A stretch of DNA of 64,000 nt from Antedon mediterranea (taxonomy: Eukaryota > Echinodermata > Crinoidea > Comatulida > Antedonidae). This document shows positions 1 through 64,000 of the stretch, piece after piece (the first letter of the stretch is position 1; each line of letters opens with the position of its first letter). The translations under genes and the position numbers were made by a program. The stretch spans positions 24,832,101 through 24,896,100 of the forward strand of contig NC_092677.1 in NCBI RefSeq assembly GCF_964355755.1, read 5' to 3'. The notes under the pieces are model-generated. The model was not told the DNA's origin, searched no databases, and saw only the letters and a program-made list of their open reading frames with translations.

Positions 1-2234
1 GAGAAAGACTCAAAAATTGAATTTTTATCGTTAAAATTGACATATGAGGCGGATGTACATAATAATAATAACCGATTTACATATCAAAATAACATGCAAC
101 AAAAATTACTCCACCACCTATTATGGACCTCGTGCGATCGGGTGCGAAAATGGGTAGGTGTTTTCCAAAGTTATTTTTAGCGCGCAGATTTCGGCTCGCA
201 TGCTTTTGTACCTCATTTTTAAATCGCGTTTTCTATTAAAATATTTAATAAACATAGATTAAAAATATATAAAAATAATCCCTTAAACAAGATCTTTCCA
301 GGCATATAATTTTTATTCTCATGGGTACATAAGAAATACTGTAGTATATTTTTAACTTCAAAGACACGTCACTTTTTGAAATTTCACGAACGTGTTAAAA
401 TCGCGGTAACGAAAATCAGCTTCATTGGGATACCTAATAATAATATAAATGTAAAAGAAGTAAAATAACAAACAAATACATGCATTATTTATTTAATAAA
501 CATTTTTGCGAATTTTTATGTTTTTTTAAATTTGGCTAAAGGATTTTCAATTTGGCTAATGTTTTTCAAAACCTTTCGCCATTTTGGCGAACGAAAATTT
601 GACCTTAGCGCGAGCGTAGTATCTTATAATACATAATTAAGTACATCAGAATTAATTAACTAGGGGCCTATGGTCAATTCCACTTGGAACATTTTATTTG
701 TAAGACATTAACTTTTAAATATATAGCATTTTTATATACTTAGGTATACTTAATACTGTGGTAGGGAAAGAGAAAAAATATTGATACTAATCTAAACCGT
801 CTCTATGATGATGGATATCATTTAAATCATACTTTAAATAAGATTATAAGTAATATATTTTTTAATATTCATTAACAATAAAATATATATTGTAAATTAT
901 GGGCATACGGTTTATCGTAAATAGTGTGCGTGATGCACGATGGTAAGGATTTGGGAGCAAACATCTTGACTCGATTGTATGTACGTACATGATTTATTAT
1001 TTGTACGTCGTGACGTTTGCTAACCCTTCTCATTATGCATTGTGTAGAGACATTCCTTGCGAAATCAAGCTATTTGCGATAAACCTGGTCCTTATTCTAT
1101 ATAATTAGGCCTATTTATATTATTAATATTATGTATGTCCACAACAAATATGACAACTCATTTCTGGCTACTCCACCCAGTAGTTAAGATATCTGGGATC
1201 TCCCTACTTTGTCTTAGGTTCTCCTATTTTGCAATAGTTTTGTTATAGTGAAAAGATGCTATATCAGGTAAAAGTACAAATTTAGGCTATCAATACCTTG
1301 TTCCTCAAAATCCAGGCAAGTTAAAAAGAAAATGACTGCAGACGATGACGATATGGGAAAGAACGAAGGCCTGAGTTTATTTGTATTTTTTGCGCAAACA
1401 ATATTTTTACAAACTTTACAACATATAGACATTAGAAACAAACATTATACATCATTTCGGACATAGAACTTACCAATAAGCCAACGTAATGTATGTTTAA
1501 TTGGTTTTTATTTGCAGAAAACATCAAAAACCGGCTGCGGAAAACACACTGTCCAGCATGACATTTGTGTACGATTGTTTGTGTTTATTTACTTTTTAAA
1601 AAAGAGGGCGCAATAGCATATTAAAGAAACATCAGAGGAGGGGGGATAGATACAGCAGTGTACTGCAGTACGTTGAACTTATTAAAGCTCCTTCCAATTT
1701 TAGGTCATTATTTTATTTACATCTCTCTTGTTATACATTTCGTCCAATCTTCATCAACATTGTTGTTATTATTATTGTTGTATGAGATAATCATAGAAAT
1801 TAAATTACAAAGAGCAGGCAGCAGTTTTCTGTATTATTTATGTTAATAACACAATAAAAAAATCCACATTTTTGTATAAATAGTGTTTATTTATAAAATG
1901 TATAGCAAATAAGTCACATTATAAAAATAAATAATATTGACACTGTTCTATTTTCATGGTTTTTCAGCAAGGAAAATTGGCGATTTAAACGTTTTCATTG
2001 AGAATGTCCTGTGATGCTCATTAGAATTCTAGCATTTTATCAAGTCTTGTGCAATGACAAAGGTTCTTATTCAGATTGTCATTCCAAAATTAGATTAAAG
2101 TTGACTATATAAATATATATACAGTACTCAGATCATAACATTAAAATATCTTTTACAAAATCTGGGTGAAAGCACTCGATTTGAAAAATTAGCTTGGCAA
2201 GTTTTTGTCCTATTTTGCGTGTAATAGACATCTG
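1..2234. other. No gene seen; AT-rich flank
   Basis: I find no convincing coding exon, RNA gene or full repeat element here. The right-hand part should hold the 3' untranslated region of the minus-strand aldo-keto reductase that ends at 2235. The short open frames near 1259-1441 and 1658-1846 have low-complexity composition and no recognisable domain. Confidence 0.6.
1886..1891 (-). terminator. Candidate polyadenylation signal AATAAA for the aldo-keto reductase
   Basis: The minus strand reads AATAAA here, about 345 bases beyond the aldo-keto reductase stop codon. It is the canonical animal poly(A) hexamer at a plausible distance, but AT-rich sequence gives such hexamers by chance. Confidence 0.3.
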
Positions 2235-5200
2235 TTATACTGCTTTGTCGTTGTATGGGAAGTGTATATGGTCTTTAAATCTATAAAGAAAAGAAAAAAA
2301 GTATTCTGTTAAAAGAAACAGTTTATGTTGGTGTATCACTATCATCCTCTTGATCGTCTTAGTTACCAACATCATCATCACCATATATCACAAGATGACA
2401 TGATCATCATCACTATCATCACATGATCACCACTATCATCGCATGATCATCCCCAGTATCATCACATGATCATCACCACTACCATCACATGATCATCATC
2501 ATCACTATCATTGCATGATCATCACCACAATCATCGCATGATCATCACCACAATCATCGCATGATCATCACCACTATCATCGCATGATCATCACCACTAT
2601 CATCACATGATCATCACCAATATCATCACAGGATAATCACCACTATCGTCACATGATCATCACCAACACCACCACATGATCATCTCTACTATCATCACAT
2701 GATCATCACTACCATCACATGATCAGACATCACCACTATCATAACATGATCATCGCCACCATCACATGATCATCATCACATGACCATCACATGATCATCA
2801 TCACATGATCATCACCACCATCACATGATCATCATCACCATCACATAATCATCATTTGCATCACATGATCATCACCATCACCTATGTAAAAGTAAGATTT
2901 TATAGCATACTTGTGTTGGTCAAGGAGACGATAATTTATGTTTAGCGATGCTACTTCTTCCATTTCCTCTTTTGACAGATTAAAATCAAACACCTGAAAG
3001 TTCTCCAGTATATGTTTGTGGTTTGTGCTCTTTGGTATAACGACGACGACAAGTTGAAGTTCATAGCGCAACACGACTTGGAATGGGGTCTTCTTATGTT
3101 TCAAGGCGATTCTTGTGATTATCGGATTTTCATTTAATGCTACTGGTTTCGGTGTCTTGACGCTATAAAAAAAAGTTTAGAATGTTTAATGTAATTTAAA
3201 TGATTATTCTTCATCTTATAAAAAGAACACTAAGAACACAATAGATTACCCCAATTTACATAACAGGACAAATGGACAAAATATCATTTAAATATCTCAG
3301 AAGTGTAAAAATGGTTTGGTTGACCAAATCTTACGACAATGATACTTACTGTGGCTGGCCTCCCCTAGCCAGAGGAGAGTATGCGGTGACCACAATGTTC
3401 CGCTGTTTACAAAACTGTAAATAATCTGATTGCGATAGGTATGGATGTAGCTCAATTTGAACGACGGCAAGTGGATGGCGGGCAATGGCTAAGATACGCT
3501 CAAGTTGCTCGATGTTGAAATTTGAGACACCGATTGACTTTACTAGGCCTGCGTCTACAAGTTTTTCCATTTCCTGAAAAACAATCGATGAAAGTCGGTG
3601 ATGATCGTTTGATGATAGAGGTGATGATCGTTTGATGATAGAGGTGATGATCATGTGATGATAGTGGTGATGATAATGTGATGATAGTGGAGATGATCAC
3701 GTGATGATGATCATGTGATGACAGTGGTGATGATCATGTGATAATAGTGGTGATGATAGTGGTGATGATCATAAGATGATCATGTGATGATAGTGGTGAG
3801 GATTATGTGATGATAGTGGTGAGGATTATGTGATGATGATCATGTGATGATAGTGGTGATGATCATGTGATGATGATCATGTGATAATAGTGGTGATGAT
3901 CATGTGAATGATAGTGGTGATGATCATGTGATGATAGTGGTGATGATCATGTGATGATAGTGGTGATGATGGTGGTGATGATGGTGGTAATGATCATGTG
4001 ATGATGATCATGTGATGATCATGGTGATATGTGGTGATAATCATGTGATGATAAGTGGTGATAATCATGTGATGATAAGTGGTGGTGATCATGTGATGAT
4101 AAGTGGTGGTGATCATGTGATGATGATCATGTGATGATGATCATGTGATGAAGCTCATGAATATTTATCATGTTTATGCATATTCATACCTTCCATGTGT
4201 CCACGTAATCGGTTTCATCAAAATATGGGCTATAGTCTTCAGCATCTGGATAATGTTGCCTAGGATTGTTAGAAAACTGGGGGAAAAATAAAATATTTAA
4301 AGATGTATTCAATCGCGTACAATCAGGAACTTCTCTTGTTTTTGTCAAGGGTGCATAGTGATTACCTTTCTTAGCCCTGTTGTACAATGCATTAAGTACA
4401 GGTCAATGTAATCTAAATCTAGTTCCTTCAATGATCGGTCAAACGCATTTCTAACTTCATCCCGACTAAAGAAATTTCTCCACAACTAGAAAAATATAAA
4501 AAACCATATTTCCACAGTATTTTTCTTGTAAAATTTGAAGTATTGCAAAGTTAACATTGTAATGTACTGTTATAACCATAGATATTTATAATTTTAACAA
4601 CTTCATTATCAATAATTCTTATAGCTTTCACACACTATCATGCTTTGTGATTGGATGCAACTGAATGAGGCAATTGCTATAATCGGCTGGTCGCAATTAT
4701 TAATATGAATTATTAATTTTTATATTCTTCACTATGGTATCCTTACTTTGGTAACAATAAACAAATCTTGGCGAGTCACTGTACCATCTTTTATCTTATC
4801 TTTAACAGCACAGCCTACTTCAGCTTCACTGTTATACATCCAAGCAGTGTCGATGTGCCGGTATCCTAGGTCTATACCGGTCCTCACTGCTGCTGCTACC
4901 TCTCCATGGCCACCTTTAGACACATACTATATATTATAATAGACAAAATCAAACATTAAATGAGTAGGCTTTTAATGTTACTGAATCGAAGGGTTGAATG
5001 GGTCATACTAATCCACGACTGGTATAATAAATATTATAACATTGAAATGTATTGTGATATTTTATAGATTTGTAATGTATACAAAAGCTGAAGACCGCCC
5101 TGTGTGATAAGCAATGTGTCTTGCTGATGCATTATAAAATATATATATAACGAATGAGAAGTAAAATATTTGAACTTATTTTAACTTGTTTCTGGAAAGA

Positions 5201-5574
5201 AAAAAATATATATAAGTTAAATTTACTGCAAGAGCATGTTAGTAACATGGGATTGATATCATATAATTTCATAAAACCCTACCTGGCCGTACGGGGCGTA
5301 GATTAGTATGACTGGGACGAATCGTCCTGCTGCTCTGACTGAGCCACAACACACTGCTGTATCACCTACCGGTCTAGCTTTGGCAAGGCCTAGGCCTAAG
5401 CTCAGCTTCACATCACTTCTACAATGTCTAAAAAGCAGTGGATTTCATTTATGGAGTAATTTAATCAATGGTCAACTTTACCTGGTTTTCAACGAAAGTA
5501 CCAATTCCTATAGTTGGTATTCTTATTCCAGTTGAAAGAGTAAGGAACTTATCAACTGAATGTTTCTCTTGCAT
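2235..5574 (-). CDS. Aldo-keto reductase (NADPH-dependent oxidoreductase), 7 exons
   Basis: Predicted cytosolic NADPH-dependent carbonyl reductase of the AKR superfamily, 333 aa, close to the family length. Exons by GT-AG junctions: 5482-5574, 4747-4926, 4366-4485, 4190-4276, 3350-3573, 2911-3162 and 2235-2280; all phases close and the sum is exactly 334 codons. The first exon gives the beta-hairpin and strand IPTIGIGTF. The catalytic tetrad is complete: Asp57 and Tyr62 in HIDTAWMY, Lys91 at the end of exon 2 and His124 in LYLMH. Downstream come SIGVSNFN, VQIELHPYL and IPKS (277-280), the NADPH 2'-phosphate contact. The 15-residue last exon ends in the typical HFPYND tail. The start is the ATG that gives a normal family N-terminus. 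Introns 4 and 6 carry ATGATCATCAC-type minisatellites in opposite orientation. Substrate cannot be told. It is divergent from, and about 1.3 kb away from, the SRCR gene. Confidence 0.9.
2340..2880 (+). repeat. Minisatellite in AKR intron 6
   Basis: About 540 bp of imperfect 20-24 bp units built on CATGATCATCACCACTATCA. It lies inside intron 6 (2281-2910), ending about 30 bp from exon 6. Copies vary by small indels and swaps of CATCAC and CATCGC. Confidence 0.85.
3594..4160 (-). repeat. Minisatellite in AKR intron 4, inverted relative to the intron 6 array
   Basis: Reads TGATGATAGTGGTGATGATC on the plus strand, the reverse complement of the array in intron 6. It fills most of intron 4 (3574-4189), coming within about 20 bp of exon 5. 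The two arrays therefore form an inverted pair around exons 5 and 6. Confidence 0.85.
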
Positions 5575-6287
5575 TGTTTATTTTAGACTAGAGGTCGAGG
5601 AGAAAAATATAAAAAAATACCGTGCGTATACGTTTGCTTGTAACACTTCCTGAGTTAAACGTCAACAACAATGTAAAACGCGTCAACGCTCACTTAAAAA
5701 TATTTTTTTGTATAGTCAGGTTCTCTGATACAGTACGGTATATTTTTATACATCTAGGCCTAGTATGTTATATCTGTTAGATGAAAATCTTTTTATTCTT
5801 TCATATTTCAATGAAAAGAAAACTTTTGTTTCCATTACAATCTTTTAGATCTGGCAGGAAACAAACAAATTTAACGCAGATATTTAAAAATTGAATATTA
5901 AGTTAAAATATAGGCCTAATAAATATAAACATCATTGTGAAAAAAGAAGAACGGTCATTACCAGGGAATACTGAATTACGTAATTTCACTCTTGATCCCA
6001 GGTCATAGGCCTACTAAGAATGTGGTCTATAAATGTGTCACGTGACTTAGATCACTGATTATGAGTCATTATAACGGGATTATTACTGGCTATGCTTATT
6101 TTAGCAATGATAATGATGATATTAATAAGCTCAATGCTTTTGTTTCCACTCGTCATAACGTGACGTCACATTACTACAAATCTATTTATAGAAACGTGCT
6201 ATACGTTTTCGTCAATAGTTTCTTTGGATACTGTCACGGATATTGATCAATAACAATTGTTTTATACGGTGCTTCACACTTGACAAT
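5575..6287. other. Intergenic region between divergent AKR and SRCR genes
   Basis: AT-rich sequence with several TAGGCCTA octamers (for example near 5755, 5920 and 6007) and no coding exon that I can support. Because the flanking genes diverge, promoters for both should lie here. A TATATTTTTC-like string lies upstream of the AKR ATG near 5605-5620, but I would not assign a start site from it. Confidence 0.5.
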
Positions 6288-6389
6288 TATTTAAAAGCAG
6301 AGTAGTATTACAGGCCACAGTCAAAGGGAGAGGTTGTTGTTGTTTCATCATTTGCTGAATACATATTATTTCTTTAATATTATTTATTG
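6288..6389 (+). promoter_or_regulatory. Candidate promoter and 5'-UTR exon of the SRCR receptor
   Basis: A TATTTAAAAG box at 6288-6297 is followed 31 bp later by a CAGTC initiator-like site (A at 6319). A strong donor TTATTG|GTAAGT ends at 6389. A matching acceptor TATATAG ends at 6913, just before the ATG exon at 6924. This suggests a short non-coding first exon 6319-6389. It is inferred from signals only. Confidence 0.4.
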
Positions 6390-6923
6390 GTAAGTCATGG
6401 GTTTCCAAAATTATATAACGGATTAATGGGTTAATAATTCTATAAACATGTTGTTTCTAGTGCGCGTATTCATTGATTACTCCATGCTATATTTGGAGAG
6501 GAAATAATAATTATGAACGTATACATTGAGTGAACGTACAACGGCGTCGTCTTCAATGACGACGCCAATATGCTATTACGACGGGTTTGCCGACGAGTAA
6601 ATGTCTTCTAGTTTTTGTCAGGAAAGATCACCCATCCTTGATTGTATCGTCATGTAGGCCTAAGTAAGATTAGTACAGATAGGTACGCTACATAATTAGG
6701 ATTTGTTGTAAAATGTCATCCAACGCTTAACATTTAATATGTAGAGGCTTATTGTTAGAAAATGTAATGTGTGTTCTGAAATGAGGCTTTAGTTTCCTCT
6801 TTAACTGTAGATTTATAGTGGCCTATAAGTTTTGACTTATACAGTATTAGTTAAAAGATATGTAAGAAGCCTACATGCATGTTTCATTATAACAGTACGT
6901 TTTATTTATATAGAGTTTTCAAC

Positions 6924-9882
6924 ATGAAGAAACTAAAGATGGAAATAACTTTGGTGTTCTCACTGTTTGTAGTGTCTGTCCAGGCAGGTAAGTTATCGTT
7001 TGCGTGTAGGCCTACCGTAAATATATTAGTCCTAGTCCTAGAGCTGTACTTGAATTAAACAAAACAACCTTGTTTTAAAAGGCAACATTCATTTTAGATT
7101 CACCATGAAAATATTAATTAGCCTACAGTACACATTTTTTAAACACGTTATGAATCCTCTTGTATCTTTATTTTGTAATGTCGTCTGTATTATTTTTGTT
7201 TTCGGTTGTTTTCGGTTGTTTTCGGTAATTAGACGGACCGGTACAGTAATTGTATTACATCTGGTAGAGCTACCACTGTAAAATAAAGTTGAATAAATAA
7301 ATAGATAAATGTTTACAGTTTTATATTGTTTTTTCTTAATGTTTTAGAAACAGTTCGGTTGGTGGGCGGAGTCAACAAATATGAAGGTCGAGTGGAGGTG
7401 TTCCGTGATGGACGATGGGGAACAGTTTGCGACAACGGCTGGGATTTCACGGCTGCGAATGTGGTTTGTAGAGAAGTCGGGTTCGGCAACGCTGTGACAA
7501 ATGTCTTTGGCCAGAACCCAGGAGATGCAAGTCAGCCGATACTGCTCCACAATGTACGATGTACTGGCCAGGAGCTAAGACTTTCTGATTGTCCATCTAA
7601 AACGGGCAGTGGAACCTGTGACCACAGCGAGGACATTTCGGTGCGTTGCTCCCCAGGTGGGTCATCAAAATGATTACTACATTTTGTCTAAACATAGACA
7701 AACTTCATATCAATTCATTGCGTTTTTTGTAAGCTTTGTTTTGTCTAAACAACATTATTACACATTTGTATACGATATTCATTTTTCAGTTAATGATTTC
7801 GACGTCCGGCTTGTTGACGGATTGCATCTAAATGTCGGTCGATTACAAGTTTATCGTAACGGCACGTGGGGTCAAGTTTGCGACAGACACTGGAACGATG
7901 ATAGTGCAGACGTCGCATGCCGCCAACTTGGGTACGTGCGCTCCGATTCGTGGGTAGAAAGTTACAAACTCAAGGAAAATGCTAGCCCAATAGAGTTTGA
8001 CTTATTTCAGTGTACAGGTTCCGAAGGTAGTCTGATGGATTGCGTGAGCCATGCGTGGAATGAAAATTCTGACTGCGGTAACACGGTGAAAATACAATGT
8101 TCATATGAAGGTAGGATTCAGTGCCAGTATACTTAGCCTATATAAAAGGACTTAAAAAGGCATTTCTCCAGTGGGGTTGTGGGTTGGTGAGCATGGAAAA
8201 ATACCCAGAAAATATAGCGACTTCAAGTTGACATATTTTACCGGCCATTAGTCGCCTATTTTGCCACAGTCTTGATGGACGGTTATTGTGGAGACGTGCC
8301 TCTTGGACGATATTTTTTATTTATAGCTTTTAGATGATCTTGCCTAATTGATTTACTGTTTTACCCGGTACTGTTTTTATGATGAAATTTGGTGAAATAA
8401 ATGATATATGTTAATACATTTTTATATATGATATTTGTTCTAATTTTTTCTAATTTTAGTTTTTATACAATCATAATATGTTTTCCACCTTTACATGTAA
8501 AACTCAACTTCTACGTTTATCTATAAATGTTACTTGCCTTATTATAGGTGATCTAGCCTATTCACAAGGCGACTCGCGCTTTGTGGGAGGAGATACCACA
8601 ATGGCCGGAATCCTCGACGTGTACATCTACGGTGAGTGGCGGACTGTCTGCTCTAAAGTGTGGAACAAAGACGAGGGGAAGGCTGTCTGCAAAGGGCACG
8701 GTTACGAAGGAGCACAGGAACACAAAGGCAACCCAAACGACTACAATAAATCCCTCGTGATTAAAAGACCCGTCCATGCTTATGGCATTGACTGTTCTGG
8801 CAAAAAATCTTTAAATGACTGTCATTTTAAAACAGACAAGTTATACATTGGATGCACACATGATGACGATGTGGCGACAACATGTGGACCTACTGGTAAG
8901 TTGAGATACAGTACCGTACTCATTGGTGTAGCGTGATTTAACTGGAAATGAGCACTGCTACGTATTCCGCGCGCCCGCGTGCGCATTGTTCCAGCTTATC
9001 CATTTAAGTTTCACACCATTGCTTCGCACCATAGCTTCACACCATAGAGGCTTCTAAAAGCTCTGTCTACACTATCAACGCGCCAACCAGACTGACAAAT
9101 GAAATTGAACTAATTGGGAATGTACACACCCATTCAACGCGTGGAGTAGACAACTTAAATATTGTTAATGTTATACCTCATTATACCCGTAGCAAAATGG
9201 ATTCGTCTTTTTAAAGTTGCAGGCGGAAAAATGGAATGACTTGCCAGCAGATATAAAACATTCACACACGATTATGTTATATAGATACAGATCTCATTTC
9301 TTCTCATAACATTTAACTTCCTGTTTTTTTATTGCTATTTATTAACTGTATTTGTATTGGATTTAAATTTGTATCCGTTTTTGTCGACAGGACCACAACG
9401 CAAAACAGGTATATTTCTACTTGATTGTGTGTAATCCTGTATAACTATGTTGTTAAATAAATAAATATAGGCAATTCACATTTTTGTTTTTGTACATAAA
9501 GTTTGATAGTGTTGGCAGAGCTTTAGATCTTTTGTTCACAATAGGAGGATACAACGTAAAGATAAGCATTGACCAATTTCTTTTCTCTTTTGTAGGGTTG
9601 TCCGGTGGAGGAATTGCTGGTATTGTAATAGGAAGCTTATTTGTAAGTTTCTTTTTGTATAGTTGTTGCATAAGTCCACAATTACAAAAGAGAAAGAGGA
9701 ATGCAGCTAGGCCTAGACCACCTCCAGCTCAACCAAATTCAACACCGAATCCTTCTGCGATTACCACAAGTGACGTAAATATTGATATCGAACCAGCGGC
9801 CGTTCCTTCAGCAGCAGAAATAGAACCGCCAAGTTATGACGTCGCTGTGAAAACCCCTAGTACATTTGTAGAGCCAACGTGA
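6924..9882 (+). CDS. Type I membrane receptor with three SRCR domains and a PPxY tail
   Basis: Predicted cell-surface scavenger-receptor-like protein, 448 aa, in six coding exons: 6924-6987, 7348-7656, 7790-8110, 8548-8895, 9391-9408 and 9596-9882. Every junction is phase 1, the classic layout for shuffled extracellular modules. Residues 1-21 form a signal peptide (VFSLFVVSVQA). SRCR1 (about 24-123), SRCR2 (about 128-231) and SRCR3 (about 241-346) each occupy one exon and each keep six cysteines in the group A spacing. SRCR3 is the most diverged. An 18-bp micro-exon links to a transmembrane helix (about 358-377) with a Gly-rich start and CC at its end. A KRKR stop-transfer follows, then a Pro-rich cytoplasmic tail with PPSY at 431-434. 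SRCR proteins bind microbial or host ligands, and this group is expanded in echinoderm and amphioxus immunity. The ligand is unknown. Confidence 0.88.
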
Positions 9883-9974
9883 CCAAAATAATTTTTGGGT
9901 GATGTGATGGGTGATGTTCAGTAAAATAATATAGTGAAGATAATGATTGGTTACCACAGAGAGTAAATGATTTG

Positions 9975-10080
9975 ACCAATCACAAGCGATGGATTATTCG
10001 AACTGTCGCTTGTCATTGGTCAACATGCTTGCGTTGCGTTTAGGTCCTTGCGTTGCGTCCTAGTGGGAACCAAGCTTAAG
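9975..10080. mobile_element. MITE, palindromic family B (partial copy)
   Basis: Contains the centre GACCAATCACAAGCGATGGA, the mirrored half GTCGCTTGTCATTGGTCAAC and the end TAGTGGGAACCAAGCTT. The same sequence recurs at 14805-14880, 21405-21551 and 23839-23966. The left end is degraded. No coding capacity; mobilised, if at all, by another element's transposase. Confidence 0.7.
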
Positions 10081-10945
10081 GAAGAAATAGTGTTATCCAT
10101 GGGAAAGAATGCTGCCGTAAATAACTTATTTATATACCTGGATGATCAATACTGTACTGTAAATGAGTTATTTTCAACGAACAATTATGCAAAGGACGAA
10201 TATTGAAATCTTTTGTGAGACTGTGTTCCGTTTACACGATGTAATTCATTCATGTAAATAGCAACTGTACTGTACTACTGTATTTAAATTAGTTATTATC
10301 AACGACGAACGAAAAATATGCAAAGGACGAATCTGATAGAAATCTTCTGTGAAACTGTGTCCCGTTTACACGATGTAATTCATAACATACGTAGTTAATA
10401 ATAAGCATCAAAGAACAAGAAAAGTAGGTCTACATTAGGCCTATTTTACTTACAATATTTTCTCTTCAAAAAATCCAAAACTTCAATGTTCACAACAAAC
10501 CACGTTCTGCAAACAGAGAGCGGCTGATACGTGTTCTTTTAAATCAAGTTATATCCCTCATGATATGCAAAGCAGTACAGATATGAAGAAAATACCGCGT
10601 GTCACCACCACCGATGAGTCCGTAGCCGTAAGGGGTTCGAGGGCCTTGAAAGAACCTTCTTTTTCTTGTAGTAGGCCTACCCCTTCCAAACTTAGACCAG
10701 TAGTCGAAGTTATGATGAAAAAAAGGCTTACCTAGCCTAGTTCCTGGCGATTATTTCTCCACTTTTTTTAAAAAAAGAACCCCCGGTATAAAAAATCATG
10801 GCAACGGCTTGGTATTATTCCTATGAATGGCATGAACTCTGGGCCGCAATTGAGACAGCATGCCAGCCACTACAGTATACTAAGTACGCTATGATGCCAG
10901 CATATTGAGTTAGATATTAAAGGCTTTATTATGAAGTGTAAAGGG
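10081..10945. other. Intergenic, no gene seen; contains a local duplication
   Basis: Two related stretches, near 10140-10250 and 10265-10385, share blocks such as GCAAAGGACGAAT and CGTTTACACGATGTAATTCAT, so this is a roughly 120-bp local duplication. No exon or RNA gene is visible. It is the region between the convergent SRCR and carbonic anhydrase genes. Confidence 0.5.
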
Positions 10946-11156
10946 TGGTTCCCACTAGCACGCAACGCAGCGACGCATTGACGCAAAGTGATGTATTGCG
11001 TAATCACAAGTCACAAATCACAAGAACCGACGAAACCACAGTGCTGCAAACAGGTTTGATTTCACGCAGACGGGAAAAACAACATCATTGAAAGGGCATT
11101 TTCTTACGTCGCGTAGGTTGCGTTACATTGCGTCGTTAGTGGGAACGAAGCTTAAA
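10946..11156. mobile_element. MITE, family A, full copy
   Basis: About 210 bp bounded by GGTTCCCACTAG and its complement TAGTGGGAACGAAGCTT, with the internal block ACGCAAAGTGATGTATTGCG. At least four further copies sit in the 23.4-24.4 kb cluster. Non-coding. Confidence 0.75.
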
Positions 11157-11775
11157 GTAAGAGTCAACACGTCACGATGTCCCCTTGAAGTTGATTTATT
11201 GCAGTTGAACATAATAAGTACATTATATCTATTAGGCCTATATCTTTATATATAATATTCTATGTTTTTAATATATACATTGTAAACGCATCATAAAATC
11301 TAACAAATAGTTGCACCAGAATATGTTAATATTGTATACATCAGGCAAAATAAACATACATTTATCCCATGGCTATAGTATTTAATAGAATAGTACTTTA
11401 ACTACCAGCACCTTGTGTATTGTATTATGATATAACTTGTAATATTACTACCGTATTAATTTCATAACCACGATTTATTTTGTAAAATCCATGCAAAAAC
11501 AAAAGTATAACAAATAGAAATTAAACTAAGAATATATTATTCGTTACATTTCAATAATGTAAATATAAACGGTGACGGGGTGTTTTTAACTCTTTTTTTA
11601 ATTGAAAAAAAGGGTTATGTCTCGGATTCACTTTTGACCCCTTTGCATAGAATGGTTACGAGAATAAAGGGAAATATAACAATATACAATAGCATGGTTT
11701 CATTATAAGTATTGACTTTTACGAGTTTGCGCACAATTGAAGCTGTGTCGTACAATTAAAACAACCCTTAAGATC
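11157..11775. other. Intergenic, no gene seen
   Basis: AT-rich sequence between MITEs, with TATA-like runs and one TAGGCCTA near 11233. I find nothing else to support. Confidence 0.5.
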
Positions 11776-12325
11776 GTTCACACTGTGGCCGGATTCCCGT
11801 CCGGTGGCCGGATTCCAGTCCGGAGGCCGGATTCCAGTCCAGCGGATTCCAGTCCGGTGGCCGGATAAAAATCATTTAAAATGGGTGTAAGTGTTAGGAA
11901 TACAACCATTCACATCAACGCATTCCGGATTCCGTACGGACGTGCGAGTTTTCTCCAGCCCGGACGCATTATTTTTTTTCCTATGCAATTAAGGCAGAAA
12001 TCATGAATAATTCATTACCTTAATAACGGTCTATTATAAAGAATTGCAAGATAGCTGATCTACTTTTTAAATAATTATGTTCTTGAAAGACCGCGAACCG
12101 TGGGCTCCAGTGTAATAAGTTCAAGCCTTTACCACTAGACCAAACATTTCGGTTGGCAAACGATGTTTACACAAATTATTTAGTCTCTCTGCATGCTTAT
12201 ATAGCGCCGCCCTTTATAATGTCCCATATTATGTCATAATTATTCTAATGAATTATTCATGATTTCTGCCTTAATTGCATAGGAAAAAAAATGCAGCCCG
12301 GACCGGATCCAGGCTCAGTGTGAAC
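11776..12325. mobile_element. Terminal-inverted-repeat element with internal tandem repeat
   Basis: Perfect 10-bp ends GTTCACACTG / CAGTGTGAAC bound about 550 bp. Inside, a tandem of GGCCGGATTCCAGTCCG units lies at about 11790-11868. A second pair of about 58-bp inverted arms (about 11957-12016 and 12245-12303) contains CCTATGCAATTAAGGCAG. No open frame of note and no clean target-site duplication. It ends only 46 bp from the carbonic anhydrase stop codon, so it may form part of that gene's 3' UTR. Confidence 0.65.
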
Positions 12326-12371
12326 AATATTATAGTTGTATATGGAGTGCAGGAGCAAAGACATGCTCTAT

Positions 12372-15300
12372 TTACTTGAAACTTGCTTTTACAGTACGTC
12401 TATGTTGCGCCATTGTTGGTCGGTAGTTGTCGGACATGCATTGCTGTTCTTCTTCGTCTTTCTCTGTACTCTTAAGAGATCGGAATACGTCCATCTTTAA
12501 AAAGAACCACAACTGTTAATTGGGAGTTTGCAAGGGCGGATCAAGAATTATAGATTAGGGGGGATAAATATTTCATAAATGACAAAAACGATTCGTTGGG
12601 TTGCAGAAAAATAAAACTAATCATTATTTTATTTTAAAAAGACATAGCTGTTAAATTTTAGAGGGTACTAAAGTCTGTTTAGCTCCCGCCTAAATTCGCA
12701 CCTGGTTTGCAGAGCATGTAAACTTTAACGTTCCCATCATGCAACGAACAAGTTCCGCCAACTTTTTCGGCCTAGGTTTAAAGGACAACTTGACCGAGGA
12801 CCATATTATTACATCGTATTAGGGATGTACACATGATTTCAGAACAATCGTGAGATTAAGGATATCGCCAGACGCGTTCGCCGTACAGCCGTCGCCGTAA
12901 ATTGTTGTGACGCGAAATCTACTTAACGTTTCCAAATACACACCTGTTTTTGTGATATCTCAACTGGCTCCTTAAAGAGTATCCAGGTGACAGTCTCGTA
13001 CAGTGGTGGAGTTGTCAGAGAGCCGTCGTATGTGTAGTAATCTTTGGTATTGGCTAAAAAAAATCCAATTGTATCTTAATACTGTCCACATCATAACCGA
13101 CTAGTTCTGTGGTTTTATTTATTCGAAACCTGAGCTGTACATTGGATGTGTTAATATTTTATGTATGTTTTTCTTAACCGTAAAAAATCCTCTAAAAAAT
13201 GTGCTGATGACTTACTTGGTAGAATTTCAGACGCTTTGAATCCCTCATCATCAGGAAACTTTATATCAGCGGATTGGCCCTAAGTACATTAGGAAATAAA
13301 TTAATTAAGCGCTCAGGACCTGTGAAGTTACCAATATATTGAATTTACTGAAAGTCATTAGGCATGTACCTGTTATGGCCAAAACTTAAGGACGATTAAA
13401 AACTGTGTAGGCCTACGGTTGTCTTGCAAACAAACACAAAATCAACGCAATTAATTTTAAAAGAATACATAGAAGTGTTTCATATATAAACATCACAGTC
13501 ACAGAACATTTATATAGGCCTACACATATATAATTATATACCAAGTTCTTTGGCGTACCTTATGGAGAACCTTGTTAAGATACGGAAGAATACGATCCCA
13601 ATACTTATGATGTTCGCCCACCTGAAGCATGGAAGTAAAATAATAAAGAAGATAAATTATACTATTATATTATAAGTCACATCACAGTGGCACTCGATTA
13701 GTAAATTGAATAATTAGTAAAGTTAGGTTTGCGGTACGCCTACACGACCACGTGTTTCCAAACAGAGAATATAACGTATAACCACATGACAAAGATACAC
13801 TCGTGGTATAAACAAATACAATAATAATGATAATAATAATTTATTTGAACATAAACTATTGTAACAGTGGCACACTTCGATATGAAAGTGCGTTCAAATT
13901 TACTAAAACCACATTACAATGATAACTATAAAATGTACAATAATAATAAAATAATAAAAACCAAACAGTACCCTTATATTTACAAAACCCACCTCTCCCG
14001 CACCCTACCCAATCTACCCTCTACAAATCCCCATTTCTCTTCAATCAACATAACATTAATAACATATGAATTTAAATTAAAACAAATAGTATAGGCCTAT
14101 ACAGTAATAATCGAAGTTTTACACAACACATACAGTTTTAATTTAAGATCTTTTTTCCAACAATTGTTCACAAGACTCTTACATAATTTATCCGTAAATT
14201 CACAACAAACATGGTCGTTTCCAAGGATAAACTGCAATTTTTCTGTAGTTTTTAGTCGCGCGCGTGCAACGCGACTCTACAGCTCGCTATGTCGGGCGGT
14301 TGGTCGGTCGGTCGGTAAACACTAACTTGAGCACGCGACTGCAGCCATCTATATGGCCTTGTTTTTATTAGCAATCAACACTTTACTTACCTTGATGAAG
14401 GTACCCAGGACGGCAATTCCGTTCTCTTTGTCGATGGCGTCACCACACGACTTGTATAAGTCAGTGTTCCAGTGAACGAAGTGAAGCTTTATTAATGGAG
14501 AACAATGAAACAATTACACATTTTTTTAAATATCATTTTTTTAAATTTTAATTTAAATGTTTTCTTCTCTCCATTTCTGGAGGCATCTTAGAACCAATTT
14601 GAAAAGGTTACCTCAGCGGAGTACTGTTTGCCATTAACTGTGTGTTCAGATCCTATATCATCCTTGCTTCCCCAATGGCAATGAAACTGGGCCAGTTCAT
14701 ATTTATGTTCGAGTGGTCCTCCAGTTATATCTAACAAATAATATGATAATACATTTGATGTTTTTAGCGATAAGAAAATTGTGTAATGGCGACGACTAAA
14801 GTTTGGTTCACGCAACGCAAGGACGTAACGCAACGTAGGTGATTTGACCAATCACAAGCGATGGATTGTAGTTGACAATCGACGAAAAATTATATTATTA
14901 TTATTATTACCGTTTTCGTCAGTTTGTGCGACGGACACCGTGAAGGTATGCCCGTTGTTGACGACGTTCTTGATTGATTTTGGGTCATAGTCAAACTTGA
15001 GCTTGCCCAGTGATGGATTGTATTCTATTTCTGATGTCTTGATGTCAATTGGAGACTGTCTCTTGCCGTGAATTGCAATCGGGAATTCTTTGCCCCATTC
15101 TTGTGGATCTAAAACTGCAGTTACATGAAAAAAATAATATGAAAACCTGTCCTCCACAATACATCAACCGGCTGTATGTATAGTCGAGGGTGTAGGCTAA
15201 ACCAAATTCATTTCACTCGACTCTTGGTCCACACTATTGACAACTCATTGAATTTACCAGTCTCCCCATACCTGTGACACAAACGCAATGTATTATTTTA

Positions 15301-18300
15301 ACTAAAATTTGTATCGACCGGCTTGTCAGGAAAAAAGTCATGACAATTTACATTGCGCTTGAGTTTGGTTTGTCAATTATGTTTTTCGTAGCGAAGAAAT
15401 CGAAATGTAATGGACGACGTATCCGTTTTCGTTATCGTATTCGTAGTTGCGAAAACGGATACGTCACACATTTGTGAAACTTTTGAGCTGATCCACATTT
15501 CATATTCGTAAAGCGTATTCGTGTTGACGAATATCACCAGTCATATTCGTACCTACAACACGAGTATAGTTTTTGATCTATTTTACACATTTTGCATTTG
15601 ATTCATGATTATAATTTATAATTATAGATTTATTGAAAGTAATTGAAAAGAAATGGAGAATCTCTCATCTGGAAATAGATCGTCAAGCTTACATTGCACA
15701 GAAGAGGAATGTAAATTCCATGGTAAGAAAGGCAAAGGCCAACTACTACATTGGCTTGTGTGAAGAACATGCAGCAGATCAGAAAGGACTTTTTAAAATT
15801 GTTAACCAACTCCTTCATCATCGCCAGGTATCACCTCTCCCAGATAGTCTTTCTGACTTAGATCTTGCGAACAGGTTCTGTCAGTTTTTCACAGACAAGA
15901 TCAAGATCATCAGAGACGACTTCAAGATTGATGACATGTCATTTAATGAGCCTGTGACAGCTGTTCATCATCAGCATCTCACAACATTTACACCAGCATC
16001 TCAAGATGAGATCCGCAACATTCTGATGAAATCACCAACAAAATCATGCAGGTTAGATCCAGTTCCTACTTCTATACTGAAGAAGTGTATAGACGCAGTC
16101 GTTCCAATAATAACGGAAATCATTAACCATTCTCTTAATACCGGCATAGTGCCAGATGAACTGAAAATTGCTCACGTTCGTCCTTTAATAAAAAAGCAAA
16201 ACTTGGATCATAACACGCTGAAAAATTACCGCCCGGTGTCGAATCTTTCTTTTCTTGGAAAGACTCTGGAGCGTGTAGTGACATCATGCATTACTCCATA
16301 TCTTCAAAAGCATAATTTAAATGAGAATTACCAGTCGGCATATCGTGCATGTCATAGCACGGAGAGTTCCCTTTTAAAGGTACAGAATGATTTGTTACAA
16401 GGAATGAATGATGGGAAAATAACGCTATTGGTGTTGTTGGATTTGTCAGCAGCGTTTGATACAGTTGATCACCAAAGACTGATAACCCGTCTGAGAAATC
16501 GCATTGGCATAAATGGTGTTGCTCTTAACTGGTTCCAGTCATATCTTACAGGAAGACGTCAGCTAGTCTGTATCAATGATGCATTCTCAGATGAAGCTTG
16601 CCTGGAATATGGTGTACCACAGGGGTCAGTAATTGGGCCTGGCCAGTTTTCCATTTATACGCTTCCCCTTGGTGACATTATTCGCAAACACAGTCTACAT
16701 TTCCATTTCTATGCAGATGATACACAGATTTATGTGTCAGTAAATCCAGTGCAAAGGGATGTTGCTGCAGCAATCAGTAAGATGGAAGCCTGTATAGAAG
16801 ATGTTCGCAATTGGATGACAACAAATTACCTAAAGTTGAATGATGGAAAGACAGAGTTTATTATCGTCGGGTCTAAATGTAACATCTCCAAAATCAACAT
16901 CACACATATCAGAATCGGAAACTCTAACATCGCTCCCTCATCGGTGGTCCGGAATCTGGGAATCATGCTGGATAGTAATCTCACTATGGAAGCACAAATA
17001 ACAACTGTATCCAAAGCAGCATGCATATCGATTAGGAACCTTGGTCGTATTCGCGGTAATCTTAACAAGAAAACAGCTGAATTGATTGTACTCATTTGTC
17101 ACTTCTAAAATTGACATTGGTAATGCCTTGTTGTTTGGCATACCAAAATCTCAAATACAACGTTTGCAGCGCTTGCAAAATATGGCAGCTAGAATTGTAA
17201 CTTATACAAAATCAAACGCTCACATAACTCCTGTCCTGATGGATTTGCATTGGTTGCCTGTTCAACAACGTATTAAGTACAAACTTGCGTTGTTTGTATT
17301 CAAGATCCTAAATGACAGTGCTCCTGCTTATTTATCTGACCTTGTGGATCGTTACGAATCATCCCGCAGAGGCCTACGATCATTGTCACAAAACCTTCTT
17401 CAAGAGCGTAGAGCGAAAAATCAGTGGGGTCAGAGATCTTTTTACGTTGCGGCCGCAAGTGTATGGAACAGCTTACCAGCAACAGTTAAATGCTCAACTA
17501 GTCTAAACAGTTTCAAGACCAACCTAAAGACGTCGCTATTCGCTGATGTTCTCGCACGTTGTTAATGCACAAAGCGCCATGAGCGCCACATGGGTGGAGG
17601 ATACCGGCGCTATATAAGTTTTCATTTATTATTATTATTATTAATTTACTAAAAGTAATTTACTAAAATGTCGATGTATTATAAATATTTGACGAAGTTC
17701 TCGTAACCCTGAAACCTGTTAAACCTACTGATGGTTTCTTGTACCGACGTTCTCGTAGCCCTACTTCAAACTATAATGATTGGTGGAAGTTTGCACATTG
17801 TGAACCCAATTCTTTCTAGGTTACATAATTTCCACCTTTGTACTGTATACAAACCAACATTATTCTACCTTTAACATACAATCAACAACTTGACGAGACT
17901 ACAGTAAACAGATTGTGATCACTTCCTTTCATCAACTACTAAATCGTGTTCAGTGATTTATGCTATTTCTATAGAAATGTCTTTATATTACCACATTAAG
18001 CGCTTGTTCAGTTGCAACGGGAATTAAATACCGCGTTCATGAAGGGTTTTAGGGGTAGGGGGGGGGTCGAGATTGGGCGGCGTTTATTCGGGGGAGGCGT
18101 TAATTTTTTTGGGTGTAGGCCTAATATGGTAACATAATAATCAAATAAATACCCCATAGATATGACAAAATACAACACAATTAATATCGAGAAGTGAGAT
18201 CATGCATATCAATCAATGAATTCTACTACAATAGAATTGTGTATATATGCATGTGGCGGGGCATTTATTTGAGGAAATAAAGGTCCCGTGCGTTTATTCA

Positions 18301-20575
18301 AGCGGGTGGGGGAGGGGGAGTTATTCAAAATGATGTTCTATGGGGAGGGGGGAGTTTATTGGGGTGGAGTTTATCCAAAGCGGGGCGTTTATTCGAATAA
18401 ATACGGAAGGCCTATAAATAATTAAATGTATAAATTGATAATTGAATATCATGCAATTATACCAATAACACTGTGTTGGTGCAATTTGTCTGTGTTATTT
18501 TACTGTTTTATCTATAAATGTAATATGATATGCCAGTTTTCAAACCAAATTTCTGTTAATTTTTAAATGCTACAAATAAAGATACTATGACTACCGTATA
18601 TTATGACTAAAATAATACTAAATAGTATTAAACATAATCTTATTATAATCTAAAATTAGCCATAGCAATCTGTCCATTTACCTGGGCCTAAATAAATCAA
18701 CGAGTTCGCGTCGACTCAAATCCTGCAGGTACCTGCAAATCACTTTAAATTGTAGAAGTAGAATGATTTTCTTGTGGGTTATCATTACATTTACAAATAC
18801 ATATGAATATGATTATTTGTGGCCTACTGACTCATCATTATAGGATAAGTCAAAATGAAGAGTCTTAAGTTATACATAATATCAATAAAGCTTACGTGCG
18901 CACAACATATATTCGTTCTGAAAAGAACTGTTGGGTTTTCGACGTTTCAAATCAAAGCATATTTATGGAACAGTCTTTTCAAAACTAATATACGTGGTGT
19001 ACCGGAAACTGTATACTGTATCAACATTTGATTTATCAATAAATGTGCACTTTAAAGAACCTATAGTACATCTTTCGAAACGAGGGGGTTACCCCGGTGT
19101 AGGCCTACTAGTTCACACACAGCCGCTGTCACACACAGACACATCTCATAACTGATCAAGAGGGTCCCTTGATTGTCAGCATATGCTGTTTAGGGTCACC
19201 CTCTATCTATAAATAAGGTGAAATAAAAAATTTAAAAAATATTGAAGTTATAATGAATGATAACACATTAGTAGACAGAAGAAAAACATCTGTTGTAAAG
19301 TCTGTCCAGGGTCTGCAATATTCTGTGAATCATCGCTAAGTAGCCTACTTTTAATTCTGACATTTTCAACTCCGTCTGATCTGAGAGCTCGCATATAATA
19401 TCATGTAAAATCGATACAGTACACAGAAGAATAGATTATAGCATATTTTATACAGTAATAATTTCATTAAGTATGCCTCAACAACAATAACAGTACCCGC
19501 TTTTTATATAGTTATGTTCAACAATTCGCACTTAAATCCTACACAATATTATAACCTTATGTATATCATCTCTGATAGGCCTAAAGTTACGTTTATACAG
19601 TTTGTATGATTTATTTCTTTTTTATTTTTAAATGCGCCTTGAGCACTCTGGAGTGGTATGTGCGCTATAAAAATCATATTATTATTATTATTATTATTAT
19701 TATAGCGGTATGGTATTTATTTTTTACCTACTAATACTAGTATTGCTTCAATAAAAACTATATAAATCATTATTTAGCCTTTTCGTTTCGAATTTGTTAT
19801 ACACATTACGATTATGAATATATATATTACTTATGATAATTGTCGTGTACGATATCTGTACTGCTAAAAGTAGTCCTCAGTATGAACTCACGCATGATTG
19901 AATTCATATTGATATTGTAGGCTATCAATAGATTGTCAAGTGAGTGCAATAATAATACGCCGTTGCTAAAGATACGGTACCGTATCCATGCTTTTAAAAA
20001 CTAAAGATACGGTAATTATAGAGGGCGCTTCCGTTTGCTAAAAGTACGGTAAAATTGTATTCCTAAAACTCGTACCTAAATATAAAACTCGTTCCTAAAT
20101 ATAAAACTCCTTCCTAAATATTAAACTCCTTCCTAAATATTAAAAACCTAACCCTCTAAATAATCTCTCTTAAATTAAAAACTAAAAAAATAAAATAAAA
20201 AAAAGACGTCAAGAAGAGCATCGAACCCCCAACCCCTTAAGCCAAAGCCTCATCACATGCCCACTAGGCTACACAGCTAGCTTGCAGAAAACCAATGCAA
20301 TAACCTATTTGATTAACATCCACATTACATAGCGCCCTCTATAATTACCGTACTTTTAGTTTTAAAAAGTATGGATACGGTACCGTATCTTTAGACATAA
20401 CGATAATAATAAAGACCGAACCGTGTTTACGAAGGAATGCGTTAATAACTTCGGATTCGGAATATACTGAATACATAATATGTATATATTGTATATTATC
20501 TAGAAGCAAAATTGTAGTATTCCTACCTTCTTCTTTGCCCTTTTTGCATTTGCGGTAGCCCCAATGATGAGCCAT
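12372..20575 (-). CDS. Alpha-type carbonic anhydrase, cytosolic, 8 exons
   Basis: Catalyses reversible hydration of CO2 to bicarbonate; 273 aa with no signal peptide, so probably cytosolic. Exons: 20527-20575, 14911-15108, 14612-14730, 14391-14486, 13559-13621, 13216-13279, 12944-13053 and 12372-12494; phases all close to 274 codons. The start MAHHWGY is the first ATG after the inferred start site. The active site is complete: zinc ligands His99 and His101 (FHCHWG) and His124 (ELHF), Glu111 in GSEHT, Thr210 in SLTTPP and the proton-shuttle His70 in NNGH. The C-terminus ends RTVKASFK, as in cytosolic vertebrate-type enzymes; exon 8 has an acidic EKDEEEQQ insert. Intron 1 is 5.4 kb and holds an antisense LINE, a TIR element and repeats. 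In a calcifying animal it could serve skeleton formation or pH balance, but that is inference. Confidence 0.92.
13812..13870 (-). mobile_element. Probable LINE 3' end in carbonic anhydrase intron 4
   Basis: AATAATAATGATAATAATAA followed by TTTATTTGAACATAAAC is the reverse complement of a retrotransposon 3' end with an ATT-type tail. How far the element body extends to the right (perhaps to about 14250) is unclear. Confidence 0.35.
14251..14372. repeat. Dispersed repeat with GTCG tract, copy 1
   Basis: Starts TAGTCGCGCGCGTGCAACGC, has a (GGTC)n tract and ends GCACGCGACTGCAGCC...GGCCTTGTTTTTA. The same order recurs at 32450-32572, so it is a dispersed element of about 120 bp. Confidence 0.65.
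14805..14880. mobile_element. MITE family B, half copy
   Basis: GTTTGGTTCACGCAACGCAA followed by GACCAATCACAAGCGATGGA; only one arm of the palindrome is preserved. It lies in intron 2 of the carbonic anhydrase gene, 31 bp from exon 2. Confidence 0.6.
15416..15465. repeat. Perfect 16-bp inverted repeat (hairpin) in carbonic anhydrase intron 1
   Basis: GACGTATCCGTTTTCG at 15416-15431 and its exact complement at 15450-15465, with an 18-nt loop. Further CGTATTCG/CGAATA words continue to about 15550, so it is probably the core of a degraded foldback element. Confidence 0.6.
15633..17643 (+). mobile_element. 5'-truncated, frameshifted non-LTR retrotransposon (CR1/L2/Jockey-like)
   Basis: A first frame (15633-17108, 491 codons) covers the linker and reverse transcriptase: [47 protein letters not shown] and the catalytic FYADDTQIY. 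It is interrupted by a one-base indel near 17086-17108 and resumes in another frame to 17565 with the C-terminal [20 protein letters not shown] block. The endonuclease domain is missing, as usual for 5'-truncated insertions. The end has GCGCTATATAAGTTTTCATT and an ATT repeat tail to 17643. It is antisense to the host carbonic anhydrase gene within its first intron and is not autonomous. Confidence 0.88.
18052..18405. repeat. G-rich dispersed repeat
   Basis: Several related blocks built on GGGGCGTTTATTCGAATAAA with long G runs (for example about 18056-18066 and 18305-18320), and near-palindromic TATTCGAATA at the right end. No open frame. It lies in carbonic anhydrase intron 1. Confidence 0.5.
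19625..19703 (+). mobile_element. 3' end fragment of a non-LTR retrotransposon
   Basis: GCGCCTTGAGCACTCTGGAG followed by GTGCGCTATAAAAATCAT and a pure ATT array is a typical 3'-terminal segment of CR1/L2-like elements. No coding portion remains. Confidence 0.6.
19966..20394. mobile_element. TIR element of 429 bp enclosing a tRNA-like sequence
   Basis: Inverted arms of 63 bp, 19966-20028 and 20332-20394, start CTAAAGATACGGTACCGTAT on each strand and end GAGGGCGC; they differ at only a few positions. Internal TCCTAAATATAAAACT repeats (20060-20150) precede a tRNA-like stretch. No target-site duplication is evident. It lies 132 bp inside the 3' end of the carbonic anhydrase exon 1 / intron 1 boundary. 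Confidence 0.75.
20218..20271 (-). ncRNA. tRNA-like internal Pol III promoter (A box and B box)
   Basis: On the minus strand TAGCCTAGTGG (20261-20271) matches the A box and GGTTCGATGC (20218-20227) the B box, 33 bp apart as in tRNA genes. A convincing acceptor stem is not seen, so it is more likely a tRNA-derived SINE head or tRNA pseudogene than a functional tRNA. Confidence 0.45.
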
Positions 20576-20648
20576 GATTCTTAATCGTTTGTAACGCCTC
20601 GGTGCTCGGTTCTCAGCAGCTGCTGTGCTTACGTTCAACGCCGTGGTA

Positions 20649-20685
20649 GAACTGAGCGAGTGAGTGCTAGAGCTGCCTTTATATA
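20649..20685 (-). promoter_or_regulatory. TATA box and initiator of the carbonic anhydrase gene
   Basis: TATATAAAGG (20676-20685, minus strand) is followed by a perfect YYANWYY initiator TCAGTTC with its A at 20653, 32 bp from the first T of the box. The implied leader (20576-20653) is 78 nt, and the first ATG in it is the annotated start. Seen directly; promoter activity is inferred. Confidence 0.7.
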
Positions 20686-23423
20686 CCAGTCGATTTTCAT
20701 ACGGATATAATGATTCTGTTCGCTTAATTTTGTGCCAGGAAATGTTTTAAAATTCCCAAGCGGGCCCGCAGTTTGAAGGAGGATACGCCAACCGATATAG
20801 TTCAACAATGGGTCAATACTACTCATAACTAATCGCGATTTTATTTCTGATATATAATACAAACTGACCTGGAATTGACGGGGGAGAGACTCCTATCGCA
20901 TATATAACAGTATACACTTTTTACGTAGTCATTTTCAAGATAATTCATTATTCATAATTCAGAATATTAAGACATGCGTAGATTTGTAACTGAATAATTT
21001 ACAAGTCTAAAAGACTACCTGCATACATAGGCCTACATTGCTGATTACATGTATGTTACATGCCTGTAAACAATGGCCAGTGGCGAAATGGCTAGAGCGC
21101 TCACTGGCTAAACTCAGGGGCCCAGGAGCTTATGGACAGTGCCTAGTGGAAACAGGCATTGGATATGTCGAAAAAGGCTAAAAACACCCGAAGCCTCCGG
21201 CATTAGAGGGCCATTTAGGTTCCTATGTCGCCACTGAGGATCCATAGTTCTTATAAATGCGACTCTTCTTCGATTTATCGCTCTAAAAAAAAACACACCT
21301 ATGTATATGTTTTAAAGCTTTAAGAAAAGTTAGTGTTTAGTTAAAACGTCAAACGCTCAACATTATGATGCGTTTTATGTAAATTTGTGGCATTAAAGCA
21401 TTGTTCTCACTATTGGAAGCAACGCAAGAACGTAAGCCGCAACGCAAGCAAGTTGACCAATCACAAGCGACAGTTCGCCTTTGATTGCTTAATTTGATTG
21501 CGTTGTGGCTACGTTGTCCTTGCGTTGTGTCCTAGTCGGAACCAAGCTTTAAGATGCCTACAACCTCACGTAATTGTGACTACCGGTTTCTGAAAACTAC
21601 CCTAGATTTGGCAAGAGTTGGCATTTAATTTCATTACCGGTTTAATATTATAGATTTTATTTTTATCAATGTCTTCATTAAAGTAAGACACGCAAACGGC
21701 ACACGCCAAGGTTGTTGCTGCTGAGTATGGTACTGAAAGCTCACCCATTTACGCAATTGCCTAGCAATACCAAAGATCTTGGTTCGGTCTGACAATCAAA
21801 TATAAATTTAATTTATTATATTCATAATTCAAACGATTCGCAGTCCCCATGATAAATCTGTCATTTTTCATTGATGGCAAATTCCGTAAAAGAGAATCTC
21901 ATAATCACATAATCTATATATAATAGTCTATAATACATGCCAAGCACATGTGATGCTATATCATGGAATGTGCCTGTGATACTGGACAAAAGATACAGTA
22001 CCATGAATCGGCTAAATTTGTAATGAAAGTAAATATGAGGCTCATAATTAGTGTTTCACTCAATTCCATTTCTCAATTGGATTTAAATTATTAATCAACA
22101 GAAACAATATGAGATGTAGGCATATTGATGTTTAAATATACCGGTACCGGTACCGTATACTTTTGGATGGAATAATAATGAAAGAAAGAAATAAAAAACA
22201 CACATTCTATTGTGTGCCCCTCGCTTTATGCACTGAGGTAATAAGTAAGTACCGTACTATAGTAAGTTCAGTAAACTTGTAATAGAGATATCTATAATTG
22301 TGTTTTTTATGACATTAATAAGTATTCATTTTCCACCAATCGTATTAATATTCTCATTTTTATAACACAAGAGCTCACTTCAATAGATGATGAAAGCCAC
22401 TTAACCGGTCGTACTTTTGCACTTGGCTTGCAGAGGTCCCGAATTGTTGAAAAATAAACATAGCACTACTTTTTGCCCTTTCACCTTTTCACTTGTTTTC
22501 AGGAGCGCTTTGAGATTTTAGTAGGGTGGGGGTTGTGCTTTATAAATAACAAAAAAATGCAATTACCCTCGTCTGTACCCTCCGCAAAATCAGCACATTC
22601 TGATATAGAGAAAATATCAAATAGCAAGGAGAAGGGGAGGGCGGGGGATTATGTATGACACCGTTTATAATCCAGGTCTTCCCGTCGAAATTGAGTAGTC
22701 AGAGTAGGGCTAAAATAGTAGTACGTACCCTGGATAAGACCTTACTACTCGGCATAGTAAACAAAATAATTACGATTACGGTAGGCCTAATTCGAACAAA
22801 TTAAAAACCACGGATGCTGTGGACGCAACAAACATATGCTGAGGAAATCATGTTAAATATGGTGGCCTCGGAGAAATCATGCGTTTTCCGCAGTAATGTA
22901 GGCCAGCAGGGCCGCAGCCTGCATGAGACAGACGAGGTGAGCTTAAATTTTCATTTTTCACCACCCACCCCAATTCTCCAGCACAGATCGTCATATTTTA
23001 TATTAATAATTTATATTTAAAGCATCTTTGCCATGCCTCGTCTGTTGTTAACCTTTCACTACGGCGCCTTGGCCCGATCTAGTCTTAACATCTAGGTAGG
23101 CCTACTAATTGCTGTGTTGGGTCTACCGTACGTTTTGACTTTATTCGCTCTCACCACATCCGTGAAAACAAGAGACCCATATGCAGCCTCTTATTAAAAT
23201 AATGTTTTCGTCGAATGACCTGAATATTTCTATAGTCAAGGACTTAATGTAGACAGCTAAAAAATAATGTTATTTGTATTCAAATTGAGACCATAAGGTC
23301 AGAGAATCACGTGCTAAAAAGGATAAACGTTTGTTAATGCTGTCTGGCGACTACGTGACATTCGGATTTGAACTTATTACCTATATGGTGATAGGGACTA
23401 CATATATTTTTTGCGTAAGCAAA
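20686..23423. other. Intergenic, upstream of carbonic anhydrase; no gene seen
   Basis: AT-rich sequence. A repeat-like block at about 21073-21240 starts GCCAGTGGCGAAATGGCTAG and ends near GTCGCCACTGAGGATCC; the inverted CAGTGGCGA/TCGCCACTG ends suggest a foldback element or SINE. One MITE lies at 21405-21551. The open frames at 22473-22658 and 22814-23020 show no domain or splice context. Confidence 0.5.
21405..21551. mobile_element. MITE family B, near-full palindrome
   Basis: AAGCAACGCAAGAACGTAAG, then GACCAATCACAAGCGACAGT, then a mirrored half ending GTCCTAGTCGGAACCAAGCTT. Arms of about 65 bp are mutually complementary with scattered changes. Confidence 0.7.
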
Positions 23424-24427
23424 AACCCTTTCCCACTAGCGACGCAACGCAGCGCAGCGACGTATTGACGCAAAGGTAAGCGTGGTTTCCGCTAGAACTC
23501 AACGCAGCGACGTATCGACGCAAAATGCCGTATTGCGTAATCACAAGTGGGAACCGACGACGCAACAATGCTGCAAACATCGCAGGTTCGATTTCACGCA
23601 AGCGGGGGCAAACACAATGAGTGGAAGGGCATTTTCTTACGTTGCGTAGGTTGCGTCGCTAGTGGGAACCAAGCTTTAGCATGATTCCCACTAGCGACGC
23701 AACGCAGTAGTGACGTATTGACACAAAGTACTGTATTGCGTAATCTCAAGTGGGAACCGACGTAGCAACAATGCTGCAAACATCGCATTTTCTTACGTCG
23801 TGATTGCGTTACGTTGCGTCGCTATTGGGAACCAAACTTGAGCTTGGTTCCCTTAGCGACGTAAGGAAGCCGCAACGCTGAGCGAATAGACCCAATAAAG
23901 CGATGGATTATTCGAACTGTCGCTTATGATTGGTCAATTCGCCTGCGTTGCGGCTTACGTCCTTAAGTGTGATTCCCACTAGAACGCAACGCAACGACGT
24001 ATTGACGCAAAGTGCTGCATTGCGTAATCACAGGTGGGAACCGACGACGCAAAAGTGCTGCAAACATAGCAGGTTTGATTTCACGCAGGCGGGGGCAAAC
24101 ACAATTATTGGAAGGTCATTTTCTTACGGTTGTGTCGCTAGTGGGAAACAAGCTTTACGTTGCTACTCCTTTGTACATTTCAGACATAATGAACACATAG
24201 GCACTGTTCAGGCTTAGTTACTTAAGCTTGGTTCCAACTAGTGACGCAAAATAACGCAACCTTCGCAACGTAAGAAGATGCCCTTCCAATAATTGTGTTT
24301 TACCCCGCCTGCGTGAAATCAAACCTACGATGTTTGCAGCACAAATTGCGTCGTCGGGTCTCACTTGTGATTACGCAATACAGCACTTTGCGTCGATACG
24401 TCACGTTCTAGTGAGAACCACGCTTAA
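23424..24427. mobile_element. Cluster of about six nested or adjacent MITEs (families A and B)
   Basis: Consecutive copies: a truncated A (about 23424-23473), A (about 23479-23676), a shortened A (about 23681-23836), B (about 23839-23966), A (about 23967-24156) and an inverted A (about 24222-24427). Copies begin or end with TTCCCACTAG or TAGTGGGAACCAAGC and carry GCGTAATCACAAGTGGGAAC internally. The open frames in this block are repeat sequence, not genes. Confidence 0.75.
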
Positions 24428-24920
24428 GCAAGCCGGCTGGACCGGCTTATCTCAGCCACATACAACAGAGGGCGGTCACCAAACTAAATACAGTACAGTA
24501 CACGAATCTGAATGAACGTTGAGTTGCGCCACCACAGATAGCTGACCTGTATATTATGTTGTAAAGTAAGACTGGAGATAATACACTATACATATCTATT
24601 CGCAGTGCAATGTTTTAATCTTTTTAGTACAAAGGCATGTTTGCTAAAATCGTTATGTAAACATAACACAACTAGACCTACATCACGACAAATTTAACCC
24701 AATATGTATATAACCATTCATTCATTTAGTACTGTACTATATTCAAATTATAAATGCAATGCCATTCTTGATATTAAATAATATATTTCTAAATGTACAT
24801 ACTCTAGGTTTAATATTTAATTTTTGGCAAAGAGTTTTTTAATCCTCATCCGTGACTCACTAAAATAAAATACTAACTTATTCTTAATTTGATGACCGGT
24901 TTGAAGTGAAGATATTATTA

Positions 24921-25805
24921 TTAGTCTTTCTTCAAAATCATAAACTGCATGTCCAGCAACTTCTGATAATTATATTCATACCGCTGAACAAGTTCATCAA
25001 GATATTCTTCCTCTTGAACAGGGTTGAACTGTTTCTCTTTGTACTTTTTAATGACTTTAAATCCTGAAGCAGAAGCAATTTCTAAAAGGACTTCAGTATT
25101 TCCACCATGAAGGTTATCTCCGTAGATCAAGTAAGAACTCTTTGATGCATTACGCAGAAGACACTTCAGGTTGTGTTTGAAATGTCGCAGGCCCTTAGCA
25201 GCGCTCACAAACTTGTACATCAGTATGATATCGGCTTCGGATACGCGGGATTTGATCCCTTCCGTGGCAAGGCAGTTGATATCATGTCGACGGTACCTTA
25301 TATGGATTCGATCGGAATCAATAGGTCTCAGTTGGTCTTTAACGGCACGCCAGGCTCCTTTCCATCGGCGGTATTTATCGATAACCGTAGCATCAAGAAC
25401 TACGTTTCTGCTTCTTCGTTTTAGAAGACTCTGCAGATAGATATACAAGCCAAGTACATCCGTTCCTGGACCGCCTCCAATAGAGCAAACCTTCAGGTTC
25501 AAGTCTCCTTGTTCGCCTTCTTGATGCCAAACTGAAGGGTCTAAATTCAGCCTACGAATTCCATATCCAACAGAATAGCAAAGAGTACTGAAGTACTGAA
25601 ACATGTACGCCGCCTGGTATCTCCGATCGTTGAAATCAACTGAACTGCTCTGACATAAAGCCCGATAATCGGTGTACGACGTCGACAATTCCATTATGAC
25701 ATCGTACATATCTGTATCGCTTATTTTACACTTGTTTTTCTTTTCATATTTTCGTATCAAAGCCAAAGGAGCTTCACGAGCAATGAGCAACACTGATTTC
25801 TCCAT
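24921..25805 (-). CDS. Methyltransferase-like protein, array copy 1 (intact, single exon)
   Basis: 294 aa, one exon. I do not recognise the family by name; the fold reads as a class I (Rossmann) SAM-dependent methyltransferase. An N-terminal helical part holds RRYQAAYMFQYF (61-72). Motif I, VCSIGGGPGTD, is at 106-116 and would bind the SAM methionine side. DATVIDKY (138-145) would give the acidic beta-2 residue for the ribose. HDIN (174-177), the strand ADIILMYKFVSA (191-202) and SYLIYGDN (224-231) follow, then a last hydrophobic strand MQFMILKK. No signal peptide or TM segment, so probably cytosolic or nuclear. Nothing shows the substrate. It is the left-most member of the array and nearly identical to copy 4. 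The ATG gives the family N-terminus MEKSVLLIA and follows a TATA box by 47 bp. Confidence 0.8.
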   Translation of the reverse strand: MEKSVLLIAREAPLALIRKYEKKNKCKISDTDMYDVIMELSTSYTDYRALCQSSSVDFNDRRYQAAYMFQYFSTLCYSVGYGIRRLNLDPSVWHQEGEQGDLNLKVCSIGGGPGTDVLGLYIYLQSLLKRRSRNVVLDATVIDKYRRWKGAWRAVKDQLRPIDSDRIHIRYRRHDINCLATEGIKSRVSEADIILMYKFVSAAKGLRHFKHNLKCLLRNASKSSYLIYGDNLHGGNTEVLLEIASASGFKVIKKYKEKQFNPVQEEEYLDELVQRYEYNYQKLLDMQFMILKKD

Positions 25806-25840
25806 CTTGTGACTTACCGCTTAGGGCCTAAATGAATTTT

Positions 25841-25852
25841 CGCGCCTTTATA
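25841..25852 (-). promoter_or_regulatory. TATA-like box of array copy 1
   Basis: TATAAAGGCGCG on the minus strand, first T 47 bp before the ATG. The same box with TATAAAGGC stands before copy 4. At the usual 31-bp spacing the leader would be about 16 nt. Confidence 0.5.
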
Positions 25853-26030
25853 GAGTAGAGTCTAATATTGAAATTGAATTGCCCGCCTTTACAATCATAC
25901 GTCACGAGTAATATTCTATTATTAGAAATATGGAATTTCCAAACTGATCGTTTCAGTTTCATGACGTCATAGTATTGATCGATAACAGCATAAGCGTTCC
26001 AATATCTATCCATTATCAATAACGTGAAAA

Positions 26031-27278
26031 CGATTTTAATACGTGTCGGTATTCAAGTGATACACTAATATTATATCAATATAACTTAAAAGTTGTACTG
26101 AAATAATCAGTGAAGATTTTTTTAAAGAAAGCTAAACAATATACACAAAAGAAGTACAAAAATCGATGAAACACAGAATTACAATACAATGCTTTTTTAA
26201 ATTATGTCAAAAGTCCTTATTTTGAAAACTACACAGGTCTTATTCATCTATCCAATTTCAGGTAAAAATCAAACTCTGTGGAAACATTTTACAGTTTCAA
26301 GTTTTCATTTATTAAAAACAGACAAAAAAAACTTATATATACCAAATTATAGAACAAATAACAACATTCTATCAGGTATTCATGAAATCCCAGATGATTT
26401 AAGGTTTTAACAAAAAGCAAATTTAAAAAAGAAATGAAAACAGATTATTTGTTTGTTTAAGAATTATATATTTGAGAGAAAGTTTGTTAACAAAAAAAAA
26501 TGTTTTATGTATATTGATTTTTAGAAAAGTAGCCCTAATTTATTTATAGGCCTATAACTATTAATATGTCAATGTTTATGGGCTGAACTTGATTAGTTTC
26601 AACTATTATACATATTATGTTTTATTTATGTTACAATGTTTACTTTATATTTATGGGAAATGAGGAAAAAAACAACTTATGTATTAACAATTTGTCTAGT
26701 GTATCACTACATTGAATTCTATACAAGGACAGGATTATGGTTTTAGATATAGATACACTACTATACAATACTGAAATTCCTATCTACTCCATTGTATTGC
26801 TGGGACCTAATTACCAAATGCAAGGTGCAAGCAAAATGTATACTATATACTAACTTGCTTGTGTGGTAAGCACACAGTTACAATAAAAGTTATCTAAACA
26901 TATATACAAAGTGACTAACCCAGTGAGGAATACAAGTATGTTACACAAATTTACTGTATATCAAAAAGTATAAAAGGCTAGGTAGTTGTTTACAATAATT
27001 AACCAACTGTATAAAATTCTGAAAAAAAACTGAATGTTGAATCCGTGGGGTCAAGGGTCACAAAATTAATGTGACTGGATTTATGTTCTATTGAACATAG
27101 TGTCTTTAGTTTCTGGTTTATTTGATAAGAAAACACGTTATGATTTAGCAGTATAACACTGAATTGTATCAAAAGTCACAAAAGTCACAAAAATGACTAT
27201 AATGTTGTTTGTTTAATTAAAATCTATAATAGAAGCCTATCACATAGACAATGTCAATCCTGTTTTAATAGATTTCAA
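26031..27278. other. Intergenic between array copies 1 and 2; no gene seen
   Basis: AT-rich, with short direct repeats such as AAAAGTCACAAAAGTCACAA near 27170. The 68-codon open frame at 26204-26410 has biased composition and no recognisable motif. Nothing else can be supported. Confidence 0.5.
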
Positions 27279-28097
27279 TTACAGTTTTTTTATCCAAATC
27301 TGAAAACACATATTCAGTTGCTTTCCATTTAAATCATCACACTGTGGTCGATTGCGGAATGGAATAAATCCAGCACGTTCGGCAATTCCAGAAAAGATTT
27401 CAGTAGAACCATCTTTACTATCGTCTCCGTAGATCAAGAGCGAATTTTGAGATGCTTTACGAAGAATAGTCGTCAGATTCCTCTTGAAATTAGGCAAGGA
27501 TTTAACAACGCTGACAAACTTAATCAGCAGTAAAATGTTTGCTTCAGTAACAGATTTTTTCACTATACGTGTCGCAGGGGTGTTTATATCATATCCAATG
27601 TACCCATTCATTTTGATCCAAACACCTTTTGCCGATTCAGCTGCTTTAACCAGACCTTCCTGGTCAGCATTAAGGTTCAGCTTTTTCTCAATGACATTCC
27701 AGGAGTTCTCCCATTCATAGTATTTATCAATAATCGTTGCAGTAAGAACCAATGTTCGGTCCTTTAAGATGCTTCTCACGTATGCATAAACTCCAACAAC
27801 ATCAGTTCCAGGTCCTCCTCCAATTGAACAAACATTTAGGTTTAACAGGTTTTTGCCATTTAGGCCAAAATCATCTGGTTTTAAATTGAACCTGCCAAGT
27901 TCATCGGTAATAAAATCACGGAGTTCTGGAAAGTACTGGCGCATATATGCCGCTTGGTACTTGCGTGTGTCAAAAGGAATTTCTACATAGTTCGGATTGT
28001 CGTATGCTTCTTTCAAAAAGGTTTCTACATCCGACATTTCGTCCTCCAAAAGCAAACTACAATAATCATTATCAGTAGGCCTAACTGTTCTGTGCAT
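27279..28097 (-). CDS. Methyltransferase-like protein, array copy 2 (intact)
   Basis: 272 aa from the ATG that aligns with the other members (MHRTVRPTDNDY). Motif I VCSIGGGPGTD is at 89-99, followed by TATIIDKYYEW, a GYIGYDINTPAT block shared with copy 8, ILLLIKFVSVVKSL and SLLIYGDD (Asn of GDN replaced by Asp). It ends IWIKKL. The frame stays open upstream to an ATG at 28232, which would add a hydrophobic, Cys-rich N-terminus (LATFCCYMLVCEFVITW). I prefer 28097 by homology, but the longer form, perhaps membrane-anchored, is possible. It lies about 5.9 kb from the next recognisable family relic. Confidence 0.72.
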   Translation of the reverse strand: MHRTVRPTDNDYCSLLLEDEMSDVETFLKEAYDNPNYVEIPFDTRKYQAAYMRQYFPELRDFITDELGRFNLKPDDFGLNGKNLLNLNVCSIGGGPGTDVVGVYAYVRSILKDRTLVLTATIIDKYYEWENSWNVIEKKLNLNADQEGLVKAAESAKGVWIKMNGYIGYDINTPATRIVKKSVTEANILLLIKFVSVVKSLPNFKRNLTTILRKASQNSLLIYGDDSKDGSTEIFSGIAERAGFIPFRNRPQCDDLNGKQLNMCFQIWIKKL

Positions 28098-28430
28098 CTT
28101 ACATGGTTCGGGATATGCTTTGACATTAATACACAAATTGGTACACAAAACACACGCGTCATTGGTCCTACGTCTGGTCCACGTTATTACAAATTCACAA
28201 ACCAACATATAACAACAAAAAGTAGCTAACATATATTGCAAAAATCAATAAAATAGAATCCACCACACAGGATGCATCAATCGATTAGTTAGCTAGCATG
28301 TGTAGTTAAATTGAAATTATTTAAATCAACCTTAATTATGATTGGCCAAATCCACCAAAACTACAATTACATCATCTGCAAATTTTAGTAAGCTTATCTA
28401 TGGTTAGCCGGATCCAATTACAAACGTCAC
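28098..28430. other. Upstream of array copy 2; no separate gene seen
   Basis: Holds the alternative in-frame N-terminal extension of copy 2 (to 28232) and AT-rich sequence. The open frame at 28372-28554 on the minus strand is a Gly-rich translation of the neighbouring C-rich minisatellite. Confidence 0.45.
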
Positions 28431-28680
28431 CAAAAACACCAAGCAAATACATGAAAGAATACGTATCAAGACAACTACCCCCTGGACAATTACCACCCGG
28501 AAAACTACCGCCCGGACAATGACCCCCCCCCCCCCCCCCTAGGACAACTACCACCCGGACAATTACCCCCTAGGACAACAACCCTCTAGGACAACTACCC
28601 CCTTAGGACAACTACCCCCTAGGACAACTACCCTCCTAGGAAAATTACCCTCTAGTCCAAGTGCTATGCCCCTATGACAA
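28430..28680. repeat. C-rich minisatellite, ACAACTACCCCCTAGG units
   Basis: About a dozen imperfect 17-20 bp units of the type GGACAACTACCCCCTA, with a pure C run at about 28523-28538. Its right end merges into the left arm of a large inverted repeat. Confidence 0.8.
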
Positions 28681-29110
28681 CAACACCCTCTGAACAACCA
28701 CACCTATATCATGACACCTACACCTTAGGTTATAATTACGATCTTGTAAAACTTACTGAAATTCAAAACATAGGGAGAGAGATTGATTTTAAAAGAAAGC
28801 TTTTGCATTTTTTAATATGCATATCGTCAGCAGTTATTTTAAATTAAACGAGAATCGATCAAATCATTAAAAAGATGGGCTTATTTTATTCATGTGTGAC
28901 ATGAAGATGCCGTATATAAATATAGGAACACACAGTTTACCTAGCAGCACCAGTCAATCAAACACTCTTTCATTTAAGATCAATCTCTCTCCCTATGTTT
29001 TGAAGTTCAGTAAGTTTCACAAGATCGTAATTATAACCTAAGGTGTAGGTGTGGTTGTTCAGAGAGTGTTGTTGTTCTAGAGGGGTAGTTGTCCAAGGGG
29101 CATAGCAGTT
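28640..29110. mobile_element. Foldback element with long imperfect inverted arms
   Basis: The left arm (about 28640-28790) and right arm (about 28978-29110) are reverse complements, sharing GGTTATAATTACGATCTTGT and AAAACATAGGGAGAGAGATT. The 190-bp centre is unrelated. The arms also share the minisatellite words of the left flank. Non-coding; probably a MITE or foldback transposon. Confidence 0.7.
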
Positions 29111-30580
29111 AGACTAGAGGGTATAAGTTGTAAGATAGTGGGACTGGAGCAGCCCCTTAAATAAAATTGGCCCGATTTTGTTCTCTTTTTTTCTTTTTCA
29201 AAACAAATGTTTTACCGTATGCTGTTTAATGACATTATACGTTTACTACTACAAGTCCAGTAATAATGGAATATTGGTTTGGCTGTTACTACTTCATAGA
29301 AGAACTTTAATTGATTTGTTTTTTACATTTTCTCCCCACTCCTGAGGAAATAGGACAATAGGCCTAAACGTTTTTAGAACCTAAAGAATAATTATATCCA
29401 TGATCTTTTTATGACTTAAACATTTCTATTTATTTCATTTTATTCCAATTCGTATTCTACAGCAAAGAACCTCCTAAATTCTAAAAACGTTTATTGTCCT
29501 ATTTTCTCAGGAGTGGGGAGAAAATGAGTTCTACAGACTAGAAGCATATTGCTGTAATGCTGCGAAAAACGAACGAGCAGAACGTCTTTACATAGAAATC
29601 ATAAAAGAAACGAACTAACAGAACGTGTTTATATAGAAATCATAAAAGAAACTAAACAATAATCTGAAGGACCATGAACTACTGTAATTTGATCAAATAT
29701 AAGCGTAATGGTGGAGGAGTATATGTATATATCATATATGAAGGAAGGAATCTCACAGAGAAGATCTCAATCTAGACTTTTTAAAGTATTTAAAAATAAA
29801 TGATAAATTTACTCATCGCAAGCATATACAGACCACTTGATTTTGTTGACAAGTAGAAAAATATGCTTGAAAGCTAATGAGAACAATTAAGAACTATTGT
29901 AACCGTGGGGTTTCCGTATGATGTCTCCTTATCGTTTATTTGTTTTTTCCTATATAGCCTAGTCTGGTGGATGTCACACAATCTGTGGATTGACCCAAAA
30001 CAAATTGCAACAGTTTCAAAACTTATTTTTTCTGATTCTGTAGTTATTGGAGTGTTTTATTTTCAAAATCTACTAAAATCGGTTTAGTGGAACATATATT
30101 TTAGTGGTCATTAGAGGTAATTGGTAATAATCAATATTTAGCAATATAAACTAAGATTGATATATTATCTACTAGCATGGTTGGTACCACATGGTAGCTA
30201 CTTCAATTATCTACCCAATGATATCAAATATATCACATTTACATGTGATTAAAGTAGGCCTATATTTTTTGCACTTTGTTGTGAAAAAAATATTATTTCC
30301 TTCTTAGTCAAGGACCTGAGTAAGATATGTATGCAATTAATTTAGGAGAGAATATCTCAATTGTTATAGGTTGATTTGACCCCAAAGAACAACATGGGAT
30401 GTGTGGAAAATTTGCTATCTGGGAAGAAAATGGCTAAAATCGGGGTCAAATGTTAAAGATGTGTGGTTTTTATATCTTGACAACCACTTGTCATAGACAT
30501 TTATTTTCATATTTGATCTAACACAACTTCTTTTAGACATAAAATGACCGAAAATTATTTTACTTACCTTTGACCCAAAA
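29111..30580. other. Intergenic; inverted repeat and small duplications, no gene
   Basis: Inverted arms at about 29328-29391 and 29467-29535 share ATTTTCTCCCCACTCCTGAG and CCTAAACGTTTTTAGAA-like words. A 44-bp direct duplication around ATAGAAATCATAAAAGAAAC lies at about 29570-29655. The frame at 29905-30087 is hydrophobic by composition and has no support. Confidence 0.5.
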
Positions 30581-31273
30581 AATGTTGAGAATTTCTAGTG
30601 GGGGCCTCTGTATTTTTAAGATTTCTCGAAAATAGAGACCACAAAATTGAAAATATTTAATAAGAAAGCTATTTAAAAAAATGTGCATAATTTAACTTAC
30701 ACATATTTTTGGTTTGTATATTTATATAATATTAAATAATTAGTGTTTGGAAGAACTGTTGGGTATCAAATTAAAGCTCATGAAATATGCTTCTAAATAT
30801 TGTGTTCTAATGAAGATCTGTGTTTTTGAGAAATCTTGAAAACAGAGAATCTTTTTAGGCCTAAATGTCCCAATATTATTGTGTGATTATCGATATTTCT
30901 CGAAAATAGAGATTGCCACTGAAGTTTTCAATACTGTGTTCTTTAGGAAGGTCTCTGTTTTTTAAAATAAATTTCAAAAACAGAGATCACAAGATATCTC
31001 GAAACACAGAACCCCACTAAAACTTCTCAATCTTATGTTCTAGGGTCCGTCCCAGAGATTTTTGTAAAATAAGAGATCACCAATAAACATTTCGATATTA
31101 TGTTCTTTAGAAAACGTTTCTGATTTTAAAAAATCTTGAAAACCGAGACCACCTTATAGAATAAAACATTGAAATATGTAGTATGGGTATATTAGTAAGA
31201 TTGTCTCTGTTTTCAAGAAATCTCGAAAACACAGACCCCCATTGAAACTTTTTAAATTCCCAATATTGGGTTA

Positions 31274-31433
31274 AGCTCTGTCTATACTATCAAACTTTAT
31301 GTGACAAAAAAAATGTGAGGTGCCCAAATATGGTAGTGATATGCTTAATTAGGGTAGTGGTATGACATCATCATGTCCATATATGGGCACATCACATTTT
31401 TTTCTCACATAAAGCTTGATAGTGTAGACACAG
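31274..31433. mobile_element. Palindromic MITE inserted in the decayed array
   Basis: Arms AGCTCTGTCTATACTATCAA (left) and TTGATAGTGTAGACACAG (right) face each other. The inner halves TGTGAGGTGCCCAAATATGG and CCATATATGGGCACATCACA also pair. About 160 bp, no coding capacity. Confidence 0.7.
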
Positions 31434-31640
31434 ATTCAGATTCAGATTCAGATTCCATTTATTAAGTCATCATACATAGTATAATGATAATTGTTTTCTT
31501 GGCAGAAAAACACAAGCAAAACAATACACACATAATATTTACATTCGTGATCAACTTGGAACTAACAACAACAACAACAGCAACTGATCAAGCAATATAA
31601 AATATAACAGACCTAATGACCTATCTTTGAAACTCATTGT
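31432..31640 (-). mobile_element. Probable retrotransposon 3' end with GAATCT tail
   Basis: CAGATTCAGATTCAGATTCC followed by ATTTATTAAGTCATCATACA is, on the minus strand, a 3' end ending in a GAATCT microsatellite, as in several LINE families. The body is degraded. Confidence 0.45.
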
Positions 31641-32449
31641 GTAGTTTAATAGCGGGGGGTCGCTATTGTCAGGACTTCTTGAAAACGAACAACCCACTAA
31701 AAATATTGTCAATATTGTATTCATACTGGGTCTCTGTTGTGCGGTTTTCGAAAACAGACTACTAAAAGTTTACAATATTACGCTTTACGATTGTTGTTGT
31801 TTTGTCGTAAAACACAGTAGGGGTTTTGAGAGACCTTGGGAACAGGGGGACCAACCTAACACAATTATTGAAAACTTTTACTGTGAACAGAGATCTCTAC
31901 TAAAAAATCTTCTGAATTTTGTATTCTGTACCGGGTCTCTGTTTTACTGTTTTTGAAAATAGGAAACACACACACACACACACACAAGAAGTTCACAATA
32001 TTATGTTCAAGAGGGTGGTGTTTCTCAGTTTCTGTGAAAATATGAAAACAGAGATTCCTACTACAATTTTCAATATTGCGTTTTAGGTGGAGTCTTTTGT
32101 TTTCAATATTACTTAAAAACATAGACCCCACTAAACTGTCAATATTATGTCATTTATACAGTACAGTAAGGGGAGCAGGCTGGGTTACATATATGTAAAC
32201 ATGTTACGTTTGCTATCATTAGATAGATAATTGAAATATGATACTTCACTTGATAAAATATGTTATACCATTCATTAGTCGTATCTAAAAAACTGATTAA
32301 TACCAAATTTGACCTCTAATGACCCCTAAATTATATGTTCCACTAACCAGATTTTGGTAGATTTTGAAAAGAAAGTTTCCTACTAGGTACTGAATCAGAT
32401 AACAAAGGTTTGATAACTATTGCAATTTCTTTTCGGTTACCCCCTTTTT

Positions 32450-32572
32450 AGTCGCGTGGACGCGACTCTATAGTTCACTATGTCGGTCGGTCGGTCGGTC
32501 TGTCGGTCTGTCTGTCGGTCCGGTATCACTATGCATTTTAGCACGCGACTTATGGCTGTTGGCCTTGTTATT
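32450..32572. repeat. Dispersed repeat with GTCG tract, copy 2
   Basis: TAGTCGCGTGGACGCGACTC, then a (GGTC)n/(TGTC)n tract, then GCACGCGACTTATGGC and GGCCTTGTTATT. It is collinear with 14251-14372. Confidence 0.65.
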
Positions 32573-33469
32573 CATAGATGGCCTGGATTAACAGTTAACA
32601 GTACAATATATATTTGAATATAGGCTATACAACTAGCGTATAAATATGAGTCTTTATTTAATATATCACTATATCATCAAATGTATACAGACTGATTGTG
32701 GCTGCACAAAAAAAAAAAAAATCAATTCGACTAAACTTCAATCTATATTAAATTGTATTCTTTCTAGATCTCTAACTGTGTAATTCTTTTCTGTCCAAAA
32801 ACTATCTTCCTCCTTGCCAGTAGGTTCACATTTAAGGAACGGTCCTAATTAATATGCATGTATGTTTATAATAATGTAAATAAAAACAATAGACACAAAA
32901 CTTTTAGAAATTGTAAACTTTATTTATTCTTTATCGGAGAATTAAATAAAAATATGAAATGAATGACTTAAATAAAGGAAAAAATGGAAATAAATTGTCG
33001 GATAGATAATTAAGAAAATAACGTCACAAGTGAGATAAGAAAAAGAGTTCGCAAATATTGAATATTAATATAAGCATTAAAATGATTCTAAGAAACTAGG
33101 GAACGAATGAACAAAATCACCAGGTAAGAATAAAAACGGAAATACGACTAATCCAAATTTGATTGCAGTGCATTTATTGATATTTTTACTAAAATTTCAT
33201 TAAATATTCATTTGAAAATCTAGATTCAAATTCAAGCTGGAATAATCCAGAATGTAGATATACATTTCTATTTACAAAAATTGAAATTAAATAAGTATAA
33301 TATAAAGCAATTTATCCAACAATAGAAATGATCTCTTTGACTTTGATAGTTCAAAATCAAATGCATTATGTAACATATAAAATATGTCGTTAATGAAAGG
33401 AGAAATTCTAGAGGATGAAAAATTGCAAAAACTACGCCTATATAAAGGAAAAGACAAGTTTGTCATGTT
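32573..33469. other. Intergenic, no gene seen
   Basis: Very AT-rich, unstructured sequence with an A run near 32707. I see no exon, RNA gene or complete element. Confidence 0.5.
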
Positions 33470-33920
33470 TCTAGAGTTCTAGAAAGAATCATACAGAATC
33501 AATGAACTGATTATCTAAACAAATACAATTTAATCAAAATATCAATAAGCATTTCGAAAAGATCACTCAACAATCACTTGCTTTCATACGGTGATTGATG
33601 AATGGATTGAATCGTTAAATGTTTAGACATTTACAAATGCTTCATTATGATGAGATTAAATGGTTTAAAAATTACCTTAAGTGGATATTTAAAAAAAGAA
33701 GAAAGAAACATTGAAATCGGAATCTCACAAGGATATGGTCCTGGCCCAGTTCTCTTTTTTATTTTCATTACCGACATATCACAGTCTGTTACAAATGGCT
33801 CCTGCTATGTATATTTATATATATATGTTGGGAGTTGTTATGTATGTTTCAGAAGAAAAAACAATTGATAAAACTAGCTATAATCTACAGATATGTACAA
33901 ATATGTTAACAAATAAATGA
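33470..33920 (+). pseudogene. Remnant of a LINE reverse transcriptase
   Basis: Broken frames recall the reverse transcriptase core: an LERIIQNQ-like start near 33480, then ISQGYGPGPVLFFIFITDIS at about 33720-33780, the family's PQGSVLGP-type loop, here degenerate. The catalytic YADD box is lost in a short ATATAT expansion near 33815. Stops and frame changes make it non-functional. Confidence 0.55.
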
Positions 33921-34157
33921 ATACAGATAAAACTAAAAGCATGTTAGAAAGAATTAAGAAGTTTATTTTTGAAATTTACTATCTAAGCTTTCATACACTT
34001 TAATATAATAATAAAAACAAATGTGTGTAAATACTTTATTCATCATAACATAACATAAACAATAAAACTTCATTAATAAATGTGACAAAAAAGACCACAA
34101 TACATCCATGTAGGCCTAATGGTATCTCAGTTTGGGGTAACGTTTGGGGTAACGGTA

Positions 34158-34280
34158 GAATTCAATGTTTGCTTCAGTGAATGATGTTTAAATCACTACA
34201 TGTCACAGAGGGATGCTTATATCGTATTCAATGTACCCATTCTTGATCCAAACACATTTTGCCGATTCTGCTGTTTCTAT
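34158..34280 (-). pseudogene. Relic of a methyltransferase-like array gene
   Basis: The plus-strand string GTATTCAATGTACCCATTC and the following GATCCAAACACATTTTGCCG match the middle of array copy 2 (27590-27645). On the minus strand the relic keeps the ESAKCVWIKNGYIEYDI block, then stops. No other part of the gene remains nearby. Confidence 0.7.
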
Positions 34281-34537
34281 ATGAAACTCTAGGCGTTCTA
34301 TCACTGTTTATGCTAACTTCAATAAAAAAAATCCATTTTGATGCATGCTTCATCATAAAAATAGTGCGTTGTTTTCACTCTCCGGAGCGGTACCGTGGTC
34401 ATGTGATTTTCGACCAATCACGTTCACGTATTTAGGCTATGTTAATATACAGAATATGTTCATCTCCTAAATGATTGTGACGTGCCATTCCAATGCTTTC
34501 TTATTTAAATAGAACAAGAAAAAGATAATGAAAGTCA

Positions 34538-35449
34538 TTACTTCTTTACCCAAACCATGAAGCACATACTTAGATTCTGTTGGTGGATTGTAATATACTT
34601 TTCATCCAAATCACGTAGTGCTCCATCCTTCGGAATTTGAAATTCGACCTCGTCGTTCGTAAACAAGCATGTAAATCCAGCATGTTCGGCAATTCTAGAA
34701 AAGATTTCAGGTGAACCATCTTCATTGTTGTCTCCGTAGATCAAGAACGAACCCGCAACAGCATTAGATAGGAGATCCGTCAGATTTTCCTCAAAACTAG
34801 CCAAGGATTTAACTACGCTTACAAACTTAATCAGCAGTATAACTTTTGCTGAATTCACTATATTCTTTACTATATTTCTCGCATTATATTTACCTATATC
34901 ATATCCAAGGCAGTCGTAATTTATCTGATCATTCTCGAATAGATCTAAATCCTGCCGAAAGGAATCCCACACGTTCTTCCACTTATAGCATTTATCAACA
35001 ACCGTTGCATTAAGAATCAATTGTTTATCAATCTTATGCTTGTCTTTCATCAAGCTTCGCATGTACCTATAAAATCCAAGTACATCGGTTCCTGGACCAC
35101 CACCAATGGAACAAACATTTAGCTCTAACGATTCTGCTTGGTCATTTAAACCAAAATAACGATAAGGGTTTAAATCGAACATGTCAAGTCCATATTTAAC
35201 CGAATAACAAAAAGCTGGAAAGTACATAAACATGTATGCGGCTTGGTGTATAGGATCATCGAATCGAATGTTTACATACCTTTCATTTCTCTCTGAATCA
35301 GACAAAAACTGTAATATACGACGCATTTCGTCGTTGATTATATCCTGATGAGCGGCAGCTGCAATAGGTAGGACTGGCATTTCCATATTGCACACACAAC
35401 TTGTATTTAGAGAAATACAGATGTCGGCTTTTCTCTTACGTGAAAACAT
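34538..35449 (-). CDS. Methyltransferase-like protein, array copy 3 (intact)
   Basis: 303 aa from the first ATG (MFSRKRKADI). The ATG at 35386 (MEMPVLPIAAAAHQ) is the one that aligns with the rest of the family. Motif I VCSIGGGPGTD is at 112-122, followed by NATVVDKCYKW (Tyr to Cys), VILLIKFVSVVKSL, SFLIYGDN and CFMVWVKK at the end. The usual YQAAYM reads HQAAYM. A TATAATC box starts 35 bp before the first ATG. If the leader is only a few nt, ribosomes could skip to the inner ATG. The basic SRKRK at the longer N-terminus could act as a nuclear signal, which is speculation. Confidence 0.75.
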   Translation of the reverse strand: MFSRKRKADICISLNTSCVCNMEMPVLPIAAAAHQDIINDEMRRILQFLSDSERNERYVNIRFDDPIHQAAYMFMYFPAFCYSVKYGLDMFDLNPYRYFGLNDQAESLELNVCSIGGGPGTDVLGFYRYMRSLMKDKHKIDKQLILNATVVDKCYKWKNVWDSFRQDLDLFENDQINYDCLGYDIGKYNARNIVKNIVNSAKVILLIKFVSVVKSLASFEENLTDLLSNAVAGSFLIYGDNNEDGSPEIFSRIAEHAGFTCLFTNDEVEFQIPKDGALRDLDEKYITIHQQNLSMCFMVWVKK

Positions 35450-35477
35450 GTTGAAATAAAATATTCTGGATTTGAAG

Positions 35478-35484
35478 ATTATAC
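35478..35484 (-). promoter_or_regulatory. TATA-like box of array copy 3
   Basis: TATAATC with its first T 35 bp upstream of the ATG at 35449. A weaker match than those of copies 1, 4 and 7. Confidence 0.3.
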
Positions 35485-35533
35485 GTTTCTCAGAAAAATA
35501 TATATTGTAATTCAATCTGGGATGACAAGCCAA

Positions 35534-36786
35534 AATAGTTAGAAGCCAGCAGCCGATAATTTGTGAAAAATTATGAATTAAAAATGTTCATTACATTAAA
35601 ATCAATCAGTAGGCCTACATCGACTGATAGAAACTAGCAACAGCATTTCATTCAGCTTGTGAATACTGTATACTAGAAGCATTGATGCGCATCAAAATAT
35701 AATCAATATAATAACCATTGATTTATTCTTTAGTGCCGAGTGTTTACTGGCTACCTGGGCGGAGAGTACCTTTTATTTACTAAGCGCCTTTTAAGCGCTA
35801 TACAGAGTTAATTTAAACAAGTCTAACTTTCATACATTACTTTGGAAACAAGTGACGTTTTTTAAATAATTGAGAATTAAGACTAAAGCTGTAATTACTT
35901 CTATTTTTTACATCAATTGAGGACCATGGAGAGAGAAAATACACTCACCAAAAACCTGTTTAGTGACATAGTATTAACGGAAATTCTAGCAAAATCAACA
36001 CACACACACACATTGAGAGCTGATATTAAATTAGCTAAGTCTTCAGTGACAGGGACTACAGGTTTTTTTTCCCCAAGTTCAACTCTCGTCAAAGGGAGAC
36101 TTTATTCTGTAGGCCTATATAGGCAACGTGGCCTTAAAACATAAACATTTCTTAGTGACTGTGGCAAATAAAATGTTCGTTTCTTGACAGCACATACAAC
36201 AACATTTGCTAATAACTTAATCGTATTTGGGTTTGTAGACCTAAATAATGAAACAAAGTAGAACATATTTGAAATATAATTTGGAATGCGACTATTTCTT
36301 TCTTGATTATATTCTTCTTTGTTATAATGTCTCCAAATACGTTCCGGGTCGGGCACATTCATCTATTTGCCTATTTGGGCTTCTAAATTCAGAATACCAA
36401 GTCTTGCTTTAGTTAACATAATGATGTGGAGTGGATTTTTCAATACAGAGAATAGTCTTACATTGTCGGTAAATGGAAAGGGATGCATAATTATTAATTG
36501 AATCTTGCCAGTTTTGTAGGTCAATATCCTTACATCTCTGGCTGAAAGTTGAAATAAAATACCGTACATAATATTTGTAGTGCCTTGGGCTAGCCATAGA
36601 TCACCGAAACCATATGCATAAAGATCACATTTTATTTGTAATTGTTGTTTCTGAGAAGCAGTTAAGGCCAGTTTACACAGACGAGCGGTACATTTAAGGT
36701 TACTTACCCGGATAAGTTTGTTTTTTTTTATTGGAAAAGTTAACGCTAACTTTTGATAACATGGTAGGGATCTAACTTACCCGGGT
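35534..36786. other. Intergenic between array copies 3 and 4; no gene seen
   Basis: Contains a CA microsatellite at 35998-36013 and TAGGCCTA octamers near 35610 and 36111. The minus-strand frames at 36102-36362 and 36363-36569 have no recognisable domain, no paralogue in the window and no splice context. Confidence 0.45.
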
Positions 36787-37303
36787 AAGCAAGCCGGCTG
36801 GACCGGCTTATAATAGACACGGCCACACATAAAACAGAGGGCGCTCACCAAACTAAATACAGTACACGAATCTGAATGAACGTTGAGTTGCGCCACCACA
36901 GATAGCTGACCTGTATATTATGTTGTAAAGTAAGACTGGAGATAATACACTACATATCTATTTGCTGTGCAAGCAATGTTTTAATCTTTTTAGTACAAAG
37001 GCATATTTGATAAAATCCTTATGTAAACATAACACAACTAGACCTACATCACGACAAATTTAACCCAATATGTAACCATTCATTTATTAGTAATTTATTA
37101 GTACTATATTCAAATTATAATGCAATACCATTCTTGACCTTAAATAATATATTTCTAAATTTACATACTCTTGGTTTAATATTTATATATAATATATATA
37201 ATAATTTTTGGCAAATACTTTTTTGTTATTCCTCATCCGTGACTCGTTAAAAATAAAATACTAACTTATAGTCTGAAGTGATGATATTTAGTCTACGTTA
37301 TTA

Positions 37304-38191
37304 TTAGTCTTTCTTGAAAATCATAAACTGCATGTCCAGCAACTTCTGATAATTATAAACACCATACCGCTGTACAAGTTCATCAAGATAGTCTTCGTCT
37401 GGAACAGGGTTGAACTGATTCTCTTTGTACTTTTTAATAACTTTAAATCCTGAAGCAGAAGCAATTTCTAAAAGGACTTCAGTATTTCCACCACTAAGGT
37501 TATCTCCGTAGATCAAGTAAGAACTCCTTGATGCATTACGCAGAAGACACTTCAGGTTGTGCTTGAAATGTCGCAGGCCCTTAGCAGCGCTCACAAACTT
37601 GTACATCAGTATGATATCCGCTTCGGATACGCGGGATTTGATCCCTTCCGTGGCAAGGCAGTTGATATCTTGTCGACGGTACCGTATATGGATTCGATCG
37701 GAATCAGTAGGTCTCAGTTGGTCTTTAACGGCACGCCAGGCTCCTTTCCATCTTCGGTATTTATCGATAACCGTAGCATCAAGAACTACGTTTCTGCTTC
37801 TTCGTTTTAGAAAACTCTGCAGATAGATATACAAGCCAAGTACATCTGTTCCTGGACCACCTCCAATAGAGCACACCTTCAGGTTCAAGTCTCCTTCTTC
37901 GCCTTCTTGATGCCAAACTGAAGGGTCTAAATTCAGCCTATGAATTCCATATCCAACAGAATAGCAAAGAGCACTGAAGTACTGAAACATGTACGCCGCC
38001 TGGTATCTCCGATCGTTGAAATCAACTGAACTGCTCCGAGATAAAGCCCGATTATCCGTGTACGACTTCGACAATTCAATTATGACATCGTGCATATCTT
38101 TATCGCTTATTTTACACTTGTTTTTCTTTTCATATTTTCGTATCAAAGCCAAATGAGCTTCACGAGCAATGAGCAACACTGATTTTTCCAT
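37304..38191 (-). CDS. Methyltransferase-like protein, array copy 4 (intact)
   Basis: 295 aa, the recent duplicate of copy 1; the proteins differ at about 20 positions, for example ARHIDTDM-type changes near residue 30 and QRYGVYNY for QRYEYNY near the end. Motif I VCSIGGGPGTD, DATVIDKY, ADIILMYKFVSA and SYLIYGDN are all kept, and indels are in frame. Preservation of both frames since duplication suggests, but does not prove, that they are still under selection. Its ATG lies 48 bp below a TATAAAGGC box. Confidence 0.8.
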   Translation of the reverse strand: MEKSVLLIAREAHLALIRKYEKKNKCKISDKDMHDVIIELSKSYTDNRALSRSSSVDFNDRRYQAAYMFQYFSALCYSVGYGIHRLNLDPSVWHQEGEEGDLNLKVCSIGGGPGTDVLGLYIYLQSFLKRRSRNVVLDATVIDKYRRWKGAWRAVKDQLRPTDSDRIHIRYRRQDINCLATEGIKSRVSEADIILMYKFVSAAKGLRHFKHNLKCLLRNASRSSYLIYGDNLSGGNTEVLLEIASASGFKVIKKYKENQFNPVPDEDYLDELVQRYGVYNYQKLLDMQFMIFKKD

Positions 38192-38230
38192 CTTGTAGGC
38201 TTACCGCTTAGGGCCTAAATGAATTTTCCC

Positions 38231-38239
38231 GCCTTTATA
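38231..38239 (-). promoter_or_regulatory. TATA-like box of array copy 4
   Basis: TATAAAGGC, first T 48 bp before the ATG, matching the box before copy 1. A second CGCCTTTATAATC word lies further out at about 38279-38291. Confidence 0.5.
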
Positions 38240-38751
38240 ATCTGATACGGACCGCTTAATAACTGAAATTGAATTACCCGCCTTTATAATCACACGTCAC
38301 GAGTAATATTCTATTATTAGAAATATGGAATTTCCAAAATGATCGTTTTAGTTTCATGACGTCATAGTATTGATCGATAACAGCATAAGCGTTCTAATAT
38401 CTATCCATTATCAATAACGTGAAAACGATTATAATACGTGTCGGTAATACATCAATATAATACATCAATATAACTAAAGTTATACTGAAATAATCAGTGA
38501 CCATTTTTTTTAAAGTAAGCTAAATAACTTACATGACGTAGGTCTAATCGGTTTCAAACAGAAAACATGTTTTTCGCATTAAATCGCACAACTCCATCGT
38601 GAAATAATAGCTAGAACATTCATATATATATATAGGCCAATATTTGTAAAAGTTTTATATATTTTTTATTATATGTGAGCCGGCATTTCAACATTTATGA
38701 CGGTGATGCTGCAGCCGCCTTTATTTTAATTCTTCTACATAATTTACCATA

Positions 38752-39666
38752 CTATGTTTTGGTCCAAAGCATAAATTTCATATGTAGTTTTCGTTGGTAA
38801 TTGAATTTGTAACGCTTTTCAAGATTAGGCCTACCTAGATATGATTTCAAACGACGAAGTCTAATGAAATTCTTCTTTATTTGCTGTTTGAGTTTGAACT
38901 CGGCTTCGTTGGCAATTTTCTTGATGATTCGATTACACGAGCCCCATGAATTGTCACCGTAAATCAAGTACGATTTGTGGGGCGCATTGTGGAGAAGTTC
39001 TGTCAAGTTTCTCTCGAAATTAGGCAGTCCATCAACAGCGCTTACAACCTTGAATAACATGATAACATTCGCTTTGGAGATGCATGATGTTACCTCGTCT
39101 GTCAGAGGGTCATTGATATCATGTTCAATGTACTTAATATAAATCTCCAGATCAGAATCAATACAATTCAATTTCTTCTGAAATTCTATCAATACCTGCT
39201 CCCAACCATCGAATTTGTCAATAATCGTAGCGTTAAGAATCAGTTTTCTGTCTGGAAATAAACCTCGTAAGTAAATATATAATCCAAGTACATCGGTTCC
39301 TGGGCCACCACCAATAGAGACGACATTTAGCCTTAATGCTTTCCTATTTCGTTGCCAAACCGAAGATTCTAAATCGAACAATGGAGTGTTGAAATCTTCT
39401 GACATAATACCCAGTCCAAAAGTAACTGAATAGCAAAATGCTGGGAAGTATAGAAACAGATAGGCTGCTTGGTATCTGCGATCGTTGAAATCAACCGACT
39501 CACCTTTTTTCAGACGATCACCCTTATACGATTCACACAAATCACGTATAAGTGTACCAACATCTTCGTAGCTTAATGTATAGTTCATGTCATATTCATA
39601 TTCTTCGAGCAAAGACAAGTGAACACGACGAGAAAAAGTAAATAGTGTTCGGTCCCAGTCTTCCAT
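38752..39666 (-). CDS. Methyltransferase-like protein, array copy 5 (intact)
   Basis: 304 aa from the ATG at 39666; the open frame extends upstream only through non-ATG codons. Motif I reads VVSIGGGPGTD (115-125), with Val for the usual Cys. NATIIDKFDGW, HDINDP, VIMLFKVVSAVDGL, SYLIYGDN and FMLWTK follow. Closest relative is copy 7: both have the LFLYFPAFCYSVTFGLGIMSE stretch and the motif I Val. N-terminal acidic insert EEYEYDMNY. A TATTTATTATA box lies only 29 bp before the ATG. Confidence 0.8.
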   Translation of the reverse strand: MEDWDRTLFTFSRRVHLSLLEEYEYDMNYTLSYEDVGTLIRDLCESYKGDRLKKGESVDFNDRRYQAAYLFLYFPAFCYSVTFGLGIMSEDFNTPLFDLESSVWQRNRKALRLNVVSIGGGPGTDVLGLYIYLRGLFPDRKLILNATIIDKFDGWEQVLIEFQKKLNCIDSDLEIYIKYIEHDINDPLTDEVTSCISKANVIMLFKVVSAVDGLPNFERNLTELLHNAPHKSYLIYGDNSWGSCNRIIKKIANEAEFKLKQQIKKNFIRLRRLKSYLGRPNLEKRYKFNYQRKLHMKFMLWTKT

Positions 39667-39684
39667 TTTGCCACGTATGATGTG

Positions 39685-39695
39685 TATAATAAATA
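39685..39695 (-). promoter_or_regulatory. TATA-like box of array copy 5
   Basis: TATTTATTATA, first T 29 bp upstream of the ATG, which would place the transcription start at or just after the start codon at standard spacing. Confidence 0.4.
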
Positions 39696-39699
39696 CCAC

Positions 39700-41253
39700 T
39701 TCGCGCCAATAGGTTCACGGATGAATAAACGTTATGTTTAAAATGACATCTATATATAAATTTACGTAAGGGCAAAATTCGGTAAATCGCGCGTTATTTC
39801 TAGAATGTTTACTCGATGGTATTTAAAGTTGGTTAGAATCTCGGTACTGATTTTAACCACCTGATGTAACCCGGTTTACTAATTAAATTTAGTTAGATAA
39901 TTAGTTATTGACAATTAAAACGAATTTAAGTTCAACGATCTGCCCCAAATAGGGGTGTTTTCCGATCGTGGTATACACTGTCTAATGGATGTCTTCTTGA
40001 CCCCTTCTTGAAAAACACCTGCACACAATAATACGAAGATGATTCGCATTTTCCTATCTCCTCCTACGATAATTGTTTTTAATAGCTGAAAACCGGTTGA
40101 ACAGCTCGAGTACAGTATCATAATGTTGAAGACAGGCCGTAAAAAAATTATTTTGATAGATTTAATATACGTTTATACAAATGTATTGATCTGCGATAAA
40201 TGGAACATTCCAATCTCTGTTCCACAAGTGTCTATTCCCTCAGGCGTCGTAAAGACAAGTACTGTACAGTCATAACAGAAATTCGATCCATTTTATACAA
40301 TCTGTGCTGCAGAGGTTGGATATACTGTAGGTGTTTTTTTAACGGATAATGAGCTAGCCTTTCCAGTCGCCGTCTATTATGTACAATCATCTTTATTATT
40401 GCAGTTAAACCACCACCCACACCACCACCCTCCCCCTCACTGGCATGAGTAGCGTTGTAAAGCCAGTAGAGGATAGACCTACAGTACAAAGGATCACATG
40501 CCCTAAACGCAGAACAACTTTGGTGGTTAGGAACCTGCAACGTAAGTATGAATTGGCTCTAAGAAACAATTGAAAACCATTAGACCTACTAATTAAGTTG
40601 AGTTAGATAATTATTTATTGACGATTAAAGCGAATTTACGATTTCCCCGGAATAGAGGTGTTTACTTTATTACTGACAGTTCCTTCTGAACGTTTATATT
40701 AAATAATAATGTAATTACTGTACAAAAAATATAAACATCGTATTAGTGATGTATCGTTACATGTACTGTACTATTTCAATCGACTATACGGTGACAGTTT
40801 CAACAAAGTATTTTAATACTTTGTAAAAATGTTTTAAAAATAGCAATGTTTTACTGTGTTTAGTCATGGACGTATAAATACCTCCATGGTTTAGTGGTAT
40901 ATTATTTGTAAAAAAAATTGTTCGTCTTTGCACCCATCCTCTTCCCCATCCATCAACCCTCATGTTGCATACAAAACACAAATTCAGTTTGTTGTTTCAA
41001 AACAATTGGTCTTATTTTGTGACAAGTTTCTCTTCTGGAAGTAATTTCCAGGGTGCCAATTTTAGTTGAGTACATAAATCACCGTGTCTATTTATTCGTT
41101 CCTGTAAACGACATGTATTATTGTCCTGCATGTACATTTGAAGTCGCAAGTTTTTTAACACTGAAATTACTATGCATTCGAGAACCATCTGTGGGCACGA
41201 CCTAGATGGTACGCGAGCGTAAATTAATGATTTTCAGACTTTTCGTCACGTCA
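39700..41253. other. Intergenic between array copies 5 and 6; no gene seen
   Basis: Two related stretches (about 39868-39925 and 40575-40635) share GTTAGATAATTA...TTATTGAC and AAGCGAATTTA words, and a weaker third lies at about 44280-44320; these look like copies of the upstream flank of array genes. The frames at 40232-40540 and 40784-40981 have no recognisable motif. Confidence 0.45.
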
Positions 41254-42147
41254 CTAATACATGTATAAATCTTTTTTTTGCCAAAGCATATAACACATGG
41301 TGAGCCTCTTTTGATAACCAACGTAGTAATAGTCTTCAAGCAGATTAAGGTAACGTCTGTCAGCTTTTGGTAGATTACAACCCTTTATAGTCATTGTTTT
41401 AGGATATGTAAGCATCCTAAATCCGGCATGTGATGCCATTTTTTCAACAGTAACTTGTAATTTTCTGCTTATCCCATCCCCGTATATCAAGTACGCATTT
41501 GGGCGCGCTTCTTCGAGGAGATAAGTCAACATGTTCCCGATATTTCGAAGGCCTTTAACTGCGCTTACAAACTTGTATAGCAGTATAACATCTGCATTAT
41601 AGATATCATTACGGACATGATATTTTGCCTCTTTAGTGATATCGTGTCTGATATACCGCATCTGGATCCGAGAAGAATCCACATAATCTAGAACGGCACC
41701 CCAGGCTTCTTTCCAATCATATTTATCAATTACAGTAGCATCCAATTTCACATTTATGTTTTCGTTACGCAGGTACATATATAATCCAAGTAAATCAGTT
41801 CCTGGACCTCCTCCAATCGAACAAACCTTTAATGTTGTAGGCCGCCTATGTACACCATTTTGTCGAAAAATGTCCTTAAGATACCATTTGAAATTCAAGT
41901 TTTGAAGTACAATTTCAACTGAATGACAAATTGCTGGAAAGTACAGATACATATATGCTGCTTGATATAGTGAGTCGTTAAAATTAACTGAGTCACTGTT
42001 CTTCAGCCTGGTACCTTGGTATGATTCAGACAACGTTCGTATACATTTCTCTATTTCATCATCGCTTATTTCACAATTGTTTTCCTCTTCACACTTTTGG
42101 AGCAATGATAAATGAGCATAATAAGAAATTTCTGGTACCGACTTCAT
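41254..42147 (-). CDS. Methyltransferase-like protein, array copy 6 (intact)
   Basis: 297 aa. Motif I VCSIGGGPGTD at 108-118, DATVIDKYDW, HDITKEA, VILLYKFVSAVKGL, AYLIYGDG (Asn of GDN replaced by Gly) and CYMLWQKK. The N-terminus MKSVPEISYYAHLSLL aligns with copies 1 and 4. It is one of the more diverged members, with a Lys-rich tail DLYMY after the last strand. Its start codon is the last of six ATGs in a 14-nt repeat, described separately. Confidence 0.8.
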   Translation of the reverse strand: MKSVPEISYYAHLSLLQKCEEENNCEISDDEIEKCIRTLSESYQGTRLKNSDSVNFNDSLYQAAYMYLYFPAICHSVEIVLQNLNFKWYLKDIFRQNGVHRRPTTLKVCSIGGGPGTDLLGLYMYLRNENINVKLDATVIDKYDWKEAWGAVLDYVDSSRIQMRYIRHDITKEAKYHVRNDIYNADVILLYKFVSAVKGLRNIGNMLTYLLEEARPNAYLIYGDGISRKLQVTVEKMASHAGFRMLTYPKTMTIKGCNLPKADRRYLNLLEDYYYVGYQKRLTMCYMLWQKKDLYMY

Positions 42148-42217
42148 TTTACCGACTGCATTTTACCAACTTCATTTTACCGACTGCATTTTACCAACTT
42201 CATTTTACCGACTGCAT
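42134..42217 (-). promoter_or_regulatory. Six-ATG, 14-nt tandem repeat at the start of array copy 6
   Basis: On the minus strand ATGs begin at 42217, 42203, 42189, 42175, 42161 and 42147 (the gene's own), spaced exactly 14 nt, in alternating ATGCAGTCGGTAAA and ATGAAGTTGGTAAA units. The first kind encodes MQSVK then a TGA that overlaps the next ATG as ATGA. The second encodes MKLVKCSR then TAA. If transcribed, the leader holds five tiny upstream ORFs. Confidence 0.6.
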
Positions 42218-42936
42218 TTCTCATAACAAAACGGGAACTGAGAGAGTGTGTGTGTGTGTGACAAATATAACTTTTTGGTTTTTACAAAAGGTCTTATTAT
42301 AGGGCATAGGCCTAAGGCATGTTATGAACAATACTGTACTATTTTACTAACATAATAAGGCCATTATTGTTGTTTCTCTCTAAAGAATATCGTCACCATT
42401 AAATGCACATGTGACAAAACAGTGGAAAATAATATTATTGTGTTGTTGAGTCGATTCGCGTTATTCTTGGTCAATAGGCAAATTCCGTGATAAGCCTATC
42501 GTGCCAAAAATCAGTGTGGAGGGTGCTGTTATCAATGTCATTACAATTGCTTTTATATTCAACGATATCAAAATATTTCTAAATCAATATATGATATATA
42601 TATGATATTGATTCAATTTTTCGTATCTTTTTCGGACCAACATCACAGGTTTTTCTTTTACCTGATTGTGAAATCCTGTATAAATATGTTGTTAAATAAA
42701 TAAAATAGTCCTATAGTAGAATAGTACAGTTCTATATATGTATAATTCACTATTATAGATAATCAAAATAATAATAGCCTGGATTTTTAAAGGGCCTATG
42801 TTGTGAAAAACCTCTAAGCGATGTACAAAAAAGCTAAAACTAAACTCTCTCGTCGCTAACTATGGTTCGGTCTAAATTTATATATGAATCTTGTCCAAAA
42901 TATATGAAAAAAGATGAGTATTTCCTGATGGTTTCA
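42218..42936. other. Intergenic, no gene seen
   Basis: TG microsatellite at about 42245-42260, a TAGGCCTA-type octamer near 42305, then AT-rich sequence. No supported gene. Confidence 0.5.
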
Positions 42937-43172
42937 TTAAACTACGGTAGCTTTTCTTTCTTCAAACACATAACACTCATATCTATAGCCAGTGTTGATG
43001 CCTTCTATTAAATATTCCATCTCTAAAATATCAAGATAGTCCCTTCTATCTGAAATCGGACATTTATTGTTAAAAATTGTAGATTTTTCATGCTTTAAAT
43101 CCAGCAATTCTGGCAACAGTTCGAAATAAAAAAGTAAAGTAAAATTACCCTCACTGTTGTCGCCGTAGATCA
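42937..43172 (-). pseudogene. C-terminal relic of an array gene
   Basis: The minus strand keeps LIYGDNSEGN (beta-5 motif) and a LDLKHEKSTIF...EYLIEGINTGYRYEC stretch that matches the C-terminal third of the family. There is no motif I, and upstream codons (KKCRRGSGGVSRF) do not align. It sits immediately downstream of copy 7. Confidence 0.65.
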
Positions 43173-43235
43173 ATTGCAAGAGTATGAACCTGGACACGCC
43201 TCCGCTACCCCTCCTACACTTTTTTAACATTTCTT

Positions 43236-44138
43236 TCATGGTTTTGTCCAAAACATAAAGGACATTTTTATATTTCGCTGGGAATTGAAATCATAATCGC
43301 ATTCAAGATCCTTGAGGTATGAATGCCTATCAAATGTAAGATCCTTTTTTTTCTCGTCCATTTTTAGTTGAAATTCGGCATCATTAGCAATTTTCTTGAT
43401 GGTTTGATTACATGAGCCCCATGAATTGTCCCCGTAAATCAAGTACGAGTTGTGAGGAGCTTTCTTGAGAAGATCAGTAGAGTTTCCCTCGAAGTTAGGC
43501 AGTCCATCAACAGCGCTTACAACCTTGAATAACATGATAACATTCGCTTTGGAGATGCATGATGTTACCTCGTCTGTCAGAGGTTCATTGACATCATGTT
43601 CAATGTACTTAATATTAATCTTATCAGAACTTAGGTTTAACTTCTTCTGAAAGGCTATCCAAATTCGCTCCCAACCATCGAATTTGTCAATAATCGTAGC
43701 GTTAAGAATCAGTTTTCTGTCTGTAGATAAACCTCGTAAGTAAATATATAATCCAAGTACATCGGTTCCTGGACCACCACCAATGGAGACGACATTTAGA
43801 CTTAAAACACGTTGATTTCTATTTCTTTGCCAAACCGAAGATTCAAAATCGAACAATGGAGTGTTCTGATCTTCTGACATAATACCCAGTCCAAATGTAA
43901 CAGAATAGCAAAATGCTGGGAAGTATAGAAACAGATAGGCTGCTTGGTATCTGCGATCGTTGAAATTAACCGACTTACTCTTTTTCAAAAGATAACCTTT
44001 ATACGATTCACACAATTCCTCTAAAAGTGTACGAACATCGTTCCAGCTTAATGTACAGTTCATTTCACGTTCATATTTAGCGAGCAAAGACAAGTGAACA
44101 CAACGAGAAATTTTAAACAGTGGGTCTAACTTTTCCAT
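43236..44138 (-). CDS. Methyltransferase-like protein, array copy 7 (intact)
   Basis: 300 aa, sister of copy 5. Motif I VVSIGGGPGTD at 116-126 with Val for Cys, NATIIDKFDGW, HDVNEP, VIMLFKVVSAVDGL, SYLIYGDN and SFMFWTKP at the end. The duplication with copy 5 also covers part of the promoter. TATTTATAAA begins 32 bp before the ATG, so a standard start site would fall at the start codon. A Ser replaces Leu in the FEGNSTDLL block. The stop lies within 100 bp of a relic of another copy. Confidence 0.8.
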   Translation of the reverse strand: MEKLDPLFKISRCVHLSLLAKYEREMNCTLSWNDVRTLLEELCESYKGYLLKKSKSVNFNDRRYQAAYLFLYFPAFCYSVTFGLGIMSEDQNTPLFDFESSVWQRNRNQRVLSLNVVSIGGGPGTDVLGLYIYLRGLSTDRKLILNATIIDKFDGWERIWIAFQKKLNLSSDKINIKYIEHDVNEPLTDEVTSCISKANVIMLFKVVSAVDGLPNFEGNSTDLLKKAPHNSYLIYGDNSWGSCNQTIKKIANDAEFQLKMDEKKKDLTFDRHSYLKDLECDYDFNSQRNIKMSFMFWTKP

Positions 44139-44160
44139 TTTTCGGACAGACGTAGAGATG

Positions 44161-44170
44161 TTTATAAATA
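44161..44170 (-). promoter_or_regulatory. TATA-like box of array copy 7
   Basis: TATTTATAAA, first T 32 bp before the ATG at 44138, the clearest case of a TATA box at leaderless distance in the array. Confidence 0.45.
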
Positions 44171-44634
44171 CCAGTCAGAGCCGGCCCAGATGCGATCTGG
44201 GTACTGTGTCAAATCCACGGATGAATACACGTTATGTAAAAATTACATGGGGCGTAACTTCCATATTATATAACGATTAGAATATATTATTGTTAACCAC
44301 TAAAGCGAAATACCGATGGTGTTTATGTTATGAATAACAGATTGAGACGAATTCAAATCTCATTTGGGTTGACTTAAATATGAACTCATTTTCACCATAG
44401 TTTATCAAAATGTTTCATGTTTGAAGAATGGGTACCGACAATACTAGAATTATGGATATGTTGGTGTGATAAATCAAATTTTAAAATAAAATATGATGCT
44501 GCTAAAAGTAACGGTACATAGATAACAACTGGTTGGGTTGAGAATAACCAAAGAGGGGGGAGATATGTCCTGAAGTGGAATGCTAAATCCCAAAGAAGAA
44601 GATTAATGATCACATTTCACATGTCATCATTATT

Positions 44635-44960
44635 AAGCACATTTCCTTTCTTTAAACAAATACAACTCCTATCAAGCCAATGCTGATGTATTCCATTATA
44701 TTTCTTCTCAGATTAGGCCTATGCAGCTAGCCTCTTCTATCTGGAATAGGAAATGTATTTGTTGTAAAAGCTGTAGGCATAGATTCCTCAAATTGTAAGT
44801 TTCTGGCTTTAAAGCCGGCATGCCTGGCAATATCTACACCGTCAGGTTTTGGTCGAAGTTCGGCAATCCTTTGACTCCGCCTACAAATTTTAACACGAGT
44901 ATAGGCTCTTTCACACCTGTTCCGAATGTCAATGCAATATTTCTATTGGCGCATAACCGC
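44635..44960 (-). pseudogene. Internally deleted relic of an array gene
   Basis: Reading down the minus strand: PILVLKFVGGVKGLPNFDQN (44835-44910) keeps the beta-4 block. The frame then breaks at an internal deletion that removes the YGDN region. GVDIARHAGFKARNLQFEE continues in another frame at about 44765-44840. A degenerate C-terminus follows to about 44640. Non-functional. Confidence 0.7.
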
Positions 44961-45139
44961 GAGGAGCGTCGTGAGAACGAAACATCCACATTCGATTTGA
45001 TTTGGCGAACAGTAAACATAATACAATTAAATAACAATTTTCTGTAGATGGAAACATAAATATAAATACAAAATTGATTTTAAAAAAAAATGTAATTGAT
45101 TTCAATAAAGATACAAAAGTCCAGTCTTCCTTAAACCCA

Positions 45140-45988
45140 TTATTGTTTCTTCCAAAGCATAAAGCTCATCTTCAATTTCTTCTGGTGATTCATACCATAT
45201 CTTTCATCAAAAAGACGTAGTCCGCCATCATCTGGAATTTCAAATTCCTCGTACAATGCTCTCTCTAAGCATATAAACCCTGCATCTTCCGCAATATGTC
45301 TAATTGAGTCAGTGAAACGACACTCACTGTTGCCACCGTAGATCATATGCGAATGTTGAGGCGCATTACGAAGGAGATCCGTCAGGTTTTTCTAGAAATG
45401 AGGTAAGGATTGAACTGCGCTTACAAAGTTGAACAGGAGTATAACATTCGCTTCAGAGACGCATCTTTTCACTATGTCTGTCGCAGGGGTGTTTATATCA
45501 TATCCAATGTACCCTTCCATATGGATCCGACCAGCTTCGACGGAATCCAAGTTCTGCTTAACGAAATTCCAGGCTTCTACCCATTCATAATATTTATCAA
45601 TAATCGTTGCGTTAAGACGGAAATCCCGGTGAACATTTTTGTCTTGCAGAAAACTGTGCATGTACCTGCAAAATCCAAGTACGTCAGTTCCGGGACCTCC
45701 TCCAATGGAACAAACATTCAGCTGTAGCGGTTCGTGCTGATCATTTTGGCTCCAAACAACAGATGGTAAATTAAACTTATCAAGTCCATACTTAACCGAA
45801 TGACAACAAGCTGGAAAGTAGAGATACACATATGAGGCTTGGTATCTGCATTTGTTATAAGGAATTTCAACATAGTTTGGATTAGTGTACGCTTCAGACA
45901 AAGATGTTATTATACCATTTATTTCATCGTCATTCAAAAGCAAATCCCGGTGAACATCGTTAGCAATTTCCAGCACTGATCTCTCCAT
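45140..45988 (-). pseudogene. Array copy 8 with a premature in-frame TAG
   Basis: The start MERSVLEIANDVHRDL and 198 codons are intact, with motif I VCSIGGGPGTD at 92-102, NATIIDKYYEW, GYIGYDINTPAT and VILLFNFVSAVQSL. A TAG at 45392-45394 then stands where relatives have Glu or Lys in the F-E-x-NLTDLL block. The same frame continues uninterrupted (KNLTDLLRNAP, MIYGGNS, FEIPDDGG, KMSFMLWKKQ) to a stop at 45140. YGGN replaces YGDN, a second change in a conserved motif. A single nonsense change in an otherwise good gene indicates recent loss; read-through or an assembly error is the alternative. Confidence 0.8.
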
Positions 45989-46021
45989 CGTGTTTGTATT
46001 TACGACGATAACGATTTTATC

Positions 46022-46030
46022 GGTTTTATA
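46022..46030 (-). promoter_or_regulatory. TATA-like box of array copy 8
   Basis: TATAAAACC, first T 42 bp upstream of the ATG at 45988. Confidence 0.4.
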
Positions 46031-46049
46031 ATACGTATAATACAGTATA

Positions 46050-47250
46050 TGCGTATGAATACAACAACATTGTATTAATACAGTTGATGCATCATGTATT
46101 GATGTGTAGTCTATACAATTAAAATCAATATTTCAAAAACAATAAATACTGAAATGAACGCCCAGTGAACTTGAATAAAAGAATTCTTCAAATCGAACAA
46201 CCAAAACAATTGCCGATTCATATAGGCCTATCTCAAACATTTCCATCTTTTAGAGCCAGGAATTCCCACTAAGAACAAGGCAATCTAACAACAGGACAGC
46301 TTGTCTTGCCAAGATAGGAACTTTTAACAGTCATTTGATCTTATGTCTGGCTGCGACAAATACCAACAATGCTATGTACATATTCTCAGCAGCGCGCAGT
46401 GTCTGTTAAGGGGCGTGGAACTGATCGTATCGCAGCCACAGATAAACTCTCTGAACTCCAAAGCTCAGCATCCTGTTGTTGGATTGCCTTGCTAAGAAGG
46501 ATATAAGAAACCAAAAAATCGAACATTGTAATGCAATGTAGTATTGTTATTGTATTTAATGCACAACGACAAGTCAAATAAAAACATAATGCTGCTTTAG
46601 TTGTCAATTGCAGTATTTTATAACAATTCTACCAATATCGAGTACATATTCAAACGAACCGAACCGCAAACGTAAGAGTTCTTCAAAAGTAATTCTATTT
46701 TAACTAGAAGTAGTGCTACGAAATGTATTACAAATCTACTTTCTAATTTTAAACAATCCAATTCCATTAAAATATGTCAACAACAAAAAAACAATTCGCA
46801 GCAAAAATGCATAGGCCTACAATAAACAGATATCAAAATTAATATTATAATAATATAATATTTTCCATTTATATAGCGTCATTCCCAACGATCACTTCTG
46901 GTACACTACTGTTCAACTACCTACTTCTCTCCAGTGTCAGTTCTACCAATTCCATCTATCGTCTGTCCTCCACGACACTAGCCGTAATTTAAAATGAATT
47001 TATGTACACTGGACCTATACGATGAATGGTCCTTATCCGAAAAGACTATACTGCTTACACAAAATACTGCAATTGCCCCAAACAACCATAAATAAAAAGC
47101 AGAAATAGGCCTACAATATGAATTTACAAATGACAAAGCTAAAATTGAAAAACAAAATTACATAATAGCAGTAGTTGTAGTCAAAGATCGATCGAAGGGA
47201 TGTTATCTTCGAAACATTAATATATTGTAAATTGTTAAAAAATAACACAA
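46050..47250. repeat. Array upstream-flank repeat, copy A
   Basis: Shares long collinear blocks with 50570-51790, for example ATGCATCATGTATTGATGTG, AACGCCCAGTGAACTTGAAT and CAGGACAGCTTG. Parts recur at 61370-61790 and more weakly at 54200-54470. It stands upstream of a family gene in each case and therefore marks the duplication unit. The frame at 46386-46607 is not a gene. Confidence 0.75.
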
Positions 47251-47529
47251 CTGAAGAAAGGTAAACAAACAACACGAACTATGACAATTTAAAAATATTG
47301 AAAATATCATATCTGAAAAAATAAGAACAAATCATGCAGGTGCTTTTAAAAAAAGAACCGGATAGAAATCAAGTCTGTTCTATTGCCGAAAACTGCTACA
47401 CACCCAGAATGTAGGCATTTAAAAAGCATAGCTTTAACAGAAATAAGCAACCTAGCAACTGGTTCTTCAGACTGGATAATCAGTTCTATAATTATGAATG
47501 TAACAAACGAATGAAACCAAATCCAAATG

Positions 47530-48060
47530 CTTGCTATTTTGCCCGAAATTCCGCAACCTCAAAGGTGTTCCACATATTACCTTAAATGGGGCACCTCTAA
47601 TCGTTGATAATTCAATAACCTATCTTGGTCATGTGATCAGTAATAACCTGAGTGATGAAAGTGACATCAAACGTCAATATCGATCTATTTGCATTAGGGC
47701 CAACTCTCTAAATAGAAAGTTTGGAAAATGTTCTACTAAGACTAAATGTTATCTATTTAAGAGTTACTGTGTCAGCATGTACTGTTCAACCTTATGGTGT
47801 AGATATAGAGCACTCTGAGATCACTGAAAGTATGTTATAACAATGCCTTACGTTTGCTGCTGAAGCAACCTAGACATTGTAGTGCAAGCATGATGTTTGT
47901 CTTAAATGACGTCCCATCCTTTGATGAGTTCATTAGAAAATCTGTTTTTAGTTTTAAAAAAATCGTGTGAACGCAAGTAGTAATTCCTTGATCATGGCCA
48001 TTAATCGCCACCTTCTTAATGTGTCAAGAATGCACATACAATGGAATGCTTTGTTGCATT
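47530..48060 (+). pseudogene. Remnant of a LINE reverse transcriptase C-terminal region
   Basis: An open stretch 47531-47818 reads LNGAPLIVDNSITYLGHVIS, then SDIKRQYRSICIRANSLNRK and CYLFKSYCVSMYCSTLWCRY, a C-terminal segment common in animal non-LTR elements. After the stop, other frames continue with a LLLKQPRHCSASMMFVLNDV-like block to about 47960. The catalytic part is absent and the element is dead. Confidence 0.7.
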
Positions 48061-48202
48061 GACTTAATATATTTACATATCTTTGTTTTTGTTTTATGAG
48101 CTGTTAGATTAAGATTTTTTTTTCTCTCTTTTGCTATGGATATAATATTATGTCACCATGATATTCCAATATCTCACCAATACTAAAATATAACTAGAAT
48201 TT

Positions 48203-49772
48203 AATTCGTCACTTTGACGAATTATAGGTGATCATTTTTATCATTTTATTGACATTCATATTTTTTAAACATGCACGTATGTTAACATATAATCGGAAAA
48301 TGTTGATGTATGCCATCCTATTATACGCTTATTGTGCAGAGTTGTGCCTATTATATGCCATATACAATATGTACAGTATATACTGTACTGTGTATATCTA
48401 TATACAGTGTAGCATAGGTGAAATTACGGGACACACTATCATGTTCTAATTTTTTGGTATGATGGAATTATCAAAATAACTTATGGATAACAATATCGAA
48501 AGATAATGAATTGAGCAATAAAATATAACAATTGGAAGAAAATTTGGCACGTAGAAGGGCCGTGCGCGCTCTTTAAAAATTGTATAACTTTGACGAAAGA
48601 GATGAAAAAACTACTTTTTAACTTCAACTGGCCATATGATAACGTCACAACATCCGATAGGCTAAATTTTTATATGAATTCATATCTACATTTCACCAGC
48701 TATCATACTAAGTTATAAACATCGAGGTCAACTTTAATTCAGAAGAGCTGTAATGTATTCAAATATACGTTGTAGGTAAAATTACGTAACCACCGTTTTT
48801 TAAATTTTAAGACATGATGACGTCATCCAAAAGAAAATATTGGCAACTCAAAAGTAACATAATTGGTTGAGGTAGAATGTATTAAAAAATAAAAGAAAAT
48901 CGATGACAGATAAGCGAGTTGCGCTCTGTTGAATATGGTGGTCTATGACAAAAGGGGAAAAACCCCTATTTTAAAAAATCATGTGGCCAAATGATGACGT
49001 AATACCATTTTGTACGTCTAATGTGTATATACATTTATATCTACAACTCATTGGCTTCCATATTAAGTTAAAAAAATTGGGGGTCATCTTCCATTCTGAA
49101 GAGTTATATTCATTTTAAAAGGGCCCTACTTTTAACCATTTTTAGCACTTTTGTACAATTAATGTGCGCACTTTGTCATGTTTAACGTGCTCGTATACCG
49201 TTATTTTAAGTCGGACTGGATTCAAAATCGGAGATTGTACTAAGAATTGTGTGTAGAATGTCATGTATACATCAAATTTTATTTTTTACGCTTTTTAAGG
49301 ATTGCGTGCGCAAAAACGTATTTTTGCGCAGTAATTTTTTGAAACACGCAAATGGCCTAATTCATACTCTAAATTGATCAAAACTTAATTTTGAGCTTTT
49401 TAAAATCTTTACGCGCGATTTCACGTTCATGACCTTGAGACGCGCGAGTTTTTATTTGCTAATATTTTTTACCTTGACCTGAAAATTACGTGTAGAGAAT
49501 TTCATAAATATGTGATAATCAATTATGAACATATGATGGATAATGAGATTTCACAAAATCGCGTATACGTGACGTCACGGTTGAGTGATCACGCTGAAAA
49601 GCTTATTATGGCTAAGTTAAAGTATTTGAAAGACATTGTGAATTTTTTGTGATCATTGTTATTCAACTTTTTGAGATAATTGCTAAACAAAAAGTGTACA
49701 GAAAGAATAATAACAATAATAAAGATTTTGTACAATAACAATAGGTGATCATTTTATTCTAAATGATCACCT
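48203..49772. mobile_element. Possible 1.5-kb non-coding element with AGGTGATCATTT ends
   Basis: The left end has a perfect hairpin AATTCGTCA-CTT-TGACGAATT (48203-48223) followed by ATAGGTGATCATTTTT. The right end (49743-49772) has AGGTGATCATTTTATTC and then AAATGATCACCT. Between them lie repeated blocks with GGCCATATGATGACGTCA-like and ATGATGACGTAAT words. No transposase frame. The limits are my inference. Confidence 0.4.
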
Positions 49773-49950
49773 AAATATACTTTCTTCGTTTGTCTCGAAT
49801 ATCAAAATGTAATACAATTCAACAAATGCGATAAGATTTAAACAACACCAAACTACAGAGGTAAATTCACTAAAACAATAATCTAACTACTACACAGTAA
49901 ATCAATATCTTTAGATTTTTTGATAGCTCCCATTATGGTTCCATGTATGT

Positions 49951-50562
49951 TTAACTGTTATAGCGCCCTCTATAATAAACCTTCCGATATTTCATTTTAA
50001 TTTTACGGAGAAAATATAATATCGGAAAAATTAACTTCCTTTTTTTCCAAAGCATAAAGCTCATCTTTAGATCCTTCTGGTGCCCCCACCAACCAGGTTT
50101 GTTATCAAAACCATTCAGTACTTTCTTATCATCATCTGGAAGAGAACATTCCTGGAACAAGGATGTCGACAAGAGCATAAAATGTGCATTTATGGCAATA
50201 CGTGCAAAGATTTCAGTAAAACCATCGCCACTGTTGTCTCTGTAGATCAAGTACGTATTTGGACTTGCGTTAGACAGGAAATCTGTAAGATTTTGCTCAA
50301 AGTTCTGCAACCCTGTAACTGCACTTACAAACTTGAACACCAGTATAACATCCGCTTCAGCTACAGGTCCTGTCACTGTACGTGCTACTGGAGAGTTGCT
50401 AATATCATGCGCAATGAATTTGGTATTAGGAAAATCGATCGTTCCAGCTTTACTTAGATCCAAACTTCCCACAACTGGATCCCAGACTTCCTTCCATTCA
50501 CTGTATTTATCAATAATTGTTGGAGTAAGAAACAATTCTCGGGGATCGTCTTTTGTTTGCAT
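49951..50562 (-). pseudogene. Array copy 9, N-terminally truncated, lacking motif I
   Basis: About 203 codons open from near the loop before TPTIIDKYSEW. HDISNSP, VILVFKFVSAVTGL, FEQNLTDFLSN and KMSFMLWKKR are present. The N-terminal helices and the GGGPGTD motif are missing: the sequence upstream of 50562 switches directly to the array flank repeat, which points to a deletion that joined upstream flank to mid-gene. GDN is changed to RDN. Unable to bind SAM in the family's way, so probably a pseudogene, although the remaining frame is intact and runs into a basic tail. Confidence 0.7.
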
Positions 50563-50569
50563 GTATGTT

Positions 50570-51790
50570 CACGTATGAATACAACATTGTATTATTATTC
50601 ATACAATCGATGCATCATGCATTGATGTGTAGTCTATACAAATAAAATCAATATTTCAAAAACAATAAATACTGAAATAAACGCCCAGTGAACTTGAATA
50701 AAAGAATTCTTCAAATCGAACAACCAAAACAATTGCCAATTCACATAGAAGGCCTATCTAAAACATTTCCATCTTTTAGAGCCAGGAATTCACACTAAGA
50801 ACAAGGCAATCTAACAACAGGACAGCTTGCCTTGACAAGATAGGAACTTTTAACAGTCATTTGATCTTATGTCTGGCTGCGACAAACACCACAGTATGTA
50901 CATATTCTCAGCAGCGCGCGGTGTCTGTCAAGGGGCGTGGAACTGCTCGTTTCGCAGCCACAGATAAACCCTTTGATCTCCGAAGCTCAGCATCCTGATG
51001 TTAGATTGCTTTTGTATTAAAAAGGATAAAAAAGACACCAATAAAATTGTAATGCAATGCAGTATTGTTATTGTATTGAATACACAACGACAAGTAAATA
51101 AAAAACATAAATGCTGTTATGAATTACAGTACTATTTAATAACAATTTTACCGATATCAAGTACATATTCAAACGTAAGAGGTCTTCAAAGATAATTTTA
51201 CTTTCACTAGAATGAGCACTTACGAAATGTATTAAAACCATCTAGCCTAAAATCTACTTTTTCTAAATTTAAAACAATTTAATTTAATTAAAATAAGTAA
51301 AAAAAAAAACAATTCGCAGCAAAAATGCTGAAATATATGGTTATCATCAATAAACAGATATCGAAATTAAAATTATATAATATAATATTTTCAATTTATA
51401 TAGATCATTTTATACGATCACTTCTATTACACTACTATTCAACTATACATACTTCTCCCCTAAGTCAGTGCTGCCATTTCAATCTATCGTCTGTATCTAT
51501 GATACTGGCCGTGCGAGCTACTACATTCTTTAAAGTGAATTTATGTACACTGGACATACGGTGTACGAATCCTTATCCGAAAAGACTATACTAACTTACA
51601 AAAAATATTTTACAGCAATTGCCCCAAACAACCATGAATAAAAAGCTTATTTACAAATGACAACAAGCTATAACTACAAACAAAATACACAATGGTGGTC
51701 AAAGAATCATCGATCGAAGAAGGACGTTATCTTCGAAGTTAAATATAGTATAAATTGTACTTGTAACACAATTGAAGAAAGGTAAGCAAC
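50570..51790. repeat. Array upstream-flank repeat, copy B
   Basis: Collinear with 46050-47250 (shared AACAATAAATACTGAAAT, GAACTTGAATAAAAGAATTC and CAGCGCGCGGTGTCTGTC-type words). It confirms that the unit of duplication included about 1.2 kb upstream of the gene. No gene inside. Confidence 0.75.
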
Positions 51791-51936
51791 TACACGAGCT
51801 ATAACAATTACAAACTATTGAAGATAATATATAAATACTTGATAGAATTAAAGTCTACAGAATAAATATTGTGATGTAGCGTTATTTGTTATTAATACTG
51901 TATCAATAAATCTATAATTAAAGACGATGAAATCAT

Positions 51937-53783
51937 CTAAACCGGTGGTTGTTGTTTTCTCAAAAGCATAAAGTACATTTCTTCGTTATTTTAGTGGTTC
52001 TCATGATACCTTCCATCAAGTTCATTGAGTGCTCCATCATCTGGAATTGTTATTACCTGGTGTTGGATTTCCGGTTTGACGTTTTTAAAACCAGCATTTT
52101 CTGCAATTCTTCTGAAAGTTGGAATCAAACGATCGTCACTGTTGTCGCCGAAGAACAAGTACGAACCTAGAGACGCATTACGGAGGAGATCCGTCAGGTT
52201 TTGCTCAAATATAGGCAATGCTGCAATTGCACTTACAAACTTGAACAGCAGTATGACATTCGCTTCAGAGACGGATCTTCTCACCAGAGGTCCCGCAGGT
52301 TTGCTTATATCATATCCAATATACCCGTTCAAATGGATCGAAGCAGCTTCATCTGGATTCTGGTTAGCAATGGCATTCCAGGCGTCCTCCCATTCATAAT
52401 ATTTATCAATAATGGTTGCATTAAGAACCAATTCTCTGGCGTCGTTACTTTTTTTAAAGCTTCGCATGTACCTATAAAATCCAAGTACATCAGTTCCCGG
52501 ACGCGATTTTTTTTTTCGTACATAAGTTGGGGACCCCCTCATGAAACGTCACAAAATAAACATGAATAATTCATCAGTTAAATTTTCTTGTTCCGTGTGC
52601 ACCCAAGCGTATAGCGAAGTGATTACAGTTTACACAAGTGCGGTACGATTCTAGGCCTATCTCCGCTGTGGTTGCCGCGTGCGATTATTTCATAATAGAA
52701 TAGCGGCGTTTTGTGTGGATTGTCGAAATAATCAGCCTTTAATTTATGGTGTTTTTAATATAATTTATTACTAAAGAATTACGTGTTAAAATTATAGTTT
52801 CTAATGATACTATTAGGCCTAATTACTAGTCTCTAAACCCATGTCTATTCTAGTAGTAGCTGTGATGTGTTGGTGTGTGTGACGTGTGTGTTAGTTAGGT
52901 ATGACACAGTCCGAGTAATAAGTCAGCAAAATTAAATAATAAACATTACACAAAAATACATTTTTTTATTCTCGTGGGTCTAATCTTCCCATCTCATGTG
53001 TTCATATACGCGCATTTTTAAAGTTCCTTTGAGTACATGCATATTGTTTGATAATAAAATAGCAGAATTAAAAAATTACAGTACACAAATTATACACATT
53101 CTTTATTCTTGTGGGTCTAAGCTTTCTTTGGGCTATGTCCAATTACTACTTAGTTTAATGTCTTGCCTACCTGTCGATTAGCCTCGACACATTTTGCATA
53201 GTGGACGTGTGTGTGAAGAAGAGGTGCGCGAAGGCAATCACGTGAATTGACCTAGACTCCTAGGCCTATTGTAGAAAGAATCGTATCGCGGTTGTTGTGT
53301 AATCAGATCACTTCTTGTTGCTATACGCCTGGGTGCACACGGAACAACAAATTTAACTGATGAATTATTCATGTTTATTTTGTGACGTTTCATGAGGGGG
53401 TCCCCAACTTATGTACGAAAAAAAAAATCGCTTCCCGGACCACCACCAATGGAACACACATTCAGATTTAACTGTTCTCCGTTATCGTAATTTTCAAACC
53501 AAAAAGCACGATTCAAATGAAACTCATCAAGTCCAACCTTAACCGAATGGCAAAGAAATGGAAAGTACATGTACATATATGCAGCTTGGTATCTGGATTT
53601 GTTATAAGGAATTACAACATACTTTCGTTTATGGAATTCTGCAGCCGAACTCCGTCCTGTATAAAAACTCACTGTTGAAGACAAACCCTTTAAAATATTA
53701 TGCATTTCCAAAGCCAATTCGTTGTCGTCGTGAATCAACTGCCGATGAGCATCGGTAGCAATTTGTTGCACTGTTCTCGCCAT
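51937..53783 (-). pseudogene. Array copy 10, split by a TIR element and ended early by TAA
   Basis: The N-terminal part (MARTVQQIATDAHRQL, YQAAYMYMYFPFLCHSVKVG, NVCSIGGGPG) ends at about 53432. The C-terminal part resumes at 52502 with GTDVLGFYRYMRS, NATIIDKYYEW, GYIGYDISKPAG and VILLFKFVSAIAAL. The 929 bp between (52503-53431) are a transposable element flanked by 9-bp duplications, so the break falls exactly inside the codons of GGGPG. Separately, a TAA at 51991-51993 replaces the expected Gln codon before the last strand, whose EMYFMLLRK is still readable to 51939. Two independent lesions make this a clear pseudogene. Confidence 0.88.
52503..53431. mobile_element. Non-autonomous long-TIR DNA transposon (Mutator-like by TSD), 929 bp
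   Basis: The ends read GCGATTTTTTTTTTCGTACA on both strands, and the inverted arms stay nearly identical for about 115 bp (GGGGACCCCCTCATGAAACG, then GTGCACCCAAGCGTATAG), with weaker pairing to about 190 bp. The flanks are a 9-bp direct duplication TTCCCGGAC at 52494-52502 and 53432-53440. No transposase frame. The centre has a roughly 125-bp internal duplication around TTATTCTCGTGGGTCTAA. A 9-bp TSD with long TIRs is typical of Mutator-like elements. Confidence 0.9.
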
Positions 53784-54635
53784 CTTGTACAACTAATCGT
53801 CTTAGTATTAAATAACGATAAAGATGTAGATTGTTCCAATATAGATTGTTTATGAGTACGCTTTATGCACAAAAAACAACTGATGGCCAGACTTAATTAT
53901 TGTAGTCACACTGAATTAAACAACAATCGAAAATTATATTTAGAATAACAATGACACATTCTTTATTTCTTCAAGTTAATTACATTAATATGCATAGGAC
54001 ATAACAAAAATAAATTGTGCAACCTCGTCTCCCGTACCGAAGAAATCGGCCCACAGTCTGATGACGAATTCTAATTGGTAGATCCAGTTGGTTTGGCTAT
54101 ATTATACACTACTTTAAAGCGGAATTTTAAAACTAATTTTAAGTATTGAGAACAACAATCAAATTGACGTTGACCTCCGTCGTTCATTTACTGAAGTGAA
54201 AACAATACTACCTGATAAATGTGACATTAAAAACCTATTTGCATAAAAATGCTAAACTACATAGTTATGATGTATAATGAAAACGATAAGAATTACCCAA
54301 AATGTATAACACAAAGAAATTGCAAAGAATAAAAAGCAGAAATACAATTATGAATATAGAATAAAGACATTGTCAAAGAAGTAATGGGCAAAATATTAAC
54401 AGATAAATTCAAAGGTAGTCCAAGAAACATCGATCGAAGCATAGTGATCGATAATATTGATGATGATCAAATGTATACCAAATAAAGTAATTACGAAAAC
54501 AATAACTACGATTCTGTTTCATTTTGTAAAACGAACCTGAGGTTTATAGTCCAGACAAAATATCAATAACTTACCTATTGACAACGAATAAATGCATGAA
54601 CAAACATAAGCAGCGCACAATAAACATACAGTATA
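53784..54635. other. Intergenic between array copies 10 and 11; no gene seen
   Basis: AT-rich. Words such as AATAAAAAGCAGAAATAC and AACATCGATCGAAG match the array flank repeat at about 47085-47200, so this is probably an older copy of that flank. Confidence 0.5.
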
Positions 54636-55757
54636 CTATTTCTGCTTCTTTCTAACTACTGTATTGTTTTTTTTCCAAAGCATGAAGCTCATGTTTATCT
54701 TCTTTTGGTGATAATAGGTATATATCTTATCAAGTTTATTAAGTTCTGCATCAACTGGAATTTTTCTATTCACTAACACGGGTCGCTGCGTCACACTTTC
54801 AAATCCGGCAGCAGTGGCAATTCCCTTAAAGACTTCAGCAAAATCACCTCTACTATTGTCTCCATAGACCATGAGGGAACCTAGGCGCGCATTAGAGAGG
54901 AGCTCTCTCATGTTTGCTTCAAAAATTTGCAAGCGGCGGTTATCCGCTTCCGCATTTTGACGGCGGTTACCAATAACCGCACTTACAAACTTTATCAGTA
55001 GAATAACCTTGGCATCAGCGACAGAATCTAGCACATTTTGTGTCGGTCGAATGTTTATATCATATCCAATGTATTCCCCCATATTGATATTGTGAGCTTC
55101 GTCTGGATTCTTGCTCACAACGGCATCCCAGGATGTCTTCCATTCACAGTATTTATCAATAATCGTTGCGTTAAGAACAACATTTCGGTTGTCATTATCT
55201 CTTCTCAGCAAATCTTTCAAGTACCTGCAAAATCCAAGTACATCAGTACCGGGACCTCCACCAATAGAGCAAACATTAATTCCTTCTAAATGATTATTTT
55301 CAAACCAACAATCACGATTTACATGAAACAAATTAAGTCCAATCTTAACCGAATGACAAAGAGCTGGAAAGTACAGAAACATATATGCCGCTTGATATCT
55401 GTATTCGTTATATGGGACTTGTAGATTTTGTCCCCGCCAGAAGATATTCTGTGTGTTAGACAAATATTTTAAAGCACCACGAATTATATCACGTAGTGCG
55501 TTGTCTTGTAAGAGTAAATCTAGATGTACAGCAGCAGCAAGTTGTTGCACCGGTTCGACTTGTGGTTGCACCGGGTCTGCTGGTGGTTGCACCGGGTCTG
55601 CTGGTGGTTCCGGCGGGTCTGCTGGTGGTTGCACCGGGTCTGCTGGTGGTTCCGCCGGGTCTGCTGGTGGTTCCGCCGGGTCTGCTGGTGGTTCCGCCTG
55701 ATTTCCATCATTGTTTAAATTCAAACCCTCTAGACCAGCGACCTGATCATCCGCCAT
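54636..55757 (-). CDS. Methyltransferase-like protein, array copy 11, with N-terminal heptapeptide repeats
   Basis: 373 aa from the ATG at 55757 (MADDQVAGLEGLNLNNDGNQ). Residues 21-67 are about seven imperfect copies of a Pro-rich heptapeptide (AEPPADP / VQPPADP), coded by a 21-bp tandem. The methyltransferase-like core follows: YQAAYMFLYF (121-130), VCSIGGGPGTD (162-172), NATIIDKYCEW, GYDINIRPT, VILLIKFVSAV with an extra loop GNRRQNAEADNRR after it, SLMVYGDN and MSFMLWKKN. The tail is basic. Only this copy and copy 13 have the disordered acidic/proline-rich head, and their upstream sequences are also nearly identical, so they form a sub-lineage. The head may mediate binding, but nothing shows with what. 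Confidence 0.8.
   Translation of the reverse strand: MADDQVAGLEGLNLNNDGNQAEPPADPAEPPADPAEPPADPVQPPADPPEPPADPVQPPADPVQPQVEPVQQLAAAVHLDLLLQDNALRDIIRGALKYLSNTQNIFWRGQNLQVPYNEYRYQAAYMFLYFPALCHSVKIGLNLFHVNRDCWFENNHLEGINVCSIGGGPGTDVLGFCRYLKDLLRRDNDNRNVVLNATIIDKYCEWKTSWDAVVSKNPDEAHNINMGEYIGYDINIRPTQNVLDSVADAKVILLIKFVSAVIGNRRQNAEADNRRLQIFEANMRELLSNARLGSLMVYGDNSRGDFAEVFKGIATAAGFESVTQRPVLVNRKIPVDAELNKLDKIYTYYHQKKINMSFMLWKKNNTVVRKKQK
55558..55697 (-). repeat. Coding 21-bp minisatellite in array copy 11
   Basis: Direct repeats of GGTCTGCTGGTGGTTSCRCC on the plus strand. In the gene frame they give AEPPADP/VQPPADP; other frames also stay open, which produces shadow ORFs on both strands. Confidence 0.85.
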
Positions 55758-55777
55758 CTTCCCCAAACAAATGGGTG

Positions 55778-55787
55778 TTTTTATTAT
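55778..55787 (-). promoter_or_regulatory. TATA-like box of array copy 11
   Basis: TATAATAAAA with its first T 30 bp before the ATG, in a block conserved with copy 13 (ACACCCATTTGTTTG...). Confidence 0.4.
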
Positions 55788-56865
55788 AACAATAAAATGT
55801 CGGTTTCCCCAGAATACAAACTAAAGTATTTTGGATGATTCGAAGATTATTAATGTTCAAGTACACACTGCTGTATGCACAAAATGCAATCTGATGACCA
55901 GAGTAAAATGATTGACTCAACACACTTTCACACTGAAATAATTATTGATTACTTCGAAAAACGTCAATTCTATTTTGAATAACAATAACACAATGTTTTC
56001 ATTCATCAAATGTATTCATACATTTATGGGAATTAAAATAAAACCAATATTTAGAACAATGTGAACAACCCTAAATAGATGAGCTGATGATGCTGGCTCT
56101 ATTGTCAAGTGTGAATTTTCTAAAGAAAACCAACTGTGCTTCCCTAGGGCAGTATATGTGATACTAGCCAATGAGAAATGCTATATTATTGACACTTTAG
56201 TGTGCAACAAAATTAAATCAATATTCAAAACATTGTGAAGCATGAATAGATAAACCAGTGGTGTTGGCTCTATTGTTCCATCTTCATGACAGTGTGGGGA
56301 GGAGGAGAGAGAGAGAAAGGAGAGGAAGAGATTGGGGGGGGGGGGGGGGGGGCGGAAGAGAGAATGTGCGAATTTGCAAAACAAAGGCATTGCTTCTCTC
56401 AGTACTGTACTGTACGTGACATCCTGTGAGAGTATATTTGCTACTTCATAATTTTCAAATATTATTACGGTAGAACAACTATCTTTTAATACTAAGTGTC
56501 TGTTTTGGGAATAAATACTCTCTCATAAATAAGTCCATCTCATTCAGAGCCAAGTCAGCATGTAATGTATGTGATATCCTGTGACAGCCTGTGTACTTTA
56601 TTCATAGTACATAATTTTCAAATATTATTACGGTAGAACAACTATCTTTTTACTAAGAGTCTGTTTAGGGAATAAATACTCTCTCATAAATAAGTCCATC
56701 TCATTTAGAGCCAAGTCAGCATGTAATTTCACAACATCATCCCTTTCGGTCGCTAAAATGTGTTTCAAAGTACGATACAAATCTAGCAGACTTGATTCAA
56801 GTACTGACATGGCCTCTTTTGAATTGATTCCACTTTGTTTGGTTTTTTTTTCACTAAACTACATT
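55788..56865. other. Intergenic; flank repeat, G run, no gene
   Basis: 55788-55900 is nearly identical to 63817-63930 (duplicated promoter flank). A run of about 20 G lies at 56333-56352, preceded by GGAGGAGAGAGAGAGAAAGG. About 56460-56540 and 56615-56720 are a direct duplication (ATTTTCAAATATTATTACGG, then AATAAATACTCTCTCATAAA). No supported gene. Confidence 0.55.
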
Positions 56866-56945
56866 CAGGTGTCGGTGAGTTGTTTATGTCATATCCAATG
56901 TATTGTATATCGATACGGCGAGCCTCGTTTAGGTTATTTTCCTTT
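56866..56945 (-). pseudogene. Small relic of an array gene
   Basis: The plus-strand words GAGTTGTTTATGTCATATCC, AATGTATTG and ATATCGATACGGCGAGCCTC match the YIGYDIN-coding block of copies 11 and 13 (for example 62440-62500). No other gene part remains. Confidence 0.55.
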
Positions 56946-57371
56946 TATTCAGTTTATACCAATTGTTTGTCACCGATATAAAGGTGCAAGTTCAAAATAA
57001 ATATTATTATTATTATACAAAACACTGTGAACGCTGACTCTATTGTCAGAAATAAGAATGTGTAAATTATTGGCTAAACCAACAAAAGCTTGAGCAAGGC
57101 TTAAGTCAGCATCCAGAATAACATTAGTACAGCAAAACATTTTAATGAGATGCAAATAATCTTGATGCACAGTGAAGTTTAATTAATTAATTACTTTCTA
57201 TTGCTTCTGTTGTATGTAAATTCCATAAACAATCTATCACCGCATGCTTTTACAGTACTATTACCTTTCTTTAAGCCAATACGCTGTATCCGTTTACCAT
57301 ATTAAAAGTATATAGCAATTCTATATTCGTCAAACAAAATGCTGTTTGACTTGTAAATTACAGTATTTATT
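56946..57371. other. Intergenic, no gene seen
   Basis: AT-rich with an ATT tract at 57004-57015. Words around ACTGTGAACGCTGACTCTAT resemble 56060-56110 and 60965-61010, so it is part of the repeated array flank. Confidence 0.45.
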
Positions 57372-59175
57372 AATAGCTATACTGAGTATATACACTCTCA
57401 CGTACATGGAATCTTAATAGCTATACCGAGTATATACACTCTCACGTACATGGAATCTTAATAGCTATACTGAGTATATACACTCTCACGTACATGGAAT
57501 CTTAATAGCTATACTGAGTATATACACTATCACGTACATGGAATCTTAATAGCTATACTGAGTATACACACTCTCACGTACATGGAATCTTAATAGCTAT
57601 ACTGAGTATATACACTCTCACGTACATGGAATCTTAATAGCTATACTGAGTATATACACTCTCACGTACATGGAATCTTAATAGCTATACTGAGTATACA
57701 CACTCTCACGTACATGGAATCTTAATAGCTATACTGAGTATACACACTCTCACGTACATGGAATCTTAATAGCTATACTGAGTATATACACTCTCACGTA
57801 CATGGAATCTTAATAGCTATACTGAGTATATACACTCTCACGTACATGGAATCTTAATAGCTATACTGAGTATATACACTCTCACGTACATGGAATCTTA
57901 ATAGCTATACTGAGTATACACACTCTCACGTACATGGAATCTTAATAGCTATACTAAGTATATACACTCTCACGTACATGGAATCTTAATAGCTATACTG
58001 AGTATATACACTCTCACGTACATGGAATCTTAATAGCTATACTGAGTATATACACTCTCACGTACATGGAATCTTAATAGCTATACTGAGTATATACACT
58101 CTCACGTACATGGAATCTTAATAGCTATACTGAGTATATACACTCTCACGTACATGGAATCTTAATAGCTATACTGAGTATATACACTCTCACGTACATG
58201 GAATCTTAATAGCTATACTGAGTATATACACTCTCACGTACATGGAATCTTAATAGCTATACTGAGTATATACACTCTCACGTACATGGAATCTTAATAG
58301 CTATACTGAGTATACACACTCTCACGTACATGGCATCTTAATAGCTATACTGAGTATATACACTCTCACGTACATGGAATCTTAATAGCTATACTGAGTA
58401 TACACACTCTCACGTACATGGAATCTTAATAGCTATACTGAGTATATACACTCTCACGTACATGGAATCTTAATAGCTATACTGAGTATATACACTCTCA
58501 CGTACATGGAATCTTAATAGCTATACTGAGTATATACACTCTCACGTACATGTAATCTTAATAGCTATACTGAGTATATACACTCTCACGTACATGGAAT
58601 CTTAATAGCTATACTGAGTATACACACTCTCACGTACATGGAATCTTAATAGCTATACTGAGTATATACACTCTCACGTACATGGAATCTTAATAGCTAT
58701 ACTGAGTATATACACTCTCACGTACACGTAATCTTAATAGCTATACTGAGTATATACACTCTCACGTACATGGAATCTTAATAGCTATACTGAGTATATA
58801 CACTCTCACGTACATGGAATCTTAATAGCTATACTGAGTATACACACTCTCACGTACATGGAATCTTAATAGCTATACTGAGTATATACACTCTCACGTA
58901 CATGGAATCTTAATAGCTATACTGAGTATACACACTCTCACGTACATGGAATCTTAATAGCTATACTGAGTATATACACTCTCACGTACATGGAATCTTA
59001 ATAGCTATACTGAGTATACACACTCTCACGTACATGGAATCTTAATAGCTATACTGAGTATACACACTCTCACGTACATGGAATCTTAATAGCTATACTG
59101 AGTATACACACTCTCACGTACATGGAATCTTAATAGCTATACTGAGTATACACACTCTCACGTACATGGAATCTT
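57372..59175. repeat. 44-bp satellite, 41 head-to-tail copies
   Basis: Exactly 41 units of 44 bp starting AATAGCTATACTGAGTATAT and ending CACGTACATGGAATCTT, with no length change between copies. The main variation is one position (GTATATAC versus GTATACAC). B-type (GTATACAC) units cluster at the right end, where the last four are all B. Rare single changes occur (ACCGAG in unit 2, CTATC in unit 4, ACTAAG in unit 14, GGCATC in unit 22, TGTAATC in unit 27, ACACGTAATC in unit 31). Confidence 0.95.
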
Positions 59176-59741
59176 AATTTCCTTTCTGAATAAATCCTTT
59201 TGTTAATTATTTGCAAAATTTGTTTTTATAACTATCAATTTATATTAGACAATTTCAAGTAATTGTTCTTACTATAAACATTGTATAAAGAATTATAATC
59301 AAATAAACCCAAATAAAATGCCAACAACTATAAAAGGTTTTTACATAAAACTAATTACTGCAACAGATACTTATATTTATTAAGTTAATATACAATACCT
59401 TTACATTAGAATTCCTAGGCTAAAATCACAAAAACCGCAAGACCAAAACAAGGCTAGAATCCCAATTTAAATTAAATTTCAAATGAAAACAATCAGAAAC
59501 TAAGTTGATAGAGTTTTATATTGTAATGCGTAGTAGTGTAGTACTGTATAATTAAAAAGTGCGTCTCGAATTAGAATTATCGAAGATAGAAAAGTATGGT
59601 ATAACAATAAAAACAGTGAAGTTTAAACGGAATAAATAATAGCCGTCTTGGAAAATGTATGTTTAAATGTTATAGCGCCATCTATACTAAACCTCTCGAT
59701 ATTTCATTTCATAAGTTTTGCAGATATAATAATGTGACAAA
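59176..59741. other. Intergenic between satellite and array copy 12; no gene seen
   Basis: AT-rich 3' flank of copy 12. The block around TATAGCGCCATCTATACTAA (59672) matches TATAGCGCCCTCTATAATAA (49959), the 3' flank of copy 9, so duplicated units include the downstream side as well. Confidence 0.5.
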
Positions 59742-60617
59742 TCAAACTTCGTTTTTTTTCCAAAGCATAAAGCTCATCCTTAGATTCATCTGGTGCCACC
59801 AATGATAATTTGCATCCAAATCATCCAGAGCTCCATCATCTTCAATGGAAAATTCCTGGTGGAAAGATTTCGACAAGCGCATAAAATCTGCACCTATGGC
59901 AATACGTTCAAAGATTTCAGTAGAACCACCGCCACTATTGTCTCCGTAGATCAAGTACGTATTTGGAGCTGCGTTACGCAGGAGATCTGTCAGGTTTTGC
60001 TCAAAGTTTGGCAATCCTGTAACTGCGCTTACAAACTTGAAGAGCAGTATAAATTTCGCTTCAGCAACATGTCTTGTTATATCTTCTCTTAACGGGTCAT
60101 TTATATCATGTGGATAGTACAACGTCGTTGCGATGCGATCAACGTCATCCAAATTATCCCGAATGACATCATTGGCTTGACACCATCCATCAGTGTATTT
60201 ATCAATAATGATTGCATCAATAGCCAATTGTTGGATGTCTCCATTTTCTTGCATGAAATCTCGCATGAATCTACAAAATCCAATTACATCAGTTCCTGGA
60301 CCTCCTCCAATGGAGCAAACCTTCAGAGGGAACCGAGGTTGTTGATCGTCATTATCTTGGTTTAAACAATCAGGAGGTAAATTCAACCTGTCAAGTCCAT
60401 ACTTCACCGAATGACAAAGAGATGAAAAATACAGATACACATATGCTGCTGCGTATTCAGGCTGGTTATAATTAATTTCAACATGGTCTGGATTATTGTA
60501 TGCTTCAATCAAATTCGATATGATATTAGGCATTTGCAAAGCTAATTCGTTATTGTCAATAATAAACATTAAATCTTGATGAGCACCAGCAGCAATTTCT
60601 TGAACTGATTTTGCCAT
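59742..60617 (-). CDS. Methyltransferase-like protein, array copy 12 (intact)
   Basis: 291 aa from MAKSVQEIAAGAHQDL; the frame extends further upstream, but that part shows no homology. Motif I VCSIGGGPGTD is at 100-110, with DAIIIDKYTDGW, HDINDP, FILLFKFVSAVTGL, FEQNLTDLLRNA, TYLIYGDN and MSFMLWKKN. YQAAY is changed to YAAAY. It is closest to copies 8-10 in the N-terminus and to the truncated copy 9 in the C-terminal half and 3' flank. It is apparently the only full-length survivor of that sub-lineage. No clear TATA box at the usual distance. Confidence 0.8.
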   Translation of the reverse strand: MAKSVQEIAAGAHQDLMFIIDNNELALQMPNIISNLIEAYNNPDHVEINYNQPEYAAAYVYLYFSSLCHSVKYGLDRLNLPPDCLNQDNDDQQPRFPLKVCSIGGGPGTDVIGFCRFMRDFMQENGDIQQLAIDAIIIDKYTDGWCQANDVIRDNLDDVDRIATTLYYPHDINDPLREDITRHVAEAKFILLFKFVSAVTGLPNFEQNLTDLLRNAAPNTYLIYGDNSGGGSTEIFERIAIGADFMRLSKSFHQEFSIEDDGALDDLDANYHWWHQMNLRMSFMLWKKNEV

Positions 60618-62083
60618 CTTGCACAAACAAATCGTATTGGTAATTGATAACGATAAAGATGTCAGTTTTTCAAAATATGTAAAATACAGTATTCTCGGGA
60701 TGCTAAGTGTATGCTTGTGTACGCTGTATGCCCAAAATACAATCTGGTGACTCTGTAGCCAGGTGACGCCTAAAACTGATGAAACTTTTACACTGAATTG
60801 AACATCAATCGACAATTCTATTAGAATAACAATCAAAAATGGTTTTATTTGTCAAGTTTATTCATACATTAATGTGCATTAGGCCGTATAACAAAAATAC
60901 TAATTGCTTAGCGTCGCCTCCCCAACCAAAGAAATCAATATACCTGTAGGAGAGTACAGAACAATGTGAACACTGAACAAATCAACAGATAATGCTGACT
61001 CCATTGTCTTCAGTGGAAATGTGTGTGAAGAAGTAAGAAAAAGCTGGTGCTGGTGCTTTACAAGAGTGGTATACGTGATACTAACACAAGAAATAGATGC
61101 CATGGCGTCATATGGATGATAGTTTATTCATAATAATATATTAAATATATTATCATATATCAATATAAAAAACATCTGAAAACTCTGAATGAATTAGCTG
61201 GTGATACTGGTGCTATGGTAGAACAACTATTTTAATACTAAGTTGTAATGTGAATTTGATACATACATTTTAACTTTTTGATGTCATTTTTATATTTAAT
61301 ATTGTAATTTTATTTGGCTGCAAATGTATTTAACTTGTTCAAAAATAAAGATACTATGATATTTAATGCACAGAAACAAGTCGAATAAAACATAAATGCT
61401 GTTTTAGTTGTGAATTACAGTACAGTATTTAATAACAATTTTACCGATATCGAGTAGTGATATTGTCAAACATAAGAGTTCTTAAAAAATTCCACTTTCA
61501 CACAGAATTTAGGCGCTTACAAAATTGACTACAACCATCTAAAATCTACTTTCTAAATTTTAAATATCCAATTTAATTAAAATATGTCAAACACAAATTT
61601 GCAGTAAAAATGATACATGGTTACGATAAAAAAAAAAGATATCGAAATTATACACACAAAAATAACAGCAATTGCACAAAACGAGCAGGATAAAAGCAGA
61701 TACAATGAATACAACTAAAGAGCAAAGAGCTATAACTTGAGACAATACACAATGGTAGTCACAGAAACGTCGATCGAAGGAATTTAAATATATTGTAAAT
61801 TGTTACACTTGGAAACCTCTAATAAATCCGCCATAAATTCAATTTAAAAGGCAATACATTCAATAAACTAAGACGTTTTGGAAAAAAGAAAACAACATAT
61901 GCCACTACCAAATAAAAGCAAGCTCGGATTTTGTTTCATATTTTGTAAAATGGGCCTAAAATATATTTTTAAGGAGACAATATACTTTATCAATGTTAAA
62001 CCTAACAACGAATGAATGTATTTTTCCCAATGCTTCCTTTAGTTGAAAGCTAGGCCTACTCAAAAGATGCAACAACATATATC
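60618..62083. other. Intergenic between array copies 12 and 13; flank repeat
   Basis: 61370-61790 is a third copy of the flank repeat (words AATTACAGTACAGTATTTAA, TTTACCGATATCGAGTA and AATTTGCAGTAAAAATG). 60940-61090 resembles 56050-56170. The frame at 60900-61103 is not supported. Confidence 0.6.
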
Positions 62084-63784
62084 TTAATCAACTATTAATT
62101 GTTTTTGACAAATCATAAATATCATCTTTACCCTCTTTTGGTGGTAATACGTATACTCCACATCAAGATTATTATGTTCTTCATCTGTTGGAATTCGGCT
62201 TTCCACGGTCATGTACTCTTGAACTCTTCTAAATCCTGCTCCAATGGCAATTACTTCGAATTCGTGACAACGTCGACGACTATTGTCTCCATAGACCAAG
62301 TACGAACCTTGCCTTGCACGACTGAGGAGGGCTTTCATGTTTACCTTAAAATAAGGCAATTGGTCCACTGCGCTTACAAACTTGATCAGTAGAATAACCT
62401 TTGCATTAGCGACAGATTGTAACACGGCATTTGTTGGTTGGTCGTTTATATCATATCTAATGTACTGTTGCATATCGATTTGACCAGCTTCGTTTACAAC
62501 GGCTTCCGGGACTTGATTCCAGACTTGATTCCAGACTTGCTGCCAGACTTGCTGCCATTCACTGTATTTGTCAATAACCGTTGCATTAAGAACCAATCTT
62601 CGGTTTATCCCACGTAAAATTAAGTACCTATAAAATCCAAGTACATCAGTTCCCGGACCTCCTCCGATAGAACAAACATTCAGCCTTAACGGTTCTTCCG
62701 GTCTTCCCGGTACATTTTCAAAAAAAGTATTTACATCTAAATTAAACTTGTCAAGTCCATATTTAACCGAATGACAAAGAGCTGGAAAATACAGAAACAT
62801 ATATGCAGCTTGGTACCTGTTGTTGTCATATGGAACTTGTAGATTGTGTCTTCGCCAGCTTTTACTGTGTGCATTAGACAAAAAGGTTAAAACACCACGA
62901 ATTATATTTAAACGTTCAGGGTCATCCATTAAAAATAAATGTTGATGTACAACAACAGCAATTTGTTGCGGTTGCACCAGGTCTGCTGGTTGCACCGGGT
63001 CTGCTGGTTGCACTGGGTCTGCTGGTTGCACCGGGTCTGCTGGTTGCACCGGGTCTGCTGGTTGCACCGGGTCTGCTGGTTGCACCGGGTCTGCTGGTTG
63101 CACCGGGTCTGCTGGTTGCACCGGGTCTGCTGGTTGCACCGGGTCTGCTGGTTGCACCGGGTCTGGTTGTTGCACCGGGTCTGGTTGTTGCACCGGGTCT
63201 GGTTGTTGCACCGGGTCTGGTTGTTGCACCGGGTCTGGTTGTTGCACCGGGTCTGGTTGTTGCACCGGGTCTGGTTGTTGCACCGGGTCTGCTTGTTGCA
63301 CCGGGTCTGCTTGTTGCACCGGGTCTGCTTGTTGCACCGGGTCTGCTTGTTGCACCGGGTCTGCTTGTTGCACCGGGTCTGGTTGTTGCACTGGGTCTGC
63401 TTGTTGCACTGGGTCTGGTTGTTGCACCGGGTCTGCTTGTTGCACTGGGTCTGCTTGTTGCACTGGGTCTGCTTGTTGCACTGGGTCTGCTTGTTGCACT
63501 GGGTCTGGTTGTTGCACTGGGTCTGCTTGTTGCACTGGGTCTGGTTGTTGCACCGGGTCTGCTGGTTGCACCGGGTCTGGTTGTTGCACCGGGTCTGGTT
63601 GTTGCACTGGGTCTGCTTGTTGCACTGGGTCTGGTTGTTGCACTGGGTCTGGTTGTTGCACCGGGTCTGCTGGTTGCACCCGTTCGACTGGTGCTTCCGC
63701 CCGATTTCCATCATTATTTAAGTTCAAACCCTCTAGACCACCGACAATATGTTCTATCTGATCATCACCTCGTTGTTCCGCCAT
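62084..63784 (-). CDS. Methyltransferase-like protein, array copy 13, with about 39 N-terminal hexapeptide repeats
   Basis: 566 aa from the ATG at 63784 (MAEQRGDDQI). A short head with GLEGLNLNNDGN, shared with copy 11, is followed at about 36-269 by some 39 hexapeptides: mixed VQQPDP and VQQADP, then a block of VQPADP. The core then begins: YQAAYMFLYF (about 324-333), VCSIGGGPGTD (about 370-380), NATVIDKYSEW, an extra in-frame tandem QVWQQVWNQVWNQV, RYDINDQPT, VILLIKFVSAV, SYLVYGDN (Arg-rich after it) and MIFMICQKQ (Trp of FMLWKK replaced). The repeat head should be an extended, acidic, disordered arm, and is likely length-polymorphic between individuals. The core looks intact. Confidence 0.8.
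   Translation of the reverse strand: MAEQRGDDQIEHIVGGLEGLNLNNDGNRAEAPVERVQPADPVQQPDPVQQPDPVQQADPVQQPDPVQQPDPVQPADPVQQPDPVQQADPVQQPDPVQQADPVQQADPVQQADPVQQADPVQQPDPVQQADPVQQPDPVQQADPVQQADPVQQADPVQQADPVQQADPVQQPDPVQQPDPVQQPDPVQQPDPVQQPDPVQQPDPVQQPDPVQPADPVQPADPVQPADPVQPADPVQPADPVQPADPVQPADPVQPADPVQPADPVQPADLVQPQQIAVVVHQHLFLMDDPERLNIIRGVLTFLSNAHSKSWRRHNLQVPYDNNRYQAAYMFLYFPALCHSVKYGLDKFNLDVNTFFENVPGRPEEPLRLNVCSIGGGPGTDVLGFYRYLILRGINRRLVLNATVIDKYSEWQQVWQQVWNQVWNQVPEAVVNEAGQIDMQQYIRYDINDQPTNAVLQSVANAKVILLIKFVSAVDQLPYFKVNMKALLSRARQGSYLVYGDNSRRRCHEFEVIAIGAGFRRVQEYMTVESRIPTDEEHNNLDVEYTYYHQKRVKMIFMICQKQLIVD
62966..63680 (-). repeat. Coding 18-bp minisatellite in array copy 13
   Basis: About 39 units GTTGCACCGGGTCTGSTK on the plus strand. 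Variants form blocks (CTGCTG, then CTGGTT, then CTGCTT, with ACTGGG for ACCGGG), consistent with stepwise expansion by slippage or unequal exchange. No unit contains a stop in three frames, so long spurious frames (62929-63714 minus, 62939-63721 plus) cross it. Confidence 0.9.
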
Positions 63785-63806
63785 CTTCCACAAACAAATG
63801 AGTGTT

Positions 63807-63816
63807 TTTTATTATA
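63807..63816 (-). promoter_or_regulatory. TATA-like box of array copy 13
   Basis: TATAATAAAA with first T 32 bp before the ATG at 63784, in the same context as copy 11. Confidence 0.4.
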
Positions 63817-64000
63817 ACAATAAAATGTCGGTTTCTCCAGAATACAAACTAAAGTATTTTGGATGATTCGAAGATTATTAATGTTCAAGAACACACTGCT
63901 GTATGCACAAAATGCAATCTGATGAGCAGACAAAAATGATTTGCGCACTTACAATTTCACACGGCAATGATTAATGACTTCAAAAAACGTAAATTCTATT
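63817..64000. other. Upstream flank of array copy 13, duplicate of 55788-55970
   Basis: AATGTCGGTTTCTCCAGAAT and ATGATTCGAAGATTATTAAT match the flank of copy 11 with few changes. The window ends inside this repeat, so the array may continue beyond. Confidence 0.7.

What the first reader, a model, noticed from the sequence alone, without database searches (positions are those of the whole stretch)
24921..63784. One-directional tandem array of intronless methyltransferase-like genes of an unrecognised family
Seen: 13 gene-sized loci and four relics, all on the minus strand over 39 kb, sharing YQAAY, SIGGGPGTD, ATIIDKY, FVSAV, YGDN and FMLWKK motifs. Established: GxGxG-type motif I followed by an acidic beta-2 end is the hallmark of class I SAM methyltransferases. 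Inference: a lineage-specific expansion under rapid birth and death, as seen in defence or self/non-self gene families; the substrate is unknown. Intronless structure beside 6-8 exon neighbours suggests retroposition or horizontal entry before tandem duplication.
Basis: partly seen in the sequence, partly recalled or inferred. Interest (0 to 1): 0.8.

Follow-up and report, generated by a model that had tools for sequence, protein, structure and literature searches.

The report
Expanding array of methyltransferase genes
An animal chromosome carries a one-direction row of about a dozen fast-changing, intron-free genes predicted to encode methyl-transferring enzymes, with more copies at other sites in the genome, some of them fused to an RNA-binding piece copied from a messenger RNA; the fold is well supported, but what the enzymes act on is unknown.

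Summary
The window has 10 intact and 3 broken gene-sized copies plus short relics, all on the minus strand, without introns in the matched coding frame. Two AlphaFold models (pLDDT 84 and 90) show a class I SAM-methyltransferase core behind an N-terminal helical layer. The only Pfam family that recurs across the array is Methyltransf_34 (PF11312), the presumed family of yeast Bmt6, just below its cut-off. The closest solved structures over the whole chain are METTL17/Rsm22 (Z 16-18, next 14.6), but the Rsm22 cysteine signature is absent. Genome-wide the family has about 20 intact members at four sites on two chromosomes. On C3 some copies are fused to intron-free RNA-recognition motifs copied from this genome's own poly(A)-binding protein gene; others end in a CaaX-like box. 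Copies evolve by tandem duplication, inter-copy recombination and loss: one sharp breakpoint, one pair sharing a 93% identical promoter over coding sequence with dS 0.58, one copy broken by a recent MULE-like insertion. Best reading: a lineage-restricted, RNA-directed methyltransferase expansion. The MTase fold is close to certain, an RNA substrate is more likely than not, an immune role is untested. Membership in Bmt6 or METTL17 is not established.

The parts
24921..25805 (-). intact MTase ORF, 294 aa; near-copy of 37304 (93%)
   Evidence: AlphaFold model pLDDT 89.8
27279..28232 (-). intact MTase ORF, 317 aa (conserved start probably internal)
34164..34289 (-). short MTase relic
   Evidence: tblastn E 3e-6
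34538..35449 (-). intact MTase ORF, 303 aa
37304..38191 (-). intact MTase ORF, 295 aa
38752..39666 (-). intact MTase ORF, 304 aa; mosaic relative to 43236
41254..42147 (-). intact MTase ORF, 297 aa; best match to PF11312 (25.8 bits, cut-off 26)
43236..44138 (-). intact MTase ORF, 300 aa (further similarity from about 42985)
44840..44950 (-). short MTase relic
45143..45988 (-). full-length MTase copy with one in-frame stop
49951..50562 (-). MTase copy lacking its 5' half; its upstream DNA matches that of the 45143 copy (79%)
51949..53798 (-). MTase copy split at the GGGPGT codons by an insertion
52495..53439 (.). MULE-like non-autonomous element: inverted ends of about 90 bp (98% complementary) plus 35 bp, 9-bp target duplication TTCCCGGAC
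54636..55757 (-). intact MTase ORF, 373 aa, N-terminal EPPADP/VQPPADP repeat
55758..56315 (.). 5' flank about 93% identical to the flank of the 62084 copy
59742..60617 (-). intact MTase ORF, 291 aa, strongly acidic (pI 4.5)
62084..63784 (-). intact MTase ORF, 566 aa, with about 39 copies of an 18-bp coding repeat (DPVQQA/P)

Best explanation
The array is a lineage-restricted expansion of single-domain class I SAM-dependent methyltransferases, most likely RNA-directed enzymes descended from a Methyltransf_34 (Bmt6-type) or Rsm22/METTL17-like rRNA methyltransferase stock. Predicted working: SAM sits in the GGGPGTD loop after strand 1, with the invariant Asp after strand 2 holding its ribose; the N-terminal helices and the C-terminal edge select the substrate; and a methyl group is passed to a base in RNA. 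On another chromosome the same domain gained poly(A)-binding RRMs through insertion of an intron-free PABP copy, which would bring the enzyme to polyadenylated RNA. Another pair gained a C-terminal CILL box, which would anchor it to membrane. Shown: the fold (as a confident prediction), motif conservation, genome distribution, fusions and mosaic evolution. Inferred: SAM binding, RNA as substrate, which parts select the substrate, and the roles of the fused parts.
For: Canonical seven-strand class I order behind N-terminal helices in two models. The best whole-chain structural matches are METTL17/Rsm22, Z 16.1-18.4 over 240-254 residues against 14.6 or less for all others, in both models. PF11312 is the only Pfam family that recurs, in 11 of 13 copies. 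A published methyltransferome analysis classed YLR063W (yeast Bmt6) as an RNA methyltransferase (PMC3153492), and it was later assigned to 25S rRNA U2843 (PMC9695239). GGGPGTD and the strand-2 Asp are invariant in 21 of 21. MTase-RRM fusions have best match PABP (1.8e-71; TIGR01628 9e-88), with the intron-containing donor found on C1. dN/dS over the MTase domain is 0.15-0.63, so the frames are under selection.
Against: PF11312 stays under its cut-off (25.8 of 26 bits at best; genome-wide search 24.7), and that YLR063W belongs to PF11312 is from my own knowledge. Structural identity to METTL17 is only 9-13%. Protein charge varies widely (pI 4.5 to 9.9), which does not suit one common RNA-binding surface. 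METTL17/Rsm22 may themselves be non-catalytic, so the resemblance does not prove catalysis. No expression data. The RRMs of the fusions are only moderately constrained (dN/dS 0.38-0.88). Both models rest on an alignment of 13 paralogues from the same window.
Confidence: 0.5

Rival explanations
1. The proteins are class I methyltransferases for small molecules or proteins (xenobiotic handling, secondary metabolism, or a reproductive-protein role), and expansion reflects substrate diversification.
For: The generic Foldseek ranking is dominated by small-molecule MTases. Surface charge is diverse. Divergence is fast in the end regions outside the SAM core in one pair.
Against: Full-length structural similarity is highest to rRNA-bound METTL17/Rsm22. 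The only recurring sequence match is PF11312, with a yeast RNA-modifying member. PABP RRMs were fused to one branch.
Confidence: 0.25
2. The copies are RNA-binding or ribosome-binding factors that keep a methyltransferase fold but no longer need catalysis, as argued for METTL17.
For: METTL17/Rsm22 is the closest fold. A METTL17 study reports no SAM density in the yeast structure and argues that methylation is not its conserved function (PMC11046306).
Against: GGGPGTD and the strand-2 Asp are invariant across 21 members that otherwise differ in most positions, which suggests that SAM binding is under selection. Another study reports tRNA methylation by yeast Rsm22 (PMC8171064).
Confidence: 0.15
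3. A self/non-self or antiviral effector family, as the first reader suggested (this concerns the role and is compatible with the best explanation).
For: Rapid birth and death, mosaic copies, promoter sharing, variable appended domains.
Against: No infection or expression data, no match of weight to any defence model, and the same pattern arises in reproductive and detoxification families.
Confidence: 0.15
4. Genes carried by a mobile element or an integrated virus rather than host genes.
For: Intron-free frames, one orientation, a giant-virus MTase with moderate structural similarity.
Against: Self-comparison of the array shows no terminal repeats that travel with the copies. The reverse transcriptase at 15.7 kb is a separate ORF outside the array. 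No relative was found in viral or prokaryotic contigs. One copy is itself the victim of a transposon.
Confidence: 0.05

Closest known systems
Pfam PF11312 Methyltransf_34 (fungal Bmt6/YLR063W-type, 25S rRNA m3U methyltransferase)
   Same: Only Pfam family recurring in the array (11 of 13 copies), aligned from before the YQAAY motif to about strand 3 in the best copy
   Different: Score just under the family cut-off. Here tandem, intron-free, multi-copy, with appended domains; yeast has one Bmt6 (own knowledge).
METTL17/Rsm22 (PF09243)
   Same: Best solved-structure match over the whole chain in two models: helical N-terminal layer plus MTase core
   Different: No Pro-Cys-His-x2-Cys signature in any member. 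The chain ends at strand 7, so there is no room for the OB-fold. The genome has a separate exon-split PF09243 gene at C8:13.64 Mb.
Cytoplasmic poly(A)-binding protein (TIGR01628)
   Same: RRMs fused to two C3 members are intron-free copies of the genome's own PABP start region, RRM1 and RRM2
   Different: No PABP domain in the window copies. The fusion proteins carry an MTase and long repeats instead of the PABP C-terminus.

Membership tests
class I SAM-dependent methyltransferase fold | seven-strand sheet in the class I order with a Gly-rich loop after strand 1 | tested here: met
   two AlphaFold models; strand order and PDB matches
class I SAM-dependent methyltransferase fold | Gly-rich motif I and acidic residue at the end of strand 2 | tested here: met
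   GGGPGTD and Asp141 (41254 numbering) in 21 of 21
class I SAM-dependent methyltransferase fold | methyl transfer activity | not testable with these tools
   needs enzyme assay
Methyltransf_34 (PF11312, Bmt6 type) | score over the curated Pfam cut-off (26 bits) | tested here: not met
   best 25.8 bits, E 7e-6; genome-wide 24.7 bits
Methyltransf_34 (PF11312, Bmt6 type) | methylation of U2843 of 25S rRNA to m3U | not testable with these tools
   needs assay
Rsm22/METTL17 (PF09243) | sequence match to PF09243 | tested here: not met
   no match in the copies; PF09243 finds another locus instead
Rsm22/METTL17 (PF09243) | Pro-Cys-His-x2-Cys metal/Fe-S cysteines | tested here: not met
   signature absent in all 21 members; features as described in PMC8171064 and PMC11046306
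Rsm22/METTL17 (PF09243) | overall fold | tested here: met
   Z 16.1-18.4, 240-254 residues, rmsd 3.3-4.2
defence-system proteins (PADLOC) | match to a known anti-phage defence model | tested here: inconclusive
   only two weak partial matches, E 0.002-0.005; the library covers bacterial systems

The most novel reading that the evidence does not exclude
The family is a lineage-specific set of RNA methyltransferase effectors in which a common catalytic core is diversified by gene conversion, promoter sharing and capture of targeting domains (poly(A)-binding RRMs, a prenylation box), giving the animal a fast-evolving way to mark or silence particular polyadenylated RNAs, such as viral or transposon RNA.
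Probability: 0.1. Interest if true: 0.85.

Novelty: new variant of a known kind. Interest (0 to 1): 0.5.

Why it matters
RNA methyltransferases of the rRNA type are normally single-copy, slowly evolving housekeeping genes. A genome with about 20 intron-free, mosaic, quickly diverging relatives, some fused to PABP RNA-binding domains, would be an unusual case of such a fold entering a birth-and-death regime, and gives concrete constructs with which to test what is being methylated.

Tried and rejected
Sponge origin (guessed from 18 chromosome-scale contigs): rejected, the genome has one Hox cluster of about 11 genes on C2, so a bilaterian; species not identified. Prokaryotic or viral source: pattern scans of viral and genome contigs found no relative, though the peptide patterns chosen did not include the GGGPGTD motif. 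Sequence relatives of the single-domain copies among solved structures: none of weight. NCBIfam: no match for the single-domain C8 copies tested. PADLOC: only two weak partial matches. Viral structure library: only general class I MTase similarity. Shared promoter motif across the array: no excess of common 8-mers over shuffles. Literature on PF11312/Bmt6-like expansions in animals: nothing found. Ends-versus-core selection contrast: significant in one pair (p 0.007), not in four others, so not claimed as general.

Full report
Observation. The ORF list and tblastn of every copy against the window confirm a one-direction array at 24,921-63,784: ten full-length open frames, one full-length frame with a single stop, one 5'-truncated copy, one copy split by an insertion, and short relics. 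The neighbours on the low side are ordinary multi-exon animal genes (aldo-keto reductase, SRCR receptor, carbonic anhydrase) and a LINE-type reverse transcriptase. The window lies at C8:24.83-24.90 Mb of a 354-Mb, 18-contig genome that has one compact Hox cluster, so a bilaterian animal.

Family across the genome. Protein searches of the whole genome find the C8 array, one intact copy at C8:11.48 Mb, a relic at C8:25.03 Mb, three copies at C3:30.18-30.22 Mb (one lacking an intact start) and six at C3:32.65-32.70 Mb. In all intact copies the matched coding frame is uninterrupted. The tree gives each C3 group full support as one clade and puts the C8 outlier inside the C8 array, beside the 24921/37304 pair.

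What the protein is. Two AlphaFold models built only from window copies (pLDDT 83.9 and 89.8) show the class I methyltransferase strand order preceded by helices. Foldseek gives class I MTases at about 1e-8. The structural re-alignment puts human and yeast mitoribosome assembly intermediates containing METTL17/Rsm22 first in both models, Z 16.1-18.4 over 240-254 residues, clear of the next entries at 14.6 or less. For the human entries the chain's identity as METTL17 rests on my knowledge of those structures; one yeast entry names it in its title. Pfam finds only Methyltransf_34 with any regularity in the window copies, at 14.7-25.8 bits against a cut-off of 26. GGGPGTD and the Asp after strand 2 are invariant in all 21 members compared. 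The Rsm22 cysteine signature is absent, and a separate exon-split PF09243 gene exists in the genome, so the array is not METTL17.

Fusions on C3. Two members continue in the same frame into RNA-recognition motifs. The 653-aa one has its best solved-structure match with a fungal polyadenylate-binding protein (E 1.8e-71) and matches TIGR01628. The 1,989-aa one carries RRM1, RRM2, a long tandem repeat and a second RRM1. The genome's own PABP on C1 has introns, and the fused RRM1-RRM2 runs straight across its first exon junction and includes the residues around the PABP start, so it derives from an intron-free copy, most simply a retrocopy. Two other members end in CPCILL, a CaaX-type box kept although the tails before it differ; the function of that box is inferred.

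Evolution. dN/dS over the MTase domain is 0.50-0.63 for close C8 pairs and 0.15-0.48 for C3 pairs, so copies are constrained but loosely. The 38752/43236 pair has a sharp breakpoint near residue 248 (0 of 2,000 permutations). The 54636 and 62084 copies share a 5' flank about 93% identical over 550 bp while their coding dS is 0.58, which selection on the protein cannot explain; recombination or conversion between copies can, and strong constraint on a promoter is a less complete alternative. One copy is broken inside the SAM-loop codons by a MULE-like element with 98% complementary inverted ends and a 9-bp target duplication. These are signs of continuing birth and death.

Mechanism and limits. 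The fold and the conserved SAM motif make a methyltransferase very likely. RNA as substrate is the best single guess, from three pointers: PF11312, whose yeast member is an RNA enzyme (PMC3153492, PMC9695239), METTL17/Rsm22 as nearest fold, and PABP RRMs in one branch. Against it stand the weak sequence link and the wide spread of charge. A defence role is possible and untested. No eukaryotic sequence database was on hand, so whether the family is truly restricted to this lineage is not established; 'lineage-restricted' is an inference from its absence in the collections searched and from the lack of literature.

Noticed in passing
G000:C3:32,671,000-32,695,300: Methyltransferase ORFs fused in frame to intron-free PABP RRMs; one ORF is 1,989 aa with many tandem repeats.
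   Followed up: partly
G000:C3:32,681,000 and 32,698,000 (L015, L024): Two MTase copies end in CPCILL, a CaaX-like box, after repeat-rich tails.
   Followed up: partly
57370-59178: 44-bp tandem repeat, 41 copies at 98% identity, between two methyltransferase copies.
   Followed up: no
52495-53439: MULE-like non-autonomous element with long inverted ends and a 9-bp target duplication, inserted in the SAM-loop codons of one copy.
   Followed up: yes
15720-17108: LINE-type reverse transcriptase ORF (PF00078), outside the array.
   Followed up: no
7305-9879: Exons of an SRCR-domain receptor with a probable transmembrane segment.
   Followed up: no
G000:C2:7.83-8.21 Mb: Single Hox cluster of about 11 homeodomains, nearly all on one strand.
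   Followed up: partly
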